A stretch of DNA of 64,000 bases from Mesostigma viride (Eukaryota > Streptophyta > Mesostigmatophyceae > Mesostigmatales > Mesostigmataceae): positions 1,926,192 through 1,990,191 of the forward strand of contig RPFO01000246.1 of assembly GCA_009746045.1 (NCBI GenBank), read 5' to 3'. Under the pieces are notes generated by a model. That model ran no database searches. It was given only the letters and a program-made list of their open reading frames with translations, and was not told the DNA's origin. The position numbers and the translations under genes were made by a program. Below are positions 1-64,000 of the stretch, piece after piece (positions within the stretch are counted from its first letter, which is position 1; every line of letters begins with the position of its first letter).

Positions 1-284
1 GACATTATTAATAACAACAGATGTACAATGCTTGTATTTGTAGGCATGCAGCGACGGCAACGGCAATATTATGTGATGATGTGTTAAATAAAGGCAAGTG
101 GTGTTGCAAGAACACACAAAAAAAATGCCTGATTGGTCAGAATGTTGAAGAACCCCCTGAACCATGCAAAAAACAGCATTTTCAAGAGTCCCCGTATGAT
201 TTGCGTATTATACCCCGTATGGCGTATTATACACCATACCCATGGGCCCCGTATGATTGCGTATTGCGTATGGCTGTACACTGA

Positions 285-358
285 TATGCCCCTTCTCAGG
301 GATATGTGCTACATGTACTCCCAACGGAGTTATGTTTCTAATTAATTAATTAATTAAT
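285..358 (+). mobile_element. LINE 3'-end fragment with TTAA tail
   Basis: This stretch resembles the last bases of the LINE copy that ends at 13,141: a block around ATGTGCTACATG, then the hairpin CTCCCAACGGAG (318-329), a short spacer and an AATT/TTAA run (341-358). No coding part is attached, so it is a strongly 5'-truncated copy. Just upstream (180-280) is a patch of GCGTATTATAC-like words that recurs near 27.1 and 28.7 kb. Confidence 0.6.
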
Positions 359-1060
359 ATAGCATGTCGTAAGCTATATATGAAGAGGCTACAGCTGCAA
401 GCCGGCTAGCAGTCATGTCGAAGGTGCGCTCACTCCGGCTTTTTAATGTCTGGGCATGTTGTACATATGACTACTACACCGGTGGAAGGTACGTTCCTTT
501 ATTGGGTTACCAACATGACGCACTATATTATCAATGCAGGAGCCCTGAGGGCCGAGGTCATCCTCTCTAGTAGTACCGGAAACTGAAGACAGGCGGACTA
601 TTCATGCATGAGGCCTGCGCCCTGGTTTGAGCATGTCCATATACCGGCGCTCGGCTGCGCCCGGCCGGCCCGACTATACTGCCAACTCGAACTTCACCCG
701 GCACTGCTGAACTGAAGCCGGAGTCGGTCCTCATTGTACGAAATAAGGAGTGTGCACACCCCAGTATTCCCGCCCCCAATCGGTTGCCACGAGGTGCCAC
801 TAGCATGGGTATAAATAGAGGAAATGAGTGTTTCACGAGCTAGCATGCATCCACACTGACAGGGTGTGTGTTGACTACCATGAATACAGTTACCCCTTGT
901 TTGGCATCGTTCGACCACAATGAAACGCCAAGTTGTTCTTGTTGTCGTTGTTGTTGTGTCCCACGCCGCACTTGAGCAGCAGAGAATCTATTAGTGGCCG
1001 AGGGCCGGTAATTAAACGTTGTAAGTACACTGGTCAGGAGTAAATACACTATAGCCGGCT
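359..1060. other. intergenic, no gene seen
   Basis: Only short shadow reading frames are present on either strand, with no domain signature and no splice-compatible exon pair. A TATAAATA word occurs near 810, but no coding sequence follows it, so no promoter is called. Confidence 0.5.
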
Positions 1061-1206
1061 GTTTGCGACAAGCTCGGAGCGATCGAGTGTGCAGGGGGGG
1101 GGCAGGGTCAGACACCCCCCGCCCCCCCCCCCCCCCTGGTCAGGGGGGGGGGGGGGGGGGGGGGGGCGGGTAGTGCACACTCGCTCCTCAGCTTGTCGCA
1201 AACAGC
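1061..1206. repeat. inverted repeat with G/C-tract loop
   Basis: The arms (1061-1093 and 1174-1206) pair as GTTTGCGACAAGCT...AGCTTGTCGCAAAC and enclose opposing poly-C and poly-G tracts. The DNA could form a cruciform or G-quadruplex. The left arm carries one extra GATC that the right arm lacks (GAGCGATCGAG against GAGCGAG), an example of the 4-bp insertions described in the findings. Confidence 0.75.
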
Positions 1207-1379
1207 CAGATAGAATGTCTGCTGCTAATGTGTGGCGTTGAAGTTGAGTTTCAAGAGTTGAGTTGAGTTTATTCCCGCGCCGGCGTACCGACAGGGTTAT
1301 TAATAGTGGATCCTTGGAACGGCTGCGGGTCCTGCATATGGGGGCCTGCCTTATGTGCGACGTGCAAGGACTCAATGTA

Positions 1380-1637
<258 letters not shown>

Positions 1638-1664
1638 ACGATGACGACGACAAGTTGTAAGTAC

Positions 1665-1781
1665 AGTCATTACCGCGTTAAGTTGCGTTTCTTAAGGTTG
1701 CGTTACCGCGTTAAGTTGCGACGCCGAAGTTTGGGCGGCGACCGCAAGCATCGGTGCCATCGCAAGTTAACGTTGTAATGA
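1665..1781. mobile_element. small fold-back (MITE-like) element, copy 1
   Basis: A 117-bp unit begins with CATTACCGCGTTAAGTTGCG and ends with its imperfect reverse complement. It has no coding capacity. A second copy with the same terminal words lies at 2340-2440, which supports a mobile fold-back element over a chance palindrome. Target duplications could not be defined. Confidence 0.55.
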
Positions 1782-2339
1782 TCACTCAATTTGTAGTAGG
1801 TGTCATGCCATTTTTGGCAGCGCGGGAGGCCACTTTTTGCCAAGCCTGGACCCGCTATGTGCCTTAATTAGGCGGCAAAATACGCAAGCTCCCATGGATG
1901 GGCCCTGCCTGGCGCGCAGACCGGGACGGGCTTCCCCGCCTGAAAAGCGCGAATCTGCGCGAATGCCGGCAACCTTGCGATTCCAATAACTGATTTGCAG
2001 CCTGCGGACTGCGGTACATCAGTAGCATGCAGGGCGCGGCACATGGCGGCACTTTTGTGGTATCGGTAATTCTGACAGGCACTCACTACGCCGGCACTGC
2101 GGTCACAGCCGTGTGGCGGCTGGCTCGCCGGGCGGGGCGCGGGCACCTGTACTAATGCGGCAGCCGGCCCGCCTTTCTCACAAAAATCACTAAAAGATAC
2201 CTGGTATGGAAAAAACTGGAAAATGGACTTAGGGTGGCTGTGATCATGCTGCAGCTGGATCGGGCTTGACGAGAGCTAATATCGAATGCCGTATAGAAGT
2301 CCGTGAGAGGAGGAGGAGGTGGGATGCTAGCCTAATTCT

Positions 2340-2440
2340 ACCGTTAAGTTGCGTTACCGCGTTAAGTTGCGACGCCGAATTTTTAGTCTCGATCGGCGCC
2401 GAATTTTAGGCGTCGATCGCAACTTAACGCGGTAATGACC
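2340..2440. mobile_element. small fold-back (MITE-like) element, copy 2
   Basis: The left arm contains TACCGCGTTAAGTTGCGACG and the right arm GATCGCAACTTAACGCGGTA. This matches the copy at 1665-1781. The right arm contains an extra GATC beside GCGTC, again a 4-bp palindromic insertion. Confidence 0.55.
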
Positions 2441-2899
2441 GTACGACAGTCGACAGGTAAGTACGTAGGTCGCAGGGTACGGCGGTTGGGCCGAGGACTG
2501 GCCGAGGTTGTGCCAAGTAAGCATCTTTTGTTTATTATCCGGGAAAAGCATAAGTAGGTACATATAGCGCTTTGAACGTGTAGGAACTCGGGATCTGTCT
2601 GGACGGTGACGCCCTCGTCAACACCTCACACGTCATGTCGCGGAGAGTCCAACGCATATTTTACGTTCGCCTCGCAGTGCACATTTCACGAATTGTGTTA
2701 ATCTTGGAGGAAGCGTAACCTATCTTGCTCCTTGGCACGTAATAAACGTTATGCTTTAACAGATCTAGGCCAATTTCGCTTTATCGGAACGTTGGTAGGG
2801 TTTGGGAGCAGGATATTATGGTTATGGTAAGGCACCCATGAGAAATTCTGTTGGCATGTTTCCGGCCCTCTGTTAGCTCCAGATAGCTTACCACACGGC

Positions 2900-5800
2900 A
2901 TGGCCTCCGCATTGGCTCAGCGGCGACCGTGCACAGCCAGTGCTGCTAGCCTCGCTTCTACTTCTGTATCCGTGGCCAGAATGCCTGCCGGAGCTCTTTG
3001 TCGGCCTCGTAGTGCTGGTCTTGCAAGCTGCGTGGCCAGGTTGCAACCAGTTCCGAATCTCCTTTCATTGCGCAGGACTGCCCCCGTGTTGCCCAGCCTG
3101 TTACCTCAACGGGCATTCGCGACAGTCCCCAAACGGAGAAATAGCGGAGTTCCTGGCATCGTCGCGCTCGCGGCGCCCTCCTCCACCTCTCCCCCGAAGA
3201 AAGAAGAGGGATCCGGCATTTTTTCCGTTCTGACGGACCGCCTGCTGCGTCCCCTCATGGACTTCGGCTTCGGGCGGCGCACTGTCTGGGAGGGCGGCGT
3301 CGGCATATTCGTGCTTGTGGGCATCGGCATGTTCGGGCTTCTGCTCGGCTGGATCAAGGGCATCTTCGTGGGCGCGCGGCTGCACAAGTACCACGCGATC
3401 GTCGAGTTCAGCCAGGCGTGCGGGATCACGGTCGGCACGCCCGTCCGCATCCGTGGTGTGGACGTCGGCAGCGTGATCGGCGTTCGTCCCTCCCTGGAAC
3501 GGATCGACGTCCACATGGAGATCAATGACGCAGCCGTCATCATCCCGCGCAACGCGCTCGTTGAGGTCAACCAATCGGGGCTCATCAGCGAGACGCTCAT
3601 CGACATAACGCCGCAGAAACCGACCCCTGAGCCCCGCTATGGCCCCCTGGACGAGGGCTGCGCGGAGGAAGGGCTGATCGTGTGCGACCGCGAGCGCATC
3701 AAGGGCCACCGCGGCGTCTCCCTAGACGAGCTGGTCAGCATCTGCACCAAAATAGCGCACCAGATGGACGAGAACGGTATGGACAAGATCTTCAACGCCG
3801 CCAACACGATGGCCAAGGCGGTCGAGGAGTACCAGCCGCTGCTGCAGCAGGTGCGCGGCTGCGCGCTGGGCGGGGCGGGGCGGTCCCCGCACACACATTT
3901 CCTGCCACCGCTCGTGATGGGACGCCGCACTGGCATTCGATTGGAGGAAATTCGAAGGCTCTTGATGGCGTGCTGGGAGGGTGTTTGGATGACCGTTGGA
4001 CTGTCCTTGGATGGCTGTGGGATGGTCCTTTGATATTCGTTGAAGTGTCTTTGGATCGTGCTTGGGTCGTCGGTCCCTTCCCCCCCTTCCCCCCCTTCCC
4101 CCCTTCCCCCCTTCCCCCCCTTCCCCCTTCCCCCCTTCCCCCCTTCCCCCCTTCCCCCCTTCCCCCCTTCCCCCCTTCCCCCCTTCCCCCCTTCCCCCCT
4201 TCCCCCCTTCCCCCCCTTCCCCCCCTTCCCCCCTTCCCCCCTTCCCCCCCTTCCCCCCTTCCCCCCTTCCCCCCCTTCCCCCCTTCCCCCCTTCCCCCCT
4301 TCCCCCCCTTCCCCCCTTCCCCCCTTCCCCCCTTCCCCCCTTCCCCCCTTCCCCCCTTCCCCCCTTCCCCCCTTCCCCCCTTCCCCCCCTTCCCCCCTTC
4401 CCCCCTTCCCCCCTTCCCCCCTTCCCCCCTTCCCCCTTCCCCCCTTCCCCCCCTTCCCCCCTTCCCCCCTTCCCCCCTTCCCCCCCCCTACCTCCCCTAC
4501 CCTGCACATCCTCTACCCTTCCCCGCCAGGCCATGTGCGACCTGCACCACCTGCTGTTATTGACCCTTGTGCCTTGGCCCCTGTGGCCACCTGTCACGTC
4601 TGCATCGCCACGTGTCGCGCAGGCGGAGCTTGTCGCCTCAGAGGTGGCCCCCCTCCTTCGGGAGCTGCGCAACGGGGAGCTGTTCACGCGTCTGGAAGCG
4701 CTCACCGAGGTGGCCGTCTCCGCTGCGAATGATGTGCGGTGAGTGGCGGGCGCGCACAGGCCTTTTGGGACAAGGATGGGGTGCTTGTTAGCATGCACGG
4801 CAGGCGGCTTGGTGAGGGTTCTAGCACACGTCAGCAAGCGAAACGCCACACATGCACGGTTGGTAAGGCACATGTGCCCACATCGCCAGGACTAGGGCAC
4901 GTGCCCCTTGTGAACAGTGGAAGAGATGTATCGCACGCAGGAGCGGTTGGTGATTCCCCCGTCGTGGGATGCCTCCGCTGCGTGTCGCCAGCACTTTGTG
5001 CGCAGTGCGTGCCCTCCCCTCATCCCGCTCACCTACACATAGGCCCCTCCCCTCATCCGGCTCACCTATACATAGGCCCCTCCCCTCATCCGGCTCACCT
5101 ATACATAGGCCCCTCCCCTCATCCGGCTCACCTATACATAGGCCCCTCCCCTCATCCGGCTCACCTATACATAGGCCCCTCCCCTCATCTGGCTCACCTA
5201 TACATAGGCCCCTCCCCTCATCCGGCTCACCTGTACATAGGTACCTTTCCTGCTGTCATGCCATAGTCAGTGGCATGCGCATGGAGGCGGGTGTGGCCCT
5301 GTCGAGCCGCGACCATATCAGTGATCCTCTTTCCACACCCTGAGTCACACACGCTGCGTGTGGCATTCCCTGGGAGCACGTTGTCTCCTGTTTTATTATT
5401 CCAATCCGACATAGTAGCCACCAAGTAACAACAGCTTTTATGTACAGATTCAACCCTTGTTGGCCTTTGGTAGAGCCCATTCCGTGCACCATAGAGCACC
5501 CCCGTACCAGCACTGCCTTCACTCTACCCTGCTCAATCCTCAACTTTCCTCCCTCCCACTCGGATGCCAGCACTTTGTGTGCCATTTCTTCCTTTGCCGC
5601 CTTTCCTCTCCAACCCCCCCCCACCCACCCACCCCCTCCACCCTCTTTCTGCCCCTCCCCTCTCCTCCATTCTCTTCACTTTTCCCCTTTTACTCCCCCT
5701 TGGTCTGACCTCCCTTGCTGGCGTGTGCGGCCGCATGTCTCTCCTTCCCTCCCCTCCCCTCCCCTCCGCTCCCCTCCCCTCCCCTCCCCTCCCCTCCCCT

Positions 5801-7349
5801 CCCCTCCCCTCCCCTCCCCTCCCCTCCCCTCCCTCCCCTCCCTCCCTCCCCTCCTCCCCTCCCCTCCCCTCCCCTCCCTCCCCTCCCCTCCCCTCCCCTC
5901 CCCTCCCTCCCCTCCCTCCCCTCCCTCCCCTCCCCTCCCCTCCCCTCCCCTCCCCTCCCCTCCCCTCCCCTCCCCTCCCCTCCCCTCCCCTCCCCTCCCC
6001 TCCCCTCCCCTCCCCTTCCCTTCCCTTCTCTCTCTTGCACTTTGCGTCCTCCCCCACTAACCCCCAGCCGGCTGAACAACGCGGTAATCACCGACGAGAA
6101 CACGGAGCTGCTGCGGGAGAGCGTGGCAACGCTGACCAAGACGCTCAAGCACATTGAGGTGAGGGGCGGGTTAGGGGAGAGACGGCTCACCAAGACGCTC
6201 AAGCACATCGAGGTGAGGGGCGGGTTAGGGGAGAGACGGCTCACCAAGACGCTCAAGCACATCGAGGTGAGGGGCGGGTTAGGGTAGAGACGGCTCACCA
6301 AGACGCTCAAGCACACCGAGGTGAGGGGCGGGTTAGGGGAGAGACGGCTCACCAAGGCGCTCAAGCACATCGAGGTGAGGGGCGGGTTGGGGGAGAGACG
6401 GCTCACCAAGACGCTCAAGCACATTGAGGTGAGGGGCGGGTTAGGGGAGAGACGGCTCACCAAGACGCTCAAGCACATCGAGGTGAGGGGCGGGTTAGGG
6501 GAGAAACGGCTCGCCAAGACGCTCAAGCACATCGAGGTGAGAGGCGGGGTAGGGTAGAGACGGCTCACCAAGACGCTCAAGCACACCGAGGTGAGGGGCG
6601 GTCTAGGGTAGAGACGGCTCACCAAGACGCTCAAGCACATCGAGGTGAGGGGCGGTCTAGGGTAGAGAGGGCTCACCAAGACGCTCAAGCACATCCAGGT
6701 GAGGGGCGGGTTAAGGTAGAGGGGGGGGGACGAAAGGGGGGGAGAGGCACCTCACGAAGGTGCTCAAGCACATGGAAGTGAGGGAGACATGTATGGAGGC
6801 ATACTGAGGTGAAGCAGGGGTGGGGGGAGAGGGGAAGGGGAGGGGGAGGGAAGAGGGGAGGAAGGACAGGGGAGGGAGAGGGGCTAGGGGAGAGGGGTTA
6901 GAGAGGCGCTTACTTTTGCCACGTATAGGTACGAGTGTGGGGCAGTGGGGTAAGGGGAGAGGGTGGGAGACACAATGGGACCAGACAGGTTTTGCCATTG
7001 CTTTAACATACAAGAGAAACTGCCCCTGTAAATTGGACATTGGTTTTGTGCCTCATCTTCCTTTGCTCGATTTTTTTCAGAGTACAGCTGATCTGTGGCT
7101 GGGTGTCAGCTGCTGTCTGCAAGCTTGCCTGCGCTGGTTCCTATGCTACAGGCTGCCTTGCCTTGTCGATGCTTGTTGATCCTGGAATCTCTCTATGCTG
7201 CGTGTGGATCGTTACTTTGTTATTTTTTTTTTCCTTGTGTGTGGGTGCAGAGTATCAGCAAGGACGTGAGCGGCCTGACCGGCGACCCAAACACGCGCAA
7301 CAACCTGCGGCAGTTGATCCAGTCCCTCAGCCGCATGGTCTCGGACTAA
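2900..7349 (+). CDS. TGD2: TGD2-like plastid lipid-transfer protein (MCE/MlaD domain)
   Basis: Four exons (2900-3850, 4623-4738, 6068-6158, 7251-7349) join with GT-AG introns and matching phases to give 418 aa. Residues 1-100 are basic and Ser/Ala-rich, fitting an organelle transit peptide. One membrane segment lies at about 131-151 ([19 protein letters not shown]), followed by an MCE/MlaD domain at about 163-240 with the [15 protein letters not shown] core. The rest is helical. In plants TGD2 is the substrate-binding subunit of the TGD1/2/3 ABC transporter of the inner chloroplast envelope, which moves ER-derived lipid (it binds phosphatidic acid) into the plastid. The length is slightly above the roughly 380 aa of the land-plant protein. 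All three introns hold tandem repeats, and the donor of exon 3 sits inside a minisatellite. The start is the first ATG of the open frame. The family call is firm; plastid location is inferred. Confidence 0.88.
4077..4488. repeat. intron 1 homopyrimidine array (CCCCCTT)n
   Basis: About 410 bp of almost pure C/T on the + strand, built of CCCCCTT-like units with one-base length changes, lies inside intron 1 of the TGD2-like gene. Proline-rich reading frames across it are artefacts. Such mirror-symmetric purine/pyrimidine DNA can form H-DNA triplexes. Confidence 0.95.
5019..5245. repeat. intron 2 minisatellite, 33-bp unit
   Basis: About seven head-to-tail copies of a 33-bp unit containing CTATACATAGG and CCCCTCATCCGGCTCA. 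The array is in intron 2 of the TGD2-like gene. The period is a multiple of three, so it leaves an open but meaningless frame. Confidence 0.93.
5746..6027. repeat. intron 2 (CCCCT)n pentanucleotide array
   Basis: About 280 bp of CCCCT repeats with scattered CCCT units end about 40 bp before the exon 3 acceptor at 6067. The array contributes to, or extends, the polypyrimidine tract of that acceptor. Confidence 0.95.
6131..6725. repeat. 54-bp minisatellite copying the exon 3 end and its splice donor
   Basis: Eleven units of 54 bp, followed by one degenerate unit. The first unit overlaps the last 28 bp of exon 3. Every unit repeats the exon-end word CTCAAGCACAT and the donor GAG|GTGAG (CAG|GTGAG in the last). 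Units differ by a few substitutions. The frame stays open through the third unit and then meets TAG. Confidence 0.93.
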
Positions 7350-7995
7350 GGCCCTGGATAGAGGCCTGGGATCAAGGGCTGGGATTAAAAGCTGGATTAT
7401 AGTGATGGCAGTGCTCTGGCTATCGGGGATGCCAAGGCTGTGCAAGGTGTGGCTTGGCGGAATTGAGCTAAAGGTTGTGTGTGGACAGTGTAAACACTGG
7501 AATGGTGGGCTCCCGTGCTCTGTTGCCTGCTGTCTCTAGTATGGGCAAGACACACCATGTTCTCTACATGGTGACATGCGTGGTGCCCATGCTGTCACAT
7601 GTGCGGGATATGACAAGGTCGCTTGGATTGCGAAGGATCCATTGGAAACCCGGTGCTGGCTCACGCGTTCCTGGTACTAGTTGCCTCAAGTGGGTGAATG
7701 TATAGGGTGAGGATGTGTCTATCCTTGCAAGACGGCGCACAGAAGAGTAGAAGATTTTCGAGGCAAAACTCTTGTTTACTTTTTGGATTGAGGATTGAGA
7801 TAATCGATTGCATTTATTTGGTGAGACAATGGCAAGGATATAGTTGATTGAGACCGGCTTCTACCAGCTAGAATGTAAGGTTCCGTTGTTTAGGACTTTC
7901 CCATGCTCGATCTAATTGAATGCGCTCCTATGTACTTGGATGTATCAAAGAGACAACCAGTGCAGGCCAGAAATCAGGAAGAATCCGGACCATAT
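7350..7995. other. 3' flank of the TGD2-like gene
   Basis: No further coding exon is visible after the TAA at 7347-7349. The first few hundred bases are presumably 3' UTR and terminator DNA, but no clear polyadenylation signal can be defended. Confidence 0.4.
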
Positions 7996-8530
7996 TAATT
8001 AATTAATTAAACACGCGTTCCCGTTAGGGAGTCACGGCGCGCAATTTAATGCAGAGTTAAAGTGCTTTTCATCCCTGTATGTCGCATACTGGGAATCGGG
8101 GCAGAGACACCCGTCTTCACTCGTGCCCGGAGGCAAGCCACAGCTGCAATCTACACTACTCACGAGGAGAGTCTGGCATATTACTGTGGGTGCACTAATG
8201 AAATTAAAAATAAATTGTAACATGCCTCCGTTCATGGGAGGTCATGTAGCACATATTCCATGGATGGGTGGAGGTGGGAGAAGCCGCGTAATCGGCCTAA
8301 CCTAAGTCTATGCTATCTAGTCTAGAAAATCCTAACTACGCTACTCAGCAAAACGCCCCTTCCTCTTGGGGGGGGGTGGCTTGCCCACAGGGGCGCTGGC
8401 GTGTGAGCCTCCAGGGACAATCTTCTGCCACCTCTTCTTGTTCTGCATGTGGGTGCACTAATGCGCTGAAATGTGCGGGCATGACATGGCGGGGCCGGGC
8501 ATGGTCTGCATTGCACAAATAATTAATTAA
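7996..8530 (-). mobile_element. LINE-type 3' tail (minus orientation) with nested insertion
   Basis: Read on the minus strand, the block ends in a degenerate hairpin (the complement of GTTCCCGTTAGGGAGTCACG) followed by the TTAA run at 7996-8008. It resembles the tails at 31,524-31,760 and 44,510-44,752. It is split by the short LINE piece at 8201-8447. A further TTAATTAA word closes the block near 8525. Confidence 0.5.
8201..8447 (-). mobile_element. 5'-truncated LINE insertion with 16-bp target duplication
   Basis: The reverse complement matches the end of the LINE at 9157-13,141: the final ORF2 codons (Pro/Lys/Arg-rich tail), the 3' UTR and the CTCC...GGAG hairpin. It is flanked by an exact 16-bp direct repeat, TGTGGGTGCACTAATG (8185-8200 and 8448-8463), the target-site duplication expected from target-primed reverse transcription. 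Confidence 0.8.
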
Positions 8531-8929
8531 ACAAGCCCTGGTCGGGGCTTTGGCTAAGCAGTTTCCAAGCCAAGCCTTGGTAGCCTACATGGGGTAGAGG
8601 GCCTATCAATTGCTTCAATGCCGGGAAATCCCAGTCTCAGGGGTGGGGCTGGTGATGGGTCCGGGGCTTGTGAGAGACGGTCCGGGCGCGTAATGCCTAA
8701 TTATGAGCAGCCGCTGGAAATTAACCGCCCCCCTAACGGGGGGAACGACATGGGTGCCACGGGTCCTGCGTCCGCCGGGAAACCGTAGCGCCCACACGGG
8801 GGCGGCAGTACAGCCGCGGCAGTGTGCAGGAGGGGGGCCATGGGCCGGCCGGCGGTAAGAAACTCGGCCGGCACCAAGGTTGGTGACAGCCTTGGTGGCC
8901 ATGTATGTATAGGAGGTGTGGGGGCAACA

Positions 8930-9098
8930 CCTTGTGTAAGTTGTGTTCGAGTATGTTGGGCCCTCCGGCCGCATGACGCAGTACAATAACCAACTTGATA
9001 ATGATGTGCACTGTCAGAGTTTGAATATGTATAGGCTGTCCGTATAAAGCTCCTAGCTAGCACACGAAAATGTAAAATAAATGTTTCTCTTGGTGGGC
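8930..9098. repeat. dispersed repeat, copy 1 (TATA-bearing family)
   Basis: This 170-bp block, from CACCTTGTGT to TCTCTTGGTGGGC, recurs at 16,186-16,390, and its end recurs near 15,745. The copy at 16.3 kb contains TATATAAAG in a promoter-like setting. The family may be the 5' end of one of the retroelements here, but no copy is joined to a clear coding region. Confidence 0.6.
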
Positions 9099-9100
9099 AT

Positions 9101-9156
9101 TGATTAATTAACTAGACTCGTGCTCCCGTTGCATCAGGGAGCTAGTCACGGAGCAT
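9101..9156 (-). mobile_element. LINE 3' terminus remnant (hairpin plus TTAA), minus orientation
   Basis: The block pairs GTGCTCCCGTTG with GGGAGCTAGTCACGGAGC beside a TTAATTAA word. It is a degenerate copy of the tail at 44,700-44,752. Compared with that copy it has gained CTAG-type and TGCA-type 4-bp insertions. Confidence 0.5.
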
Positions 9157-12100
9157 TAACCCGGATGGATGGATCGCGGTGACTTCAGCCTCGACGAGGA
9201 CTACACGCCGGCTCAACTGAAGGCGAGGAGCGCGGTGTGGAACAGCCCCATCGTCCAGGAGACCAAGCAGCACGAGACCCCGGGTAAGCGCATTAAGCTG
9301 CGTCTGCTTCAGGATGGCCGCCTTCGCAGCATTCTTCAAATGGTGGGAAGCAGCTTAAAGGTGTTCAGATTAACACCCCCGGAGCGGAGTCTCGTGAGGT
9401 GTCTAGCAGGACAGGTGCTGCCTCCGGTGGTGTCCGTAGGTAGACAACCTTCCTCGTCGGCTCGCGGCTAACAGGCTTCGGGGACAGCCTCTAAACAGTC
9501 CCGTTCCACTACCATGCCTCGACCTAACCGTCGGGTGAAAGCCATGGTGGTGCCGGTATTTCGGGCCACAACCTCATCTGTCAAATGTCAGATTCATAAA
9601 ACCCAACGTTTGCTAGATTACCTACGCCTCGGCGTTGTGCAATCAGCCCCAACCCCGAATACCCCGAGCAAGCGGCAGGCTCGCATCCTACGCTTGCAGG
9701 ACAAAGTAAATGCGATGAAAAGCACTATTTCTACCGCTTCCCTTCCCCCCTCCGTTTCACCCCCACCTCCACCCCCCGCCGCATCCACCCCCATCATCCA
9801 TCGTCGTCCTCCCCTGGTGGGCCAGCAGGCATCCTTGGCCCTTGCCACTTTTAACACCCGCACATTGCTAGCAGATGACGACCATAGCTGCCGGGTAGAG
9901 GAGCTAGTCGCATTTTGCATTGAGCATCGTGTATCTATTTAGGCGTCCAGGAACACCGCCGCAAGGTGCCACTTGGCATGGTGAGCACTGATCGCTTGGC
10001 GGGTGGCTGGCGGTTTTACTTCGCTGGCAGCGGTACGCCTGGCCAAGGTGGTGTTGGTCTTTTGTGTTCGCCGCTGGCAGTTGCTAGCCTCAGCACGCTT
10101 AAGTTTCTAACCCCACGCCTTATGGTAGCACATTTCACCTCCGTCGAGGGGCGGTCTAAACACCACCTCACGGTGGGGGTGGGCTACGCACCCCATAGTG
10201 GTCTACCTGAGTCGGCCCGTGAGGAGTTCTTCGAATCCTTGCATACCTTGAGGGGGTCACTCCGGCCCGCCACTTTTTGGTTATGCTGCTCGACGCCAAT
10301 GCCACGCTCCCCGTGGGCACTGCTGGCAGCCGCTTTGCGCCTGCTGACACTACTGCTAACGACAACACTCCCCTGTTTTCTGCCTTTTTGCGGGATAGCG
10401 GGATGGTTGCTGTCAACTGCCACTTCCAACGTCCCTCACAGGACTTGGTCACTTTTCGTGGCCCTAACGGCCGTCAGGCCTGTTTGGACTACGTGGTGGT
10501 ACGGCAGTCCAGGTGCACCTCGGTCCTGGACACCCGAGTGTTTGACACGCCACGGTGTGCTCTGACCACCGGTTGGTGCGCGCGACCCTTCGGCTAGCTC
10601 CGGTTCCACGTCCCCGCGCGCCGCGCCGCACTGGTCCGCCCTGACTGGTCTGCTCTACGTCCGGTCAAGGGAGATCCTGAGGACTGGACGGACGCCGAGC
10701 ACGAGCGAAACCGGTGCCGACGGGAGTACCTGTCGGCCCTGGACGCCCGGGCGGACGTCGACGAGCTGGACAAGGGTGCCCCCAACGCAGCCATTTTTGC
10801 GGGCTTTGCGGCCCGTGCCCCGTTGCTGGCGGCCCGGCTCCTGCCGATCATGCCCCGCCGCCGCCCCGGCCCGCTCTACCGCCAGGACCCCAAGGTCTTG
10901 GCCGCCCGGCACCGCCTCAAGCGTAACCGGGACCCGCTGCAGCAACCAGTGCTCAAGGCCGCCCTCGTGGAGGCCTACGAGCACGCTCAGGACGCGGAGG
11001 CGGCCCAGTGCATCGCGGATGCCAAGGCCTGCCAGGCTCGCAACCAGGGCAAGGACATGTGGTACCACCTCGACCGGCTCGGCGGCCGGCGGCAGCGCAC
11101 CCCGGTGGAGCACACGGGGGACGGCACGGCGCCGGTCAGCCTTGACCGCTGGTTGGCCCACAATGTTTCCTTGACCGGTGGGGCTCGCGCCCCCCCCCGC
11201 CGCTTCACCCCGAGACGGCCGCCCGCCTCGGGGTTGCCGGACCCCCGCCGCCGCCAGCGCCCCCCTCCTCGGCCGCGGACTACCAAGTCCCCGCCTTGCA
11301 GGAGGGCTGCCTTGCCACTGACGACGTCGTCCCCCCTTCACTTTGAAGGAATTGGACGGCGCCCTTGCTCGCCTGCGGTACGATGCGGCGGTCGGTGCCG
11401 ACCACCTTTCTGCTGAGCTGCTGAAGACCCCTGATCCGGCGGTTAGGGATCTTCTGCTGGCGTTCTGCAACCGTGTCCTGCTTTCTGACGAGCCTCCGCC
11501 TGCTGAGTGGCAGACGGCCATCCGCGTCATGCTGTACAAGAAGGGCTCTGCTGCTGACCCCGGTAACTACCGGGGTGTCTGCCTCCAGAGCGCCGCGCTG
11601 AAGGTCTTCATGCGCATGATGCTGCACAGGCTCCGCGCCGCGCTGGACCCACACCTGGGTGAGTCTCAGATGGGTTTCCGTAGTGGTCGTAACACTGTCA
11701 TGGCTGTGTTTGTCGCGCGCCGGTTGATGGAGGAGGTGCGTCGCCTTCCCCTGACAGTTTGCCGCTGGTTTCATTTTTGTTGACTATATCAAGGCCTTTG
11801 ACACGGTCCTCTGGGAGGCTCTTTGGGCCATCCTAGCTCTGGATCGAGTGCCACCTGCGTTTATTGCTGCCATTCGCCGACTGTATGAGGGCTCACAGGC
11901 AGTAGTGCGGACTGCGGAAGGCACCACCCCACCATTCCCCCTTCACCACGGGGTGTGGCAAGGTTGTGTCCTGTCCCCATACCTGTTCATTATGTCGTGG
12001 ATCACGTCATGCGCCGAGCACGTGCGCGCTTTACTGCTCTTAAGGGGTTCGAGCCAGGCTTGGACATCCTTAACGAGAAAGAGCATGGCGGGGTTCGACC

Positions 12101-13141
12101 TGGTTACCGCCTGGCCGACCTGATTTATGCGGATGACACCACCCTCATCGCGCGCCCCGAGCACATTCAGACCTGGCTGGACTGTCTGGGCCTGGAGGCG
12201 AGGGCGGTGGGGTTGGAGATTAGTGTCAAAACTGAGGCGATGGTGATTGGGGCCTCCAGTACACCGCCGCTGCCGCGCCTGCTCGACGGGACGACGGTCC
12301 CGTTCCGCGATCGCTTCAAGCTGTTAGGGAGCTGGCTCCCTGACACCGCCGACGATGTGGACACCCGCATCGGCCTGGCCTGGGCTAGGCTACGTTCGCT
12401 CAACACGGTCCTACTGGCGCTCCAAGGGCCTGGGCGCCCCACCGCAAGCGCATGCTCTTCAAGGTCCTCGTCCTTACGGTGCTCACGTATGGCGCCGAGG
12501 CGTGGACAATCACACCCACACTGGCATCTAGGCTAGACGGCACAGTTTACAGGATGCTCCGACAGGTCCTCAACGTAGGGTTTTCCAAGCGCCCGTCATC
12601 AGAGTCTTTGTATCAGGGCATGCCTCGTATTTCGGACGAGATTAGACAGCGTAGGATAGCATTTGTAGGACACCTTGCTCGCACCAGCCAGGTCGACACC
12701 GCCCTTGGTCTGGCCGGCCCCCAGCGGCTTGCATGGCCAGTCAGGACGGCACATTCTGACCTGGCCTGGCCCCGAAGGACATTCCCAAAAAGGTAGGGAA
12801 ACATGTCACGAACTACGTACAGATGTTGCTGGATGACCTACTGGTCCCAGCCCAGTTTGAATACCGCATCCACTCTCTCTCCCTTCTTTGGACTGCCATG
12901 CAGAACAAAACGCGGTGGAAGAGGATTGTCAAGGCTCACACGCCCGACCCTGTGGGCAAACCACCTCCCCCCAAGCGGAGGAGGCGTTTTGATGAGTAGG
13001 GTAGTTAGGATTTTTCTAGACTAGCTAGATTAGAGTTAGGTTAGTTCGATTACGCGGCTCCTCCCACCCCACCCAACCATCAAGGAATATGTGCTACATG
13101 ATCTCCCAACGGAGGCATGTTATAATTTAATTTAATTTTTT
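9157..13141 (+). pseudogene. LINE retrotransposon, decayed copy (ORF1 end, endonuclease, RT)
   Basis: The copy begins with an ORF1 C-terminus (9169-9320, motif SLDEDYTPAQ) close to that of the ORF1-only elements further right. ORF2 follows in several frames. The APE-type endonuclease lies at 9830-10,600 (LATFNTRTL, GVQEHRR, LLDANATL, ACLDYVVV). The reverse transcriptase lies at 11,340-12,470 (PGNYRGVCLQSA, VDYIKAFDTV, the catalytic IYADDTTLI near 12,124). The C-terminal domain (LTYGAEAWT, IRQRRIAFVGHLAR) ends with TAG at 12,997-12,999. The 3' UTR carries the CTCCCAACGGAG hairpin and a TTTAA-rich tail. At least three single-base indels break ORF2 (near 9940, 11,760 and 12,790), so this copy cannot make an intact protein. 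Confidence 0.85.
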
Positions 13142-13559
13142 GGATCAGGTGCAAACAGTACGCCTACCGGTCTAAGCTATCTACAAGATCTATTATCTAC
13201 AACATCTATCTATACAACTCGTCTAACCTCGATCTCTACCCTAGGGGACCTGTCGATCTGGCGTGCTTCCCGTATGTTTGCACACGCGGGCACTTCCCCA
13301 CTGCATGGAGGGGGTTCGTTGTCCTGGGCCCACTTGGCCTTGTCCATCATCTTGTTCCAAATCACGGAGAGGCCTAGCCTCCCATGTCTGCGACTAGCTG
13401 TTCATTTGAAGGTGCGGGCCTTGCGCGGCAGCGAGCATTGCTGGGCCCGGCCCACGTAAGGACCGGTGCCGGCCAGGCTGATCTGGGCGCAGCCCCGCGG
13501 GGGGGCCACGTGAGGTGTCTACCTGGTTGGTGCGAACTAAGTGCCCTACTAGCTGTAGG

Positions 13560-15820
13560 CGCCGCTGCTTATTAATTGGTGCTGGTAATAAATGGCATGC
13601 CGAGGTACAGGTCCTCATTGCGAACATGAGCAGCATAGCCTACTCGGAAAATGGATCGCAGCATGTTGGCACGATGACCGCGCCGTCGAGCTTTTGGGCC
13701 AGGTCGGCGGTGAGGGTCCACGTCTCGGCCCCGCCCGTACGTAAGAACAGGGAGGACGAGGACCTTAAACAGGTCATGTTTCTCTATCTTGCCCAGGGGC
13801 TTGCGCCACAGGGCCCGGTATTGGCGTAATAAAGCGTGCCAGGCGAGGGAGATGCGGTGGTCCACATCAGCCTCGCAGCTGGGGAGGAGGCTGCCCAGCA
13901 ACTTGACGCGGTCCCGACACAGGACTCAAGAGCCGTCAAGGAGAAAGAGGGCGCGGGCGGTGGGTGAGTGAGCCCAATCGCCAGAGCTCTATCTTCTTGC
14001 TGACCTCAAGCCCCACTGCGCGAGCCTCGATAGCCAGGCGCAGTCAAGCCACGTCTGCACGTGCTCAGTGTCCTCGAAGAGGGTGGTGTCGTCTGCATAG
14101 ATGATGTCCGCCAGCCGAATCTCCGTTTCCGCCCCGCCATGCCAGAAATGGTTTTCGACCTGCACCCCTCGGTTCTCTACCCACGATGCGGGCAAATCGC
14201 TTGCTGCGCGCCTGAATCATTACTACGTATTCGACCACAATAATGAACAGGTAGGGCGACAGCACGCAGCTAGCCCTGCATGCCACACACCCTTCTGTAA
14301 AGGGCATGGTGGCGTGGTCCCGTAGGAAGTGCGCACCGAAGTGGTGGACCCTTCATACAGGTTGCGGATGACAGCAATAAGGAGGCGGGGGATCCGGAAC
14401 AGAGCGAGGATGTCCCCTAGATAGCGCAGGCCAGAAAACCGAATCGAAGGCTTTGAGCACTGAAGTCCACCAGCACAAGGTGCAGAGGGGACTCACCAGG
14501 CTGAAGGCATTGCAGTTCTTCCACAAGGCGAAGAGCGCCTGTACTAGCTGTGTTTGCGACCTGAACGGAAGCCATGCTGAGTCTTGCCGAGGTGGCCGTC
14601 CCGAGGGCCGTGCGCAGGCGGTTCAGGATGAGCCGCATGAGAAGCTTGAGGGGGGCACTTTGGATGCATACCCCTCTGTAGTTACCGGCCGGTCGCCGCT
14701 GGCGAACCCTTGTTCTTGTACAGCGTCGTGTGAAAGTTCTGTGTTGCCAGGGGCCGCTGGGGGCGGTTGCGACGACAGCAGAATGCGGTTGCAGATATCC
14801 CGGAAGAGCATCATGACACCAGCTGGCGGTCGATCCTCGAACCTTGGCTGCAAGCTTCACGACCGCGGCCGGAATCTCGTCGGAGCCGGTGGCGGCGGCG
14901 TAGCGCAGACGCTGGACCGCCTCTGTGACCTCGCGCGAGGTGAACGGAGGCATGTCTGACGGGTCGCCAAGCGGGCCGATCAGCGCGGGGGGACTAGGTA
15001 GTCCGCCGCTCAACCTGGGCGGGGCCGGGGGCCCGGCTGGGCCGCCGGCCAGGGCAGCCGGGCGGGCGGCGGCGGCTGGGAGCAGGGGCGGGGGCGGCGC
15101 AGCTGTCCCCACGACCTCGGCAGTGGCCGCAGCCCGGCCCAGGTACGAAGCCGCTTGGCTGGTGCGCCGGGAACATCGGGGCGGTGGGGCCGGCCGAAGC
15201 CGTCCGGGTGCCCGAGGCGCTTGTACCAGAACCAGGCCCCCTTGCCGTCGTGCTTCTGCGCTGGCAGCTGCGCATGCAGGTCCTTGACCATCTGCTGAGC
15301 GTCTGCCTTCTCGGCCTGCTCGTAGGCGACCCGCAGAGCCGCTTGCAGCCCGGGCTTGGCGGTCGGGTCCCTGTTGCGGCGGAGCATCTGCCTAGCTAGC
15401 GGCGACCACCGTCGGTGCGCGGTGGCGGTGGACATGGCAAGCTGTCGGCGCGGAGGCAAGGAGAGGAGGGTGCGGGCAGCCAGACGGTACTTGGCAGCGA
15501 TACCGCGGAGGATCACTGAAAAGTCACCCGGGGGTGGAATGGCGTGTAACTGCTGGCGACTGCCCCTGGCGTCGAAGACAGTGCCAGGAAGTCGTCCCGG
15601 TGCTATATAGCGGCCTGCTCCTCTGCTGACATCTTGTCGGCATCCTTCAGTACAATCCGGAGCACCTTGAGATCTGGCTGAGGCGCCAGTTGTCGCGACG
15701 GTTTCATGCCAGGAAACCGCAATCTGATGCGGGCGAGCACCACCTCTTGGTGGGAAGGAACTCCAATGGACCAAAAACAAGAAATGTATTTGTTGAGCTT
15801 CGCTCATTTTATACATGACG
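13560..15820 (-). pseudogene. second LINE copy, RT part, minus strand
   Basis: On the minus strand the order is an RT-upstream linker (15,816-15,010), RT core with PAGNYRGVCIQSAPLKLLMRL (near 14,680), VLSPYLFIIV (near 14,270), the catalytic IIYADDTTLF (near 14,100), and the C-terminal block RNEDLYLGMP (near 13,600). It is related to but clearly diverged from the copy at 9.2-13.1 kb. No endonuclease is present, so it is 5'-truncated, and several frameshifts inactivate it. The two copies lie tail to tail. Confidence 0.8.
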
Positions 15821-15979
15821 CGTGGACGGGCTCAAAGGGGACCGCACTGCCGTAGGTAGCGTAAGACTAGCGCTTGTCACTCGAGGGTACTGCACCGGCC
15901 GGCCCTTTTTGTGCCGAGGCTGAACTCATGTGGTTCCGGCGTGCAGGCCTATGTAGCTTCTAACGTACGTCACCAGACC

Positions 15980-16100
15980 TTGTACCTGCGCCGCAGCTGG
16001 GCCAGGCCGGCGTGGCGCAACTGTGATGGGCAGTCAGTACACCTTGTAACTGCGCCAGCCGGCAGGCCTGCGTGGCGCAATGTGAATGATAGTCAGTACT
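15980..16100. repeat. short imperfect tandem repeat
   Basis: Two copies of a unit of about 65 bp containing GCCGGC...GCGTGGCGCAA and CAGTCAGTAC, about 95% alike in their cores. No coding meaning is apparent. Confidence 0.5.
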
Positions 16101-16185
16101 TCAGAGTGGTTTAGGGGACGTACGGAGGCCTCTTTTCAGCTCCGGCCCACCCACCCATGCACCCACGCTGCTAAGAGAGGCAACA

Positions 16186-16390
16186 CCTTGTGTTCGAGTA
16201 TGCTGGGCCCCCAGCATGGTGCTACAATAACCAACTTGATATAATGATGTGCACTGAGTTTGAAGGTGTGGTATGGGCTGTCCGTATATAAAGCCTAGCA
16301 CGTACACAAACATGTAAAATATTACATGTCTCTCTTGGTGGGCCGGAAGGAACTCCAATGGACCAAAAACAAAAAATGTATATATATTTG
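16186..16390. repeat. dispersed repeat, copy 2 (with TATATAAAG)
   Basis: This copy matches the block at 8930-9098 in the same orientation, including AATAACCAACTTGATA and TCTCTTGGTGGGC. It continues with GGAAGGAACTCCAATGG, which is also found near 15,755. The TATATAAAG word near 16,285 would be a plausible TATA box. Confidence 0.6.
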
Positions 16391-16968
16391 CAATGTGTAC
16401 GAATTGCCAACGTCATATAATCCTAGGGCATGTACGTTGCGCATACACGTACGACAACACGCATGCGGCCGGATGCACGCGCGCCTCATGCAAACTTGCA
16501 CGCCGGCGTGTTTCCCAGTAATGCACTGCATTGTATTATTGAATAAATAGCCAGTTTCCAGATTTTCCAGCCTAGGCTATGAACTAACTACTTATTGAGA
16601 CACGCTGCTACATCGATTGCCTAGACAACTCTTGCAACCAGTCTTTGGACCAGGATATATGCATGCAAGCCCGGCACATGTGCCCTGGCCCCTGCCTGGC
16701 ACACGTGGACACGCTGGCACTTTGCAAAGAGACTGGGTTTCCAATCGCAAATCGCACAGGTGACCTGCCACGACGCTATGTACGAACACTAGCAGCACCC
16801 ACTGCTTGCTTCAGGCATACAACTAACAACCACTCGACAAGCGATCGTGTAGTATACAATTTGCCCTGGGACCCAAGGCCTTAAAATGCTTCTTCTCCCA
16901 ACCCCATATCTTCACCCTACCCCTACACATGGCTTGCACCGACACCCCCAGAATTAGCCGCCTGTGTA
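16391..16968. other. intergenic, no gene seen
   Basis: No coding sequence is supported. It lies immediately 3' of the minus-strand sialidase-like gene and probably includes its 3' UTR. Confidence 0.4.
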
Positions 16969-19900
16969 TCACCGGCTGGATGGCTCCTCCGCATCATCCA
17001 CTTCCTCATCGTCCTCCTCTGCACCCTTGATCTTATCCTCATCAGCACTCCCCTCTTCATCGCCTCCCCCGTCATCATCCCCCCCCTCCCCATCCGCCGG
17101 CACGCTCCTCCGTACCGTCCTCACGCCACCTGTCCCTCCTGACGCCATCGTCGCCACCGCCTCATCGAGCGTCGCAAACACCTCGCGGCTCCCCTCGTCC
17201 TCCTCCTCCTCCTCCCTGGCCAGCCGCGCACCGACCTCCGCCCCACTCGCGACGAACCGCTCCGCCGCCGCGCGCGCGTCGTCCGCCGTCTTGGGATCCA
17301 GCAACGCGCGTATCCGCTCGCGCGCGTATACCCCCAGCTCCACCTGGGCCTTGAGCCACTTGACGCCCCCCGCACGCTCCAAGTCATAGCTGCCCGCGAG
17401 GGCAGAGGCGAGCGAGGCCCACTTGAAGCTGTTGATCTGCTTCCTCAGCGTCGACGGGCGCTGCAGGTGCAGGTAGTGGTTGACCATGTTCACCAGGGCC
17501 ACCTGGGAGATGGGCTGCGATGGCTCGGCGGCGCCTGCACCTGGCGCCGGCTTCCCAGGGAGCGCCAGGGGCTGCTGCTGCGCCGCGTGGACTATCGCGG
17601 CCGCGCGGGGGATGCCCCGCAGGTCCACCGCGACGAGCCGGATGCCTTGTGCCTGGGAGGACAGGCCCAGCTTGCTGCCCAGGTAGAAGCGTGAGTGCAC
17701 GACAAGCAATAGGTCACCCGCCTGCACCATGGACGGGTAGTGCGTCTGCGGCATGGTGATGTGGTGTGCAGGGTAGAACAGGAGGAATTGTGGAAGAGAG
17801 ACGAACAGACAGGGTGGGTGAGTGGGAAGTGCATTCTGCCGATGCCCAACCTGCGTCGTTGGAGAGGGCTAGGGCAGTTGAGGGGGATGGAAAAGGCTGC
17901 ATTTCCCGAACACTAGAATGATAGAAACAGACATTTCCTGAATAGCAACATGTAGACACTAGAACACGAGAGAAACAGACTTTCCAGCCTAAAACAAGGG
18001 TCAAACAAGGCCACGGGTAGCGAGGTGGGTTCACCAAGCCTGACGCGGGACGGCGCCAGCACCAACGGCGCATCATACAAGGCGGCACTACACTCTGTTG
18101 CGCATAGTGGCAACAAAGTGAAGAACAACCTGCACCCAACAGGCTGGCAGAAAACAGACGTCTCAAGGGGCAGATGGAAACATTTCGTCGTCACGATCCT
18201 GTGAAAAGAGCTGCTTGACAAAAGAGCAACCCAGTAGTAGCAAGAAGGTCATTCTGGGGTGCCCCTTAAGCGCTTCCACAGACTTGGCCAGTCAGTGGAC
18301 ACACGCATGAACAGCTTCCTTTTCCAGCACCATCTCCCCCCCAACCTCTCCACCCCGCTACATTTCAAGTGCATCAATGGCCATTGCCCTACACCATGCC
18401 GTTACACTGACCCCATTCGGTCACAACAACCATGTACTGAGAATGCCAAGAAAGCCACGATGTGGAACAGAAACGAGCTCAAGCCAACTCACATGGCCGA
18501 CAGAAACATGCTCACTCTACCCCAACCCAGGCAGCCTGGGTGTTATTCCACCACTCCCCCCCCCCTCCCTCGTACCCGCAGCCCCGTGGTTGCCTCCCCG
18601 TCCACCTCGCCCACGTGGTGCCAGCTGTCGCCCTCGTCGGTGGAGAGCGCCAGGTGGAGGTGCGTGCGGCACGCGCGACACAGGCTGGTAGGCCGCAGGT
18701 GGTTGTTGAACGCGAGCACCAGGTGCCCCCACGGCTGCAGCACGGCAAGGGAGAGCTTGGAGTTGGGGTTGGGCAGCGGGACGGGGACCGGGGGCGACCA
18801 CGTCTTGCCGCGGTCGTGCGACGTGGACTTGAACACGCAGTCGGTGTTGGTGCGGAAGAGCATGAGCAGGGACCCTTTCTCTCTCAGCTCCACCACAGTA
18901 CCCTCGAGCAGCGGCGTGCGGCTGTCCAGGATGGGCGCACTCGCGTGCCACGTGCGACCCTCATCTTGGGACAGGAGCACCCCGGCCGACCCGCCCCCCC
19001 CGCCCCTCTCGCTGCTGCTGCTGCTACCCACCTTGGTCCCGCGCGTGCAGTTGCCAGAGGCCGCCTGCTCGCTCCAGAACGGCAGGACCCTGGCAGAGGG
19101 GGGGGGGCGGGGGGAATAGTAAAGTCTCAGCATGCGTGGTAGAAAGGGTGTGCGACACTCGTAAGGACAAGGTTGTTTGGTTCGGGGATGTCAACCAGGG
19201 GCCAGGGAGTGACATGACGGGCCGGCCAGGAAGCAGGTCGGCGGGTATCTAGAGCCCTGGGGTTGCCAGCAGGGATGCAGAAGAGGAGGCTGGAATGATA
19301 TCAGCATCGCGAAATTGCTGTTCAAGGCAGTCTACTGCAAGGGAAATACTGACTTAACTTTCCAGCTACAAAGGAACTTCCCAGCTACAAGGAAACTTTC
19401 CAGCTAAAATACTGTCCATGACCTTGGACACCTTCGATTGCGATTTGGAGACGTTAGACCCCGGACACCTTCCATGGTCTTTCAGATGACAACGCGGGCA
19501 TGACACTAGCACTACTAATAATGCTGCTTGGCTTCCCATAGCTGTTGGAATGAGAACACGCGAGCATGTACTGACAAAGCAGACATGACCACCCATGCTT
19601 TGCGCCGTGAACAGTCATGGCACTTGGCTCCCCTTGACAGCTGCCATTACAAACACCGTGCATCTAACCAGGCAATCTTAGACACCGAACTGTATAGCTT
19701 ACCCAACATCTTAGCCATCTTACCATGCAACTAAGCAGACAATCTTAGACATCGATCCCAACTGCATTGCACAGCAGAGACAAGACAATCTGCACAGCAG
19801 AAACAACCTTCCAACAAATGCATACTCATGTCGACACCGTTCTAAATTCACTGTGAGCATCACATGGGCCTTTGTAGGATGGCCAATGGTCGATATCCGC

Positions 19901-22900
19901 CCCCGCAACCGCCATAAATGGACCCCACCAGCATTCTCTCTACATCCACCAAGTCTTGTCCGCTACCAAAACACACACAGACACACACACACACACACAC
20001 ACACACGAACACACCGCCGCGCAGCCGTCACCACCGTTGACCCACCATTCTCCCGTGGACAGTATCGCGGGCTTGTTGGCGATGACTTTGGGTACCCCGT
20101 CGCCCTGGCTCTGCCGCAGAATCGTGCGGGGGGCACTCCACTTGGCCTGCCGCAGGTCCACCAACTTGACCACGCGGATGTCCCCCCCTGGCGACCACGT
20201 GGGGGGCACCGTCGCCTTCATGCACATGTGGCTCTCGCTGTAGAAGAGCCACAGCGCGCCACCCGCGTCGCAGTGCAGAACGGGGCCCCACGCGGCGCGC
20301 CGCGATGACCCAGGGCCGCGGTTCACCGGCACAGGCGGCCTGTGCAGGCGGAAGGGGGGGTGGGGCAGGGGTTTGGCAGGGGCAGTTGGCAGGGGCAGGT
20401 TGCGGATGTGGGTGGGACAAGTGGGTGGCCCAGGACGGTGGGAGAGGTGGGGAAACATGTATGAGCGCATGCGGCGTGCGTGCGCGGAACCTCATAAGCG
20501 CATGCGGCGTGCCTGCGCGGAACCTCTCATGAACGCATGCGGCGTGCATGCGTAAAACCTCCTCATATGAGCGATTGCGGCGTGCCTTCGTGGAAGCCAT
20601 ACTCCGGATGACAGCCGTTACCCTCATGCGTCACGGTAACCCTTTTCTCACACATCACCATCTCCCTTTTCTGACATATATCACGATAATCCTTTTCTGG
20701 CATATCACGATCATCCTTTTCTGGCACATCACGATCATCCTTTTCTGACATATCACGATCATCCTTTTCTGGCACATCACGACCACCTTTGTGTTCATTA
20801 CCTCACGAGCCAACAGTAGCTGTCCAACGTTTTACAAACTGTGTTCTCGATATTCGATGTTCCACGCTATATACCAAACTATTTCACTGTTGTATAGGTT
20901 GTCTCATTGATACAATCTATGAGAGCTATTCATATTGCATTTAATGCATCGCCACCACAGAACGCGGCAGGCATACCGCGGCTGCGAGGGGGAGAGGGCA
21001 GCCGCGTTCCCATAAGGTCAGCGACCAGGACAAAATGAGGCCTGCTCTCACCCACCCAAGCCATCACCCTTAAATAACAACTGTGATAATGAGCAATAAT
21101 AGTGTGATAGTAGTTATAATAATTGACAATCATAATAAGCGAAAATAATGGCACGCCCCATGGCCCGTATCATCACCACTGGTTGCACACTTTGGAGGAG
21201 GGTCGGGGAGGGGGGGAAAGCCATCCAGCTGCACCATTTTGCTCCTCTCCTTATGCTGCCACACTGTCACCTACCCCCAGCTTCGTCCACCATCCTTGGA
21301 CACGGAGAAGTAGATGGATTGCTGCGGCAGGCCCTCGGTGACCATGTGGTTGTTGATGATGGGCGACGCCGTGGCCTGCCAGGCTGCGCGGCACGGGGTG
21401 GCAGGAACGACAAGGACAGTATCAAATGGCAGCACGCAACCGCGACGACAGTAGCGGACGCCAGCACCAAATGGTGTTGATTGCAGCAGATGGCAGCACT
21501 GGCGACAAACTTGCCATGAGCCACTTACGCTGCAGTCCTGTTATGCCATACCGCAACCAGTCCATCAAGAAGTCAGCTAGCACAGACTCCACAGTACTAT
21601 TGTATGGTGACCATGTCATCAACCCGACAACCAGCACAGGCTTGGCATCGCGAGGACCCGTGCCACAACACATCACTACAGTATAGTGACCATGTCATCA
21701 ATCCGACAACCAGCACAGCCTTGGCGTCGCGAGGACCCGTGCCACAACACATCACTGCAGTATAGTGACCATGTCATCAACCCGACAACCAGCACAGGCT
21801 TGGAATCGCGAGGACCCGCAGCACAGCCACCCGGCTGTTTCCTTGTCACGTGCTAGCATTGCTCCATGGAAAAGCGGTGGAAATGGAAAGGTGCACAAGT
21901 TAGAAACAATGAACCCATGCGCATCGGAGAATCACAGAGAGAGGTCCTCGCATGGATTCATGGCCATTCAACTAAAGACAACACAGTGACGTCATCGTCC
22001 GCGTGGGTGCACACAGCGGCGCATCACTGCTTGGCGATGAAACCCCAGTTTGGATGGGGTGTGCTCTCTAACGGCGCGCCAGGTGGCGGGCGGGCGTACC
22101 GGCGACCAGCAGCCCCGACGGCATCTTCTCGACCATGGCCATGTGCGCGTAGTGCACGCGCGGCGTGTACTGGAACACCCACGCGTCGAAAGAGGTGTCC
22201 AGGCGCGGCACGTCGATGATCGTGCCGTCGGGTAGCAGCGAGTACCGCGCCCCGACCGCGCTGCACGTCAAGCCCATGTCGCCCGCGCGCATGTGGACAG
22301 ACGACCCGCCACCATCATCTGTCACATCGTCACCGGCCGCAATGGCGCCGCTGGCACCCGCACCGGCGTGGGTCAGCACGTGCGCCAGCGGCGGCTGTGG
22401 CCTCTGGTGGGATCGACCCGTGGACGATGTCCTCCCTTTCGATGTGGCTGTCGACGTGGTGGGCTGAGAGGGGTCGCCCGTCGTGTTGTCGGGGTCGTGG
22501 GTTGGGGAGGAGCGGCCAGCGTGCTCATCGTTGCCTGCGGGGCGTATGGGTCACGCACGCAGGTGTGGGCCATGTGTGGGCCATGTGTGGGCCATGTGTG
22601 GGCCATGTGTGGGCCATGTGTGGGCCATGAGGGCATGGGAGGATGCCACGGGGTTGTTTGGAACGACATGGGAAGTCCAGAGACTATTCATGCATAAGGA
22701 TTGGCAAACCCTTGACGACAACCGCGAGGAAATGGAAGGCCAGCAGACAGGTTTTCTGCTCTTCATGGCCAACGCATTCCTTTGGCAGCAGTGAACGCAT
22801 GTCAAGGGCAGGACAATGTCGACCTCTGGCAATGGCAGCAGTTTGACCGGGTCAAGGAGAAAGCATACATTACACGGCAATGTGCAATCTGCACCCGCGA

Positions 22901-23479
22901 GTGGGCTAGGCATGCTGACAAGGGTAAACTCGCGAAAAACACAGTACGAGATATGCGTCCTGACGGTCACTTTCTCTGACGAACGAAAATGCGAGAACGT
23001 TTCGACAGCTGCTAATTGACGCTAATTATGGGAGGCTGGCACTAATTCGAGCAATCGATATCCACGGGAAAGCATCGGAGCTACTTTCCCTTAGCGCACT
23101 TCCTTATTCCACCCTTTCAAACTCCCCGAGTCAACACCCGGTACAGTCCTGGCTAATAGGAAACTATCCAGCTCGCAATCTGATAATCGTAGTTACGGAT
23201 AGCAGAATTCGACATCGGCAGTTGCAACTAGACGACTGCTGGAAACGCTGCAAGTGCGTGCACGGCGACTACGTTAATACAATTACCTGCGCTTTCAGCA
23301 GCTTGCGAAGAAAAAAATCGCAGGCCCCCGCTAGTCAAGCCTTCGGGAGGTTGAGTTTCAAATAGCAGGAAACAGACACACACCGCCAGTAAGATAAACA
23401 ACGCTTTGCGTGCTGCTGGAGTTAAATCGGTGCTCTGGTTCGGGCCCGCGAGTGCTCGTCGAGCTCTCCCTCGTCGCAT
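16969..23479 (-). CDS. membrane-anchored sialidase-like Asp-box (BNR) protein
   Basis: Six minus-strand exons (23479-23287, 22534-22100, 21383-21275, 20339-20046, 19089-18576, 17745-16969) join in phase at GT-AG sites to encode 773 aa. Residues 25-40 (ALFILLAVCVCFLLF) after a basic start form a signal anchor. The catalytic-type region follows the predicted-neuraminidase (BNR_2) pattern: GLLVAAWQA with a nearby TEG, NKPAILSTGEWVLPFWSE, LPNPNS, HYPSMVQAGD. It has four Asp-boxes: SKDGGRSW, SQDEGRTW, SHDRGKTW and STDEGDSW. The last exon adds a helical segment and a very acidic C-terminal tail. Proteins of this family fold as six-bladed propellers. Most plant and algal members have no proven substrate, and activity on sialic acid is not implied. 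An ER/Golgi or cell-surface lumenal location is inferred from the anchor. Introns carry several minisatellites. Confidence 0.85.
19971..20006. repeat. (CA)n microsatellite in intron 4
   Basis: About 17 CA units sit just downstream (minus strand) of the exon 4 donor of the sialidase-like gene. Confidence 0.9.
20450..20565. repeat. intron 3 tandem repeat, about 33 bp
   Basis: Four degenerate copies of a unit built around GCGCATGCGGCGTGC...GCGGAACCTC, inside intron 3 of the sialidase-like gene. Confidence 0.75.
20635..20795. repeat. intron 3 tandem repeat, about 24 bp
   Basis: Five to six copies of a unit of the form CCTTTTCTGRCAYATCACGATCAT. The array is noncoding and intronic. Confidence 0.85.
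21590..21832. repeat. intron 2 tandem repeat, 79-bp unit
   Basis: Three copies of a 79-bp unit containing GTGACCATGTCATCAA and GGCATCGCGAGGACCCG. The array lies in intron 2 of the sialidase-like gene. Confidence 0.9.
22560..22632. repeat. intron 1 tandem repeat, 12-bp unit
   Basis: About six copies of GTGTGGGCCAT(G) immediately upstream (minus strand) of the exon 2 acceptor. Confidence 0.9.
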
Positions 23480-24098
23480 GGCATCAGAGAAGATGTAGTC
23501 TCACTACAGAGCATGCAGTCGGTAAATCGTAGCAACTGTTCGCATGAAAATATCCTAGTGTGAAGCGAATCGGTATTAATCATCATTATTCACTGCAAAA
23601 GAGGCGTCCATTCGTTTCTGCACGGCCGAGTAAGTGTTTCTACGTTGGCAGCCGAAGCCCAAAATGCACAGCCCGGACGACTTCGACAGCATATTTTCAT
23701 TATTTTGTGCCCTACAAAATAATGTAATGGGTTTACATTGTCGCGCGCCAGAATAAAATCGCAGAATTCAACGCTGGCACGCCACGTGGCCCGGCCCCTC
23801 GTGCATCTCTCGCAAGTCGCACTGGCGAGGACATCGCTAATTTGCCTTCCGTGCTTGAACTTTCTGTGAGAGCAGCCGGTGAACGTCACGCCGCTCGAAC
23901 GCCGGCACATTATTGTCAACTTCATCTGTCTGGACCACGCATCGCTCCTCGGGCTCTGTGAATAAGCGTGGCCGCTAGTTCATGGTGGGATTATGATCGT
24001 TAGAGCGTATGCCTGTGCAGCAATTGTGACGTAACCTTTCGGCAGAGTACATGGAGGCATAAACGGTTTGAACGATCTCTTCATCTGGCTCAGCTTGC
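23480..24098. promoter_or_regulatory. divergent intergenic region (putative bidirectional promoter)
   Basis: The 619 bp separate the start codon of the minus-strand sialidase-like gene from that of the plus-strand small membrane protein. Any upstream control signals of both genes must lie here. No canonical TATA box is evident near either start. The promoter role is inferred only from gene arrangement. Confidence 0.45.
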
Positions 24099-24711
24099 AT
24101 GGATAGACTAGATAGTTACATTAGACACGGCTTCGTAGGCAGCCAGCATCTGCATCAGATTGGCGTGTATATCGCTTTTGTTTTCCGCGCGCTTGGAGCT
24201 GTTGCTCTGGTTCTCGCGGCCGTTGGCCTTGGTGAGTAGCGATTACTGGGCAAAGCCTCGCTGAATCTTTCGCGAAATAAAAGCGAGTGCAAATCGATGG
24301 CCTATTGACAAGCTTTGCCGCCCATTCCCGTGATTGCATGACGGCCTTGTCCGCGTGGTATTGCACTGTTACAGTAGGGATTTCGTGATGTCTTTTCTTG
24401 TGAATGTTAATAGCACTGCAGTTTGTTGATCTGGGGTATACCGCCTCTGCCTTGGAAAATTGGTTTGTGCTTTGAACCTTTCGCTTTCCCCCATCCCTTC
24501 CCTCTATAATTTGATCGTTTGGTGTTCAGGTGGCACTAACCTTGCTTGCGTATTTGTTTTCTAATTGCTCCCTTCAACTGGCGACGAGTGTCCTCCAGTT
24601 TGGTTGCTGGCGTGGCACCTCGTCCTCCGCCACGTGCCCCTGGTGCAAGAAGTGCTGGGGCTTCGTAAAGACAAGAAACAGCCTTTGTCTTCAAACAAGA
24701 AAAAGCAATGA
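24099..24711 (+). CDS. small membrane protein, 81 aa, two exons
   Basis: Exon 1 (24099-24231) ends at CTTG|GTGAGT and exon 2 (24599-24711) begins after TCCTCCAG. The phases match and give 81 aa. One long hydrophobic stretch (about residues 22-55, including IGVYIAFVFRALGAVALVLA and VGLVWLLAWHL) may be one or two membrane helices. The C-terminus is lysine-rich and ends KKKQ, fitting a KKxx ER-retrieval signal. The family is not recognised. An alternative acceptor at 24,529 would give a shorter protein of about 56 aa that ends soon after the first helix. The model rests on splice phase, hydrophobicity and a sensible divergent position, so it is plausible but unproven. Confidence 0.5.
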
Positions 24712-25312
24712 CCTTCATGACAATGACGTCATGATGAGGGAAGGCGGTACCTGGGCCGTGTCTGCACGTTATCTCCACGACCCCCTTTGCAGAACCACGT
24801 TGGCATCGGTTGGGCTTGGGTGTTACGTAGGGACCGCGGGGCTCAGGCCTTTTTCTCGGTCCAGCGTATGTTGGCAAAACGGCGACTTGATGGGCCCCGG
24901 GTGTCCCAGAAACGTTTTGCGGTCTCGGGAACCACGCACAAGCAGCACCACACGAATGTGGAAACATGACGAGTTTCACCAGAGGTGGGACTTCCCTTGG
25001 CTCAGGACTGCCCCCCCACACATCTCTCGTCTGCAGGACACCATGCCAATCCCACTGGGCCATGCTGGACAGTACGGCTTGTATTTTGGGATGACCCCTT
25101 TTATTGCGAGTCTGCCCTAGAAGCTTTACGAGATGTGGTGCTTGCGTTTTCAATGGTCAGGCATGCATGATCACATCACGTCCCCGTGCAATGCTGGCTG
25201 TTCGGCCAATCCTGTCCTCATACAATCATGTACATGCCAGTTGGCATGTGTTTTGAATGCACTAATCCGGAGCCCTGGCAGGGAAGCTGCTTTTAGTTCT
25301 GCACGTTAGTAA
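24712..25312. other. intergenic, overlapping open frames on both strands
   Basis: Frames of about 200 aa run across this region on both strands (24,530-25,120 on +, 25,153-24,536 on -), but they are mutual shadows and neither shows a recognisable motif. No gene is called. Confidence 0.4.
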
Positions 25313-25560
25313 ATTAATTAATTAGCACGTGACTACGTCGCGTGGGTGCCAATGCAGAGTAAAGGAACCTTCAACCCCTATACACAATGAGAAGGAGCTG
25401 CATGGGGGCCGCGCCGGCAAGCTTCTCTCACTGCCACAATTAAGAGGGCAGGCCACAGAGCGCTCTCTCCACAGCAGGGTGCCGGGGCGCACCACTGTGG
25501 GCTCAATACAATCATGCAGTACCTTGAGTAGGCTGACGTACGCATAGCTTATAAGGTGAG
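25313..25560 (-). mobile_element. retroelement 3' tail with CACGTGAC hairpin, minus orientation
   Basis: A TTAATTAATTAG run (25,313-25,325) abuts CACGTGACTACGTCGCGTG, a near-perfect hairpin, followed by sequence that recurs inverted at 28,245-28,470. The two copies share the blocks CCTTCAACCCCT, AGAGCGCTC and GCGC/GGGGC. It resembles the other hairpin-plus-TTAA ends in the window but belongs to a different family. Confidence 0.6.
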
Positions 25561-25671
25561 GTGGGCTCAAGACGTTGGCTGAGGCGCTAGCTAGCAAATG
25601 GCACCAGCCACAATGAGCCATGGCTGAAAATGCCATCACATAGAATCTAAACAGCTAGAGCCAAGTGGCTA

Positions 25672-25985
25672 TTAATTAATTAATTAATTAATTAGGAAGG
25701 AACATAGCTCCGTTGGGAGTATATGTGGCACACATATCCCTGAGAAGGGGCATATGGCTTGGCCATCGAGAAGCCGGAGTCTGCCCAACTTTGGTTGGAC
25801 TGCCTGCACTCTCTCGTGGGGCGGGCTGTTGGTCTCAAAATCATGCAGTCCCAAGACGGAGGCCATGGCCAGGCTCGGCCTGGCCGCCCCCCCCGCCTGA
25901 GCTCCGCCTGTTAGACGACACCCCAGTTTCCTACCCCGCTTCCGGTCGCTCCAAGCTGCTCGGCAGCTGGCCCGGGTTGGCAACT
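25672..25985. mobile_element. LINE fragments: minus-strand tail and plus-strand RT piece
   Basis: The TTAA run at 25,672-25,695 precedes AGCTCCGTTGGGAGT, the complement of the LINE terminal hairpin. From about 25,760 to 25,985 on + is an RT-like segment with WLDCLHSLVGRAVGL and SKLLGSWPG. This corresponds to the stretch just after the YADD box in the LINE at 9.2-13.1 kb. Stop codons and frameshifts make it a relic. Confidence 0.6.
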
Positions 25986-26450
25986 GGTACGGTACGCGAG
26001 TATATACTTTGGGCTCCACAATACGGGTATATTCTTTAGGCTCCAAAATACCGCGCTCCAAAATACCGCGTGCCAAAATACCCTGTTTTGAGGGTTTTAG
26101 GGTGACAGTGCATCCGCGTGGGAAACACTTAGCCTAGACAGTAATGCACACAGCATGTCATTTCCCCATGTTCTCCAATTGATTACTTACCCAATTAGCA
26201 CGCTCGTCTATGATGTTCGATCATGCATGCAATATTGATTGAGATTTGTTATACATGCAATAATTGGTTGACATCCTTCATTTGTGACCCGCATTCAGCG
26301 ATTCCTGTTCGATCTTGTGCTTATGATTGCCCATGTTGGCACCCCGAGTTGGCACTTCGTGATCAGCCGCTGGCCCTTGTCGACAGGAGTCGACGACGTA
26401 CCATGCAGGCAGCCGCAGGCCCACTGAGCTCCGGCCCATTTCCGCCACCG
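25986..26450. other. noncoding DNA with short GCC(A)AAATACC repeats
   Basis: A short cluster of CCAAAATACC words (26,038-26,085) recalls the GTATTATAC-rich patches elsewhere. No gene is seen in the remainder. Confidence 0.35.
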
Positions 26451-26452
26451 CT

Positions 26453-26751
26453 CTACAGTAATGTACTAAAAGCATGCTGCCTCTTATAATTGGCATCCAC
26501 AACATTGTGCGTCTTCTTGTCGGCAATCTTGAGAAACTGCTTTCGTACATCTTCCGGAACCTTGTCGCAGGCCACCGCCCCTGACCCTGAGATGCTGGCA
26601 AAGTGTGCTCGGATACGGCTTGCGCTGATGGGCCGGGCCCGCTCTTGGAGTAGAAGTTCTTGTTGCAAAATAAGCAGCATTGCTTCGTCTCAGAGACCAA
26701 TTTACCAGTTAAATGACTAGTGGACTGTTCCACCTTCTCCTTTGAACACAT
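26453..26751 (-). pseudogene. BED-type zinc-finger (hAT-like) relic
   Basis: In two overlapping minus-strand frames the sequence gives KQCCLFCNKNF followed by ASRIRAHFASISGSG and CDKVPEDVRKQF. That is the C-x2-C...H...C layout and spacing of BED/hAT-transposase-type zinc fingers (Cys pair, a helix with His, then Cys-x3-P). A frameshift near 26,640 separates the halves, and no catalytic region follows. It is interpreted as a transposon-derived relic. Confidence 0.45.
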
Positions 26752-26759
26752 AATCCCAC

Positions 26760-28160
26760 GTACTCTGGACCCCTCTTCGGCATGGCCGGCTGCACTACCC
26801 TATATTAAACATCATGTCAGCCGCACTGGCCTCGCTGCACGCTCGTAGCACAACCACAGCGGCATATTAGTGCTGCCACTTGTCATAATTAATGCATTAT
26901 TCGCGCCATTTCCTAAAGGCTCATGCAGGTATTTTTCGCGGTTTTCTCCGTGGAATGGGGAGTAAAAACGCCGCGCCAAAGAACCTAGGCGCCGCGTTGC
27001 CCGCTGGTACCCCCAAAATTTTGTAAGTCGATCCAGTTGCCGTACCGTGAAAAATACGCACATTATCAGCGTACGCCAATACGCCGTATAATACGGTAAA
27101 TACGCCGTATTATACAATACGGCGAGGTTTGGCGTACTAACGTACTAGAAATACGCCGTATTGCGTTCTCAACGCAAATACGGCGCATAATACGTATTTT
27201 TCGCGTATTATACGGCGCCCGGCTCCGGAATTTGGCGCCAGAGCTAGTTTTGGCGTTGCTGACCTAGGCAGGTACGCAGCCTGAACCGTACTTGGGGAGT
27301 ACGGGCCTACGGTTGGTCCCGCTTGTCATCTCTGCCAGTTGACGGCGTGGGTAAACGATGGCAAAACGAGACCGACTTGCATAAATATGATAGTTGACCT
27401 CCGCGGCCATGGAGGTGCAGAAATCTGACTGGTATGGGAGCATGGCTTGACATTTTGAACTGCAATTTTGCAGGCATGATCCATAGGTCCTAAACAGCGT
27501 ATATCATTGGCAGGCAACGCCTGGGTGTGCGCAGATATGTCTCGACCCTATGCTCGGTGCAGCAACCTCGTTTGATCAGCGACCAGGTCGGTCGCCGTGC
27601 ATGTGCTAACTGTTACTAGGCGGGAAATAAGTCGATACGTTTGTACGCGGATAGATGTGTAAAATATATTGCTGACATGTTTTATTGGCGACGACGGCCA
27701 GGAAAGCGGCTCGCAGCTACATCGATGAGGTGGGCATCCGGCTAGCTCCAGCAAGGAAGGTAATTAATCTGCGGTTTTGATCTGGTATGTGCTATCCTGT
27801 TCACGTTTTATTGCATACTGTATCAAGGTTTTGGGTCGAATCGTATACCTATCAATAAGTTCATGGTTGTAATAAGGAATTAGTTCAATTAGCAATCTAT
27901 ATACCATGCAGTGGATGAGTATCACACTTCATGACCTTTATGTAAACAACAAACTGTCGACACCCCCTAGGGCTCCCCCAGAATAGATTCTAGCCAGCTG
28001 TCTAGAAGAGGGCAATCGACATAGCTTTTACATTATAGCATGACTTGCCATGTATTTCTCGAGCATAGTATACTGATCTAGCCCCAACGGCTTAGAGTAG
28101 CCCCAACGGTTTAGAGTGGCATGAACGCAATCACATTAGCCCAGCCATGGCTCAGCGTAC
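26760..28160. other. intergenic, no gene; GTATTATAC-rich patch
   Basis: No coding sequence is supported. At 27,060-27,220 is a dense run of CGTATTATAC, AATACGCCGTAT and their complements, related to patches at 180-280 and 28,670-28,760. The rest shows no structure that I can defend. Confidence 0.4.
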
Positions 28161-28199
28161 GTGGCCATTTGCTTATGCCTTAGCAGACGCCCGTTGAGC

Positions 28200-28470
28200 C
28201 CACTTCACCTTTCTTGTACAGCATCAGCTATGCTTCAGCCTACCTCTGGTATCGTTAATAATGGTTGTCCCACAGTGATGCGCCCCGGCCCCGTGATGTG
28301 GATAGAGCGCTCGATGTGGCCTGCCCACCGACTGGTGGGCGGTGGCAGTGAGAGAAGCTAGGGCGCCCTCCCTCCCTCTCATTGTGTACAGGGGTTGAAG
28401 GTTCCTCTACTTTGTATTGGCACCCACGTGACGCAGTCACGTGATAATTAACTAATTAATTAATTAATTA
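28200..28470 (+). mobile_element. retroelement 3' tail with perfect CACGTGAC-GCA-GTCACGTG hairpin
   Basis: This inverted relative of 25,313-25,560 ends with an 8-bp perfect stem and 3-nt loop (28,426-28,444), then TTAATTAATTAATTAATTA. It contains no protein-coding part. Confidence 0.6.
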
Positions 28471-28669
28471 CACTTCATACAATTGATGAGACAACCAAGT
28501 GAGTGTCAAACGGCTACCGGCGACCTCTACGTGCATTGTATTGTTTTTCATCAAGATTGAGACATTAGCTAGAGTTTTTGAGAGGCACGCCCATGGGATA
28601 AACACCTTAGAATATTTTATCCTAATTGAAAATCCACTTTTCCGGTCAAAAAACCACTTTTTTTTTTTT

Positions 28670-28830
28670 GGCGTATAATACGCGTATAATACGCGTATAA
28701 TACGGCAATACGCAATACGCCGAGGTTTTGCCGTATCGCCGTATTGCCGTACTGGCTCACACTGCACATTATACCGCAAGGGCGTTCGGTACGCGTACTC
28801 CCGTATTTTTGCGGCTCAGTACGGCGTATC
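28670..28830. repeat. GTATAATACGC-rich patch
   Basis: Tandem GCGTATAATAC words followed by GGCAATACGCAATACGCCGAGG. The patch is similar to 27,060-27,220 and 180-280. Confidence 0.5.
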
Positions 28831-29012
28831 ATGCCAACCCGGCAGCTGGCTCCCCGATTGCGAGGACCGCGGACATGACGACCCGGATTGGTACGTATAT
28901 GGCCTGGGCACAGCTCCACAAGCACCGTCGCTGGTGTCCAGAGCACCCCCGCCCTGCCCCGGACTGTCAAACACAACCTCTTCAAGGTCGTCATCCTGCA
29001 TGACGATCCTGA

Positions 29013-29040
29013 CATATAAGTAAGTAAGTAAGTAAGTACT
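29013..29040. repeat. (TAAG)n microsatellite
   Basis: About six TAAG units. Confidence 0.85.
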
Positions 29041-29364
29041 TGCGTATCATGCGCAAAGGCATGCCACGGAGTACTATGCTAATCTCATTAGAAAAATAAT
29101 TACACAAAAGTTTAAACAAATATCGTCTGCATCATCCCCCAACCGTTTAAGCATTATATGGGGATGTAATCCTCATCCGAGCTGTCCTCTACTGTAATGG
29201 CAGACGAGGCGGTAGTGTAGCGGCTATCCTCAGGACCAATAACCTCGGCGACCTGCGGACTTCTACCCTGCATGGCTAGCAACGGGCCGCGGGGCCCGTG
29301 GGGAGAAAACAGGAGCATACCCCTCGGGAAGGTGCTTATCGCAGATGGCAGCCCATTTCTCCTT

Positions 29365-29640
29365 GTCAATCATGCGGGCGCGGTCACGATCCTGACCTAT
29401 GGAGCCGAGACGTGGACGCTGACGCAGGAGCTGGAGCAGCAACTCGACGGCGCGGTCACCAAGATGCTATACGTTACTAGTGCGCTCAACATTCCATTTA
29501 GCCTGTACACAGTCAGCCATGAGGATTTGTATGCTGATTTACCATATGCTTCCCATATTATTAGGCACTGTCAGGCGCCTGTGCCTATCCGGGCACTTCG
29601 CACGCACATATCAGGTAGACACGATGGATAGCTCATCAGC
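29365..29640 (+). pseudogene. LINE ORF2 C-terminal fragment
   Basis: The frame contains LTYGAETWTLTQELEQQLDG, matching the LTYGAEAWT block of the LINE at 12.48 kb, then VSHEDLYADLPY and a degraded remainder. There is no intact RT. Confidence 0.7.
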
Positions 29641-29813
29641 AGGCACCAAGCCCACCCAACCTGGGCGTTTTGTTCTCACATGGCGTGCATGCCCCGCGCC
29701 GCCGAGCGCGGCCGGGGCACCACCCGTGGACCTTCCGGGATAGGATAGATAGGCATGGATATGTGTGATACCCACATCGCAATTGGCTCACATGCCAGGG
29801 CAGCCCCCTGCAT

Positions 29814-29900
29814 TAATTAATTAATTAAAATCATAGCTCCGTTGGGAGCATATGTAACACATAGTAGCCCTGAGAAAGGGGCATCTATGGGTTTGTAATA
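29814..29900 (-). mobile_element. LINE 3' terminus (hairpin plus TTAA), minus orientation
   Basis: TTAATTAATTAATTAA (29,814-29,828) is followed by CATAGCTCCGTTGGGAGCAT and GCCCTGAGAAAGGGGC, the complement of the tail at 285-358. Confidence 0.65.
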
Positions 29901-30300
29901 CAATCAGGGCTACAACCTGCAGGTGGAGGAATCATGTACAACTGTCACCTGCTCTGGGTGCACAAGGTGCACCTGCACCGCCATGATGGTTCATGCCTCC
30001 TTAACAAGCACAGGCACCCAGGGGGGGCTTGAGGAGAGGGCCTAGAAGGCCTGCATGACATATGGGGTGGAGGGTATGTGGCTGAGCCCCCTGCATGGCA
30101 TGACAGTCTGCCATCTGGAGGCATGCAGATGCATGGTTCGCAAGGATAGGTGGCAGTTAGTCACGTGAAGGAGACCACCCCCAAGTCCGGCAGTCAGTGG
30201 GGGCTCCGCCAGTGTGACCCAGTGGCATTCACATGCAGTGATTCGGGCCGTGGTGCCGCCGGATAACTATAGGTCTTAGATTAATTAATTAATTGCACGT

Positions 30301-30962
30301 GACCGGTCATTAGAATCTTTATACCAGGGCATGCCTCGCATTTCCGACGAGATTAGGCATGCAGCGTAGAATTGCATTTGTTGACCATCTTGCCCGCACA
30401 ACCCAGGCGAACACCGCCCTTGGTCCAACCGGTCAGACTGACCCCTCACGGGCCGGCCATGCAGCCTGGCAGGGCGGGTCTGACCTGGCTTGGGCCGCAC
30501 GGCATCTCCAGGAAGCCTGGTCGCCCTCCTCTTTCATATCCAACTCAGCTGCATGCTGGCCGACCTCCAGGCCCCAGCTGCACGCTGCATGGAATGTTCA
30601 CCACGCATCCACACTCGATCCACGCCATCGATCACCAATGCCTCAGTGGCAGTGCTATATATATGCAGGACAAGGTGCGATGGAAAGCTATTGTCAAGGC
30701 CCATGAACCTGCACCTGTTGGTCAGCCCCGGCCTCCCCCTGAGTCCCTAAGAGGTCGAGGAATTAATGGGCAGTGTAGCTTAAAGAGTAGCCTACAGTGC
30801 ATGGAGCCCTTATATTAGAGTAGCTAGCTAGTAGCGTAGATTGGACCATAGATAGAGTGACTTTTCGCGAGCCGTGGCTCCACGCCCATGCATTCCCACC
30901 CCATCAATCCATGGAATACATGTTACGTGATCTCCCAACGGAGTAACATTATAATTTAATTT
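30301..30962 (+). pseudogene. 5'-truncated LINE copy (ORF2 C-terminus plus 3' UTR)
   Basis: The copy starts within ORF2 (LYQGMPRISDEIR, RRIAFVDHLARTTQ) and runs to the 3' UTR with ATCTCCCAACGGAG and TTATAATTTAATTTT (30,930-30,962). Against the copy at 12.6 kb it shows insertions such as CATG in GGCATGCAG. It is preceded by TTAATTAATT-GCACGTGAC, a hairpin-type tail of the other family. Confidence 0.75.
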
Positions 30963-30964
30963 TG

Positions 30965-31135
30965 GGGGGGGGAGCCCTGGGGGGGGAAGCTAATCTACTC
31001 CCGGCTAAACTGCAACGAATCCTAACTAAGCTACAAATCCTAATCTACAAAATTCTAAACTACTGAACTGAACGCCTCCCCTTCCTTTGGGGGCCGGGGG
31101 GGGGGGGGGCTTACCCACAGGTTCAGGCACATGAG
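30965..31135 (-). mobile_element. LINE 3' UTR fragment, minus orientation
   Basis: The reverse complement reads CCTGTGGGTAAGCC...GGAGGCGTTCAG, then the AGTTAGGATT-type 3' UTR of the same LINE family. It faces the plus-strand copy ending at 30,962. Confidence 0.6.
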
Positions 31136-31220
31136 CTTAATTGGACGATGGCTTGCCGGCATCTCTGCTAATTGCCCTGCATAGCGGTCCATTGAAGCGA
31201 GAGAGAGGGAGCGGGTCCGA

Positions 31221-31460
31221 GTCTGCCTGTCAGACCAGAGCGCCGCGCTGATCGAAGGTCTTCATGCGCATGGCAGTGCTCCATCGGCTTCGTGCTGCGC
31301 TGGACCCTCACCTGGGCCGGTGAGTCCCAGATGCATGGGATTCCGTAGTGGTCGCAACACTCTCATGCCGCTGTCTTTGTCGCGCGCCGCGGTGATAGGG
31401 GAGGTGCGCTGCCTCCTCCCTGATGGGTTTCCGCTGTGCATGCTTCGTCTTTGTTTACTA
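31221..31460 (+). pseudogene. LINE RT fragment with multiple 4-bp insertions
   Basis: The block aligns base by base with 11,580-11,780 (region between YRGVCLQSA and FVDYIKAF). It has gained GATC (31,251), CCGG (31,318) and GCAT (31,335). It breaks off at the TTAA array. Confidence 0.75.
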
Positions 31461-31525
31461 TTAATTTATTAATTAATTAATTAATTAATTAATTAATTAA
31501 TTAATTAATTAATTAATTAATTAAA
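31461..31525. repeat. (TTAA)n array
   Basis: About 15 TTAA units, the longest in the window. The array forms the 3' tail of the minus-oriented element at 31,524-31,760. Confidence 0.95.
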
Positions 31526-31760
31526 CTCGTGCTCCTGCATGTTGGGGAGACACGGAGCACCGAAGTGCTTTTAATCCCTGTGTGTGCACAACTGGGAGAA
31601 AGGGCGCAGAGCTAGACCCCCATTCTCCTTCATGCCATGCAAAGGCATGCCACATGGCTGCATGCAATCGGACACGCTAACGTTCGATCCGGCGATCTGT
31701 GGGTGCAATAGTTAGACCCATGTGAGCATGGCATAACTAGTGTTAGCACTCCCACGGTCC
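31524..31760 (-). mobile_element. LINE-type 3' tail, minus orientation
   Basis: The complement carries GTGCTCC...GGAGCACGAGT and a 3' UTR matching 44,510-44,730 (GGGTCTAGCTCTGCGCC, CATGCCTTTGCATGGCATG). It is therefore the tail of the ORF1-only element family found at 33-50 kb, without its coding part. Confidence 0.65.
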
Positions 31761-33185
31761 TTAATTTAGGACTTTGTCCTAAATTTAGGACCGATTTACT
31801 ATAACCGAGGTACCGGGGGGGGGGGGGTCACTACATGGACCGTACCCCATGTGGACCGAACGTACCCGGCATGATGTACCCGACCCGTGGTACCGGCACA
31901 TGGTACCCGGATTCCGTACTCGGGTACCGGGTATAATGGCGGGAAAGTAGGTACCTCGACCAAAAATATAACCGATTTTGGAGCGAAAAAGTGGGTGCGG
32001 GAATGATCTGATGAGGTGGATATGGCGACCTGACAATCGTGGCCGGCGTTTTCACGTGCGCTTATCATTTCGGGCGCCCAGTAGCAAAAACGAAAGGTTG
32101 TTAGTTATGCTTAAAGGCTGTGAATATTTTCTGCGCAAGTTTTTATGTGTAGCGCTGTAGCACAGCGGCACAACAAAAATGGGTCGCAGATCGCCTGCTC
32201 GCGGAGGATCGATTTTGGCACAGACATGTTAGTGTATTAGCAATGGTGGTGCAAATCAAGCCAGGAAATTTTTGTGGACCATTTTGATTATAGTCTGGAG
32301 TTTAGAAACGGAGTATTTGACATGGGAGCGCCTGGGCCGTGATATTCTTGCCCGATTTCCATTGTCGACCATGTTTTAGGGACGTTCAGGCTGGGCAGCG
32401 AGCGCACCTTATAGGTCTTCACTTTCGGTATTTCTTGGACCTAGAACGCAGCACAAGCGTGGTTTATATCATTTTCGAACCAGTTGGCCAGCTTTGGTGC
32501 GCTCAGCTCTCGGAAAGCTGACCTCGCTGCGGATTTCAGCGACTTTTTTGTAACCATCTTGAATGAGGCGACGTAAGTAGCAGGTACGTGCCGGGGTGTC
32601 CTAGATCATGAGACATGAGTGTAACTGCATGGCAACGCTGTCGTGGTGTTTTGAGTCAGCCAGCTATGCCTAAAAAGAGGGGGCGCTCTCTGTGCACATA
32701 ACTGTCACAAATAGTTGGTTTACGTCATACAATTTTTTACGTCTCTATCTTCGTCGTCCGCTGCAGCTAAAACACACATGCGTAAGAGCTGTTTTACTCA
32801 TGTGTTAGTTATAAACCATGGTCCTATGGCCTGCAGTCGTTCAGGGTGTTCTCAGACAGTATATACAGACTGTATGGTTTACGTGTTACATGGACCCTGA
32901 ATTCGCTCACAAAGCGTTGCATGTTAGCACAACGTTGTTTTGTTACTTGATTTGGCTGCATTCATGTGTTATAGTTGCAATGCAAATGCATTGTTTTTTC
33001 ATCGCTGGGTGGTGGCCAGCATGTCTGTGATGTCAAAGAAGGTTTGGCATATGCTTAGAGAAAGTTTACCGCAAGGGGTGGGCCATGTTCAAGCCGGGCA
33101 ACCTCAGCAACCATGCAACCGTATATTGCATTACCTGCACCATCTGTGACACCGTTAAGCACGCGTATATATAGAGGCAGCCACA
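31761..33185. other. intergenic, no gene seen; GTAC-rich block
   Basis: At 31,800-31,940 many GTACC/GGTAC words surround a 13-nt poly-G run. No gene is supported on either strand in the rest. Confidence 0.35.
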
Positions 33186-33639
33186 GCAGGGTATGGCCTT
33201 GTTATACGCTGCCCCGCCATCCCAAGGCCTCGTAGGGTCCCCTAGCGCTTGTAAGATGCTCAAAGGACCGTTTTTCTTTTCTGCACTGGCTGCAGCTTAC
33301 CACAGCAGAATGCGCCGCAATCGTGCGTTACTTAGCACAGGAACGCAAGCTCCATGGGTGCACAGGGCCAATCCCCGACGAGAACCTGGAGAGGTTCTTT
33401 AACAGGGGAGACCACCGCCTCGCTATCCTGTGCAGCTTCTTCCAGCTACCCCTGGACCAAATCGCCACCAACATCCGCGCCCCAGCCCAGCCTGCGCAGC
33501 CGAGTGAGCCGACAGCCACATCGGCTTCCTCCCTCTGCAAGGATGACATCCGAGCAGTGCTGGAGGAGCACGTGACCTGGCCGTTGGCCGAGAAGCTGAC
33601 CTCGCTGAACACGACGCTCAACACGGTGGAAGCCCGGCC

Positions 33640-34421
33640 GCCGATTACAATTCGTTCAAGTGGCCCGCCGGAGCGGCTGTACAATTTTTCCCAGTGAGCG
33701 CGCTGCCAAGTGTACTTGTGGGCAAAGTTTTAGGTGCCCCGTCACTTCGAGGTACTAAAAATTAGGCTACGGTACGAATTCAGCGAATTTCAGCGAATTT
33801 TCAGTCGAACCAAAGGAAAAGACGGCAACTACCAAAAAGTTTCCGTTACGAATTTTCAGCCCAACACTCGCGCAAAATGAAGTGACGGCAACTACCAAAA
33901 AGTTTCCGTTACGAATTTTCACTCCCACACGTTTGCACAAGAGGAAGTGACGGCAACTACCAAAAAGTTTCCGTTACGAATTTTCAGTCCCACACTTTGC
34001 GCAAATTTTAGTAGGGCTGCACGCAAGCTACCTTTCAAAATTTTGCGCTAGTATGGAACGCACTTCATTCGTCTGGAGGAACTCTGCCCGCCAACTACCC
34101 CCGTTCAGAATGTTCCGCCGAAATTTACTTGAGATTTGGAAATCTGAACGTGCGCGCAAATTTTAGTAGGGCTGCACGCAAGCTACCTTTCAAAATTTTG
34201 CGCAAGTATGGAACGCAATTCATTCGTCCGGAGGAATGCTGCTCGTCAACTGCCCCCGTTCAGAAAGTTGCGCCGAACTTTACTTGAGATTTGGAAATCT
34301 GAACGTGCGGTTGGAGTTTCCCGGGGAAACCCAAGTTCCCGAGTAATTCACCAATGACGCGCTTCGAACACTTGCCCGCTAAAACCTAAGCAGCCGCTCC
34401 GGCTGGCCACTTAAACGAAAT
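33640..34421. mobile_element. MITE-like element with 30-bp imperfect TIRs
   Basis: The left end (33,650-33,679) and right end (34,391-34,421) are imperfect inverted repeats around AAGTGGCC-GCCGGAGCGGCTG. Inside are three units of about 65 bp (CGGCAACTACCAAAAAGTTT...) and two of about 153 bp (GTAGGGCTGCACGCAAGCTA...). It interrupts ORF1 of the host element between GTGGAAGCCCG and GGTCTCCAACGTGG. The exact outer ends and the target duplication are uncertain. Confidence 0.6.
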
Positions 34422-34462
34422 GGTCTCCAACGTGGAAACCAAGGTCGTCCACAAGCTACAAC

Positions 34463-35157
34463 AGTTAACGTTCTTAGCACACGCAATGTGAAGGATATGG
34501 TTGCAATGCAGCAATGTGTGATATGGTTGGAAACGGAGCTTTGTTAAAATCGGATAATGTTTACAGCGCTCACACACTTGAGGCTTGTACACGCGCTTGC
34601 CAAGTCAAGGCACAACACGTGAGGCGGGCTCGCAAGAGATGCCCATTTGGCACTGGCCTATTGTTTATATACTTGTGCACTGTGCTTGCTAGTCCTGAGC
34701 AGCCTAGGAGGCCTGCTCAGTAATAACACCCCCGGTACAGTATTCACTACCTGTACAGCGCCCACTCCTATACAGTAGGTCTGCCATACAGGCACAGTGA
34801 CCACAGAGCACAGTCCACAGTGACTATTGCATCTGCACCTAGAAGTCCAGGACTAAGCCTGCGGTACCAACAGACCACAGGTTAAGGTTCCTATTTCCTG
34901 CGTACGACGTATTAATCCAATACCGTCGTAGGTACAGCACCTAATTCCTGTCAGCCCAGGAATTACTGTCGACCCCATATGTCGTCGGCAAATATTCACG
35001 TCCGACTTAGAAGAACAGCCGGCTCGCGCTCGCGCGCGACCGGGAAGTCGGAACGCCATAACTTTCTTGATACTTGTCGGAATGAACTCGTTCCGGTGCC
35101 GCTGGAATCGCAGAGATATGCCGAATCAGGATCACGCCAATGCGCTTGGCGTTAACT
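34463..35157 (-). repeat. Cop1 3' LTR
   Basis: 695 bp, 99.6% identical to the 5' LTR by visual alignment. Differences include AAGAACAG against AAGTTCAG near 35,010 and one missing A near 34,520. Confidence 0.9.
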
Positions 35158-35905
35158 CCAATCCTTTCTTTTCTTGAGCTGTAGCAGCTCACACAAGTCT
35201 ACATACAAACACACACAATGGGTACTGGATATCCTCCCCAGACTACAAGTCACAACCCGCTGGGCATGACAGTCAGCTTGGATTCCTTATTATATGTACA
35301 TAGCACCCATACTGGCTCAGGAGCACAAACAAATTACAATGAGTCCCTATCCCTTCACGGGAGGCTCGTTGTGTTACCCATGTACAAGAGGTTGGCCAAC
35401 TGTGGCAGCCCATAGGTGTTCAGCTAAGAACTTGAGAAGTATGTACAACCTTCAGGACCTTAGGCGAAACCCCACAGATCACCCACAACAGCTCATCAGA
35501 AAACATTGCTGACCCCCAGACGGGAGTCGGCGCCGGTCTGCTGCCCCTTATCGAACCAGACACAACATCTACGCGAAGCACATGCAAAACACAAGCTCCC
35601 ATACTCGTTCCAACCGTGGAAAATCAGGGGACCTGTCGCCACCTCACCAGCATGGTGGATGGGTCAGCCAGTCCGTGAAACTCCGCCTTAAGACGGCACC
35701 AGGGAATCGAACCCCGCCCACAAACCACAGATCTGGGGAAACCTCAGACTGAGATGAAAACCCCAGATAGACATCTCTCCATCAGAGACAATGTCAGACA
35801 TTCCCACACCAGAGACATGTCTCACCCCTCAAGGTGTGCTCAGGATTATGTACAATCAAGCTCCCAGCCTGATATCCAGAGACTTAAGCACCCAGCTCTC
35901 AGCTT

Positions 35906-38900
35906 TTAGACAGATAGACCGACTTGACAGTCAGCATTCATGAGCTTCCTCAGTACATTGTACTGGGCTGGGGCCTTGTGTGGCAGCTTTGTCAATGCAT
36001 CAGCAGGGTTCTCCTCGCCAGGGATATGCTTCAAGTCAACCAAACTGGCCAACTCCTTCAGCAACAAATAATCCAGGTCCCGGCTCCTGGCCAGCTGCTT
36101 GTGAACAAACTGGACCATACCCATGCTGTCTGTTAGCAACAACGTCTCCATCTGCAAGGTCCAAGGGGTAACTGAAGCCAGCTCCAGCATTAACTCCTTT
36201 ATGTACAGGCTGGACTGGATCCCCTCGCATATGGCCCTGCATTCTGCCACATCTGAACTGATACAGACCCTCTTCTGCAGTCTGCTGTACCAGCTGAACA
36301 AACTTGCCCTGCTCTGATAAAAAGCAAACAGAGCAGCAGATCTCCCCCTGACCTTGGTAACCTGGCGAGCATCCATGGAACTGTCAACAAAGATCTCCAA
36401 GGTGATAGGCTGGGCAAAGTCAATCCCAGACAAAATCAGATCAGGGGTACTCTCCACCAACCGGGCTATGACTCGAGGCTTCTCATCCTCAAGCACCTCA
36501 TCAGGCATTCTGCTATGGACCATCAAAGACGGACCACAGATGCTGGCAAACCAGGCCCACATGCCTCTCAACTCAGGTCCTGCAGCCTGGGTGATCTTCT
36601 CTGGCAAGGCCTTCACAATGGTCTGTTTATAATCTCCTCCAGCCTGAAGCCTGATACTCCACTCCCCGTCCCTCCTGAACAGGGTAGCCTGCATTCCACA
36701 GAACACTACAGGCTTGTTGGGCTCCTGCCACAGCTCCTTGCCCAGTGAAAACTTGCCACTGATGACAGGAATAAACTTCTTCAGCCAGGTCGTGGGGGCT
36801 AGCAAATGCAGATCATCTCCATGCAAACTAGCATACACTGGCAGACCCTCCCATTGGGCCAGCAGCAAACAGGGATCAACTGAAGACACTCTCAAGCCAC
36901 ACTCACTGATCAGAGCTTCCTGCAGCGTGAGTCTCCAGATGATTGGGCTCGACCTGAGTCCTTCCAGGCCCTTCAGAATAACCAGGAATTGTTGATGCAG
37001 CTCCAGCTTCCAGATGGCAGGCACCTCAACACAGTAAGGCTCATCCTGCTTCCACACCCTCCTGGCCACTTCTGGATCAGATTTTAAAAATGCCCTCTTG
37101 AAGTCCAGCAGCACTGATGACATAGCTGCTCCCCTGTTCAGCAACCCCACGTAGAGACATAGCAAAATTCTCCATGTGTCGTGTAGCATCCCTGGCGTGT
37201 ATAGCTCCTCTCCTGGCAGACTCCCCGTGCCGTGATACTCATTCAGGACAGGCCTGACATGGGGCACTGATACCTCATCCACAACCTTCCTCTTCAGCAC
37301 AAATCTCAAAGCAAGCTTCCTTGATGCTGGGGGACGTCTGTCTGTTGGTGCAGCACACTCAAACTGCAACCACTCCTCCAATGCCTTGGAGAAGGCGAGC
37401 TTCCAAGCCTCAAACAAAGTAGGCGAGCTCATCTCTTGGACCAGCTGGTCATATGTCAAAGGAGAGTGTGCAGCAAGGCTCCTGTGAGTTATGCCAATAC
37501 TGCTGGGGTGCAACACAGCTGGAATCACCAAACTGGCCGCTGGGGGCACCTCCCCTTCATCCCATTTTACACCCTTGACCGGCTTGGCCCTGCACCTGAC
37601 TGGAAATGTTGTCCTGAAATTTTCTAGGGGAATCATCCCCCAGCCATCTCTTCTCAGAGCTGTAGCTCTGATAGAAATCCCAGGATTGCCCAGAAAATTC
37701 TGACCCAAAATCACAGGGCCATCATAGTCCTCTAGGACAAGGAAGGTCACATCCACACCCATGACAGGGGCAGTAACCTCTCCCAACACCCTTAGATGCG
37801 TCCTACCACTGAAATCAGACACCCAGGGGCAACTTGGTTCTCCGACCAGCAGTTCTCCTGTATGCTGAGGTCCCATGACAGAAACCTGTGCATTGGTATC
37901 TATCTCCATGGCAGCTACCTCAGGTTCATCCAACTGGACAAGCTTGGACACCTTAGGCTCCTTCTTGGCTCTTTGCAAAGCCTGTACAATATCTGATAGA
38001 CGCACACCCCTAGGCCTGGTGTCGGGCCGTTCCGGAGGTGCAGCCTGTCCGCCTGCTTGCCCAACCACCGTATGTGAAGGTACCCCAGGGGCCGGGCCAG
38101 GGTCACCCTGAGGGCTCGATACAGCTGTAGCACCCTGATCAGGAAGCTCCACGTCACCCCCGCCTTGTACACCAGCGGGCACCTGGAAGAGGTCTCCTTG
38201 ATTACCTCCCCGGGGACGGATCTTTGACCAGGACAGACGGTGCACTGCTTGGGAGCCATCAATGGCCACCCAGCACTTATGGCCAGCGGCTTCTACTCGG
38301 GTCACCACCCCATCATGCCAGCTGCCACGTTTCCCTGGAAAGCTTGGTTCCTTCCACACAACAACCTGTTGTCCAACGTTAGGTTCTAGGACACTCCAGC
38401 CCTTGTCTTTCTGCCTCAGCTTGAGGAACTTGGCCTCTAGCTTCTCCTTCCATGCCTGCTCAGCATCAGCTGGCAGCATCCTGGTATGCAGCATAAGAGG
38501 ATTGATGGCAATGTCACCAAAGAACATGGGAGTCCTCAGGTTCAGCCTGTCCTCCACAGAACGTAGCCATGCAGATGTCACAATGGCAGATGACGTCCTT
38601 GGAATCCTCTCCACCAGCAGCACAGTCTTGATCTCTTGGATGGCTCTCTCCACCACCCCTTGCTGGCCGTGGCTCTCCCTGGGTGTAATCAGCAACTCTG
38701 GAAACTCTGGCAGGTTCTCACAGCACTCAAACTGAATGTCACACTGCAACAACTCCAACCCAGGGTACCTGCTCCTTGTCAACTTCAGAGCAGCAATCAA
38801 TGTAGGCTTCTCCATGTCAGGCAGGATCTCTAGGGTCTTGTACTTGGTATATCTGTCCACTGCCACCAGCAGCTTCAAACCCCTGATTCTCTGAATATCT

Positions 38901-39496
38901 ACCTGCACATGGCCTGGCTGCAAAATAGGAGTCCTGGCATGAGACTGCTTGGGCTTTCTAGCAACTAGCCTGCACTTGCAAGCTTGAGCAACCTGTTGGC
39001 AGATGGAGTACAACTCACTTCCTCCCAGCCGTCTAGCAACTTGCAAAGACTGAGCTGCATGGCCAAACATGGTATGCAACCTTGAGGCAATGTCATACAA
39101 GAGAGAAAACCTTTTATTGTCATTATTAGCACTCAAGGTATGTACAGATCCCTTATGTACAGGAGGCACCAGGGTCGTGCCTGTCAGACTGTCTCCAGCC
39201 CTATCCTCATCCTGACCATCCTGTGCCAGTCCTGCACGGTCAGAATGCTTCTGAGATCCACCTGGGTCCACATCACCAGGTCCTACCTCAGGCTCAGCAC
39301 CGCCATGGCGGGCACGTTGGCGAGTAACCACTGCAGCTACAGCTGGCATACTCTCTGTGGTAACCAAGCTTGCCCCATCGTGTCCAATAGGCTCTTTCAC
39401 TAGAGCATGGGGCTGCCCCTCACTGCTGTCACTAGCAGCTTCATTACACACCCCTGGGGGCACCCTCCAGGGTTCAGGGATGTGTGCAGGCTCAAG
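35906..39496 (-). CDS. pol: Cop1 pol: integrase - retropepsin-like - RT - RNase H
   Basis: The frame is open from the codon after the gag TGA (39,497-39,499) to 35,906. Residues below are counted from a GTG at 39,463; about 1,185 aa follow it. Integrase comes first: His/Cys cluster at about 130-164, acidic triad D189, D242, E272, and a barrel-like C-terminal module (VGQQVVVW...GSWHDG) at about 362-416. Next is a retropepsin-like domain (about 515-600) with EIDTNAQVSVM and the flap-end signature PVILGQNFLG. RT follows with motif A LLDFKRAFL (D787) and YASLHGDDLHLL (H881-G-D-D884), then RNase H with D1027, E1074, D1112. RT/RH type and the ADALTKLPH ending are copia-like. The protease sits after integrase, and its triad has Asn where Gly is expected. 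The frame has no internal stop, so the polyprotein looks functional. Confidence 0.85.
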   Translation of the reverse strand, partial: LEPAHIPEPWRVPPGVCNEAASDSSEGQPHALVKEPIGHDGASLVTTESMPAVAAVVTRQRARHGGAEPEVGPGDVDPGGSQKHSDRAGLAQDGQDEDRAGDSLTGTTLVPPVHKGSVHTLSANNDNKRFSLLYDIASRLHTMFGHAAQSLQVARRLGGSELYSICQQVAQACKCRLVARKPKQSHARTPILQPGHVQVDIQRIRGLKLLVAVDRYTKYKTLEILPDMEKPTLIAALKLTRSRYPGLELLQCDIQFECCENLPEFPELLITPRESHGQQGVVERAIQEIKTVLLVERIPRTSSAIVTSAWLRSVEDRLNLRTPMFFGDIAINPLMLHTRMLPADAEQAWKEKLEAKFLKLRQKDKGWSVLEPNVGQQVVVWKEPSFPGKRGSWHDGVVTRVEAAGHKCWVAIDGSQAVHRLSWSKIRPRGGNQGDLFQVPAGVQGGGDVELPDQGATAVSSPQGDPGPAPGVPSHTVVGQAGGQAAPPERPDTRPRGVRLSDIVQALQRAKKEPKVSKLVQLDEPEVAAMEIDTNAQVSVMGPQHTGELLVGEPSCPWVSDFSGRTHLRVLGEVTAPVMGVDVTFLVLEDYDGPVILGQNFLGNPGISIRATALRRDGWGMIPLENFRTTFPVRCRAKPVKGVKWDEGEVPPAASLVIPAVLHPSSIGITHRSLAAHSPLTYDQLVQEMSSPTLFEAWKLAFSKALEEWLQFECAAPTDRRPPASRKLALRFVLKRKVVDEVSVPHVRPVLNEYHGTGSLPGEELYTPGMLHDTWRILLCLYVGLLNRGAAMSSVLLDFKRAFLKSDPEVARRVWKQDEPYCVEVPAIWKLELHQQFLVILKGLEGLRSSPIIWRLTLQEALISECGLRVSSVDPCLLLAQWEGLPVYASLHGDDLHLLAPTTWLKKFIPVISGKFSLGKELWQEPNKPVVFCGMQATLFRRDGEWSIRLQAGGDYKQTIVKALPEKITQAAGPELRGMWAWFASICGPSLMVHSRMPDEVLEDEKPRVIARLVESTPDLILSGIDFAQPITLEIFVDSSMDARQVTKVRGRSAALFAFYQSRASLFSWYSRLQKRVCISSDVAECRAICEGIQSSLYIKELMLELASVTPWTLQMETLLLTDSMGMVQFVHKQLARSRDLDYLLLKELASLVDLKHIPGEENPADALTKLPHKAPAQYNVLRKLMNADCQVGLSV

Positions 39497-40684
39497 TCAA
39501 TGATCAGCAGCCTTGCCCTTGCCCTTGTCCTGGGATGGACCAGCCTTGTCCTTGCTGCCACCCTGAGCTGGCTTGCTCTGACCTTCCTGCCTCAGGTACG
39601 AGGGACACTCATTCCTGAAGTGACCCTTCCCCTGGCAGAAATAACATTCCACCTGACTGATGTCCCGTGAGGTCCCACTGCTGGGCCCAGCCTTGGGAGG
39701 ACCACCCACCCTCTTGAAGTCAAACTGGGACTGTGGATGTCCCGACTTCGGCGGGGTCCCCCGTCCAGCCCTTCTGTCACGCCCCCTCCTGGACCTTCCT
39801 CGACCCCTTGAAGAGGTCTCAGGCCCTCTCGAGGGCGCTGGGCCCCCGTGGCCCGATCCCCTCATGGACTTAACCGTGGGTTCAGTGGCCTCCTCATCAC
39901 CCTGACGAGGGCGCTTACCACCCACGTACTTGCCGCTGAAACACTCATACAACTGGTCCGTCATGGCTGCCCAGCCATGGACCTGTCGCATGTGGATGGT
40001 CACATTATCCATGGTGACCGGATCCAGCTGCAGCGACTTGAGAAAGTCGCCCATGGCCATCCGATCTGCGACGAAGAAGCCCTTGGCCATGGCGTCCTCC
40101 CTCAGCTTGACGAAGTCTTCAAAGGCGTGGACCACTAGTTGCCCCTTGATGGGCTTGTAGTCCAGGTATTCTTGCTTCAGGTGGGACCCATCTATGGTCC
40201 TCTTGTCACTCAGGAACGACCTGAGTCGCGTCATAAACGCCGTCCAGGTGTCCCCCGCCGCGTGTCGCTCCCGAACAAACTTGAACAGCCGCCTCGCCGA
40301 CTGCCGTATGTAGGCACTAGACGCCAGGATGCGAAGCTTGTCACCGTTGTATATCTCCGTGTACAAGTTCATGTCCTCTAACATCCTCTCAGCATCCCGG
40401 GGCTGCCAATTGTCCTTGATGGACTGAAACTGGCCTAGCACCGCGTACCCCTCAGCAACGGTTGGTCGCTTAGGCGCCGCTTGATCTGCGGCTGGCGCGT
40501 GCTGCCCGCCCTGCGATCCTTGGCTCTGATTATCTGGCACCTCAGCCTGGTCTCCCAGCGCCTGGCCGTCCCCGCGTCCATCGCGTCCACCGCGTCCATC
40601 GCGTCCATCTCGTCCATCCATCCCAGCGCCGCGCCGCGCGAAGCCCATAAAGCCCGCTTGTTGGTTGATAGCTCCATCCTCCAT
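39497..40684 (-). CDS. gag: Cop1 gag with CCHC zinc knuckle
   Basis: 395 aa starting at ATG 40,684. The N-terminus has a run of MDGRDGRDGRGGRDGR repeats, followed by a helical gag core (WQPRDAERMLEDMNLYTEIY, WTAFMTRLRSFLSDK), a basic linker rich in RGRGRS, and a retroviral-type knuckle CYFCQGKGHFRNEC near the C-terminus. It ends in a Lys/Gly tail and TGA followed by C. The frame of pol continues directly from this stop, suggesting that Gag-Pol is made by readthrough of UGA-C, not by frameshifting. The capsid and nucleocapsid roles come from the family. Confidence 0.82.
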   Translation of the reverse strand: MEDGAINQQAGFMGFARRGAGMDGRDGRDGRGGRDGRGDGQALGDQAEVPDNQSQGSQGGQHAPAADQAAPKRPTVAEGYAVLGQFQSIKDNWQPRDAERMLEDMNLYTEIYNGDKLRILASSAYIRQSARRLFKFVRERHAAGDTWTAFMTRLRSFLSDKRTIDGSHLKQEYLDYKPIKGQLVVHAFEDFVKLREDAMAKGFFVADRMAMGDFLKSLQLDPVTMDNVTIHMRQVHGWAAMTDQLYECFSGKYVGGKRPRQGDEEATEPTVKSMRGSGHGGPAPSRGPETSSRGRGRSRRGRDRRAGRGTPPKSGHPQSQFDFKRVGGPPKAGPSSGTSRDISQVECYFCQGKGHFRNECPSYLRQEGQSKPAQGGSKDKAGPSQDKGKGKAADH

Positions 40685-40866
40685 GATGGCCTCTGTTCAG
40701 ATCTGCTACAGCCAGCCAAGTGGCCAAGCAGCAATTAAAGCAATATAAGCTACTGAACAAGAAAGGAAAGTGCCAAGTGTTACCACTCAGGCAAGACCAC
40801 CACGGCTGGCCCCAGGCGCGTCCTGGTTCTCCTTGTCGCTGTCGTCGTCGCTGTCGCTCACCACAA

Positions 40867-41703
40867 TCAGCTCTGGTACCCTGCTACCTGCTGCGCCGTC
40901 GTCGACCCGCTGTCGGCCCGCGATGACTGAATCGTCACCGTTGGTAAAGTAGACAGGTGACAACCCGTCGTTGGCCCTCGCGGATTGTACGTTGGCACCT
41001 CGTGGTCGCCAAGTGTCTCGTCGCCTAGCCCAGCGACACCCCCTGCTCCTACCTCAAGGTCACTATCGTACCCAAGAGGTGCAAACTCCTCCCAACGCGT
41101 CACACGAACGCGAAGGGGCGGGGGCAGCTCCTGAAAAGGAACTCTTACTCGCTCGGAAACCTGCCGACTCTTGTCGCGCGCTGTCCTCCGGCGATGGCTT
41201 CCGCTGTCGCCCCGACCTCTGCAAGCCGCCTGTGTGCTCCGCTCCGCGTCGTTCACGCCTAACTGGCCCCGCTGCAACACCCTCGTCGCCGATGCCGCCT
41301 GCGAAAGCACGTGGTACTCCCGCGCCCGCTACTGTCGGTACAAACTCGTGTCGCCCTGCGCCAGCTGCTCCGCAACCTCGCCTCGCCTTGCTGCCAACTC
41401 CGTCCGCACTCGCTCTGCTACTGCAGTAATCACCGTCTGGATGCCGACCAACCCGTGAAGCTCCTGCTCAAGGTCGTCGATGCTCCGGTGCTCCGGAATG
41501 ACGATGGTTTGTACGTGTCGCAGAATTCGCTCCCAATCTTCGACCTGGTCGTCGACGAATTGCACGAAGCTGCGATTTACAGGCGGACGATCTGCAAGCA
41601 ATAAAGATAGATCCCGAACGACACGACGTAATTCAGGAGAAATCGAACCCCCAGCAGACTGCCGAAACCGGAAATCCTGCTGCCGTTGTTCCTCCTGCAC
41701 CAT
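40867..41703 (-). CDS. Cop1 leader reading frame (ORF0), with one in-frame TAG
   Basis: An ATG at 41,703 opens 124 codons to TAG (41,329-41,331). The same frame then continues open to 40,867. The first part is charged and helical (RRVVRDLSLLLADRPPVN, VAERVRTELAARRGEVAEQL). The second holds a basic patch and an acidic stretch (EEFAPLGYDSDLEVG). The TAG is followed by CGG. No family is recognised. It could be an accessory or gag-N-terminal protein, or simply an open leader. The next frame, gag, begins 183 bp downstream in another phase. Confidence 0.4.
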
Positions 41704-41796
41704 TCACCACCGGACGAGCTCCTCTCGTCGTCAACGCTGCACACCGCAACCGGCAACGACCCTCCTGGCCGTTCCGCTGAGACTGGTTGTAATTTG

Positions 41797-42492
41797 AGTT
41801 AACGTTCTTAGCACACGCAATGTGAAGGATATGGTTGCAATGCAGCAATGTGTGAATATGGTTGGAAACGGAGCTTTGTTAAAATCGGATAATGTTTACA
41901 GCGCTCACACACTTGAGGCTTGTACACGCGCTTGCCAAGTCAAGGCACAACACGTGAGGCGGGCTCGCAAGAGATGCCCATTTGGCACTGGCCTATTGTT
42001 TATATACTTGTGCACTGTGCTTGCTAGTCCTGAGCAGCCTAGGAGGCCTGCTCAGTAATAACACCCCCGGTACAGTATTCACTACCTGTACAGCGCCCAC
42101 TCCTATACAGTAGGTCTGCCATACAGGCACAGTGACCACAGAGCACAGTCCACAGTGACTATTGCATCTGCACCTAGAAGTCCAGGACTAAGCCTGCGGT
42201 ACCAACAGACCACAGGTTAAGGTTCCTATTTCCTGCGTACGACGTATTAATCCAATACCGTCGTAGGTACAGCACCTAATTCCTGTCAGCCCAGGAATTA
42301 CTGTCGACCCCATATGTCGTCGGCAAATATTCACGTCCGACTTAGAAGTTCAGCCGGCTCGCGCTCGCGCGCGACCGGGAAGTCGGAACGCCATAACTTT
42401 CTTGATACTTGTCGGAATGAACTCGTTCCGGTGCCGCTGGAATCGCAGAGATATGCCGAATCAGGATCACGCCAATGCGCTTGGCGTTAACT
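41797..42492 (-). repeat. Cop1 5' LTR
   Basis: 696 bp with termini AGTTAACG/CGTTAACT. A promoter is expected here by family, but no TATA box is singled out. Confidence 0.9.
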
Positions 42493-42824
42493 ACAACCCC
42501 AGTTCACGGCGCTACACACCGCGGCGCAGGCTTCGGAAACGCATGCTGCACTTGTCTCTCGCCTTAACCAGGTGGAGGGCAAGTGTGGCGTGCTCCTGAA
42601 GAAGCTTGAGGCCATCACCGCCCACACCGAGGCCCTGGCCACACAGGTCCCCAAGATAGCGGAGCAGACGGCCACCATTGCATCCCAGCCACCCCGGCAG
42701 GATGCTGGCGACCTCCCGCCGCTCTCCTACGCGGACCTGCTGCGGTCAGCGACCGCCTCCACCACCGACGCCATCGCCACAAAGCTCCAGGAGCTGGAGG
42801 ACCACCGCCAGGCCCAGCAACGGG

Positions 42825-43411
42825 CACTACATTTCGCCACCGCGGAAACCCAATTTATGCGAGAATGTGGTTCCGTCAATACGGCGGGGGTTACAAATTC
42901 AATTTCGAAGTTCGGCACCGTCGGATACCAGTAAAGCAACACTTGTTATCTAGAATCGCGCCATTTGGCATCAATTGGCCAGTTCTGAAAATTCGATGAA
43001 ATCTCTAGTCCTTGGTCGAATATTTTCCTCCGATTCCGATGACGAAATTTGAGTACGAATTTCTTAGTAAAGTCCACCGATTTGTTCGGTTCAGTATATT
43101 CCCACGCCGCTTGCTGACCTGACGGAGGCCGAATTCGTACTGAACACTAGCGAAAGTGCGCTCGATACTAAAAATTGCTACTTCCGAGATGTCTGACGGA
43201 ATTCCTGCTAGGTCCATGCTTTGGTACTGGACGGATGCTGAAATTCACTGTGGCTCTGTCCGAACGAGGAAAATTGTCAGAAATCTACTCTCGATACGAA
43301 CGTAACGAAATTTCCTAGTATCTGACGCTCGGAGACCTGCCACCGTTTTCCCCTACTAGACCGAACCACATTCCCCGCTAAAAAAGGTGTCCTAGGCGGC
43401 GAAATGTACTG
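42825..43411. mobile_element. CACTA-ended MITE, copy 1 (587 bp)
   Basis: The termini are CACTACATTTCGCC at left and GGCGAAATGTACTG at right, with a second inverted block (GAATGTGGTTC) about 40 bp in. The element is nearly identical to 49,103-49,691. It splits the ORF1 codons between QAQQR and VTDRARRE. The CACTA motif at the tips fits the CACTA/EnSpm superfamily, but a clean 3-bp target duplication could not be seen. Confidence 0.65.
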
Positions 43412-43961
43412 GGTCACCGACCGCGCTCGCCGCGAGTGCCGAGTGGTGCTACGTCGCTTCCCCCAGAACCCAGGTGAGACGTCAACCTCTCTCGCTGACG
43501 AGCTCAAGAACCAGCTTCTTACCCTCATGGGCCTGGTAGGTGAGGTAGAACTGCGTGGGTGCCACCGCCTTCCCCACTCACGGGACAAGGCGGCTCCCCC
43601 ACCAGTCCTACTCACCTTCCCCTACCCTGAGGACAAGCAGCGGTTCCTTCCTCTCTCGTCGCAAGCGGTTGCACGACCTCACCTGGACGCTGGATGACGA
43701 CCTCACCCCCGCTCAGCAACAGCAGCGACGCGACCTGTGGCCGGAATACCTCCGCCATAAGCAGGACCCCCAGAAGCCCAAGGTGTACTGGAGGGGCGGG
43801 GACCTGATGATCAACCACAAGATGTGGACGCCCCCAGCGGGCTAGAATAGCAATAGCCCTAGCTTGTAACCATTGGCGTCACTGCCGCTAAGGCAGCCAT
43901 GCCTAGAATGTTGCCTAGCTGTGCCAACACACCTAGTCACGTGCCGCCAACGCACGGTACA

Positions 43962-44440
43962 CACTACAATACGCTTCCGCGGACACCTTTTTCAGCGGGG
44001 AAAGTGCCCCCGGGCCTCCGGGGCAAATTCAGAAAGCGATGCGGAACTTAGATACTAAAATTTCGTTTTTGGTTCGTACCGTACAGCCAATCATTTTGCG
44101 CCCGGATCAAATTGTGATCTGGGCACTGAACACGAAAATTTCAGCGGAACGTACGAAACACCAACGCAACTAGAGAAAATTGTCAGTGACGAAACTGTAG
44201 TACCGTGTACCCAAGCAAAATGTAGTAGGACTTCGCGAAAGTCACGTTCGGAATTTTTCCCCGCAAGATTCCCCCGCAAGATTCCCCCGCATGATTCCCC
44301 CTGCTAGGTTCAGGTCCAGTCGATGCTCGCCCAATGGCGCAAAAAAAAGAAACATGTGTTAAATCAACGGTGCGAATCCTCGTTACCGCTCGGGTAACAT
44401 TCTCACTCATTTCGCGTCTCCTAGGAACCGTATTGTAGTG
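43962..44440. mobile_element. CACTA-ended MITE, second family (479 bp)
   Basis: The termini are CACTACAATACG and CGTATTGTAGTG. It interrupts the 3' UTR of the ORF1-only element between CGCACGGTA and CAACCAGCCATAGCC, as shown by the uninterrupted copies near 50,620 and 45,120 (minus). Its interior is unrelated to the 587-bp family. Confidence 0.65.
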
Positions 44441-44752
44441 CACAACCAGCCATAGCCTTAGCCTAGTCCTAGTACAGCCATGCTACGCCCTGGCTATGTT
44501 CAGATTACTTGCCCACGCTCCTTGCTATGATATGCTCACATGGGTCTTATTGCACCCACAGTTTGCCGGATCGTTAGCCTGTCCTTTTAGCTAGCCGCGC
44601 CCGATTGCAGCTGTGGCATGCCTTTGGCATGAAGGAGACTGGGGGTCTCTGCCCTTTCTCCTGTAGTGCACACACAGGGAGCACTTCGGGGAAGCACTTC
44701 GGTGCTCCGTGACTCCCAACGGGAGCACGAGTTTAATTAGTTAATTAATTAA

Positions 44753-45029
44753 GGGACCGTGTGGATAGCATGGTAATGCGTTGACACTATAATTGGTACT
44801 ATTGGTCCTAAATTCTCATTTTGACCAAATTCGCGTTTTGAGGCCTGCCATGGGCCAGGGTCCATTCAGGCACTAATTGTAATTATTTGAACCCAGGTTT
44901 TTGTCCAAAATTCAAAAAGTGTGTTATCTGTCATGGGTAAAAATGCCAGGGTCAAAATTTGATGTTTGCACATATATTTTTTAATTCAAACTGGTCCTAC
45001 AATAATGACTTTTCTTGGGAACACTGACA
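44753..45029. other. intergenic, no feature seen
   Basis: A/T-rich DNA lies between the TTAA tail of copy 1 and the truncated tail of copy 2. No coding or repeat structure is recognised. Confidence 0.4.
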
Positions 45030-46940
45030 CTAGGAGCGTGGCAAGTAATCTGAGCATAGCCAGGACGTAGCCTGGCTGTACAAGGACTAGGCCGGCTAAG
45101 GCTATGCATGGCTGGTTGTGCGGTACCGTGCGTTAGCGGTGCACGTGACTAGGTATGTTGGCACAGCTAGCCAAACATTCCAAGCATGCATAGCGGCAGT
45201 GACTACCAATGGATACAGGCAAGGGCTAAATATTATGCAAGCTATTCTAGCCCGCAGCCTGCCGCGTCCACATCTTGTGCATGGTTGATCATCAGGTCCA
45301 TGCCCGGCCTCCAGTACACCTTGGGCTTCTGGGGGTCCTGCTGCGGAGGTATACCGGCCACAGGTCGCGTCGCTGCTGCTGCTGAGCGGGGGTCAGGTCG
45401 TCGTCCAGCGTCCAGGTGAGGTCGTGCAACCGCTTGCGACGAGAGAGGAACCGCTGCTTGTCCTCACGGGCTCCCAGCCCACAGCTGGGCTCCAGGGGAA
45501 GGTGAGCAGGACTGGTGGGGGAGCAGCCAGTTGTCCCGTGAGTGGGGAAGGAGGTGGCACCCACGCAGTTCTGACCTGAGTCACCTACCAGGCCCATATC
45601 GAGGTACGTAAGGAGCTGGTCCTTGAGCTCGTCGGCAAGGGAGGTTGACGTCTCACCTGGCTTCTGGGGGAAACGACGCAGCACTACTCGGCATATTCGC
45701 GGCGAGCGCGGTCGGTGGCCTCCCGCGCGTTGGTTGGCCTGCCGCGGTGGTCCTCCAGCTCCTGGAGCTTCGTGGCGATGGCGTCGGTGGTGGAGGCGGT
45801 CGCTGACCGCAGCAGGTCCGCGTATAGGAGAGCGGCGGGAGCCGGTCGCCAGCATCCTGCCGGGCCGGCTGCTGGGATGCGATGGTGGCCGTCTGCGCCG
45901 CTATCTTTGGGACCTGTGTGGCCAGGGCCTCGGTGTGGGCGGTGATGGCCTCAAGCTTATTCTTCATGAGCACGGCCGCGCATGCACTTGCCCTCCACCT
46001 GGTTATATTAAGGCGAGAGACAAGTGCAGCGTGCGTTTCCGATGCCTGCGCTGCGGTGTGTAGCGCCGTGAACTGAGGTTGGAGCTTGTGCATGGACGAC
46101 CTTGGTTTCCACATTGGAGACCCGGGCCTCCACCGTGTTGAGCGTGGTGTTCAGCGATGTCAGCTTCTCGGCCAGCGGCCAGGTCACGTGCTCGATCCTC
46201 CATCACTAGCTGCGCGGATGTTGTCCTTGCTGAGGGAGCTCTACCCTATAGGGAGCCGATGGGGCTGCGCTGGCTGCGCGGGGGATGGGGTGCTGAGCGC
46301 TCGGAAGATGTCGCCGCTCGGCTGCGCTGGTAGTCATATAGCTGGTCAAGATAAACAGGCGTTGGCGTGGTTCGGAATAAGTGTAGAGCCAGGACCTGCC
46401 GCGGTATTCGATAGCCGCCCCCCCCCTTCTGGGGCACGAAGAGCTTCCGTTCCTGTGCGAGGAACTGGAGGACCTCGACGCATTCCTGCGCCGACAACTC
46501 TTGCCACTCGATCGAGGAGTGAGGACAGTTTGTCGCCGGGCAAGAAGTGGCGCCATTTGTGATCGATCATGGCAGGTTTTCTTGGGCTCAGGCGAGGCGC
46601 TGGGCGATGGTTGGGCGGGTACAGTAAGCCAGGCGGCTGGACAATGGCGAGGGCGATCGATCGAGGGTTCAATGGGCTGGGCGCTGGGAAGCTGTGCATG
46701 CCAGCTCCTTTTCCAGCCCTCGTTTTGCTTTTGGAGTCGTCATAGCTGCTGTCACGTGCGTAACTTTGTCGATACTGTGCACGTGCATGTCAGCCGTACA
46801 GTAACCGATTATACTGGCAAGTGCGTCTTAAACTGAAGGCGCATCGAATGCAAGTGGTCTGACCGAATTTGGGGCTCAGACGCATGCAAAAGATCTGAAC
46901 TCCGCCGTCAGCCATACCGCCGTCAGCCATTTTGCTTTCT
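45030..46940 (-). pseudogene. ORF1-only LINE relative, copy 2 (minus, decayed)
   Basis: On the minus strand the copy starts with the family 5' end (ATGGCTGACGGCGG repeated, 46,935) and runs through a 5' UTR, ORF1 (from about 46,742) and part of the 3' UTR to 45,030. It lacks the hairpin and TTAA tail. ORF1 is broken by many small insertions, of which TGCA (46,090), GATC (46,190), CTAG (46,207) and ACGT (45,608) are 4-bp palindromes absent from the other copies. Confidence 0.75.
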
Positions 46941-46984
46941 CACATACATACATTATCAAGGAGACCACCCTAAAGCTTTTTTAA

Positions 46985-47428
46985 ATAATTATGTTGTTGA
47001 CTATGTCAAGGCTTAAATTTGACACGGTCCTCTGGGAGGCCTCTGGACCATCCTGGCCGCCTGGACCGTGTGCCCCCAATTAACCATTAATTATTGCTGC
47101 CATTATTATTGGCCGGCTCTATGAGGGCTCACACTGAGGCAGCATAGTAGTGCACATTGCGGAAGGCACCACCCCACCATTCCCCCAAAGTTCACAACGG
47201 GGTGTGGCAAGGTTGTGTCCTGACATCCCCATACCTGTTCATTATCGCCGTGGACCACGTCATGCGTCAGGCACGTGCGCACTTTCTCGCCAGTAACCCA
47301 ATTTCGAGCCTGGCTTGAACATCCATCGCTCCGATCGAGGGCGGCGGCACCACTGGGTACATACCGCCTGTCCGATTTGATTTAAATGTGCACAGTCTGA
47401 CGACACCACCCTCATCGAACGGCCCTCG
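46985..47428 (+). pseudogene. LINE RT fragment fused to an ORF1 fragment
   Basis: The sequence follows the RT of the LINE at 11,785-12,150 (VDYVKAFDTVLWEA, GVWQGCVL, YLFIIAVDHVMRQARA, up to DDTTLIE). It then switches at about 47,420-47,430 into ORF1 codons of the nonautonomous family (ATKLQELEDH) in the same orientation, without a tail between them. Confidence 0.7.
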
Positions 47429-48100
47429 CCACGAAACTCCAGGAGCTGGAGGACCACTGCCAGGCCGAACAGCGGGAGGCCACCAACCGCACTCGCCGCT
47501 AGTGCACCGAGTGGTGCTGCGTCGTTTCCCCCAGAAGCCAGGTGAGACGTCAACCATGCACCCTAAGTTGCCGAGCTCAATTATAGGACCAGCTTCTTAC
47601 CCTCATGGGCCTGGCCGGTAGGTGATGTATGTAGAACTGCGCGGGCCGCCACCGCCTCAATGCCCCACTCACGGGACAAGGCGGCTCCCCCACCATGGTC
47701 CTGCTCATCTCGATCGATCCCCTCCCGGCTGAGGACAAGCAGCGGTTCCTTTCTCGTCGCAACAGGTAGTTGCAAGACCTCACCTGCAGACGCTGGACGA
47801 CGACCTGACCCCCGCTCAGCAGCAGCAGCGACGCGACCTGTGGCCTGAATACCTCCGCCACATGAGCAGGACCCCCAGAAGCCCAAGGTGTATGTACTGC
47901 ATGGAGGGGCGGGGACCTGATGATCAATTAACCACAAAATGTGGACGCCCCCTGCGGGCTAGAATAGCCCTATGTAGCTTGGGTTAAGTAATCATTGGTA
48001 GTCACTGCCGCCATGGCAGCCATGGCTACTAAGAAATAAGAATGTTTGCCTTAGAAGCCGTGCCACCATACCTATTATAGTCCTGTTTTCCTGGGGCTTA
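47429..48100 (+). pseudogene. ORF1-only LINE relative, copy 3 (C-terminal half plus 3' UTR)
   Basis: The copy contains the ORF1 C-terminal domain (VVLRRFPQKPGE), the stop GCGGGCTAG and part of the 3' UTR (AGCTTGGGTTAAGTAATCATTGGTAGTCACTG-like). It is damaged by insertions such as CCGG (47,614), GCAT (47,898) and TTAA (47,927). Confidence 0.7.
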
Positions 48101-48324
48101 CAATCCGGCTGCCCAGCATCGTTGTTGTCATAGGTAAGCTTTTTCATGATCTTGTTGTTCGACATGTTATAATATAAGAAGATGCTGAAGCGAGTGTGTT
48201 ATTAAATTCAAGTTATAGGAAGAATAATGCACGAGAGCGACAGTAATGATTGCTTGATCAAGAGCACAAATGCAGATGGCAATGAATTGCTTGCTCATTA
48301 AAGAAAATTGAACATTCAACAAAA

Positions 48325-50740
48325 ATGGCTGACGGCGGTATGGCTGACGGCGGAGCTCAGATCTTTCGCGTCTGAGCCCCAAATTCGGTCCGACCACTTG
48401 CATTCTATGCGCTTTATCAGTCAGACGCACACGCCAGTATAATTGGTTACGGCTGAAACGCAGTATTGCCAAAGTTATCACGTGACAAGCAGCTATGACG
48501 ACCCCAAAAGCAAAACGGGGTTTGGAAAAGGAGCTTTCCGGCTCCCAGCCCAACCCACTCGCCATCGTTCTTGCCCAGCCGCCTGGGCTCGCTAACCCAT
48601 CGCCAGCAAACCCCTCGCCAAGCGCATCGCCTGAATCCAAGAAACCATGCCACGACCGCCACAAATGGAGCCACTTCTTGCCCGGCGACAGACAGTTCTC
48701 CCTCCTCAAGTGGCAGGCGCTGTCGCCGCAGGAAGTCGTCGAGGTCCTCCAGTTCCTCGCACAGGAACGGAAGCTCTTCGTGTCCCCGAAGGGGGGGGCG
48801 GCTATCGACTACCGCGACACGTCCTGGCTCTACACTTATGACGAACCACGCCAACGCCTGTTTATCTTGACCAGCCACTACTATAGCGCAGCCTCGGCGA
48901 CCTCAACAGAGCGCTCAGCGCCCCCGCCCCCGCACAGCCGGCAGCCCCATCGGCTCCCTCCCTCTGCAAGGATGACATCCGCGCAGACTGCTGGAGGAGC
49001 ACGTGACCTGGCCGCTGGCCGAGAAGCTGACATCGCTGAACACCACGCTCAACACGGTCGAGGCCCGGGTCTCCAATGTGGAAACCCGGGTCGTCCACAG
49101 GCCACTACATTTCGCCACCGCGGAAACCCAATTTATGCGAGAATGTGGTTCCGTCAATACGGCGGGGGTTACAAATTCAATTTCGAAGTTCGGCACCGTC
49201 GGATACCAGTAAAGCAACACATGTTATCTAGAATCGCGCCATTTGGCATCAATTGGCCAGTTCTGAAAATTCGATGAAATCTCTAGTCCTTGGTCGAATA
49301 TTTCCCTCCGATTCCGATGACAAAATTTGAGTACGAATTTCTTAGTACAGTCCACCGTTTTGTTCAGTTTAGTATATTCCCACGCCGCTTGCTGACCTGA
49401 CGGAGGCCGAATTCGTACTGAACACTAGCGCAAGTGCGCTCGATACTAAAAATTGCTACTTCCGAGATGTCTGACGGAATTCCTGCTATATAGGTCCATG
49501 CTTTGGTACTGGACGGATGCTGAAATCCACTGTGGCTCTGTCCGAACGAGGAAAATTGTCAGAAATCTACTCGATACGAACGTAACGAAATTTCCAAGTA
49601 TCTGACGCTCGGAGACCTGCCACCGTTTTCCCCTACTTGACCGAACCACATTCCCCGCTAAAAAAGGTGTCCTAGGCGGCGAAATGTAGTGCTACAAACC
49701 CAGTTCACGGCGCTACACACCGCGGCGCAGGCTTCGGAAACGCATGCTGCAACTTGTCTCTCGCCTAAACAGGTGGACTCAGGGCAAGTGCGGCGTGCTC
49801 ATGAAGAAGCTTGAGTGAGGCCATCACCGCCCACACCGGTCGAGGCCCGGCCTGGCCACACAGGTCCCAAAGATAACGGAGCAGACGGCCACCATTGCAT
49901 CCCAGCCACCCCGGCAGGATGCTGGCGACCTCCCATGCACCGCTCTCCTACGCGGACCTGCTGCGGACAGCGACCGCCTCCACCACCGACGCCATCGATC
50001 GCCACGAAGCTGAGCCAGGAGCTGGAGGACCACCGCCAGGCCCAGCAACGGGAGGTCACCGACCGCGCTCGCCGCGAGTGCCGAGTGGTGCTGCGTCGTT
50101 TCCCCCAGAAGCCAGGTGAGACGTCAACCTCCCTTGCCGACGAGCTAGCTCAAGGGTCAGCTCCTTACCTTCATGGGCCTGGTAGGTGAGGTAGAACTGC
50201 GTGGGTGTCACCGCCTTCCCCACTCACGGGACAAGGCGGCTCCGGCCCCCACCAGTCCTGCTCACCTTCCCCTAGTCCCCCGAGGACAAGCAGCGCGGTT
50301 CCTTTCTCGTCGCAAGCGGTTGCACGACCTCACCTGGACGCTGGACGACGACCTGACCCCCGCTCAGCAGCAGCAGCGACGCGACCTGTGGCCGGAATAC
50401 CTCCGCCACAAGCAGGACCCCCAGAAGCCCAAGGTGTACTGGAGGGGCAGGGACCTGATGATTAACCACAAGATGTGGACGCCCCCCGCGGGCTAGACTA
50501 GCTAGCTATTATAGCCCTAGCTTGTATCCCTCGGTAGTCACTGCCGCTACAAGCCATGCATGCTTAGAATGTTTGCCTAGCTGTGCCAACATACCTAGTC
50601 ACGTGCCCCGCTAACGCACGGTATACAACCAGCCATAGCCTTAGCCTAGTCCTTAATTGTACAGCCATGCCACGCCCTGGCTATGACCAGATTCCTTGCC
50701 CACACTCCCTGTTATGCCATGCTCACATGGGTCTTATTGC
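48325..50740 (+). mobile_element. ORF1-only LINE relative, copy 4
   Basis: The 5' end (ATGGCTGACGGCGGTATGGC, 48,326), a 5' UTR of about 170 bp, and an ATG at 48,495 are all preserved. ORF1 reads clearly to about 48,990 (KWSHFLPGDRQFSLLKWQAL, VVEVLQFLAQERKLF). It is then frameshifted, interrupted by a MITE (49,103-49,691), and continued to the TAG near 50,495. The 3' UTR stops at 50,740, where Cop2 begins. Comparison with the tail at 44,441-44,560 shows the missing 3' UTR part. No ORF2 is present. Confidence 0.75.
49103..49691. mobile_element. CACTA-ended MITE, copy 2 (589 bp)
   Basis: The ends are CACTACATTTCGCC and GGCGAAATGTAGTG. The body matches 42,825-43,411 almost throughout. One difference is an extra TATA at 49,489 (CTATATAGG against CTAGG). 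It lies in the ORF1 coiled-coil region, a different position from copy 1, proving independent insertions. Confidence 0.7.
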
Positions 50741-51236
50741 AGTTGGTTGGAGACCCATCTAGGGTCCACATGGGTCCTCAGAGATAGAGGATCTTGTACA
50801 GATTACTACAATATACTTTATTGTAGTATTGGGCCAATGGCTGTACTTCACTAGTACTCGCCAATGGGATAACGCCACGTAGAATGTGTGGGCGTCTCCC
50901 AGGCCTCCACGTCACCGGCTGGTCAAGGGCCGGTGTAGTCCTGTCAAGAGGACTGAGCCGACTATCGGCCTATCATGTATGCGCATCTGCCTTGGTACCT
51001 CCTAGAGGATTCTAGAAGTATCTAACACGCGGCATGCACTGAACTACATGGAATGCATGTCCACGTAGGATATTCAGCAAGACTGATGAAGGTGCCAAGC
51101 GCAACAGGTTCTTATGCGCAACGAAGACGAATTATGCAATAACGACAATAACGTATGAGAACAATAAACACAACGTTCATTTCATGCTTTCTGATTTACA
51201 TCGCATTCCATTTATTTGCAACTTGTATTCATTTCG

Positions 51237-52489
51237 ATGTCTTCGGACGACAATCTTTCAGAGCCGAGGTCTGGCCCTGGTGAGCACGGACCGGCTCATG
51301 CAGTTTTCTGTCGACCCTGGCCCAGGCGAGCACAGGGATGACAATAAGGATATGTCCGACCAGCCCCGGGAGGAGGGCTGCGGGCAGGGAAGTACTAGTA
51401 GTGACAACCAGCGTGCGCGTGATAAGGTGCTTCGGCGGGAGACCTTGCTTCAGGAGGCGAAGCTGCTGTCGGCAATCAAGAAATGGGTTCCAGCCCCGCT
51501 GGTGCCTGGTGCTATTCAAGCAGACCGGGATCGCTTTGTAACCTCTCTTGGGCCGTTTTTCCGCAGGCTCGCGGGCAACCGAGACATCATTCCGGACTGG
51601 CTGGAGTTTCTTCGTGGAACTCCGCTGGGAGACCGCGAGAAAAACCACCCAGAGTGGATTTCGCTGCTGGATAGAGCACAGCGTCTGCGGTGGTCGCCAT
51701 TCGAGTTTCTGCGCCGAGCGAGGGACTGACTTTTCTTCGTTCTATCACTACCAAAACCTGCGACGAGATCGAGGAATTTGTAGACGCAAAGCCAAAGCCC
51801 GGGCAGACCATCATCGAGCACCTTAACTCTTACTACGACACGCTGGAGAAGCAGGGGCTCCGGTGGCCTGACGAGGCGGTGAATCTCCGATGGATCCAAA
51901 ACTGTGCTTTATCCGAATCCGAGAAGCGGAATATGGTCGCCAACTGCCGCGGTTACCTGAGCGACACTCACCGATGCAGAGCTCACCTCAAGGAGCTCCT
52001 GACGAACCAAACCCGTGTTTCTAGAGAAGGAGGTGCCGCGGAGGTGCCTCGTGTCGCCATGGTGATGGAGCAGCAACGGGAAATCTTCTGCTACAACTGC
52101 GGGCAGCCCGGGCACACACGCCGCGCATGTAAGGGTAAGGTTGTCGCTAATTCTGAGTCCTTCCCTCCCTGCGGCTTTCTGTAATAGGACTAGCCATCTG
52201 GCTAAGGATTGCTACTTTCGCAAGTGCAAGTCTTGTGGCAATTCTGGACATGATGCGTCTGCCTGCAGGAGCAAGGCGGGCGCTGGACCCAAGGATACCC
52301 AGATGGAGGTCCTCAAGCTGCTGCAGCAGATCTCCCAAGCCGTCAAGAGCGGTGCCCTTCGTAGTGGTGACGCTTCTCAGCCGCGTGGTGGTGACGCTTC
52401 CCAGCCGCGTGGTGGTGATGCTTCTCAGCCGCGGGGTGCATGGCAATAACTCTCATGGCCGCAAGAGGAAGCAGCAGCAGAAAAACTAG
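51237..52489 (+). pseudogene. Cop2 gag with three CCHC knuckles, frameshifted
   Basis: Coding signal runs through changing frames: an N-terminal helical core (to about 51,725), then IEEFVDAKPKPGQTIIEHL, knuckle CYNCGQPGHTRRAC (near 52,090), a second knuckle split by a one-base insertion near 52,183 (CGF...NRTSHLAKDC), and CKSCGNSGHDASAC (near 52,230). Three copies of GDASQPRG and a basic C-terminus follow. The frame that ends KRKQQQKN-TAG at 52,487-52,489 is the same as that of pol. Cop1 Gag has only one knuckle. Confidence 0.7.
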
Positions 52490-54188
52490 ATGATCCTCTC
52501 TGTTTATATAACCCCTACAGCGTCCTTATGGACTCATGTTGATGAGAGTGGACTCATGGCAGATGAGGCCTGCCAGGTGGTAGGGGCTCCAGCAGTAACC
52601 CCTACTGACCGTAAAGCTGCCCCGGTGAGCAGCAGTAAAAGTGCCCCTGTTTGTGGCATTCCTATCCATGCCTGGATTAAAAAGAGTACCCCAGAGGGAA
52701 CTCTTTCTGTAAATAATACATGTGGATCTGCTCCTGGTTGTAGACAGATACCACATGGTGTTGCCCAGGTGAGCAACGTATATGTGAACAATACATGTGG
52801 TGCAGCTCCTGGTTGTAGCCAAGCACCCATTGATATTGTTAACCCCTCAACCGTCTTTGACTCGTGACTAAAATGAGTCACGAGTTGCACAGTATGCCAC
52901 AGGTGCCCCCATTCAGCCTAATTATTTTTTCTAGACCATACTAGGAACCAAGCATAACCATATTAGGGCCCACCTGGGGGTATAGTGGGTGGTCCCAGTG
53001 CTAGCCCCCCCTGCTCTATAAATAGCCCCCCCCTCAGGGGGGTACGGTGAGTGTGCGCGGTGACACCCTTATAATGGATGATAGACCCCTTTCCTCAATG
53101 AGTTGACCCTGGGGTTGGTTTTGTAGATAGAGTTTTTAGTTAGGATGGGATAGAAACACTAAAAATTGTAACTCCCCCAGGGACCCATCAGCTGGTGCTA
53201 AAAATAACTGGTGACTATTTTGAGTCACGAGTTTTTTGGGGGCTAAAATAGGCATCCTAGTGCAGTTTTGAACATGGAAACGATAGGTAAGCATGGAGTA
53301 TGGGCAAACATGCATGCTAACACTTATTCCAACCTGTGTGCCACCAATACCTGCCATAACCACTGCAGGTCCCTGCCGGATATGATTGGAGACGACTACG
53401 CGCGGGCCGCGAGTACGGGGTTCACAACCTTATCATGCATGATGGAGCACGTATACCTTGGATTTCACCCTAGTATTTCAGGGGGGACTGCAACTGTACC
53501 CAAGCACTACATCCAAACACTTACATGTCTTGTTTCACCCAGGGACCCACAAGATAATGCTAAAAATAGCTGGTGACTATTTTGAGTCACCAGTTTTTGG
53601 GCGGCTAGAATAAACATCCTAGTGCAGTTTTGAACATGGAAATGATAGGTAAGCATGAAAAATGCATGATTATGTTTATTCCAGCCTATGTGGCACAAAT
53701 ATATGCCACAATAAGCGTAAATGCTTGCAGACCCGCTAATACTGTGGTACTTATTTTTACATGCATGATGGACCTTGACACAAAGTCAAAACATCCCAGC
53801 ACTCCTAGATAAATTAGTGACCAAGGGACCATGCATGCAGTAACACTGAAAATTGCCAACTAGAAATAGGTGGCACTGTGACCATCACGGAGCAGATTTT
53901 CAAACTGCACAAGTTATGCATAAACATGAAAGCTAATAAGACATGACCATGAAACAATAACCCATGCAGGCTAACAACATGAAACCAAATAACAGATGCA
54001 CAGGTGGGACCATGAAACAATAACCCAGGCTAACAACATGAAACCAAATAACACATGCACAGGTGGGTCCACCATGAAACAATAACACACACTTCAAACC
54101 ATGCCGGCCCATGGTGATACACGGCGCGCATGAGCGCGGGCAGGAAAGGCCAAATGCCATGCCACGTAGGCAACAAATGCTAGCATTC

Positions 54189-56507
54189 TTAGTCAGCCTC
54201 CGTAGGACTATATCCCAGGCGGACATGCTCCGCCCTGAGATGGCGGCGCCGCGCCACCCCCTTGAGCTTCCGGGTGGTGGCTGCTGCCCCCCTCGTGGTA
54301 GTGGCGCCCTTGAAATTCTTGGCGCATTCGCCACGCTGGGAGAGGCGCTGCCATACCCGCTGCTTCGTCACGTTGAAGTCCAGCCCCTCCACCTGCCCGG
54401 AGTGGAAGAGGCCGAAGCAGTTCCGCTCGCTGTTGCTGCAGAACGCCATGTCACAGTGCTCGCACATGACCGAGGTCTTGTGCTTCCTGCCTTGCGCGCA
54501 GCACAGTTGGCACAGCACCTGCTCCACCCACGGGATCTTCTTGGCGGGGTAGTGCAGGGGGCCAAATCGGCCCACCGTGCGGCTGAGGGGGATGTCCGTG
54601 GCCTGCAGCTCACGGATGGGCACGGTTGCGCCCGGCCACGCGTTCGCCTCGAGCTCCTTGGCCAGCACGCTCAGGAACCTCGAGTGGGTCATGGCGGTCT
54701 TGGACTCCGTGTGGATCATCACGTGCAGCAGGTAGCTGTTGGTGAGCACGTTGGCGAAGTGCCCCATCAGCAGGCGCACCCACCACACCCTCGTCACAAG
54801 GGCCTTGCACACGTCGTACTCGGCGCAGTATTGGTCGCACACGTCCGTGGCCTTGTAGGTGAGCCAATACTCCACGATGTTGTGGGGTGCGGTCACCGTC
54901 TTCCGCACCCCGGTGTGGCCGCCGTGCCGGGTGACCGCCACCTCCGCAAGGGCGCCCAGCCCCTTGGAGAGGGTCCACACCGGCTTCTTGTCCTGCCAGC
55001 TGCACAGCAGGTGCCCCTCGTTGCTTGCCGCCCACGCGTAGTCACCCTGCTCCACCTCCTTCTTCTTGGGCATGAGCTTCGCCACCTCATCGAAGGGCAG
55101 CCCCTTGCGGTTCGCGCAGATGGTGCCGACCACGCGGTGGCCCATCTCAGCGACTGAGTCGATGGCGCGCTTGCTCGTGTAGAACCGGTCCATCGCGACG
55201 ATGGCGGGGCGCTCGAGCACGGACACCATGCGCGTCACCACCTTGAACGTGTGGTCCTCCTCCTTGACCTTGTCGTAGGTCTCCACCTTGAGCAGGTAGC
55301 CCGTCTTGTCGTTCAGAGCGAACAGCTTGATGTGGAATTGCTCGGGCTTCGTGGGGTTGAAGCACTTCACGGGGGACATCTTGTGGCGCGTGGGGATGGA
55401 GCGCTCGTCCAGCGCGATGCGGTCCCCGGGCTTCACGTACTTGATGTACGCGGCGTTGAGGTGCTCCTCGAGCCACAGGGTCTGCCAGAGGATGTGCGCC
55501 CTCGGGTCAGTGTCGCGGGCAGGGCGCTGGGCAGTCGGCTGGCAGTGGAGGAAGCGTGCAATTTGCTCGAACCGCTTCTGCGGCATCACGTCTTGGAAGC
55601 AGACCGGCTTTCCCACACCCATCCCCTCGCTGGAAAAGTAGTCATCCCTCGAAGGGAACCTGCCCAGGGCCATGGTGATGACGATGCCCAGAAATTTGCC
55701 CATCTCATGCATTGTCATCGGGTGCCACTCACGCCCACCTGGCTTGCCCGCCCCCTTGAGCTCAGCATAGTCGTTGGTCTCCTTGACAATCTTGGCCACG
55801 ACATCACGCTGGGACCAGAAAAGGGAGAACAGCCCGAGGGGCCCAAACTTGAGCTGGGCAGGGGAAAGGTTTTGATAGCAGGCGGTACCCGTCATCGGCG
55901 ACAGCACCGGAGTATCGGGAAAAGGAAACACGCCTGGCTTGCCGAAACCAAATTTCCAGACGGTCTCGGCTGGCTCCTCAGTGGCAGGCATATCGTCAGG
56001 AAAAAACGAATCATCGAGCTCAGCCTCACCGCTCGGCACCGGACCCTCCGCATCCTTCTGGTAAACAAAGTCGTCATCGGAAGCGTCCGAGACAATGCTC
56101 TCGCTGGCCGCCGCCTTGGTCTGACGGCGCCTTTTCGGGGCGTGGCTGATGGCTGGGTTCTTCTTCGGGTTGCCGACAGCGCGCTTCCCCGGCTCGCGTC
56201 GCTTGACCGGTGTGGGCAGCTCGATATCCTCGGATTTGTCGTCGTCGTCCTCGCCGGCGTCAGAATCGCTATCCTGGCCCTGCTTGCTATCATCGTCACT
56301 GCTACCTGACGTTGGGACCTTCCTGGCTGCGCATTCTTTCACTAGAGCTTCGTACTCATCTGAGCTGCACGAATATATGAAAATCTGCTCACGGGTGAAT
56401 GGGTACGTGAGCTTGTCGTCCGGGAAATAGCAACGTGCACCATCTCCGGACCTGTTCACTGTCACTACCTTGCCCGGCAAACCGTACCTCGCTGTGTTTT
56501 TCCCCAT
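54189..56507 (-). CDS. piggyBac transposase (DDE_Tnp_1_7 family)
   Basis: 772 aa on the minus strand from ATG 56,507, uninterrupted. The first 190 residues are acidic and Ser-rich with basic clusters (PGKRAVGNPKK, APKRRRQTK) that could be nuclear signals. The DDE core (about 215-600) has the three aspartates in family motifs: ALDERSIPT (D367), AMDRFYTS (D440) and DVCDQYCAEY (D558). A Cys/His-rich C-terminal domain (about 666-702, CQLCC...CEHC...C...C...FH) is typical of piggyBac, where it binds the transposon ends. The reaction is cut-and-paste at TTAA through hairpin intermediates. A second upstream frame (ATG 56,613, MADEMQADIRTF) would join this one at TATGGGGAAAAA with a one-base shift, so the true N-terminus may be 35 residues longer or lost by an indel. 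The core looks intact. Confidence 0.9.
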   Translation of the reverse strand: MGKNTARYGLPGKVVTVNRSGDGARCYFPDDKLTYPFTREQIFIYSCSSDEYEALVKECAARKVPTSGSSDDDSKQGQDSDSDAGEDDDDKSEDIELPTPVKRREPGKRAVGNPKKNPAISHAPKRRRQTKAAASESIVSDASDDDFVYQKDAEGPVPSGEAELDDSFFPDDMPATEEPAETVWKFGFGKPGVFPFPDTPVLSPMTGTACYQNLSPAQLKFGPLGLFSLFWSQRDVVAKIVKETNDYAELKGAGKPGGREWHPMTMHEMGKFLGIVITMALGRFPSRDDYFSSEGMGVGKPVCFQDVMPQKRFEQIARFLHCQPTAQRPARDTDPRAHILWQTLWLEEHLNAAYIKYVKPGDRIALDERSIPTRHKMSPVKCFNPTKPEQFHIKLFALNDKTGYLLKVETYDKVKEEDHTFKVVTRMVSVLERPAIVAMDRFYTSKRAIDSVAEMGHRVVGTICANRKGLPFDEVAKLMPKKKEVEQGDYAWAASNEGHLLCSWQDKKPVWTLSKGLGALAEVAVTRHGGHTGVRKTVTAPHNIVEYWLTYKATDVCDQYCAEYDVCKALVTRVWWVRLLMGHFANVLTNSYLLHVMIHTESKTAMTHSRFLSVLAKELEANAWPGATVPIRELQATDIPLSRTVGRFGPLHYPAKKIPWVEQVLCQLCCAQGRKHKTSVMCEHCDMAFCSNSERNCFGLFHSGQVEGLDFNVTKQRVWQRLSQRGECAKNFKGATTTRGAAATTRKLKGVARRRHLRAEHVRLGYSPTEAD

Positions 56508-56924
56508 ACTGCTGTATCGCCCAGTCTAGTCCGAACTTTTCCACAGGCACTGCAATGAAAATGCCCTTCTTTACCTTGAAAGTCCGTATATCTGCCTGCA
56601 TTTCGTCCGCCATGTCTACGTCCGCGCTCCCCCCTTTTTTCGCATCCTTCGTTTTCGTACGTTTTTGTCAATTTTTTTTACCGCCAAAACCTGCCAAAAC
56701 CAGGGTACCCTGTTGACTTTGACCAGGGTTTCCACCCTGATACGGTGGTCAAATACGGTCAGACAAGTGTCCTACGGATAGAGTGAATCTAGATCTTTTC
56801 GGTGGTCTAGTTGGTTCCCGCCAAAACCTTCCCGCCAAATCCCTACAGGGCGCACAAACTCATGCCGAACGTGAGGCATGAGAAAAACTCGCAGTCGAAA
56901 ATCGGCACGAGGACGGTTGAGGGG
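56508..56924. other. piggyBac 5' arm and upstream frame
   Basis: The arm holds the short frame starting at 56,613 (minus), the presumed promoter of the transposase, and the right inverted repeat. GGGTACCCTG/ACCCTGG words around 56,700-56,740 form short inverted repeats. Confidence 0.5.
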
Positions 56925-59900
56925 TTAACAGTCAAGCTCCTCAGAGCAATAATCCTTGTTATATTGATAATAAAAACTTGGACTCTTGCTCTGCCAGGAA
57001 CGTGGATGCCCGTCCATGTCCTGAAGAGCCATCACCTAATGATTGTATTAATCTTAGGATTTTGGCTAAGAGTTTGCATGATGCCTGTGGCCATGGAAAC
57101 AATGCCATTAGGCTTGTTCAAGCCATTAATAACAAGGCTCTCTGGCAGGCTTATCAAGATGTCAGAGAACGTTGTGTGTGCCAATTGTGTGCTAACAAGC
57201 CTTCCAAACGTCATGCAAAGCATCCTGCAGATGGTAGGGGAAATCTACAAGCTGATATCCTCTACTTCACCAATTACAGGCAATTGCCTTACTTGGTGGC
57301 TGTGGATGAATGGTCAGGCCACATTGGAATTGAACCTATGGCAGCAGGGGATGAGAATACTCTCCATGCCGCAGTTCTTGTTATTCTGCAGAAGTTTGCA
57401 GTTATTCATAAGCTGCAGATGGACTTGCAGTTTAACTGCCTGACCAAATACTCTGATCTGCCTTTCCTAAGGATTGTGGGTCGTGAAGATCACCAAGCCC
57501 AAGGCAAGGTTGACAGATATATACAGGAGCTTAAGAAGTTGGTAATATCCGGGGATTATCCTGAGATGTTTAAACCAACTTTTGCTGTCAGGTGTTTGGG
57601 TGCTGCAAAAGTGGAAAACACCATGAACAACCGTCTTCATACTATCAAGGTGCGTGGTGTTCCACGGCTGGTCTCACCTCGTGGACTAGCAGGTGGCCTC
57701 TACCCTGATGACATCATGCAGGCATGGAGTAAGCAGAGGTGGGCACAGTATGCTCATCTCTGTGAAAAGGATAAACAGAGAGGAGAATCATTAAAATTTA
57801 AGGTGGGAGACCAGGTGATCTTCCACAAAAAAAATGCTCCTGGTAAACGTGGTTATTGGCAGGGTCCAGGGACCATAACCTCAGCAGTTGACCTGGAGAT
57901 GAAAACTGCTGATGTGGTCTGGAATGGGACCACTTATCATCTGGCTTGGAATAGATTGAAGAGAGATCCAATGAACGTTCAAGAAAATCCCCTGGTAAAT
58001 ATGGCCCCTGGAGAGGCACTTGGATCTCCCAATCTTTCCTGTCCACCTTTGGCCAGTGAACAGGCTGGACTCCAACTACCAGAAAGGGCGGCCTCCCATC
58101 AACTGGAGCCTACTACTCAGCAAGCTCAGCCTAAGACATTGACTGGGATATCACAGGATGATATGGATGAAGCTGACTTGTTGGATAATAGGGTGTCTGA
58201 TCAGCACCGGAAGCTCCGGCCGTTGGAACATGGGCTTGAGACCCCTGGGCAGGTGGATAACATATTTCAGTCTGAACAGCCAAAGCTTGGATTCAATTAC
58301 CCTGGTAATAAGCCATTGCCCTTGGAGACTGATGGGAAAATACCAGCCCAAGGAAGACAAGCTGAGGAGGGGTTGTCCAGGTTGAACACTCAGCTCGGCG
58401 AGAGAGGCAATCCTCAAGAGCTTCGGGATATTGTAAAGAAGCTCAAGCCCTCACTAAAGATTGCCAAAATAACTTCTCTTCTAGAGAAGGGCATGGACCT
58501 TGATGGCTTTGATGTGGATACCAAAGCAGAGGTCTCTGTCACCTCGCCCTTTAATGCTTTGCTGGATAAGTATTCCCTTGAACCCAATCCATGGACTATT
58601 GTCCAAGACTTTGCGGGTAACACTGATCATCAAGTTCTTGGGAATATCACTATCCCATTCTTGGGTGAGTCTTTGACACTTTGTGTTGTTGATGGCTATA
58701 AGGGGCCCACTCTCATTGGCCAGCCATTCTTGGTGACTCCCGGTGTTACCATTGTTGATGGCCCCAACAACACAAAGAGTCTCCTAAAAACCCATTGTGA
58801 CCCAATTCCTCTGGAATCATTCAGATGTCTCTTGCCTCTTGAAATGTTCCAGAAGGCACATTGGAAGACCGCCTGTGTCGGTTCAGTAAAAGGAGCAGAA
58901 TGGGGAAGGGATATACCCCCAGCTTCTGAGCTGGTAGAACCTGCCTGGCAGCTCAGTGTGACTTCTCTTGGTCTCACAAAAAGGTCATTTGCTGCTCATA
59001 GCCCTATGTCCTTTGATGATGTAGACCTGGATTGTCACACTTTCGCTGGCCTTGAGGCCTGGCGACTAGCATTGGTGCGTGCGCTCCAGGAGTGGCAAAC
59101 GCTGGATGTTTTTGAAGGCATTTCAGAACCTCCACCCAATGCTCAAATGCTTCAGTTGCGTTTTGTATGCAAGATGAAGAGCAAGCTTGGTGAGCTTCTC
59201 ATACCAAACGCACGTCCAGTTGTAACCCAGTTCCATGGTACTACAGACTTTGATAAGGAGGAGCTGTACACTCCTGGCCTGTCACATCCTGTTCTCAGGC
59301 TTATTCTTAGTTAGTCTGTACCTTGGTGCTTTGGACTATGGCTTGGATTATGGAGCAGAAATTGATGACTTCACCAGGGCCTTTTTGCATGGTGATCCTC
59401 AAGTGGCCAGAGCCACTTGGCAAGCTCAAAGACCCTGTTGTGTTAAGACCCCAGCATGCTGGATAGCTGAAGTAGGTCATCCCTACATGCAGCCTAAAGT
59501 GGGCTGGGAAGGACTGGTCAGCAGTCCAGTAATCTGGTATGAAACCATTGCTCCTGCCATCCAGGAGAGATGTCAGATGCAACAATCTCATCTTGCTTAT
59601 TGTCTCTTTGTGGGGCAATCCAAGGGACAACCCACCTGGGCTACCTTACATGGAGATGACATGCAACGCATTGGTCCCAAGGGATGGTTGAATGAGACCT
59701 ATAAAAGGCTCAATGACAAGTCCCCTATTGGTACCAGAGCATGGTTTACTAAAAACAGCCAGGTACCTTACTGTGGCATTGGCTGTACCCTTTTCCAAGA
59801 TGACAAAGGATGGCATCTTAAGCTGCAATCGGCGAAGGGGTATAAAGAAAAAGTAATAACTCAGTTGCCCAAGAGAGTAACTGAGGAGAATGCCCCTACG

Positions 59901-60287
59901 GTTAAAGGTCAGCTAGGTTGGCTGGCTGCCACAACTAACCCTGACCTGGCAGTACAGAGTAGGATGCCAGACTCTGTTGTTGTAGGAGAAGGAAGGAGGC
60001 GCCTGGAGAGCTGCCTCAATGAATCTCCTGACTTGGTGTTGTCCGGTGTAGACTGGCATGGGCGTATCATCATAGACGCCTACACAGATGCTAGCCAAGA
60101 GTCTAGATCTGCCAACAAGATTGGTGCCAGAGCTGGATGCCTGATCACCATCAGGAATGAAGGCAAACAGCCCTCGTTGGTATACTGGTCCAGTAACCTT
60201 CAGAGGAGGCGGTTTGCTGGCATTGACACCCCTGAGTGCAGGGCATACGCCATGTGCATTCGCGATGCCATATACATATTAAAAATA

Positions 60288-60698
60288 TAATTACTTACAG
60301 CAGAGTGAAATCACTCAAACCAAAGCAAACGCCCAGCTATAAACCTATATACAGAGCCATGTCAAAGCTCTATACTACGATAAGACCAATGGAAACGCCT
60401 AACGGGAGGAACCTAATAGCCCTGCTGCACCGCAAAATCAGCCCGCGTACGGCGGAGCATGATGTCAGCCATGGCCCGAGTCAGCGCCACCGACAAGCGC
60501 TGACGCCAATATGACGTCCAGGTCCGCGCCGACCATGGGGCCCGCTGGCCCTCCAGGTCCAGCCGGTCCTCCCGGAGCCGGCAACACTCCTTGAAGAAGG
60601 CGGAGGTCAGGGGCCCCATGGCCCCAAACTCCTCCAGGACAAAGGGCACCACACGATGGTGCCCGACGTCGCCGTAGGCCAGGAGCTTGGCCCGCCAT
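60288..60698 (-). mobile_element. 5'-truncated LINE in the Cop2 RNase H domain
   Basis: The insert is flanked by an 11-bp duplication GCCATATACAT (60,277-60,287 and about 60,699-60,709). The minus strand encodes a short C-terminal ORF (VPFVLEEFGAMGPLTSAFFK ... ADFAVQQGY, stop at 60,413) of the kind found at the end of LINE ORF2 proteins. A 3' UTR ending in an A/T-rich tail follows. It lacks the CTCC...GGAG hairpin, so it is a different LINE family from those at 9-16 kb. Confidence 0.7.
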
Positions 60699-61331
60699 AT
60701 ACATAAGAGAGCTACTCTTATGGTGTCTGAGTCAGATAAGACCTCAACCTGTGATTGATGTCAGGGTTTATTGTGATAATAAGCCCGTGGTCTCTTTTAT
60801 CAAGAATGAGAGGGCCACTACTACTGACTTGGACTACCTTGTGGCAAAGGAGTTGTCCAGCCACTGTATGACCATACATCTGCCAGGACAGTCAAATCCT
60901 GCTGATGCTATGACCAAGCTTCCACGACTGGCCCTTAATGGGTACCAGTTGCTGCGGTCCATGATGGCTGGGAAACCCTTGTCATGAGGAGTAATCTGGG
61001 AGCCTGAGCCTAATGCTCCTCCTGTAGGGTTTTATCCCCCTGGAGGTTTTGTCCTCTCTGGAGAAGAGGTTTTCCTTCATATTTGGGTTTTCCCTACAGC
61101 AGGTTACACCAACCATGCAATGATGAGATGCAAACTCCATAAGACCCAAGTGAGTCCCCATTGCCCTCACATGTGAAAGTGAACTGGCCAGGTGCGGCCG
61201 AACATCAATGAATACATCTAAGCCTTATCACTTTCACAAGGGAAAGAATGGCTGGAGTTGGTTGGAGACCCATCTATAGGGTCCACATGGGTCCTCAGAG
61301 ATAGAGGATCTTGTACAGATTACTACAATAC

Positions 61332-61625
61332 ACTAGGAAGTCGGGTTCTGAGATTTTTCTCAGGAATCCTGAGATTTCCTGAGAAAAATCTCAGGATTCC
61401 TGAGATTTTCTCAGGATTTCCTGAGATATCCTGATTTTTTTCTCAAGATGTCCTGAGAAATCCTGAGAAAAACTGAGATTTTCTCAGGAATCCTGATATT
61501 ATATCAGGACTTCCTCCTGAGAGTCCTGAGAAGTGCCTGAGATGCGTCTCGCGAAACACTGAGAAACACTGAGAATCCTGAGAAAATCCTGAGATCCTGA
61601 GAAAAATGTCGAAACAACACAAAAA
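61332..61625. repeat. palindromic CCTGAGA/TCTCAGG array
   Basis: About 290 bp are made almost entirely of the heptamer CCTGAGA and its complement in both orientations, separated by A/T runs. Nested hairpins of 7-15 bp can form throughout. It begins directly after the truncated Cop2 3' LTR. Confidence 0.85.
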
Positions 61626-61654
61626 ATCTCAAGATCTTGAGATTTTCCCGCTGA

Positions 61655-61770
61655 ATCAGAAAAAAATCAGGAAAATCAGGACACTTAGCATGGCACAAAA
61701 AATCAGGAAAATCAGGACACTTAGCATGGCACAAAAAATCAGGAAAATCAGGACACTGAGCATGACACTT
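61655..61770. repeat. 36-bp tandem repeat
   Basis: Three copies of a unit containing AAAATCAGGAAAATCAGG and ACACTTAGCATGGCAC. The CAGG words link it to the neighbouring palindromic array. Confidence 0.85.
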
Positions 61771-61930
61771 GAGAACTCTCAAGTGCATGAAGACAGGACA
61801 CTTATGCATTATATGTGGATGCAGAAATGATGCAGTTGACACACATGTTCATTGGAAATAAATAAATATAAGTGTGACAAGCACAAAAAAAGTTACATCA
61901 ATCCATCATTACATTATATTAGGAATATAA

Positions 61931-64000
61931 TCAATCCCACTCCTCATCAGTGTATGCAGCACTGTCAGAGTCCGCATAATTTACTACCACACGTTGCCTC
62001 TCACTTCTCCTTTGTGTGGGAATGCATGCCTCACCGTCGCTGCTCAGCGACAAATCACTAGCAATGTCATCAGGGCTTGATGCGCTGCCACTAGCCGCTG
62101 CCATGGACTTGCCAGCAATGCTATTGCCACGCGAGCGGTTTGGTGCAGCGGCTGTGTGTGTTTCTACCAATGTGTCCGCAGTGCGCTTGCCACGCGAGCG
62201 GCTTGGTGCAGTGGTTGCTTGTGGTTCTACCAATGTGCCAACAGTGCGCTTGCCACGTGAGCGACTTGGTGCAGTCATTGCTTGTGGCTCTACCAATGTG
62301 CCAACAGTGCGCTTGCCACGTGAGCGACTTGGTGCAGTGGTTGCTTGTGGCTCTACCAATGTGCCAACAGTGCGCTTGCCACGTGAGCGATTAGGTGCAG
62401 TGGTTGCTTGTGGCTCCGCAGCCATGCGTGCAGTGGTTGCTTGTGGATCTATGGGTGCAGTGCGATTACCTTGTGAACGACCTCGTGTTGTCATGTCTCT
62501 TCGCTTAACACACAGTGTCACCTTGCGCTGCAGGTTCATATCAGCATACACGTCTGTGGTTCTCAGCTGAGCACCTGCAGCACGGGATAATACTGATGCT
62601 GGGCTGCACTACACGTTTCCTTTACCATTTGCCACGGCAATTTACAGTGCACGATGGCTATCTCAGGTGCATACTCTGGATCAACTACAAAACCAACTGA
62701 ACATACACTCCCGGGAAGGACTAAAGCATCCTGCTTGGGCGCTCGCTCCCCTAAAGGTATAAGCGTCAATCCCTCTAAAGGGAGCTCTTTCACAGAACCG
62801 ACATCAAACAGAGCGACCTTTAAAAGAACTTGCCTACTCCATCCTTCCGTCGGGGCACGGAGGAAACTATGCAGAATGTGTGTGATGCGGCCATACCTAA
62901 CCCCCTCTTTACCATAAACCATTACTCCTGAGTTGCGATGGCGAACAGTTTGTCGAAGGTCGGCGACTGCAGTTCGGTAATTGCTGCCATTGATGTGGAT
63001 TGAGTCATGCTCGTCACAAGCAGGCTCCATGCCACACACCGCCGCCGTAATCATCGTGGGGAGGCGTGGCTCCTGGTTTTGCGTGATCCATTGCTTCAAC
63101 CACGCCAGGTTGCCAACGTGAACGAGCCGACGCCTGCAAGTGACAAAGGCGAATAACGTACATCACATTGCAAAATCAATTAAACATACAATTAAACATA
63201 GTTGTCCCACTTCATACAATTATCAACATAGTGAAAAAAAGCATCTTCATCATTGCATGCACAACCAGATATTGCGTGTAGACAAGGACATAAGAATGTC
63301 ACTGTGAAATCTAGAAAATCAACCACATTAAGCACGAGTAAGCAAATCAGAAGAATGCAGGAAACATATGATAATCCTATGTACATGCGTTGCAAGATTA
63401 CACCCTCCTTTCGGCTGAACTGAATTAAAATGGCCAATGCGAGGGTGTACAAATGTAGCATCGGTTTCTACAAGAAACTCACCAGAATTCAATTCCATAT
63501 CCGGGCTCGTATGTTGCATGCTGAAGTGCAAATTCCAGGAGTAACTGTAAGGCCTCAAGCTGCTCGACCTCAGAGAGAGTATATGCTTGTTGACGAAAGC
63601 GCTTGCTCGGCATAATACACTTGGACGGATCAGTTTCCAGAATGTCCCACACAGACGGGAAGCCTTGACCCTGAAAAAAAAAAACATGAACCAAATAGAA
63701 AAAAAAGAACGTAAGTACATGTTTTGCATACACTTAACCTGCTAGAAACACTCGCTGAAACATGGGAAATGTGCATGCAGCCAAGCAAACACGAAGTTTG
63801 TTTAAAAAACTTACCCACACAGTCTGGCGCGTGAAGTAGCTCAGGATGTTCAATGCCTCGAAGTCCATGAAGAAGTTCCCCATGGAGCATTCCACGTTCT
63901 TGTTTGACAATGGCCCAGAAGTAATCACCGCCATTTGGCGCTCACCCCATGTCATGCTCCGGCCATCAGGCAGGCCAGCATACCGGATCTGTTCCGCCAA
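61931..64000 (-). CDS. C-terminal part of a TNP2-like (CACTA-type) protein, 5' end outside the window
   Basis: Minus-strand exons (64000-63815, 63670-63483, 63133-62626, 62566-61931) join in phase with GTAAGT and GTGAGT donors for the first two introns. The third intron (59 bp) is less sure; without it the protein ends at 62,563. The stretch HINGSNYRTAVADLRQTVRH, NSGVMV, RYGRITHILHSF, VLLKVALFDV and VLPGSVCSVGFVVDP resembles the DUF4216-type region after the catalytic domain of plant TNP2/CACTA transposases. The last exon encodes about five copies of a 21-residue unit (EPQATTAPSRSRGKRTVGTLV type) with basic RSRGKR cores and an acidic end (DSDSAAYTDEEWD). The catalytic part, if any, lies beyond 64,000. 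The family call is tentative. Confidence 0.45.
62095..62440 (-). repeat. 63-bp coding tandem repeat
   Basis: About five units of 63 bp (21 codons) in the last exon of the TNP2-like gene. They differ mainly at synonymous or conservative positions, e.g. TVGTLV/TADTLV. Confidence 0.85.

Follow-up and report, generated by a model that had tools for sequence, protein, structure and literature searches.

The order of domains in pol is a main character in the classification of LTR retroelements, and to our knowledge, few departures from the standard orders have been described. In Ty1/copia elements (Pseudoviridae), pol is ordered PR–IN–RT–RH (protease, integrase, reverse transcriptase, and RNase H); in Ty3/gypsy elements (Metaviridae) and retroviruses, the latter of which recode between Gag and Pol, it is ordered PR–RT–RH–IN; and in Gmr1-like elements, it is ordered PR–IN–RT. 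The active site of retropepsins (clan AA, family A2) is a near-universal D-[TS]-G. Integrase is described as usually last in gypsy elements (PMC3248453), and Gmr1 is presented as a gypsy lineage with integrase in a copia-like position (PMC2774666); one clade of CoDi-like elements is described in the latter source as carrying a chromodomain on its integrase.

Here, we describe LTR retrotransposons of the streptophyte green alga Mesostigma viride in which pol is ordered IN–PR–RT–RH, PR here being a retropepsin-like domain, an order that we recognized in no paper of the open-licence literature searched. Two of them, Cop1 and Cop2, lie in the window (the whole 64,000-nucleotide stretch of DNA analyzed). 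They and their relatives are best called Ty1/copia-like retrotransposons with a new variant of pol order. Like Ty1/copia elements, they possess LTRs, a CCHC Gag (in Cop1, in the Cop2 remnant and, by eye, in a further family, Cop3), integrase before an RVT_2-type RT (as seen through the relative P0004), RNase H in last position, and, in the window's Cop1, a 5-bp target duplication. Unlike them, PR follows IN in all seven sequences; the active-site triplet is D-T-[NKD] rather than D-T/S-G; RT carries HGDD; and the Cop1 LTR ends are AGTTAACG...CGTTAACT, not TG...CA. As for the Ty1/copia primer site complementary to initiator tRNA-Met, the stretch directly after the Cop1 5′ LTR shows, by eye, no start of the 3′-tRNA type. 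The placement of PR directly before RT–RH is that of Ty3/gypsy elements and retroviruses, but here IN lies upstream of both PR and RT (and not after RNase H, as in Metaviridae) and RT is copia-type by RVT_2. Gmr1-like gypsy elements are likewise LTR elements with a shuffled pol; in the Mesostigma elements, however, the domain out of its copia position is PR rather than IN, and their RT is again copia-type. By description, these elements also resemble the CoDi-like copia elements of diatoms in being algal and copia-like.

RESULTS

Cop1 (minus strand, 34463..42492; 8,030 bp, delimited by LTR alignment and flanks) is bordered by the target duplication GTTGT, its ends having been trimmed by hand to the termini given above. 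The 5′ LTR (41797..42492, 696 bp) and 3′ LTR (34463..35157, 695 bp) differ in alignment by a single 1-nt indel. The Gag frame (39497..40696; 399 aa stop to stop) contains a CCHC zinc knuckle (residues 350 to 366; Pfam zf-CCHC, E=1.5e-4) and is separated by an in-frame UGA (39497..39499, context UGA CUU G) from Pol, a single open frame of 1,196 aa (35906..39496) that encodes all four domains. Integrase (38207..39094) has an HHCC-type zinc motif (H141, H146, C173, C175), a D-D-E core (D200-D253-E283), and an SH3-like tail; these residues are conserved and were labeled by eye, and the trimmed domain matches rve below the Pfam cut-off (E=0.016). It is followed by the retropepsin-like domain (37601..37954; residues 515 to 632, with limits set by hand), the copia-type reverse transcriptase (36617..37579; HGDD at residue 892), and RNase H (35909..36424; motif recognized by eye).

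The window's Cop2 (plus strand, 50741..61334) is a damaged copy whose 5′ LTR begins at about 50741 and whose 3′ LTR persists as a remnant (61253-61334). Gag remnants occupy two frames (51043..52184) and end in a CCHC motif (zf-CCHC, E=5.4e-6). Pol is split into a first part with IN, the PR-like domain, and the start of RT (56921..59311), a second part in another frame with the HGDD-bearing RT and the start of RNase H (59226..60287), and, beyond a break of about 400 bp, the end of RNase H (60694..60984). The retropepsin-like domain spans 58460..58816 and was represented in the six-sequence alignment by the L031 copy. A piggyBac-type (DDE_Tnp_1_7) transposase frame on the minus strand (54189..56525; PF13843, E=2.8e-50) sits between Gag and Pol; in L031, the stretch into Pol is continuous and lacks this frame.

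The order IN–PR–RT–RH is conserved in seven sequences from diverged groups: Cop1; P0001, an independent protein (62% identical) ordered as in Cop1 and Cop2; Cop2; Cop1b, a decayed relative; and Cop3a, Cop3b, and Cop3c, three subfamilies of the high-copy Cop3. Cop1 and Cop2 are collinear but only 31 to 37% identical over aligned stretches, and P0004 shares 34 to 41% identity with the other members of set A6. From one main group to another, IN and PR share only 28 to 43% identity, so the order is older than the divergence of these groups. These results confirm the observation of an earlier note on this DNA that a protease-like domain lies between integrase and RT, marked in Cop1 by motifs at residues 533 (DTNA) and 596 (ILGQNF) and in Cop2 by DTKA at about 58517, within the stated interval 58,500-58,760. 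They also support its view that this order is ancestral rather than a local rearrangement, and nothing recognized in the open-licence literature searched contradicts its remark that it knew of no named lineage with this order.

The copia-type assignment of RT, also made in that note, is firm by profile through one relative, P0004, which matches RVT_2 above the cut-off (E=1.6e-12); P0005 (2.3e-4) and P0001 (0.0036) match below it, and the Cop1 RT piece alone and intact Cop2 Pol have no RVT_2 match in Pfam. RNase H is assigned weakly: the isolated Cop1 piece has no Pfam match, and its P0001 counterpart matches RVT_3 below the cut-off (E=0.052). Since neither full-length Cop1 nor intact Cop2 Pol yields any Pfam match above cut-off, such elements would tend to go unnoticed in standard annotation.

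The profile matches of the middle domain are weak but consistent and suggest a retropepsin. Trimmed P0001 PR matches only gag-asp_proteas (E=0.0021, profile positions 14 to 91 of 92, the best Pfam value for this domain) and Asp_protease_2 (E=0.12); PR pieces L032 and L034 match gag-asp_proteas alone in the same register (E=0.17 and 0.12, respectively). Along full-length P0001, only three Pfam families match up to E=10, none of them reaching its cut-off: rve comes first, then gag-asp_proteas, then RVT_2. For the middle domain, the profile search that the earlier note had proposed gave matches consistent in family and register, none of which reaches the Pfam cut-off. Within set A7, two of five members match gag-asp_proteas; the match of the Cop1 piece spans merely the end of the profile, and there is no retropepsin match in Pfam for the window's Cop2 PR piece, full intact Cop2 Pol, or the Cop3b PR piece. 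A different family, DUF6898, also matches two of the five A7 members (best E=0.0047) and the Cop1 piece (E=0.18). When searched against 177,635 PDB sequences, a six-sequence PR profile returned five matches up to E=10, four of them to retropepsins: three HIV-type or tethered-dimer proteases and human DDI1, which aligned from DSGA to GLDML in active-site register (E=0.7). Searches of the PDB with smaller PR profiles returned no retropepsin, and two AlphaFold models of the domain are poor (pLDDT of 40 and 45). To gauge chance, we used the pattern D[ST]xA, 45 to 85 residues, then hydrophobic-hydrophobic-Gly-x-x-hydrophobic; it occurs once each in Cop1, P0001, and intact Cop2 pol (in 34, 21, and 25 of 5,000 shuffles, respectively) and, across six frames of the window and fetched loci, only in Cop1 and Cop2 copies. 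For the three Cop3 fragments, a slightly wider pattern arose in 63, 48, and 49 of 5,000 shuffles.

At the active site, the triplet reads D-T-N, D-T-K, or D-T-D, and the glycine of D-T-G is present in none of the seven sequences. D[ST]G is absent from Cop1 gag and pol and, over its first 797 aa, from Cop2 pol of the window, which means that the PR-like domain is without the motif too; it is likewise absent from P0001, intact Cop2 pol, and the 917 to 939 aa of Cop3 pol that were read. As the third residue is N, K, or D but never G, a point that the earlier note does not raise, protease catalysis is only putative. Among six aligned PR sequences, which are 29 to 43% identical between groups, the D and T, the Ala that follows the variable third residue, and the second-motif Gly are invariant. 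In the account proposed below, D-T-[N/D/K]-A would remain a functional active site.

Recent mobility is supported by intact frames and by numerous near-identical copies, and in Cop1 and Cop3 a stop codon separates Gag from Pol. All 39 scored Cop1 copies are 100% identical at the protein level, and Cop1 pol differs by 0 to 1 of 3,588 bases in the eight copies inspected, each of which has UGA CUU at the Gag-Pol junction. A 1,344-aa frame is present in 46 of 57 scored Cop2 matches and a 1,320-aa frame in 15 of 80 scored P0004-like matches. In all three Cop3 subfamilies, UGA CUA lies in frame beyond the Gag zinc knuckles (identified by eye). Because Gag and Pol of Cop1 and Cop3 share a frame and are parted by UGA-CU(U/A), read-through is suggested, akin to the recoding of retroviruses.

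DISCUSSION

On the best explanation, M. viride harbors autonomous Ty1/copia-like LTR retrotransposons that have moved recently and whose Pol, ordered IN–PR–RT–RH, is produced by read-through or frame change and processed by a working dimeric protease; taken as a whole, we consider this account probable. Gag would be made from the first frame, and in Cop1 and Cop3, a minority of ribosomes would pass the UGA to yield Gag-Pol, which Cop2 would probably make by a frame change instead. The retropepsin-like domain, just before RT, may then dimerize in the particle and free IN, PR, and RT–RH by cleavage.

The replacement of D-T-G-A by D-T-[N/K/D]-A in all seven sequences could also mean that the retropepsin fold is kept but catalysis is lost, the domain serving as a structural or dimerization element while cleavage of the polyprotein falls to a host protease or the polyprotein functions uncut. 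We regard this as unlikely: the invariance of D, T, A, and the second-motif Gly across groups so diverged fits active-site constraint, and Asn and Asp often stand in for Gly in tight backbone turns. Nor need the domain be a retropepsin at all, and an element without its own protease, carrying some other all-beta module between IN and RT, would accommodate the failure of every single match to reach curated cut-offs, the poor models, and the competing DUF6898. That reading appears improbable given that P0001, Cop3a, and Cop3c match one retropepsin family in one register, that retropepsins make up four of the five matches that the six-row profile finds in the PDB, and that DDI1 aligns with both halves of the motif.

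It is more improbable still that a second, unrecognized protease lies upstream of IN, in Gag or 5′ leader frames, which would make the middle domain an extra and the order ordinary. The Cop1 leader (about 40700-41700) holds frames that could accommodate one, and the fast-evolving protease is described as difficult to find with profiles (PMC3248453). Against such a protease, the lack of D-T/S-G that the earlier note saw between the Cop1 Gag knuckle and integrase extends, as given above, through Cop1 gag and pol, P0001, intact Cop2 pol, and the 917 to 939 aa of Cop3 pol that were read; Cop1 gag and pol residues 1 to 135, where a protease would have undone the proposed order, have no Pfam protease match; and in Cop1 and Cop3, no recognizable protease lies between the Gag zinc knuckles and Pol, the IN zinc motif being preceded, by eye, only by a short tail and about 100 to 130 low-complexity residues.

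Returning to the account with a working protease, we tentatively suggest, with rather more doubt, that the elements form a deep, still unnamed copia-like lineage in which PR is kept beside RT as in gypsy elements, IN lies between Gag and PR, and a working D-T-[N/D/K]-A protease takes the place of D-T/S-G. Such an order, a stable third one found in copia-type elements of an early-branching streptophyte alga, bears on the question of whether PR–RT–RH is the ancestral block and IN the mobile module. Should the D-T-[N/D/K]-A site prove active, it would amount to a natural experiment with an active-site motif regarded as nearly fixed.

Domain order of the Pol proteins

Cop1 occupies 34463–42492 on the minus strand, as delimited by LTR alignment and flanks with its ends trimmed by hand, and is bounded by a 3′ LTR of 695 bp (34463–35157, minus strand) and a 5′ LTR of 696 bp (41797–42492, minus strand) that differ only by a single 1-nt indel. 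With the ends so trimmed, the LTR termini are AGTTAACG...CGTTAACT rather than TG...CA, and a 5-bp duplication (GTTGT) flanks the element on either side. No 3′-tRNA-type primer site was seen directly after the 5′ LTR (41757–41796, minus strand), and Cop1 may be primed in another way. Two additional frames in one phase, separated by TAG, lie between the 5′ LTR and Gag (40867–41702, minus strand), one estimated by eye at about 125 aa, the other 153 aa long.

The Gag frame (399 aa, with a zinc knuckle at E = 1.5e-4) is terminated by UGA, and Pol (1,196 aa) is the next frame, in phase with Gag. Within Pol (labels and limits by eye), the integrase (IN; residues 135–430) comprises a zinc motif, D200-D253-E283, and an SH3-like tail, and is followed by a low-complexity linker, a retropepsin-like domain (PR; 515–632), the reverse transcriptase (RT; HGDD at 892), and RNase H (RH). 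At full length, an independent related protein (P0001, 62% identical to Cop1) has Pfam matches with E no higher than 10 to three families and no others, all below cut-off, in the order rve (214–265), gag-asp_proteas (557–628), and RVT_2 (751–923). Trimming P0001 into pieces improved the matches (rve, E = 0.010; gag-asp_proteas, 0.0021; RVT_2, 0.0036; RVT_3, 0.052), yet they stayed below cut-off, and the trimmed RT and RNase H pieces of Cop1 alone gave no RVT_2 or RVT_3 match. The residues and motifs of Cop1, together with the three ordered P0001 matches, bear out the earlier note, which had read IN-PR-RT-RH in both Cop1 and Cop2. The RT of P0004, a gene-model protein labelled Mesvir1 (presumably M. 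viride) with a 100% match to a place in this genome, scores above cut-off (RVT_2, E = 1.6e-12), which places the group with copia-type RTs.

The window copy of Cop2 is damaged: its Pol shifts frame, its RNase H is split by a break of about 400 bp, and a piggyBac-type DDE_Tnp_1_7 transposase (778-aa open frame, 54189–56525, minus strand; PF13843, E = 2.8e-50) sits between Gag and Pol. A copy elsewhere in the genome (L031) encodes an undamaged Pol of 1,344 aa. In both the window (56921–59311) and L031 (63–4097), the catalytic Glu of the integrase is replaced by Asp (GKVDRYIQELK, versus GVVERAIQEIK in Cop1), despite this being a high-copy family.

According to the ICTV profile, Pseudoviridae Pol is ordered PR, INT, RT-RH (PMC8515867). 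In the available sections of two further sources, copia integrase lies between protease and RT and gypsy integrase is usually last (PMC3248453), and Gmr1 is a gypsy lineage with a copia-like integrase position (PMC2774666). In searches of open-licence papers, we recognized no description of the order IN-PR-RT-RH.

Age of the order and recent mobility

Three subfamilies of a further family, the one reached through P0004 (Cop3a to Cop3c, the upstream part of one fetched copy each), all run from IN through the PR-like domain to the start of RT. Cop1b, a decayed relative, has a Cop1 copy inserted within its PR-like domain (L009, 1404–3232; L030, 708–2909), and the flanking pieces retain the order. 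Identity among Cop1/P0001, Cop2, and Cop3 is 28 to 35% in IN, 29 to 43% in PR, and 40 to 50% at the start of RT; an order common to groups of such low identity is older than their split, and the view that it is ancestral, not a local rearrangement, holds. The P0004 gene model begins just past the expected end of the PR-like domain; 15 of its 80 scored genome matches have a 1,320-aa frame, and further groups occur among them at about 84% and 77% identity.

Copies were sought in the 440-Mb assembly holding the window. Cop1 has at least 39 copies that are 100% identical at the protein level with an open frame (39/39 scored matches, the best 39 of 10,177 candidates and hence a biased lower bound), and the pol of eight fetched copies differs from that of the window by 0 or 1 per 3,588 bases. 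All six of these copies whose LTR end was readable terminate in TTAACT with different flanks beyond, so that each represents its own recent insertion. The 1,344-aa frame occurs in 46 of 57 scored Cop2 matches, and the element is 97% identical to an M. viride gene model (P0002) across 34% of the query; this match and that of P0004 identify the host as M. viride. The available sections of one genome paper describe LTR elements as the biggest repeat class in M. viride, with rising activity (PMC6947507); the word “copia” is absent from the main text of this and of a second paper (PMC7027972).

Elsewhere in the window, another repeat family is present between Cop1 and Cop2 (42491–50502) in several diverged copies, some direct and some inverted, a 63-bp tandem repeat (62110–62424) falls within frames open on both strands, and an open frame at 2831–4033 (plus strand) appears to resemble a plastid lipid-transfer (TGD2/MlaD-like) protein.

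Gag-Pol junction

The UGA between Gag and Pol is followed by CUU G in 8/8 Cop1 copies. In each of the three Cop3 subfamilies, the UGA lies downstream of zinc knuckles identified by eye, in the same frame, and is followed by CUA G; read-through is known for the context UGA CUA. For Cop2, the open frame within the 62 bases before Pol in the intact copy differs from the Pol frame and would, if it is the end of Gag, imply a frame change. Between the zinc knuckles and IN, neither Cop1 nor Cop3 has a recognizable protease or a D[ST]G motif, and residues 1–135 of Cop1 Pol have zero Pfam matches.

Identity of the middle domain

Pieces of P0001, Cop3a, and Cop3c match gag-asp_proteas over nearly the whole profile and in one register. 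An alignment profile built from the PR-like domains of six sequences gave five PDB matches, four of them to retropepsins (E = 0.66 to 3.4); three of these are not independent, because they are HIV-type or tethered-dimer proteases, and the fourth, DDI1, aligns from its DSGA to its GLDML. Counting against a protease are the weak E-values of the single matches (0.002 to 0.7) and two structure predictions that gave no good model. DUF6898 is a competing match, Cop1's own gag-asp_proteas match is partial, only two of five members matched that family in one PR scan, and the window Cop2 piece, the intact Cop2 Pol, and the Cop3b piece gave no retropepsin match. Weighing these comparisons, we consider a retropepsin fold likely and the domain probably a protease.

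As active-site triplet, Cop1, P0001, Cop1b, and Cop3a have DTN, Cop2 has DTK, and Cop3b and Cop3c have DTD, the last two each having one stray D-S-x-A elsewhere. The active-site Gly is missing throughout, whereas D and T do not vary, nor does the A that follows the variable position. The backbone turn in which Gly is usual can also accommodate Asn or Asp. The putative protease is somewhat likelier to be catalytically active than inactive, and of the new questions that these elements raise, the absence of its glycine is the most interesting.
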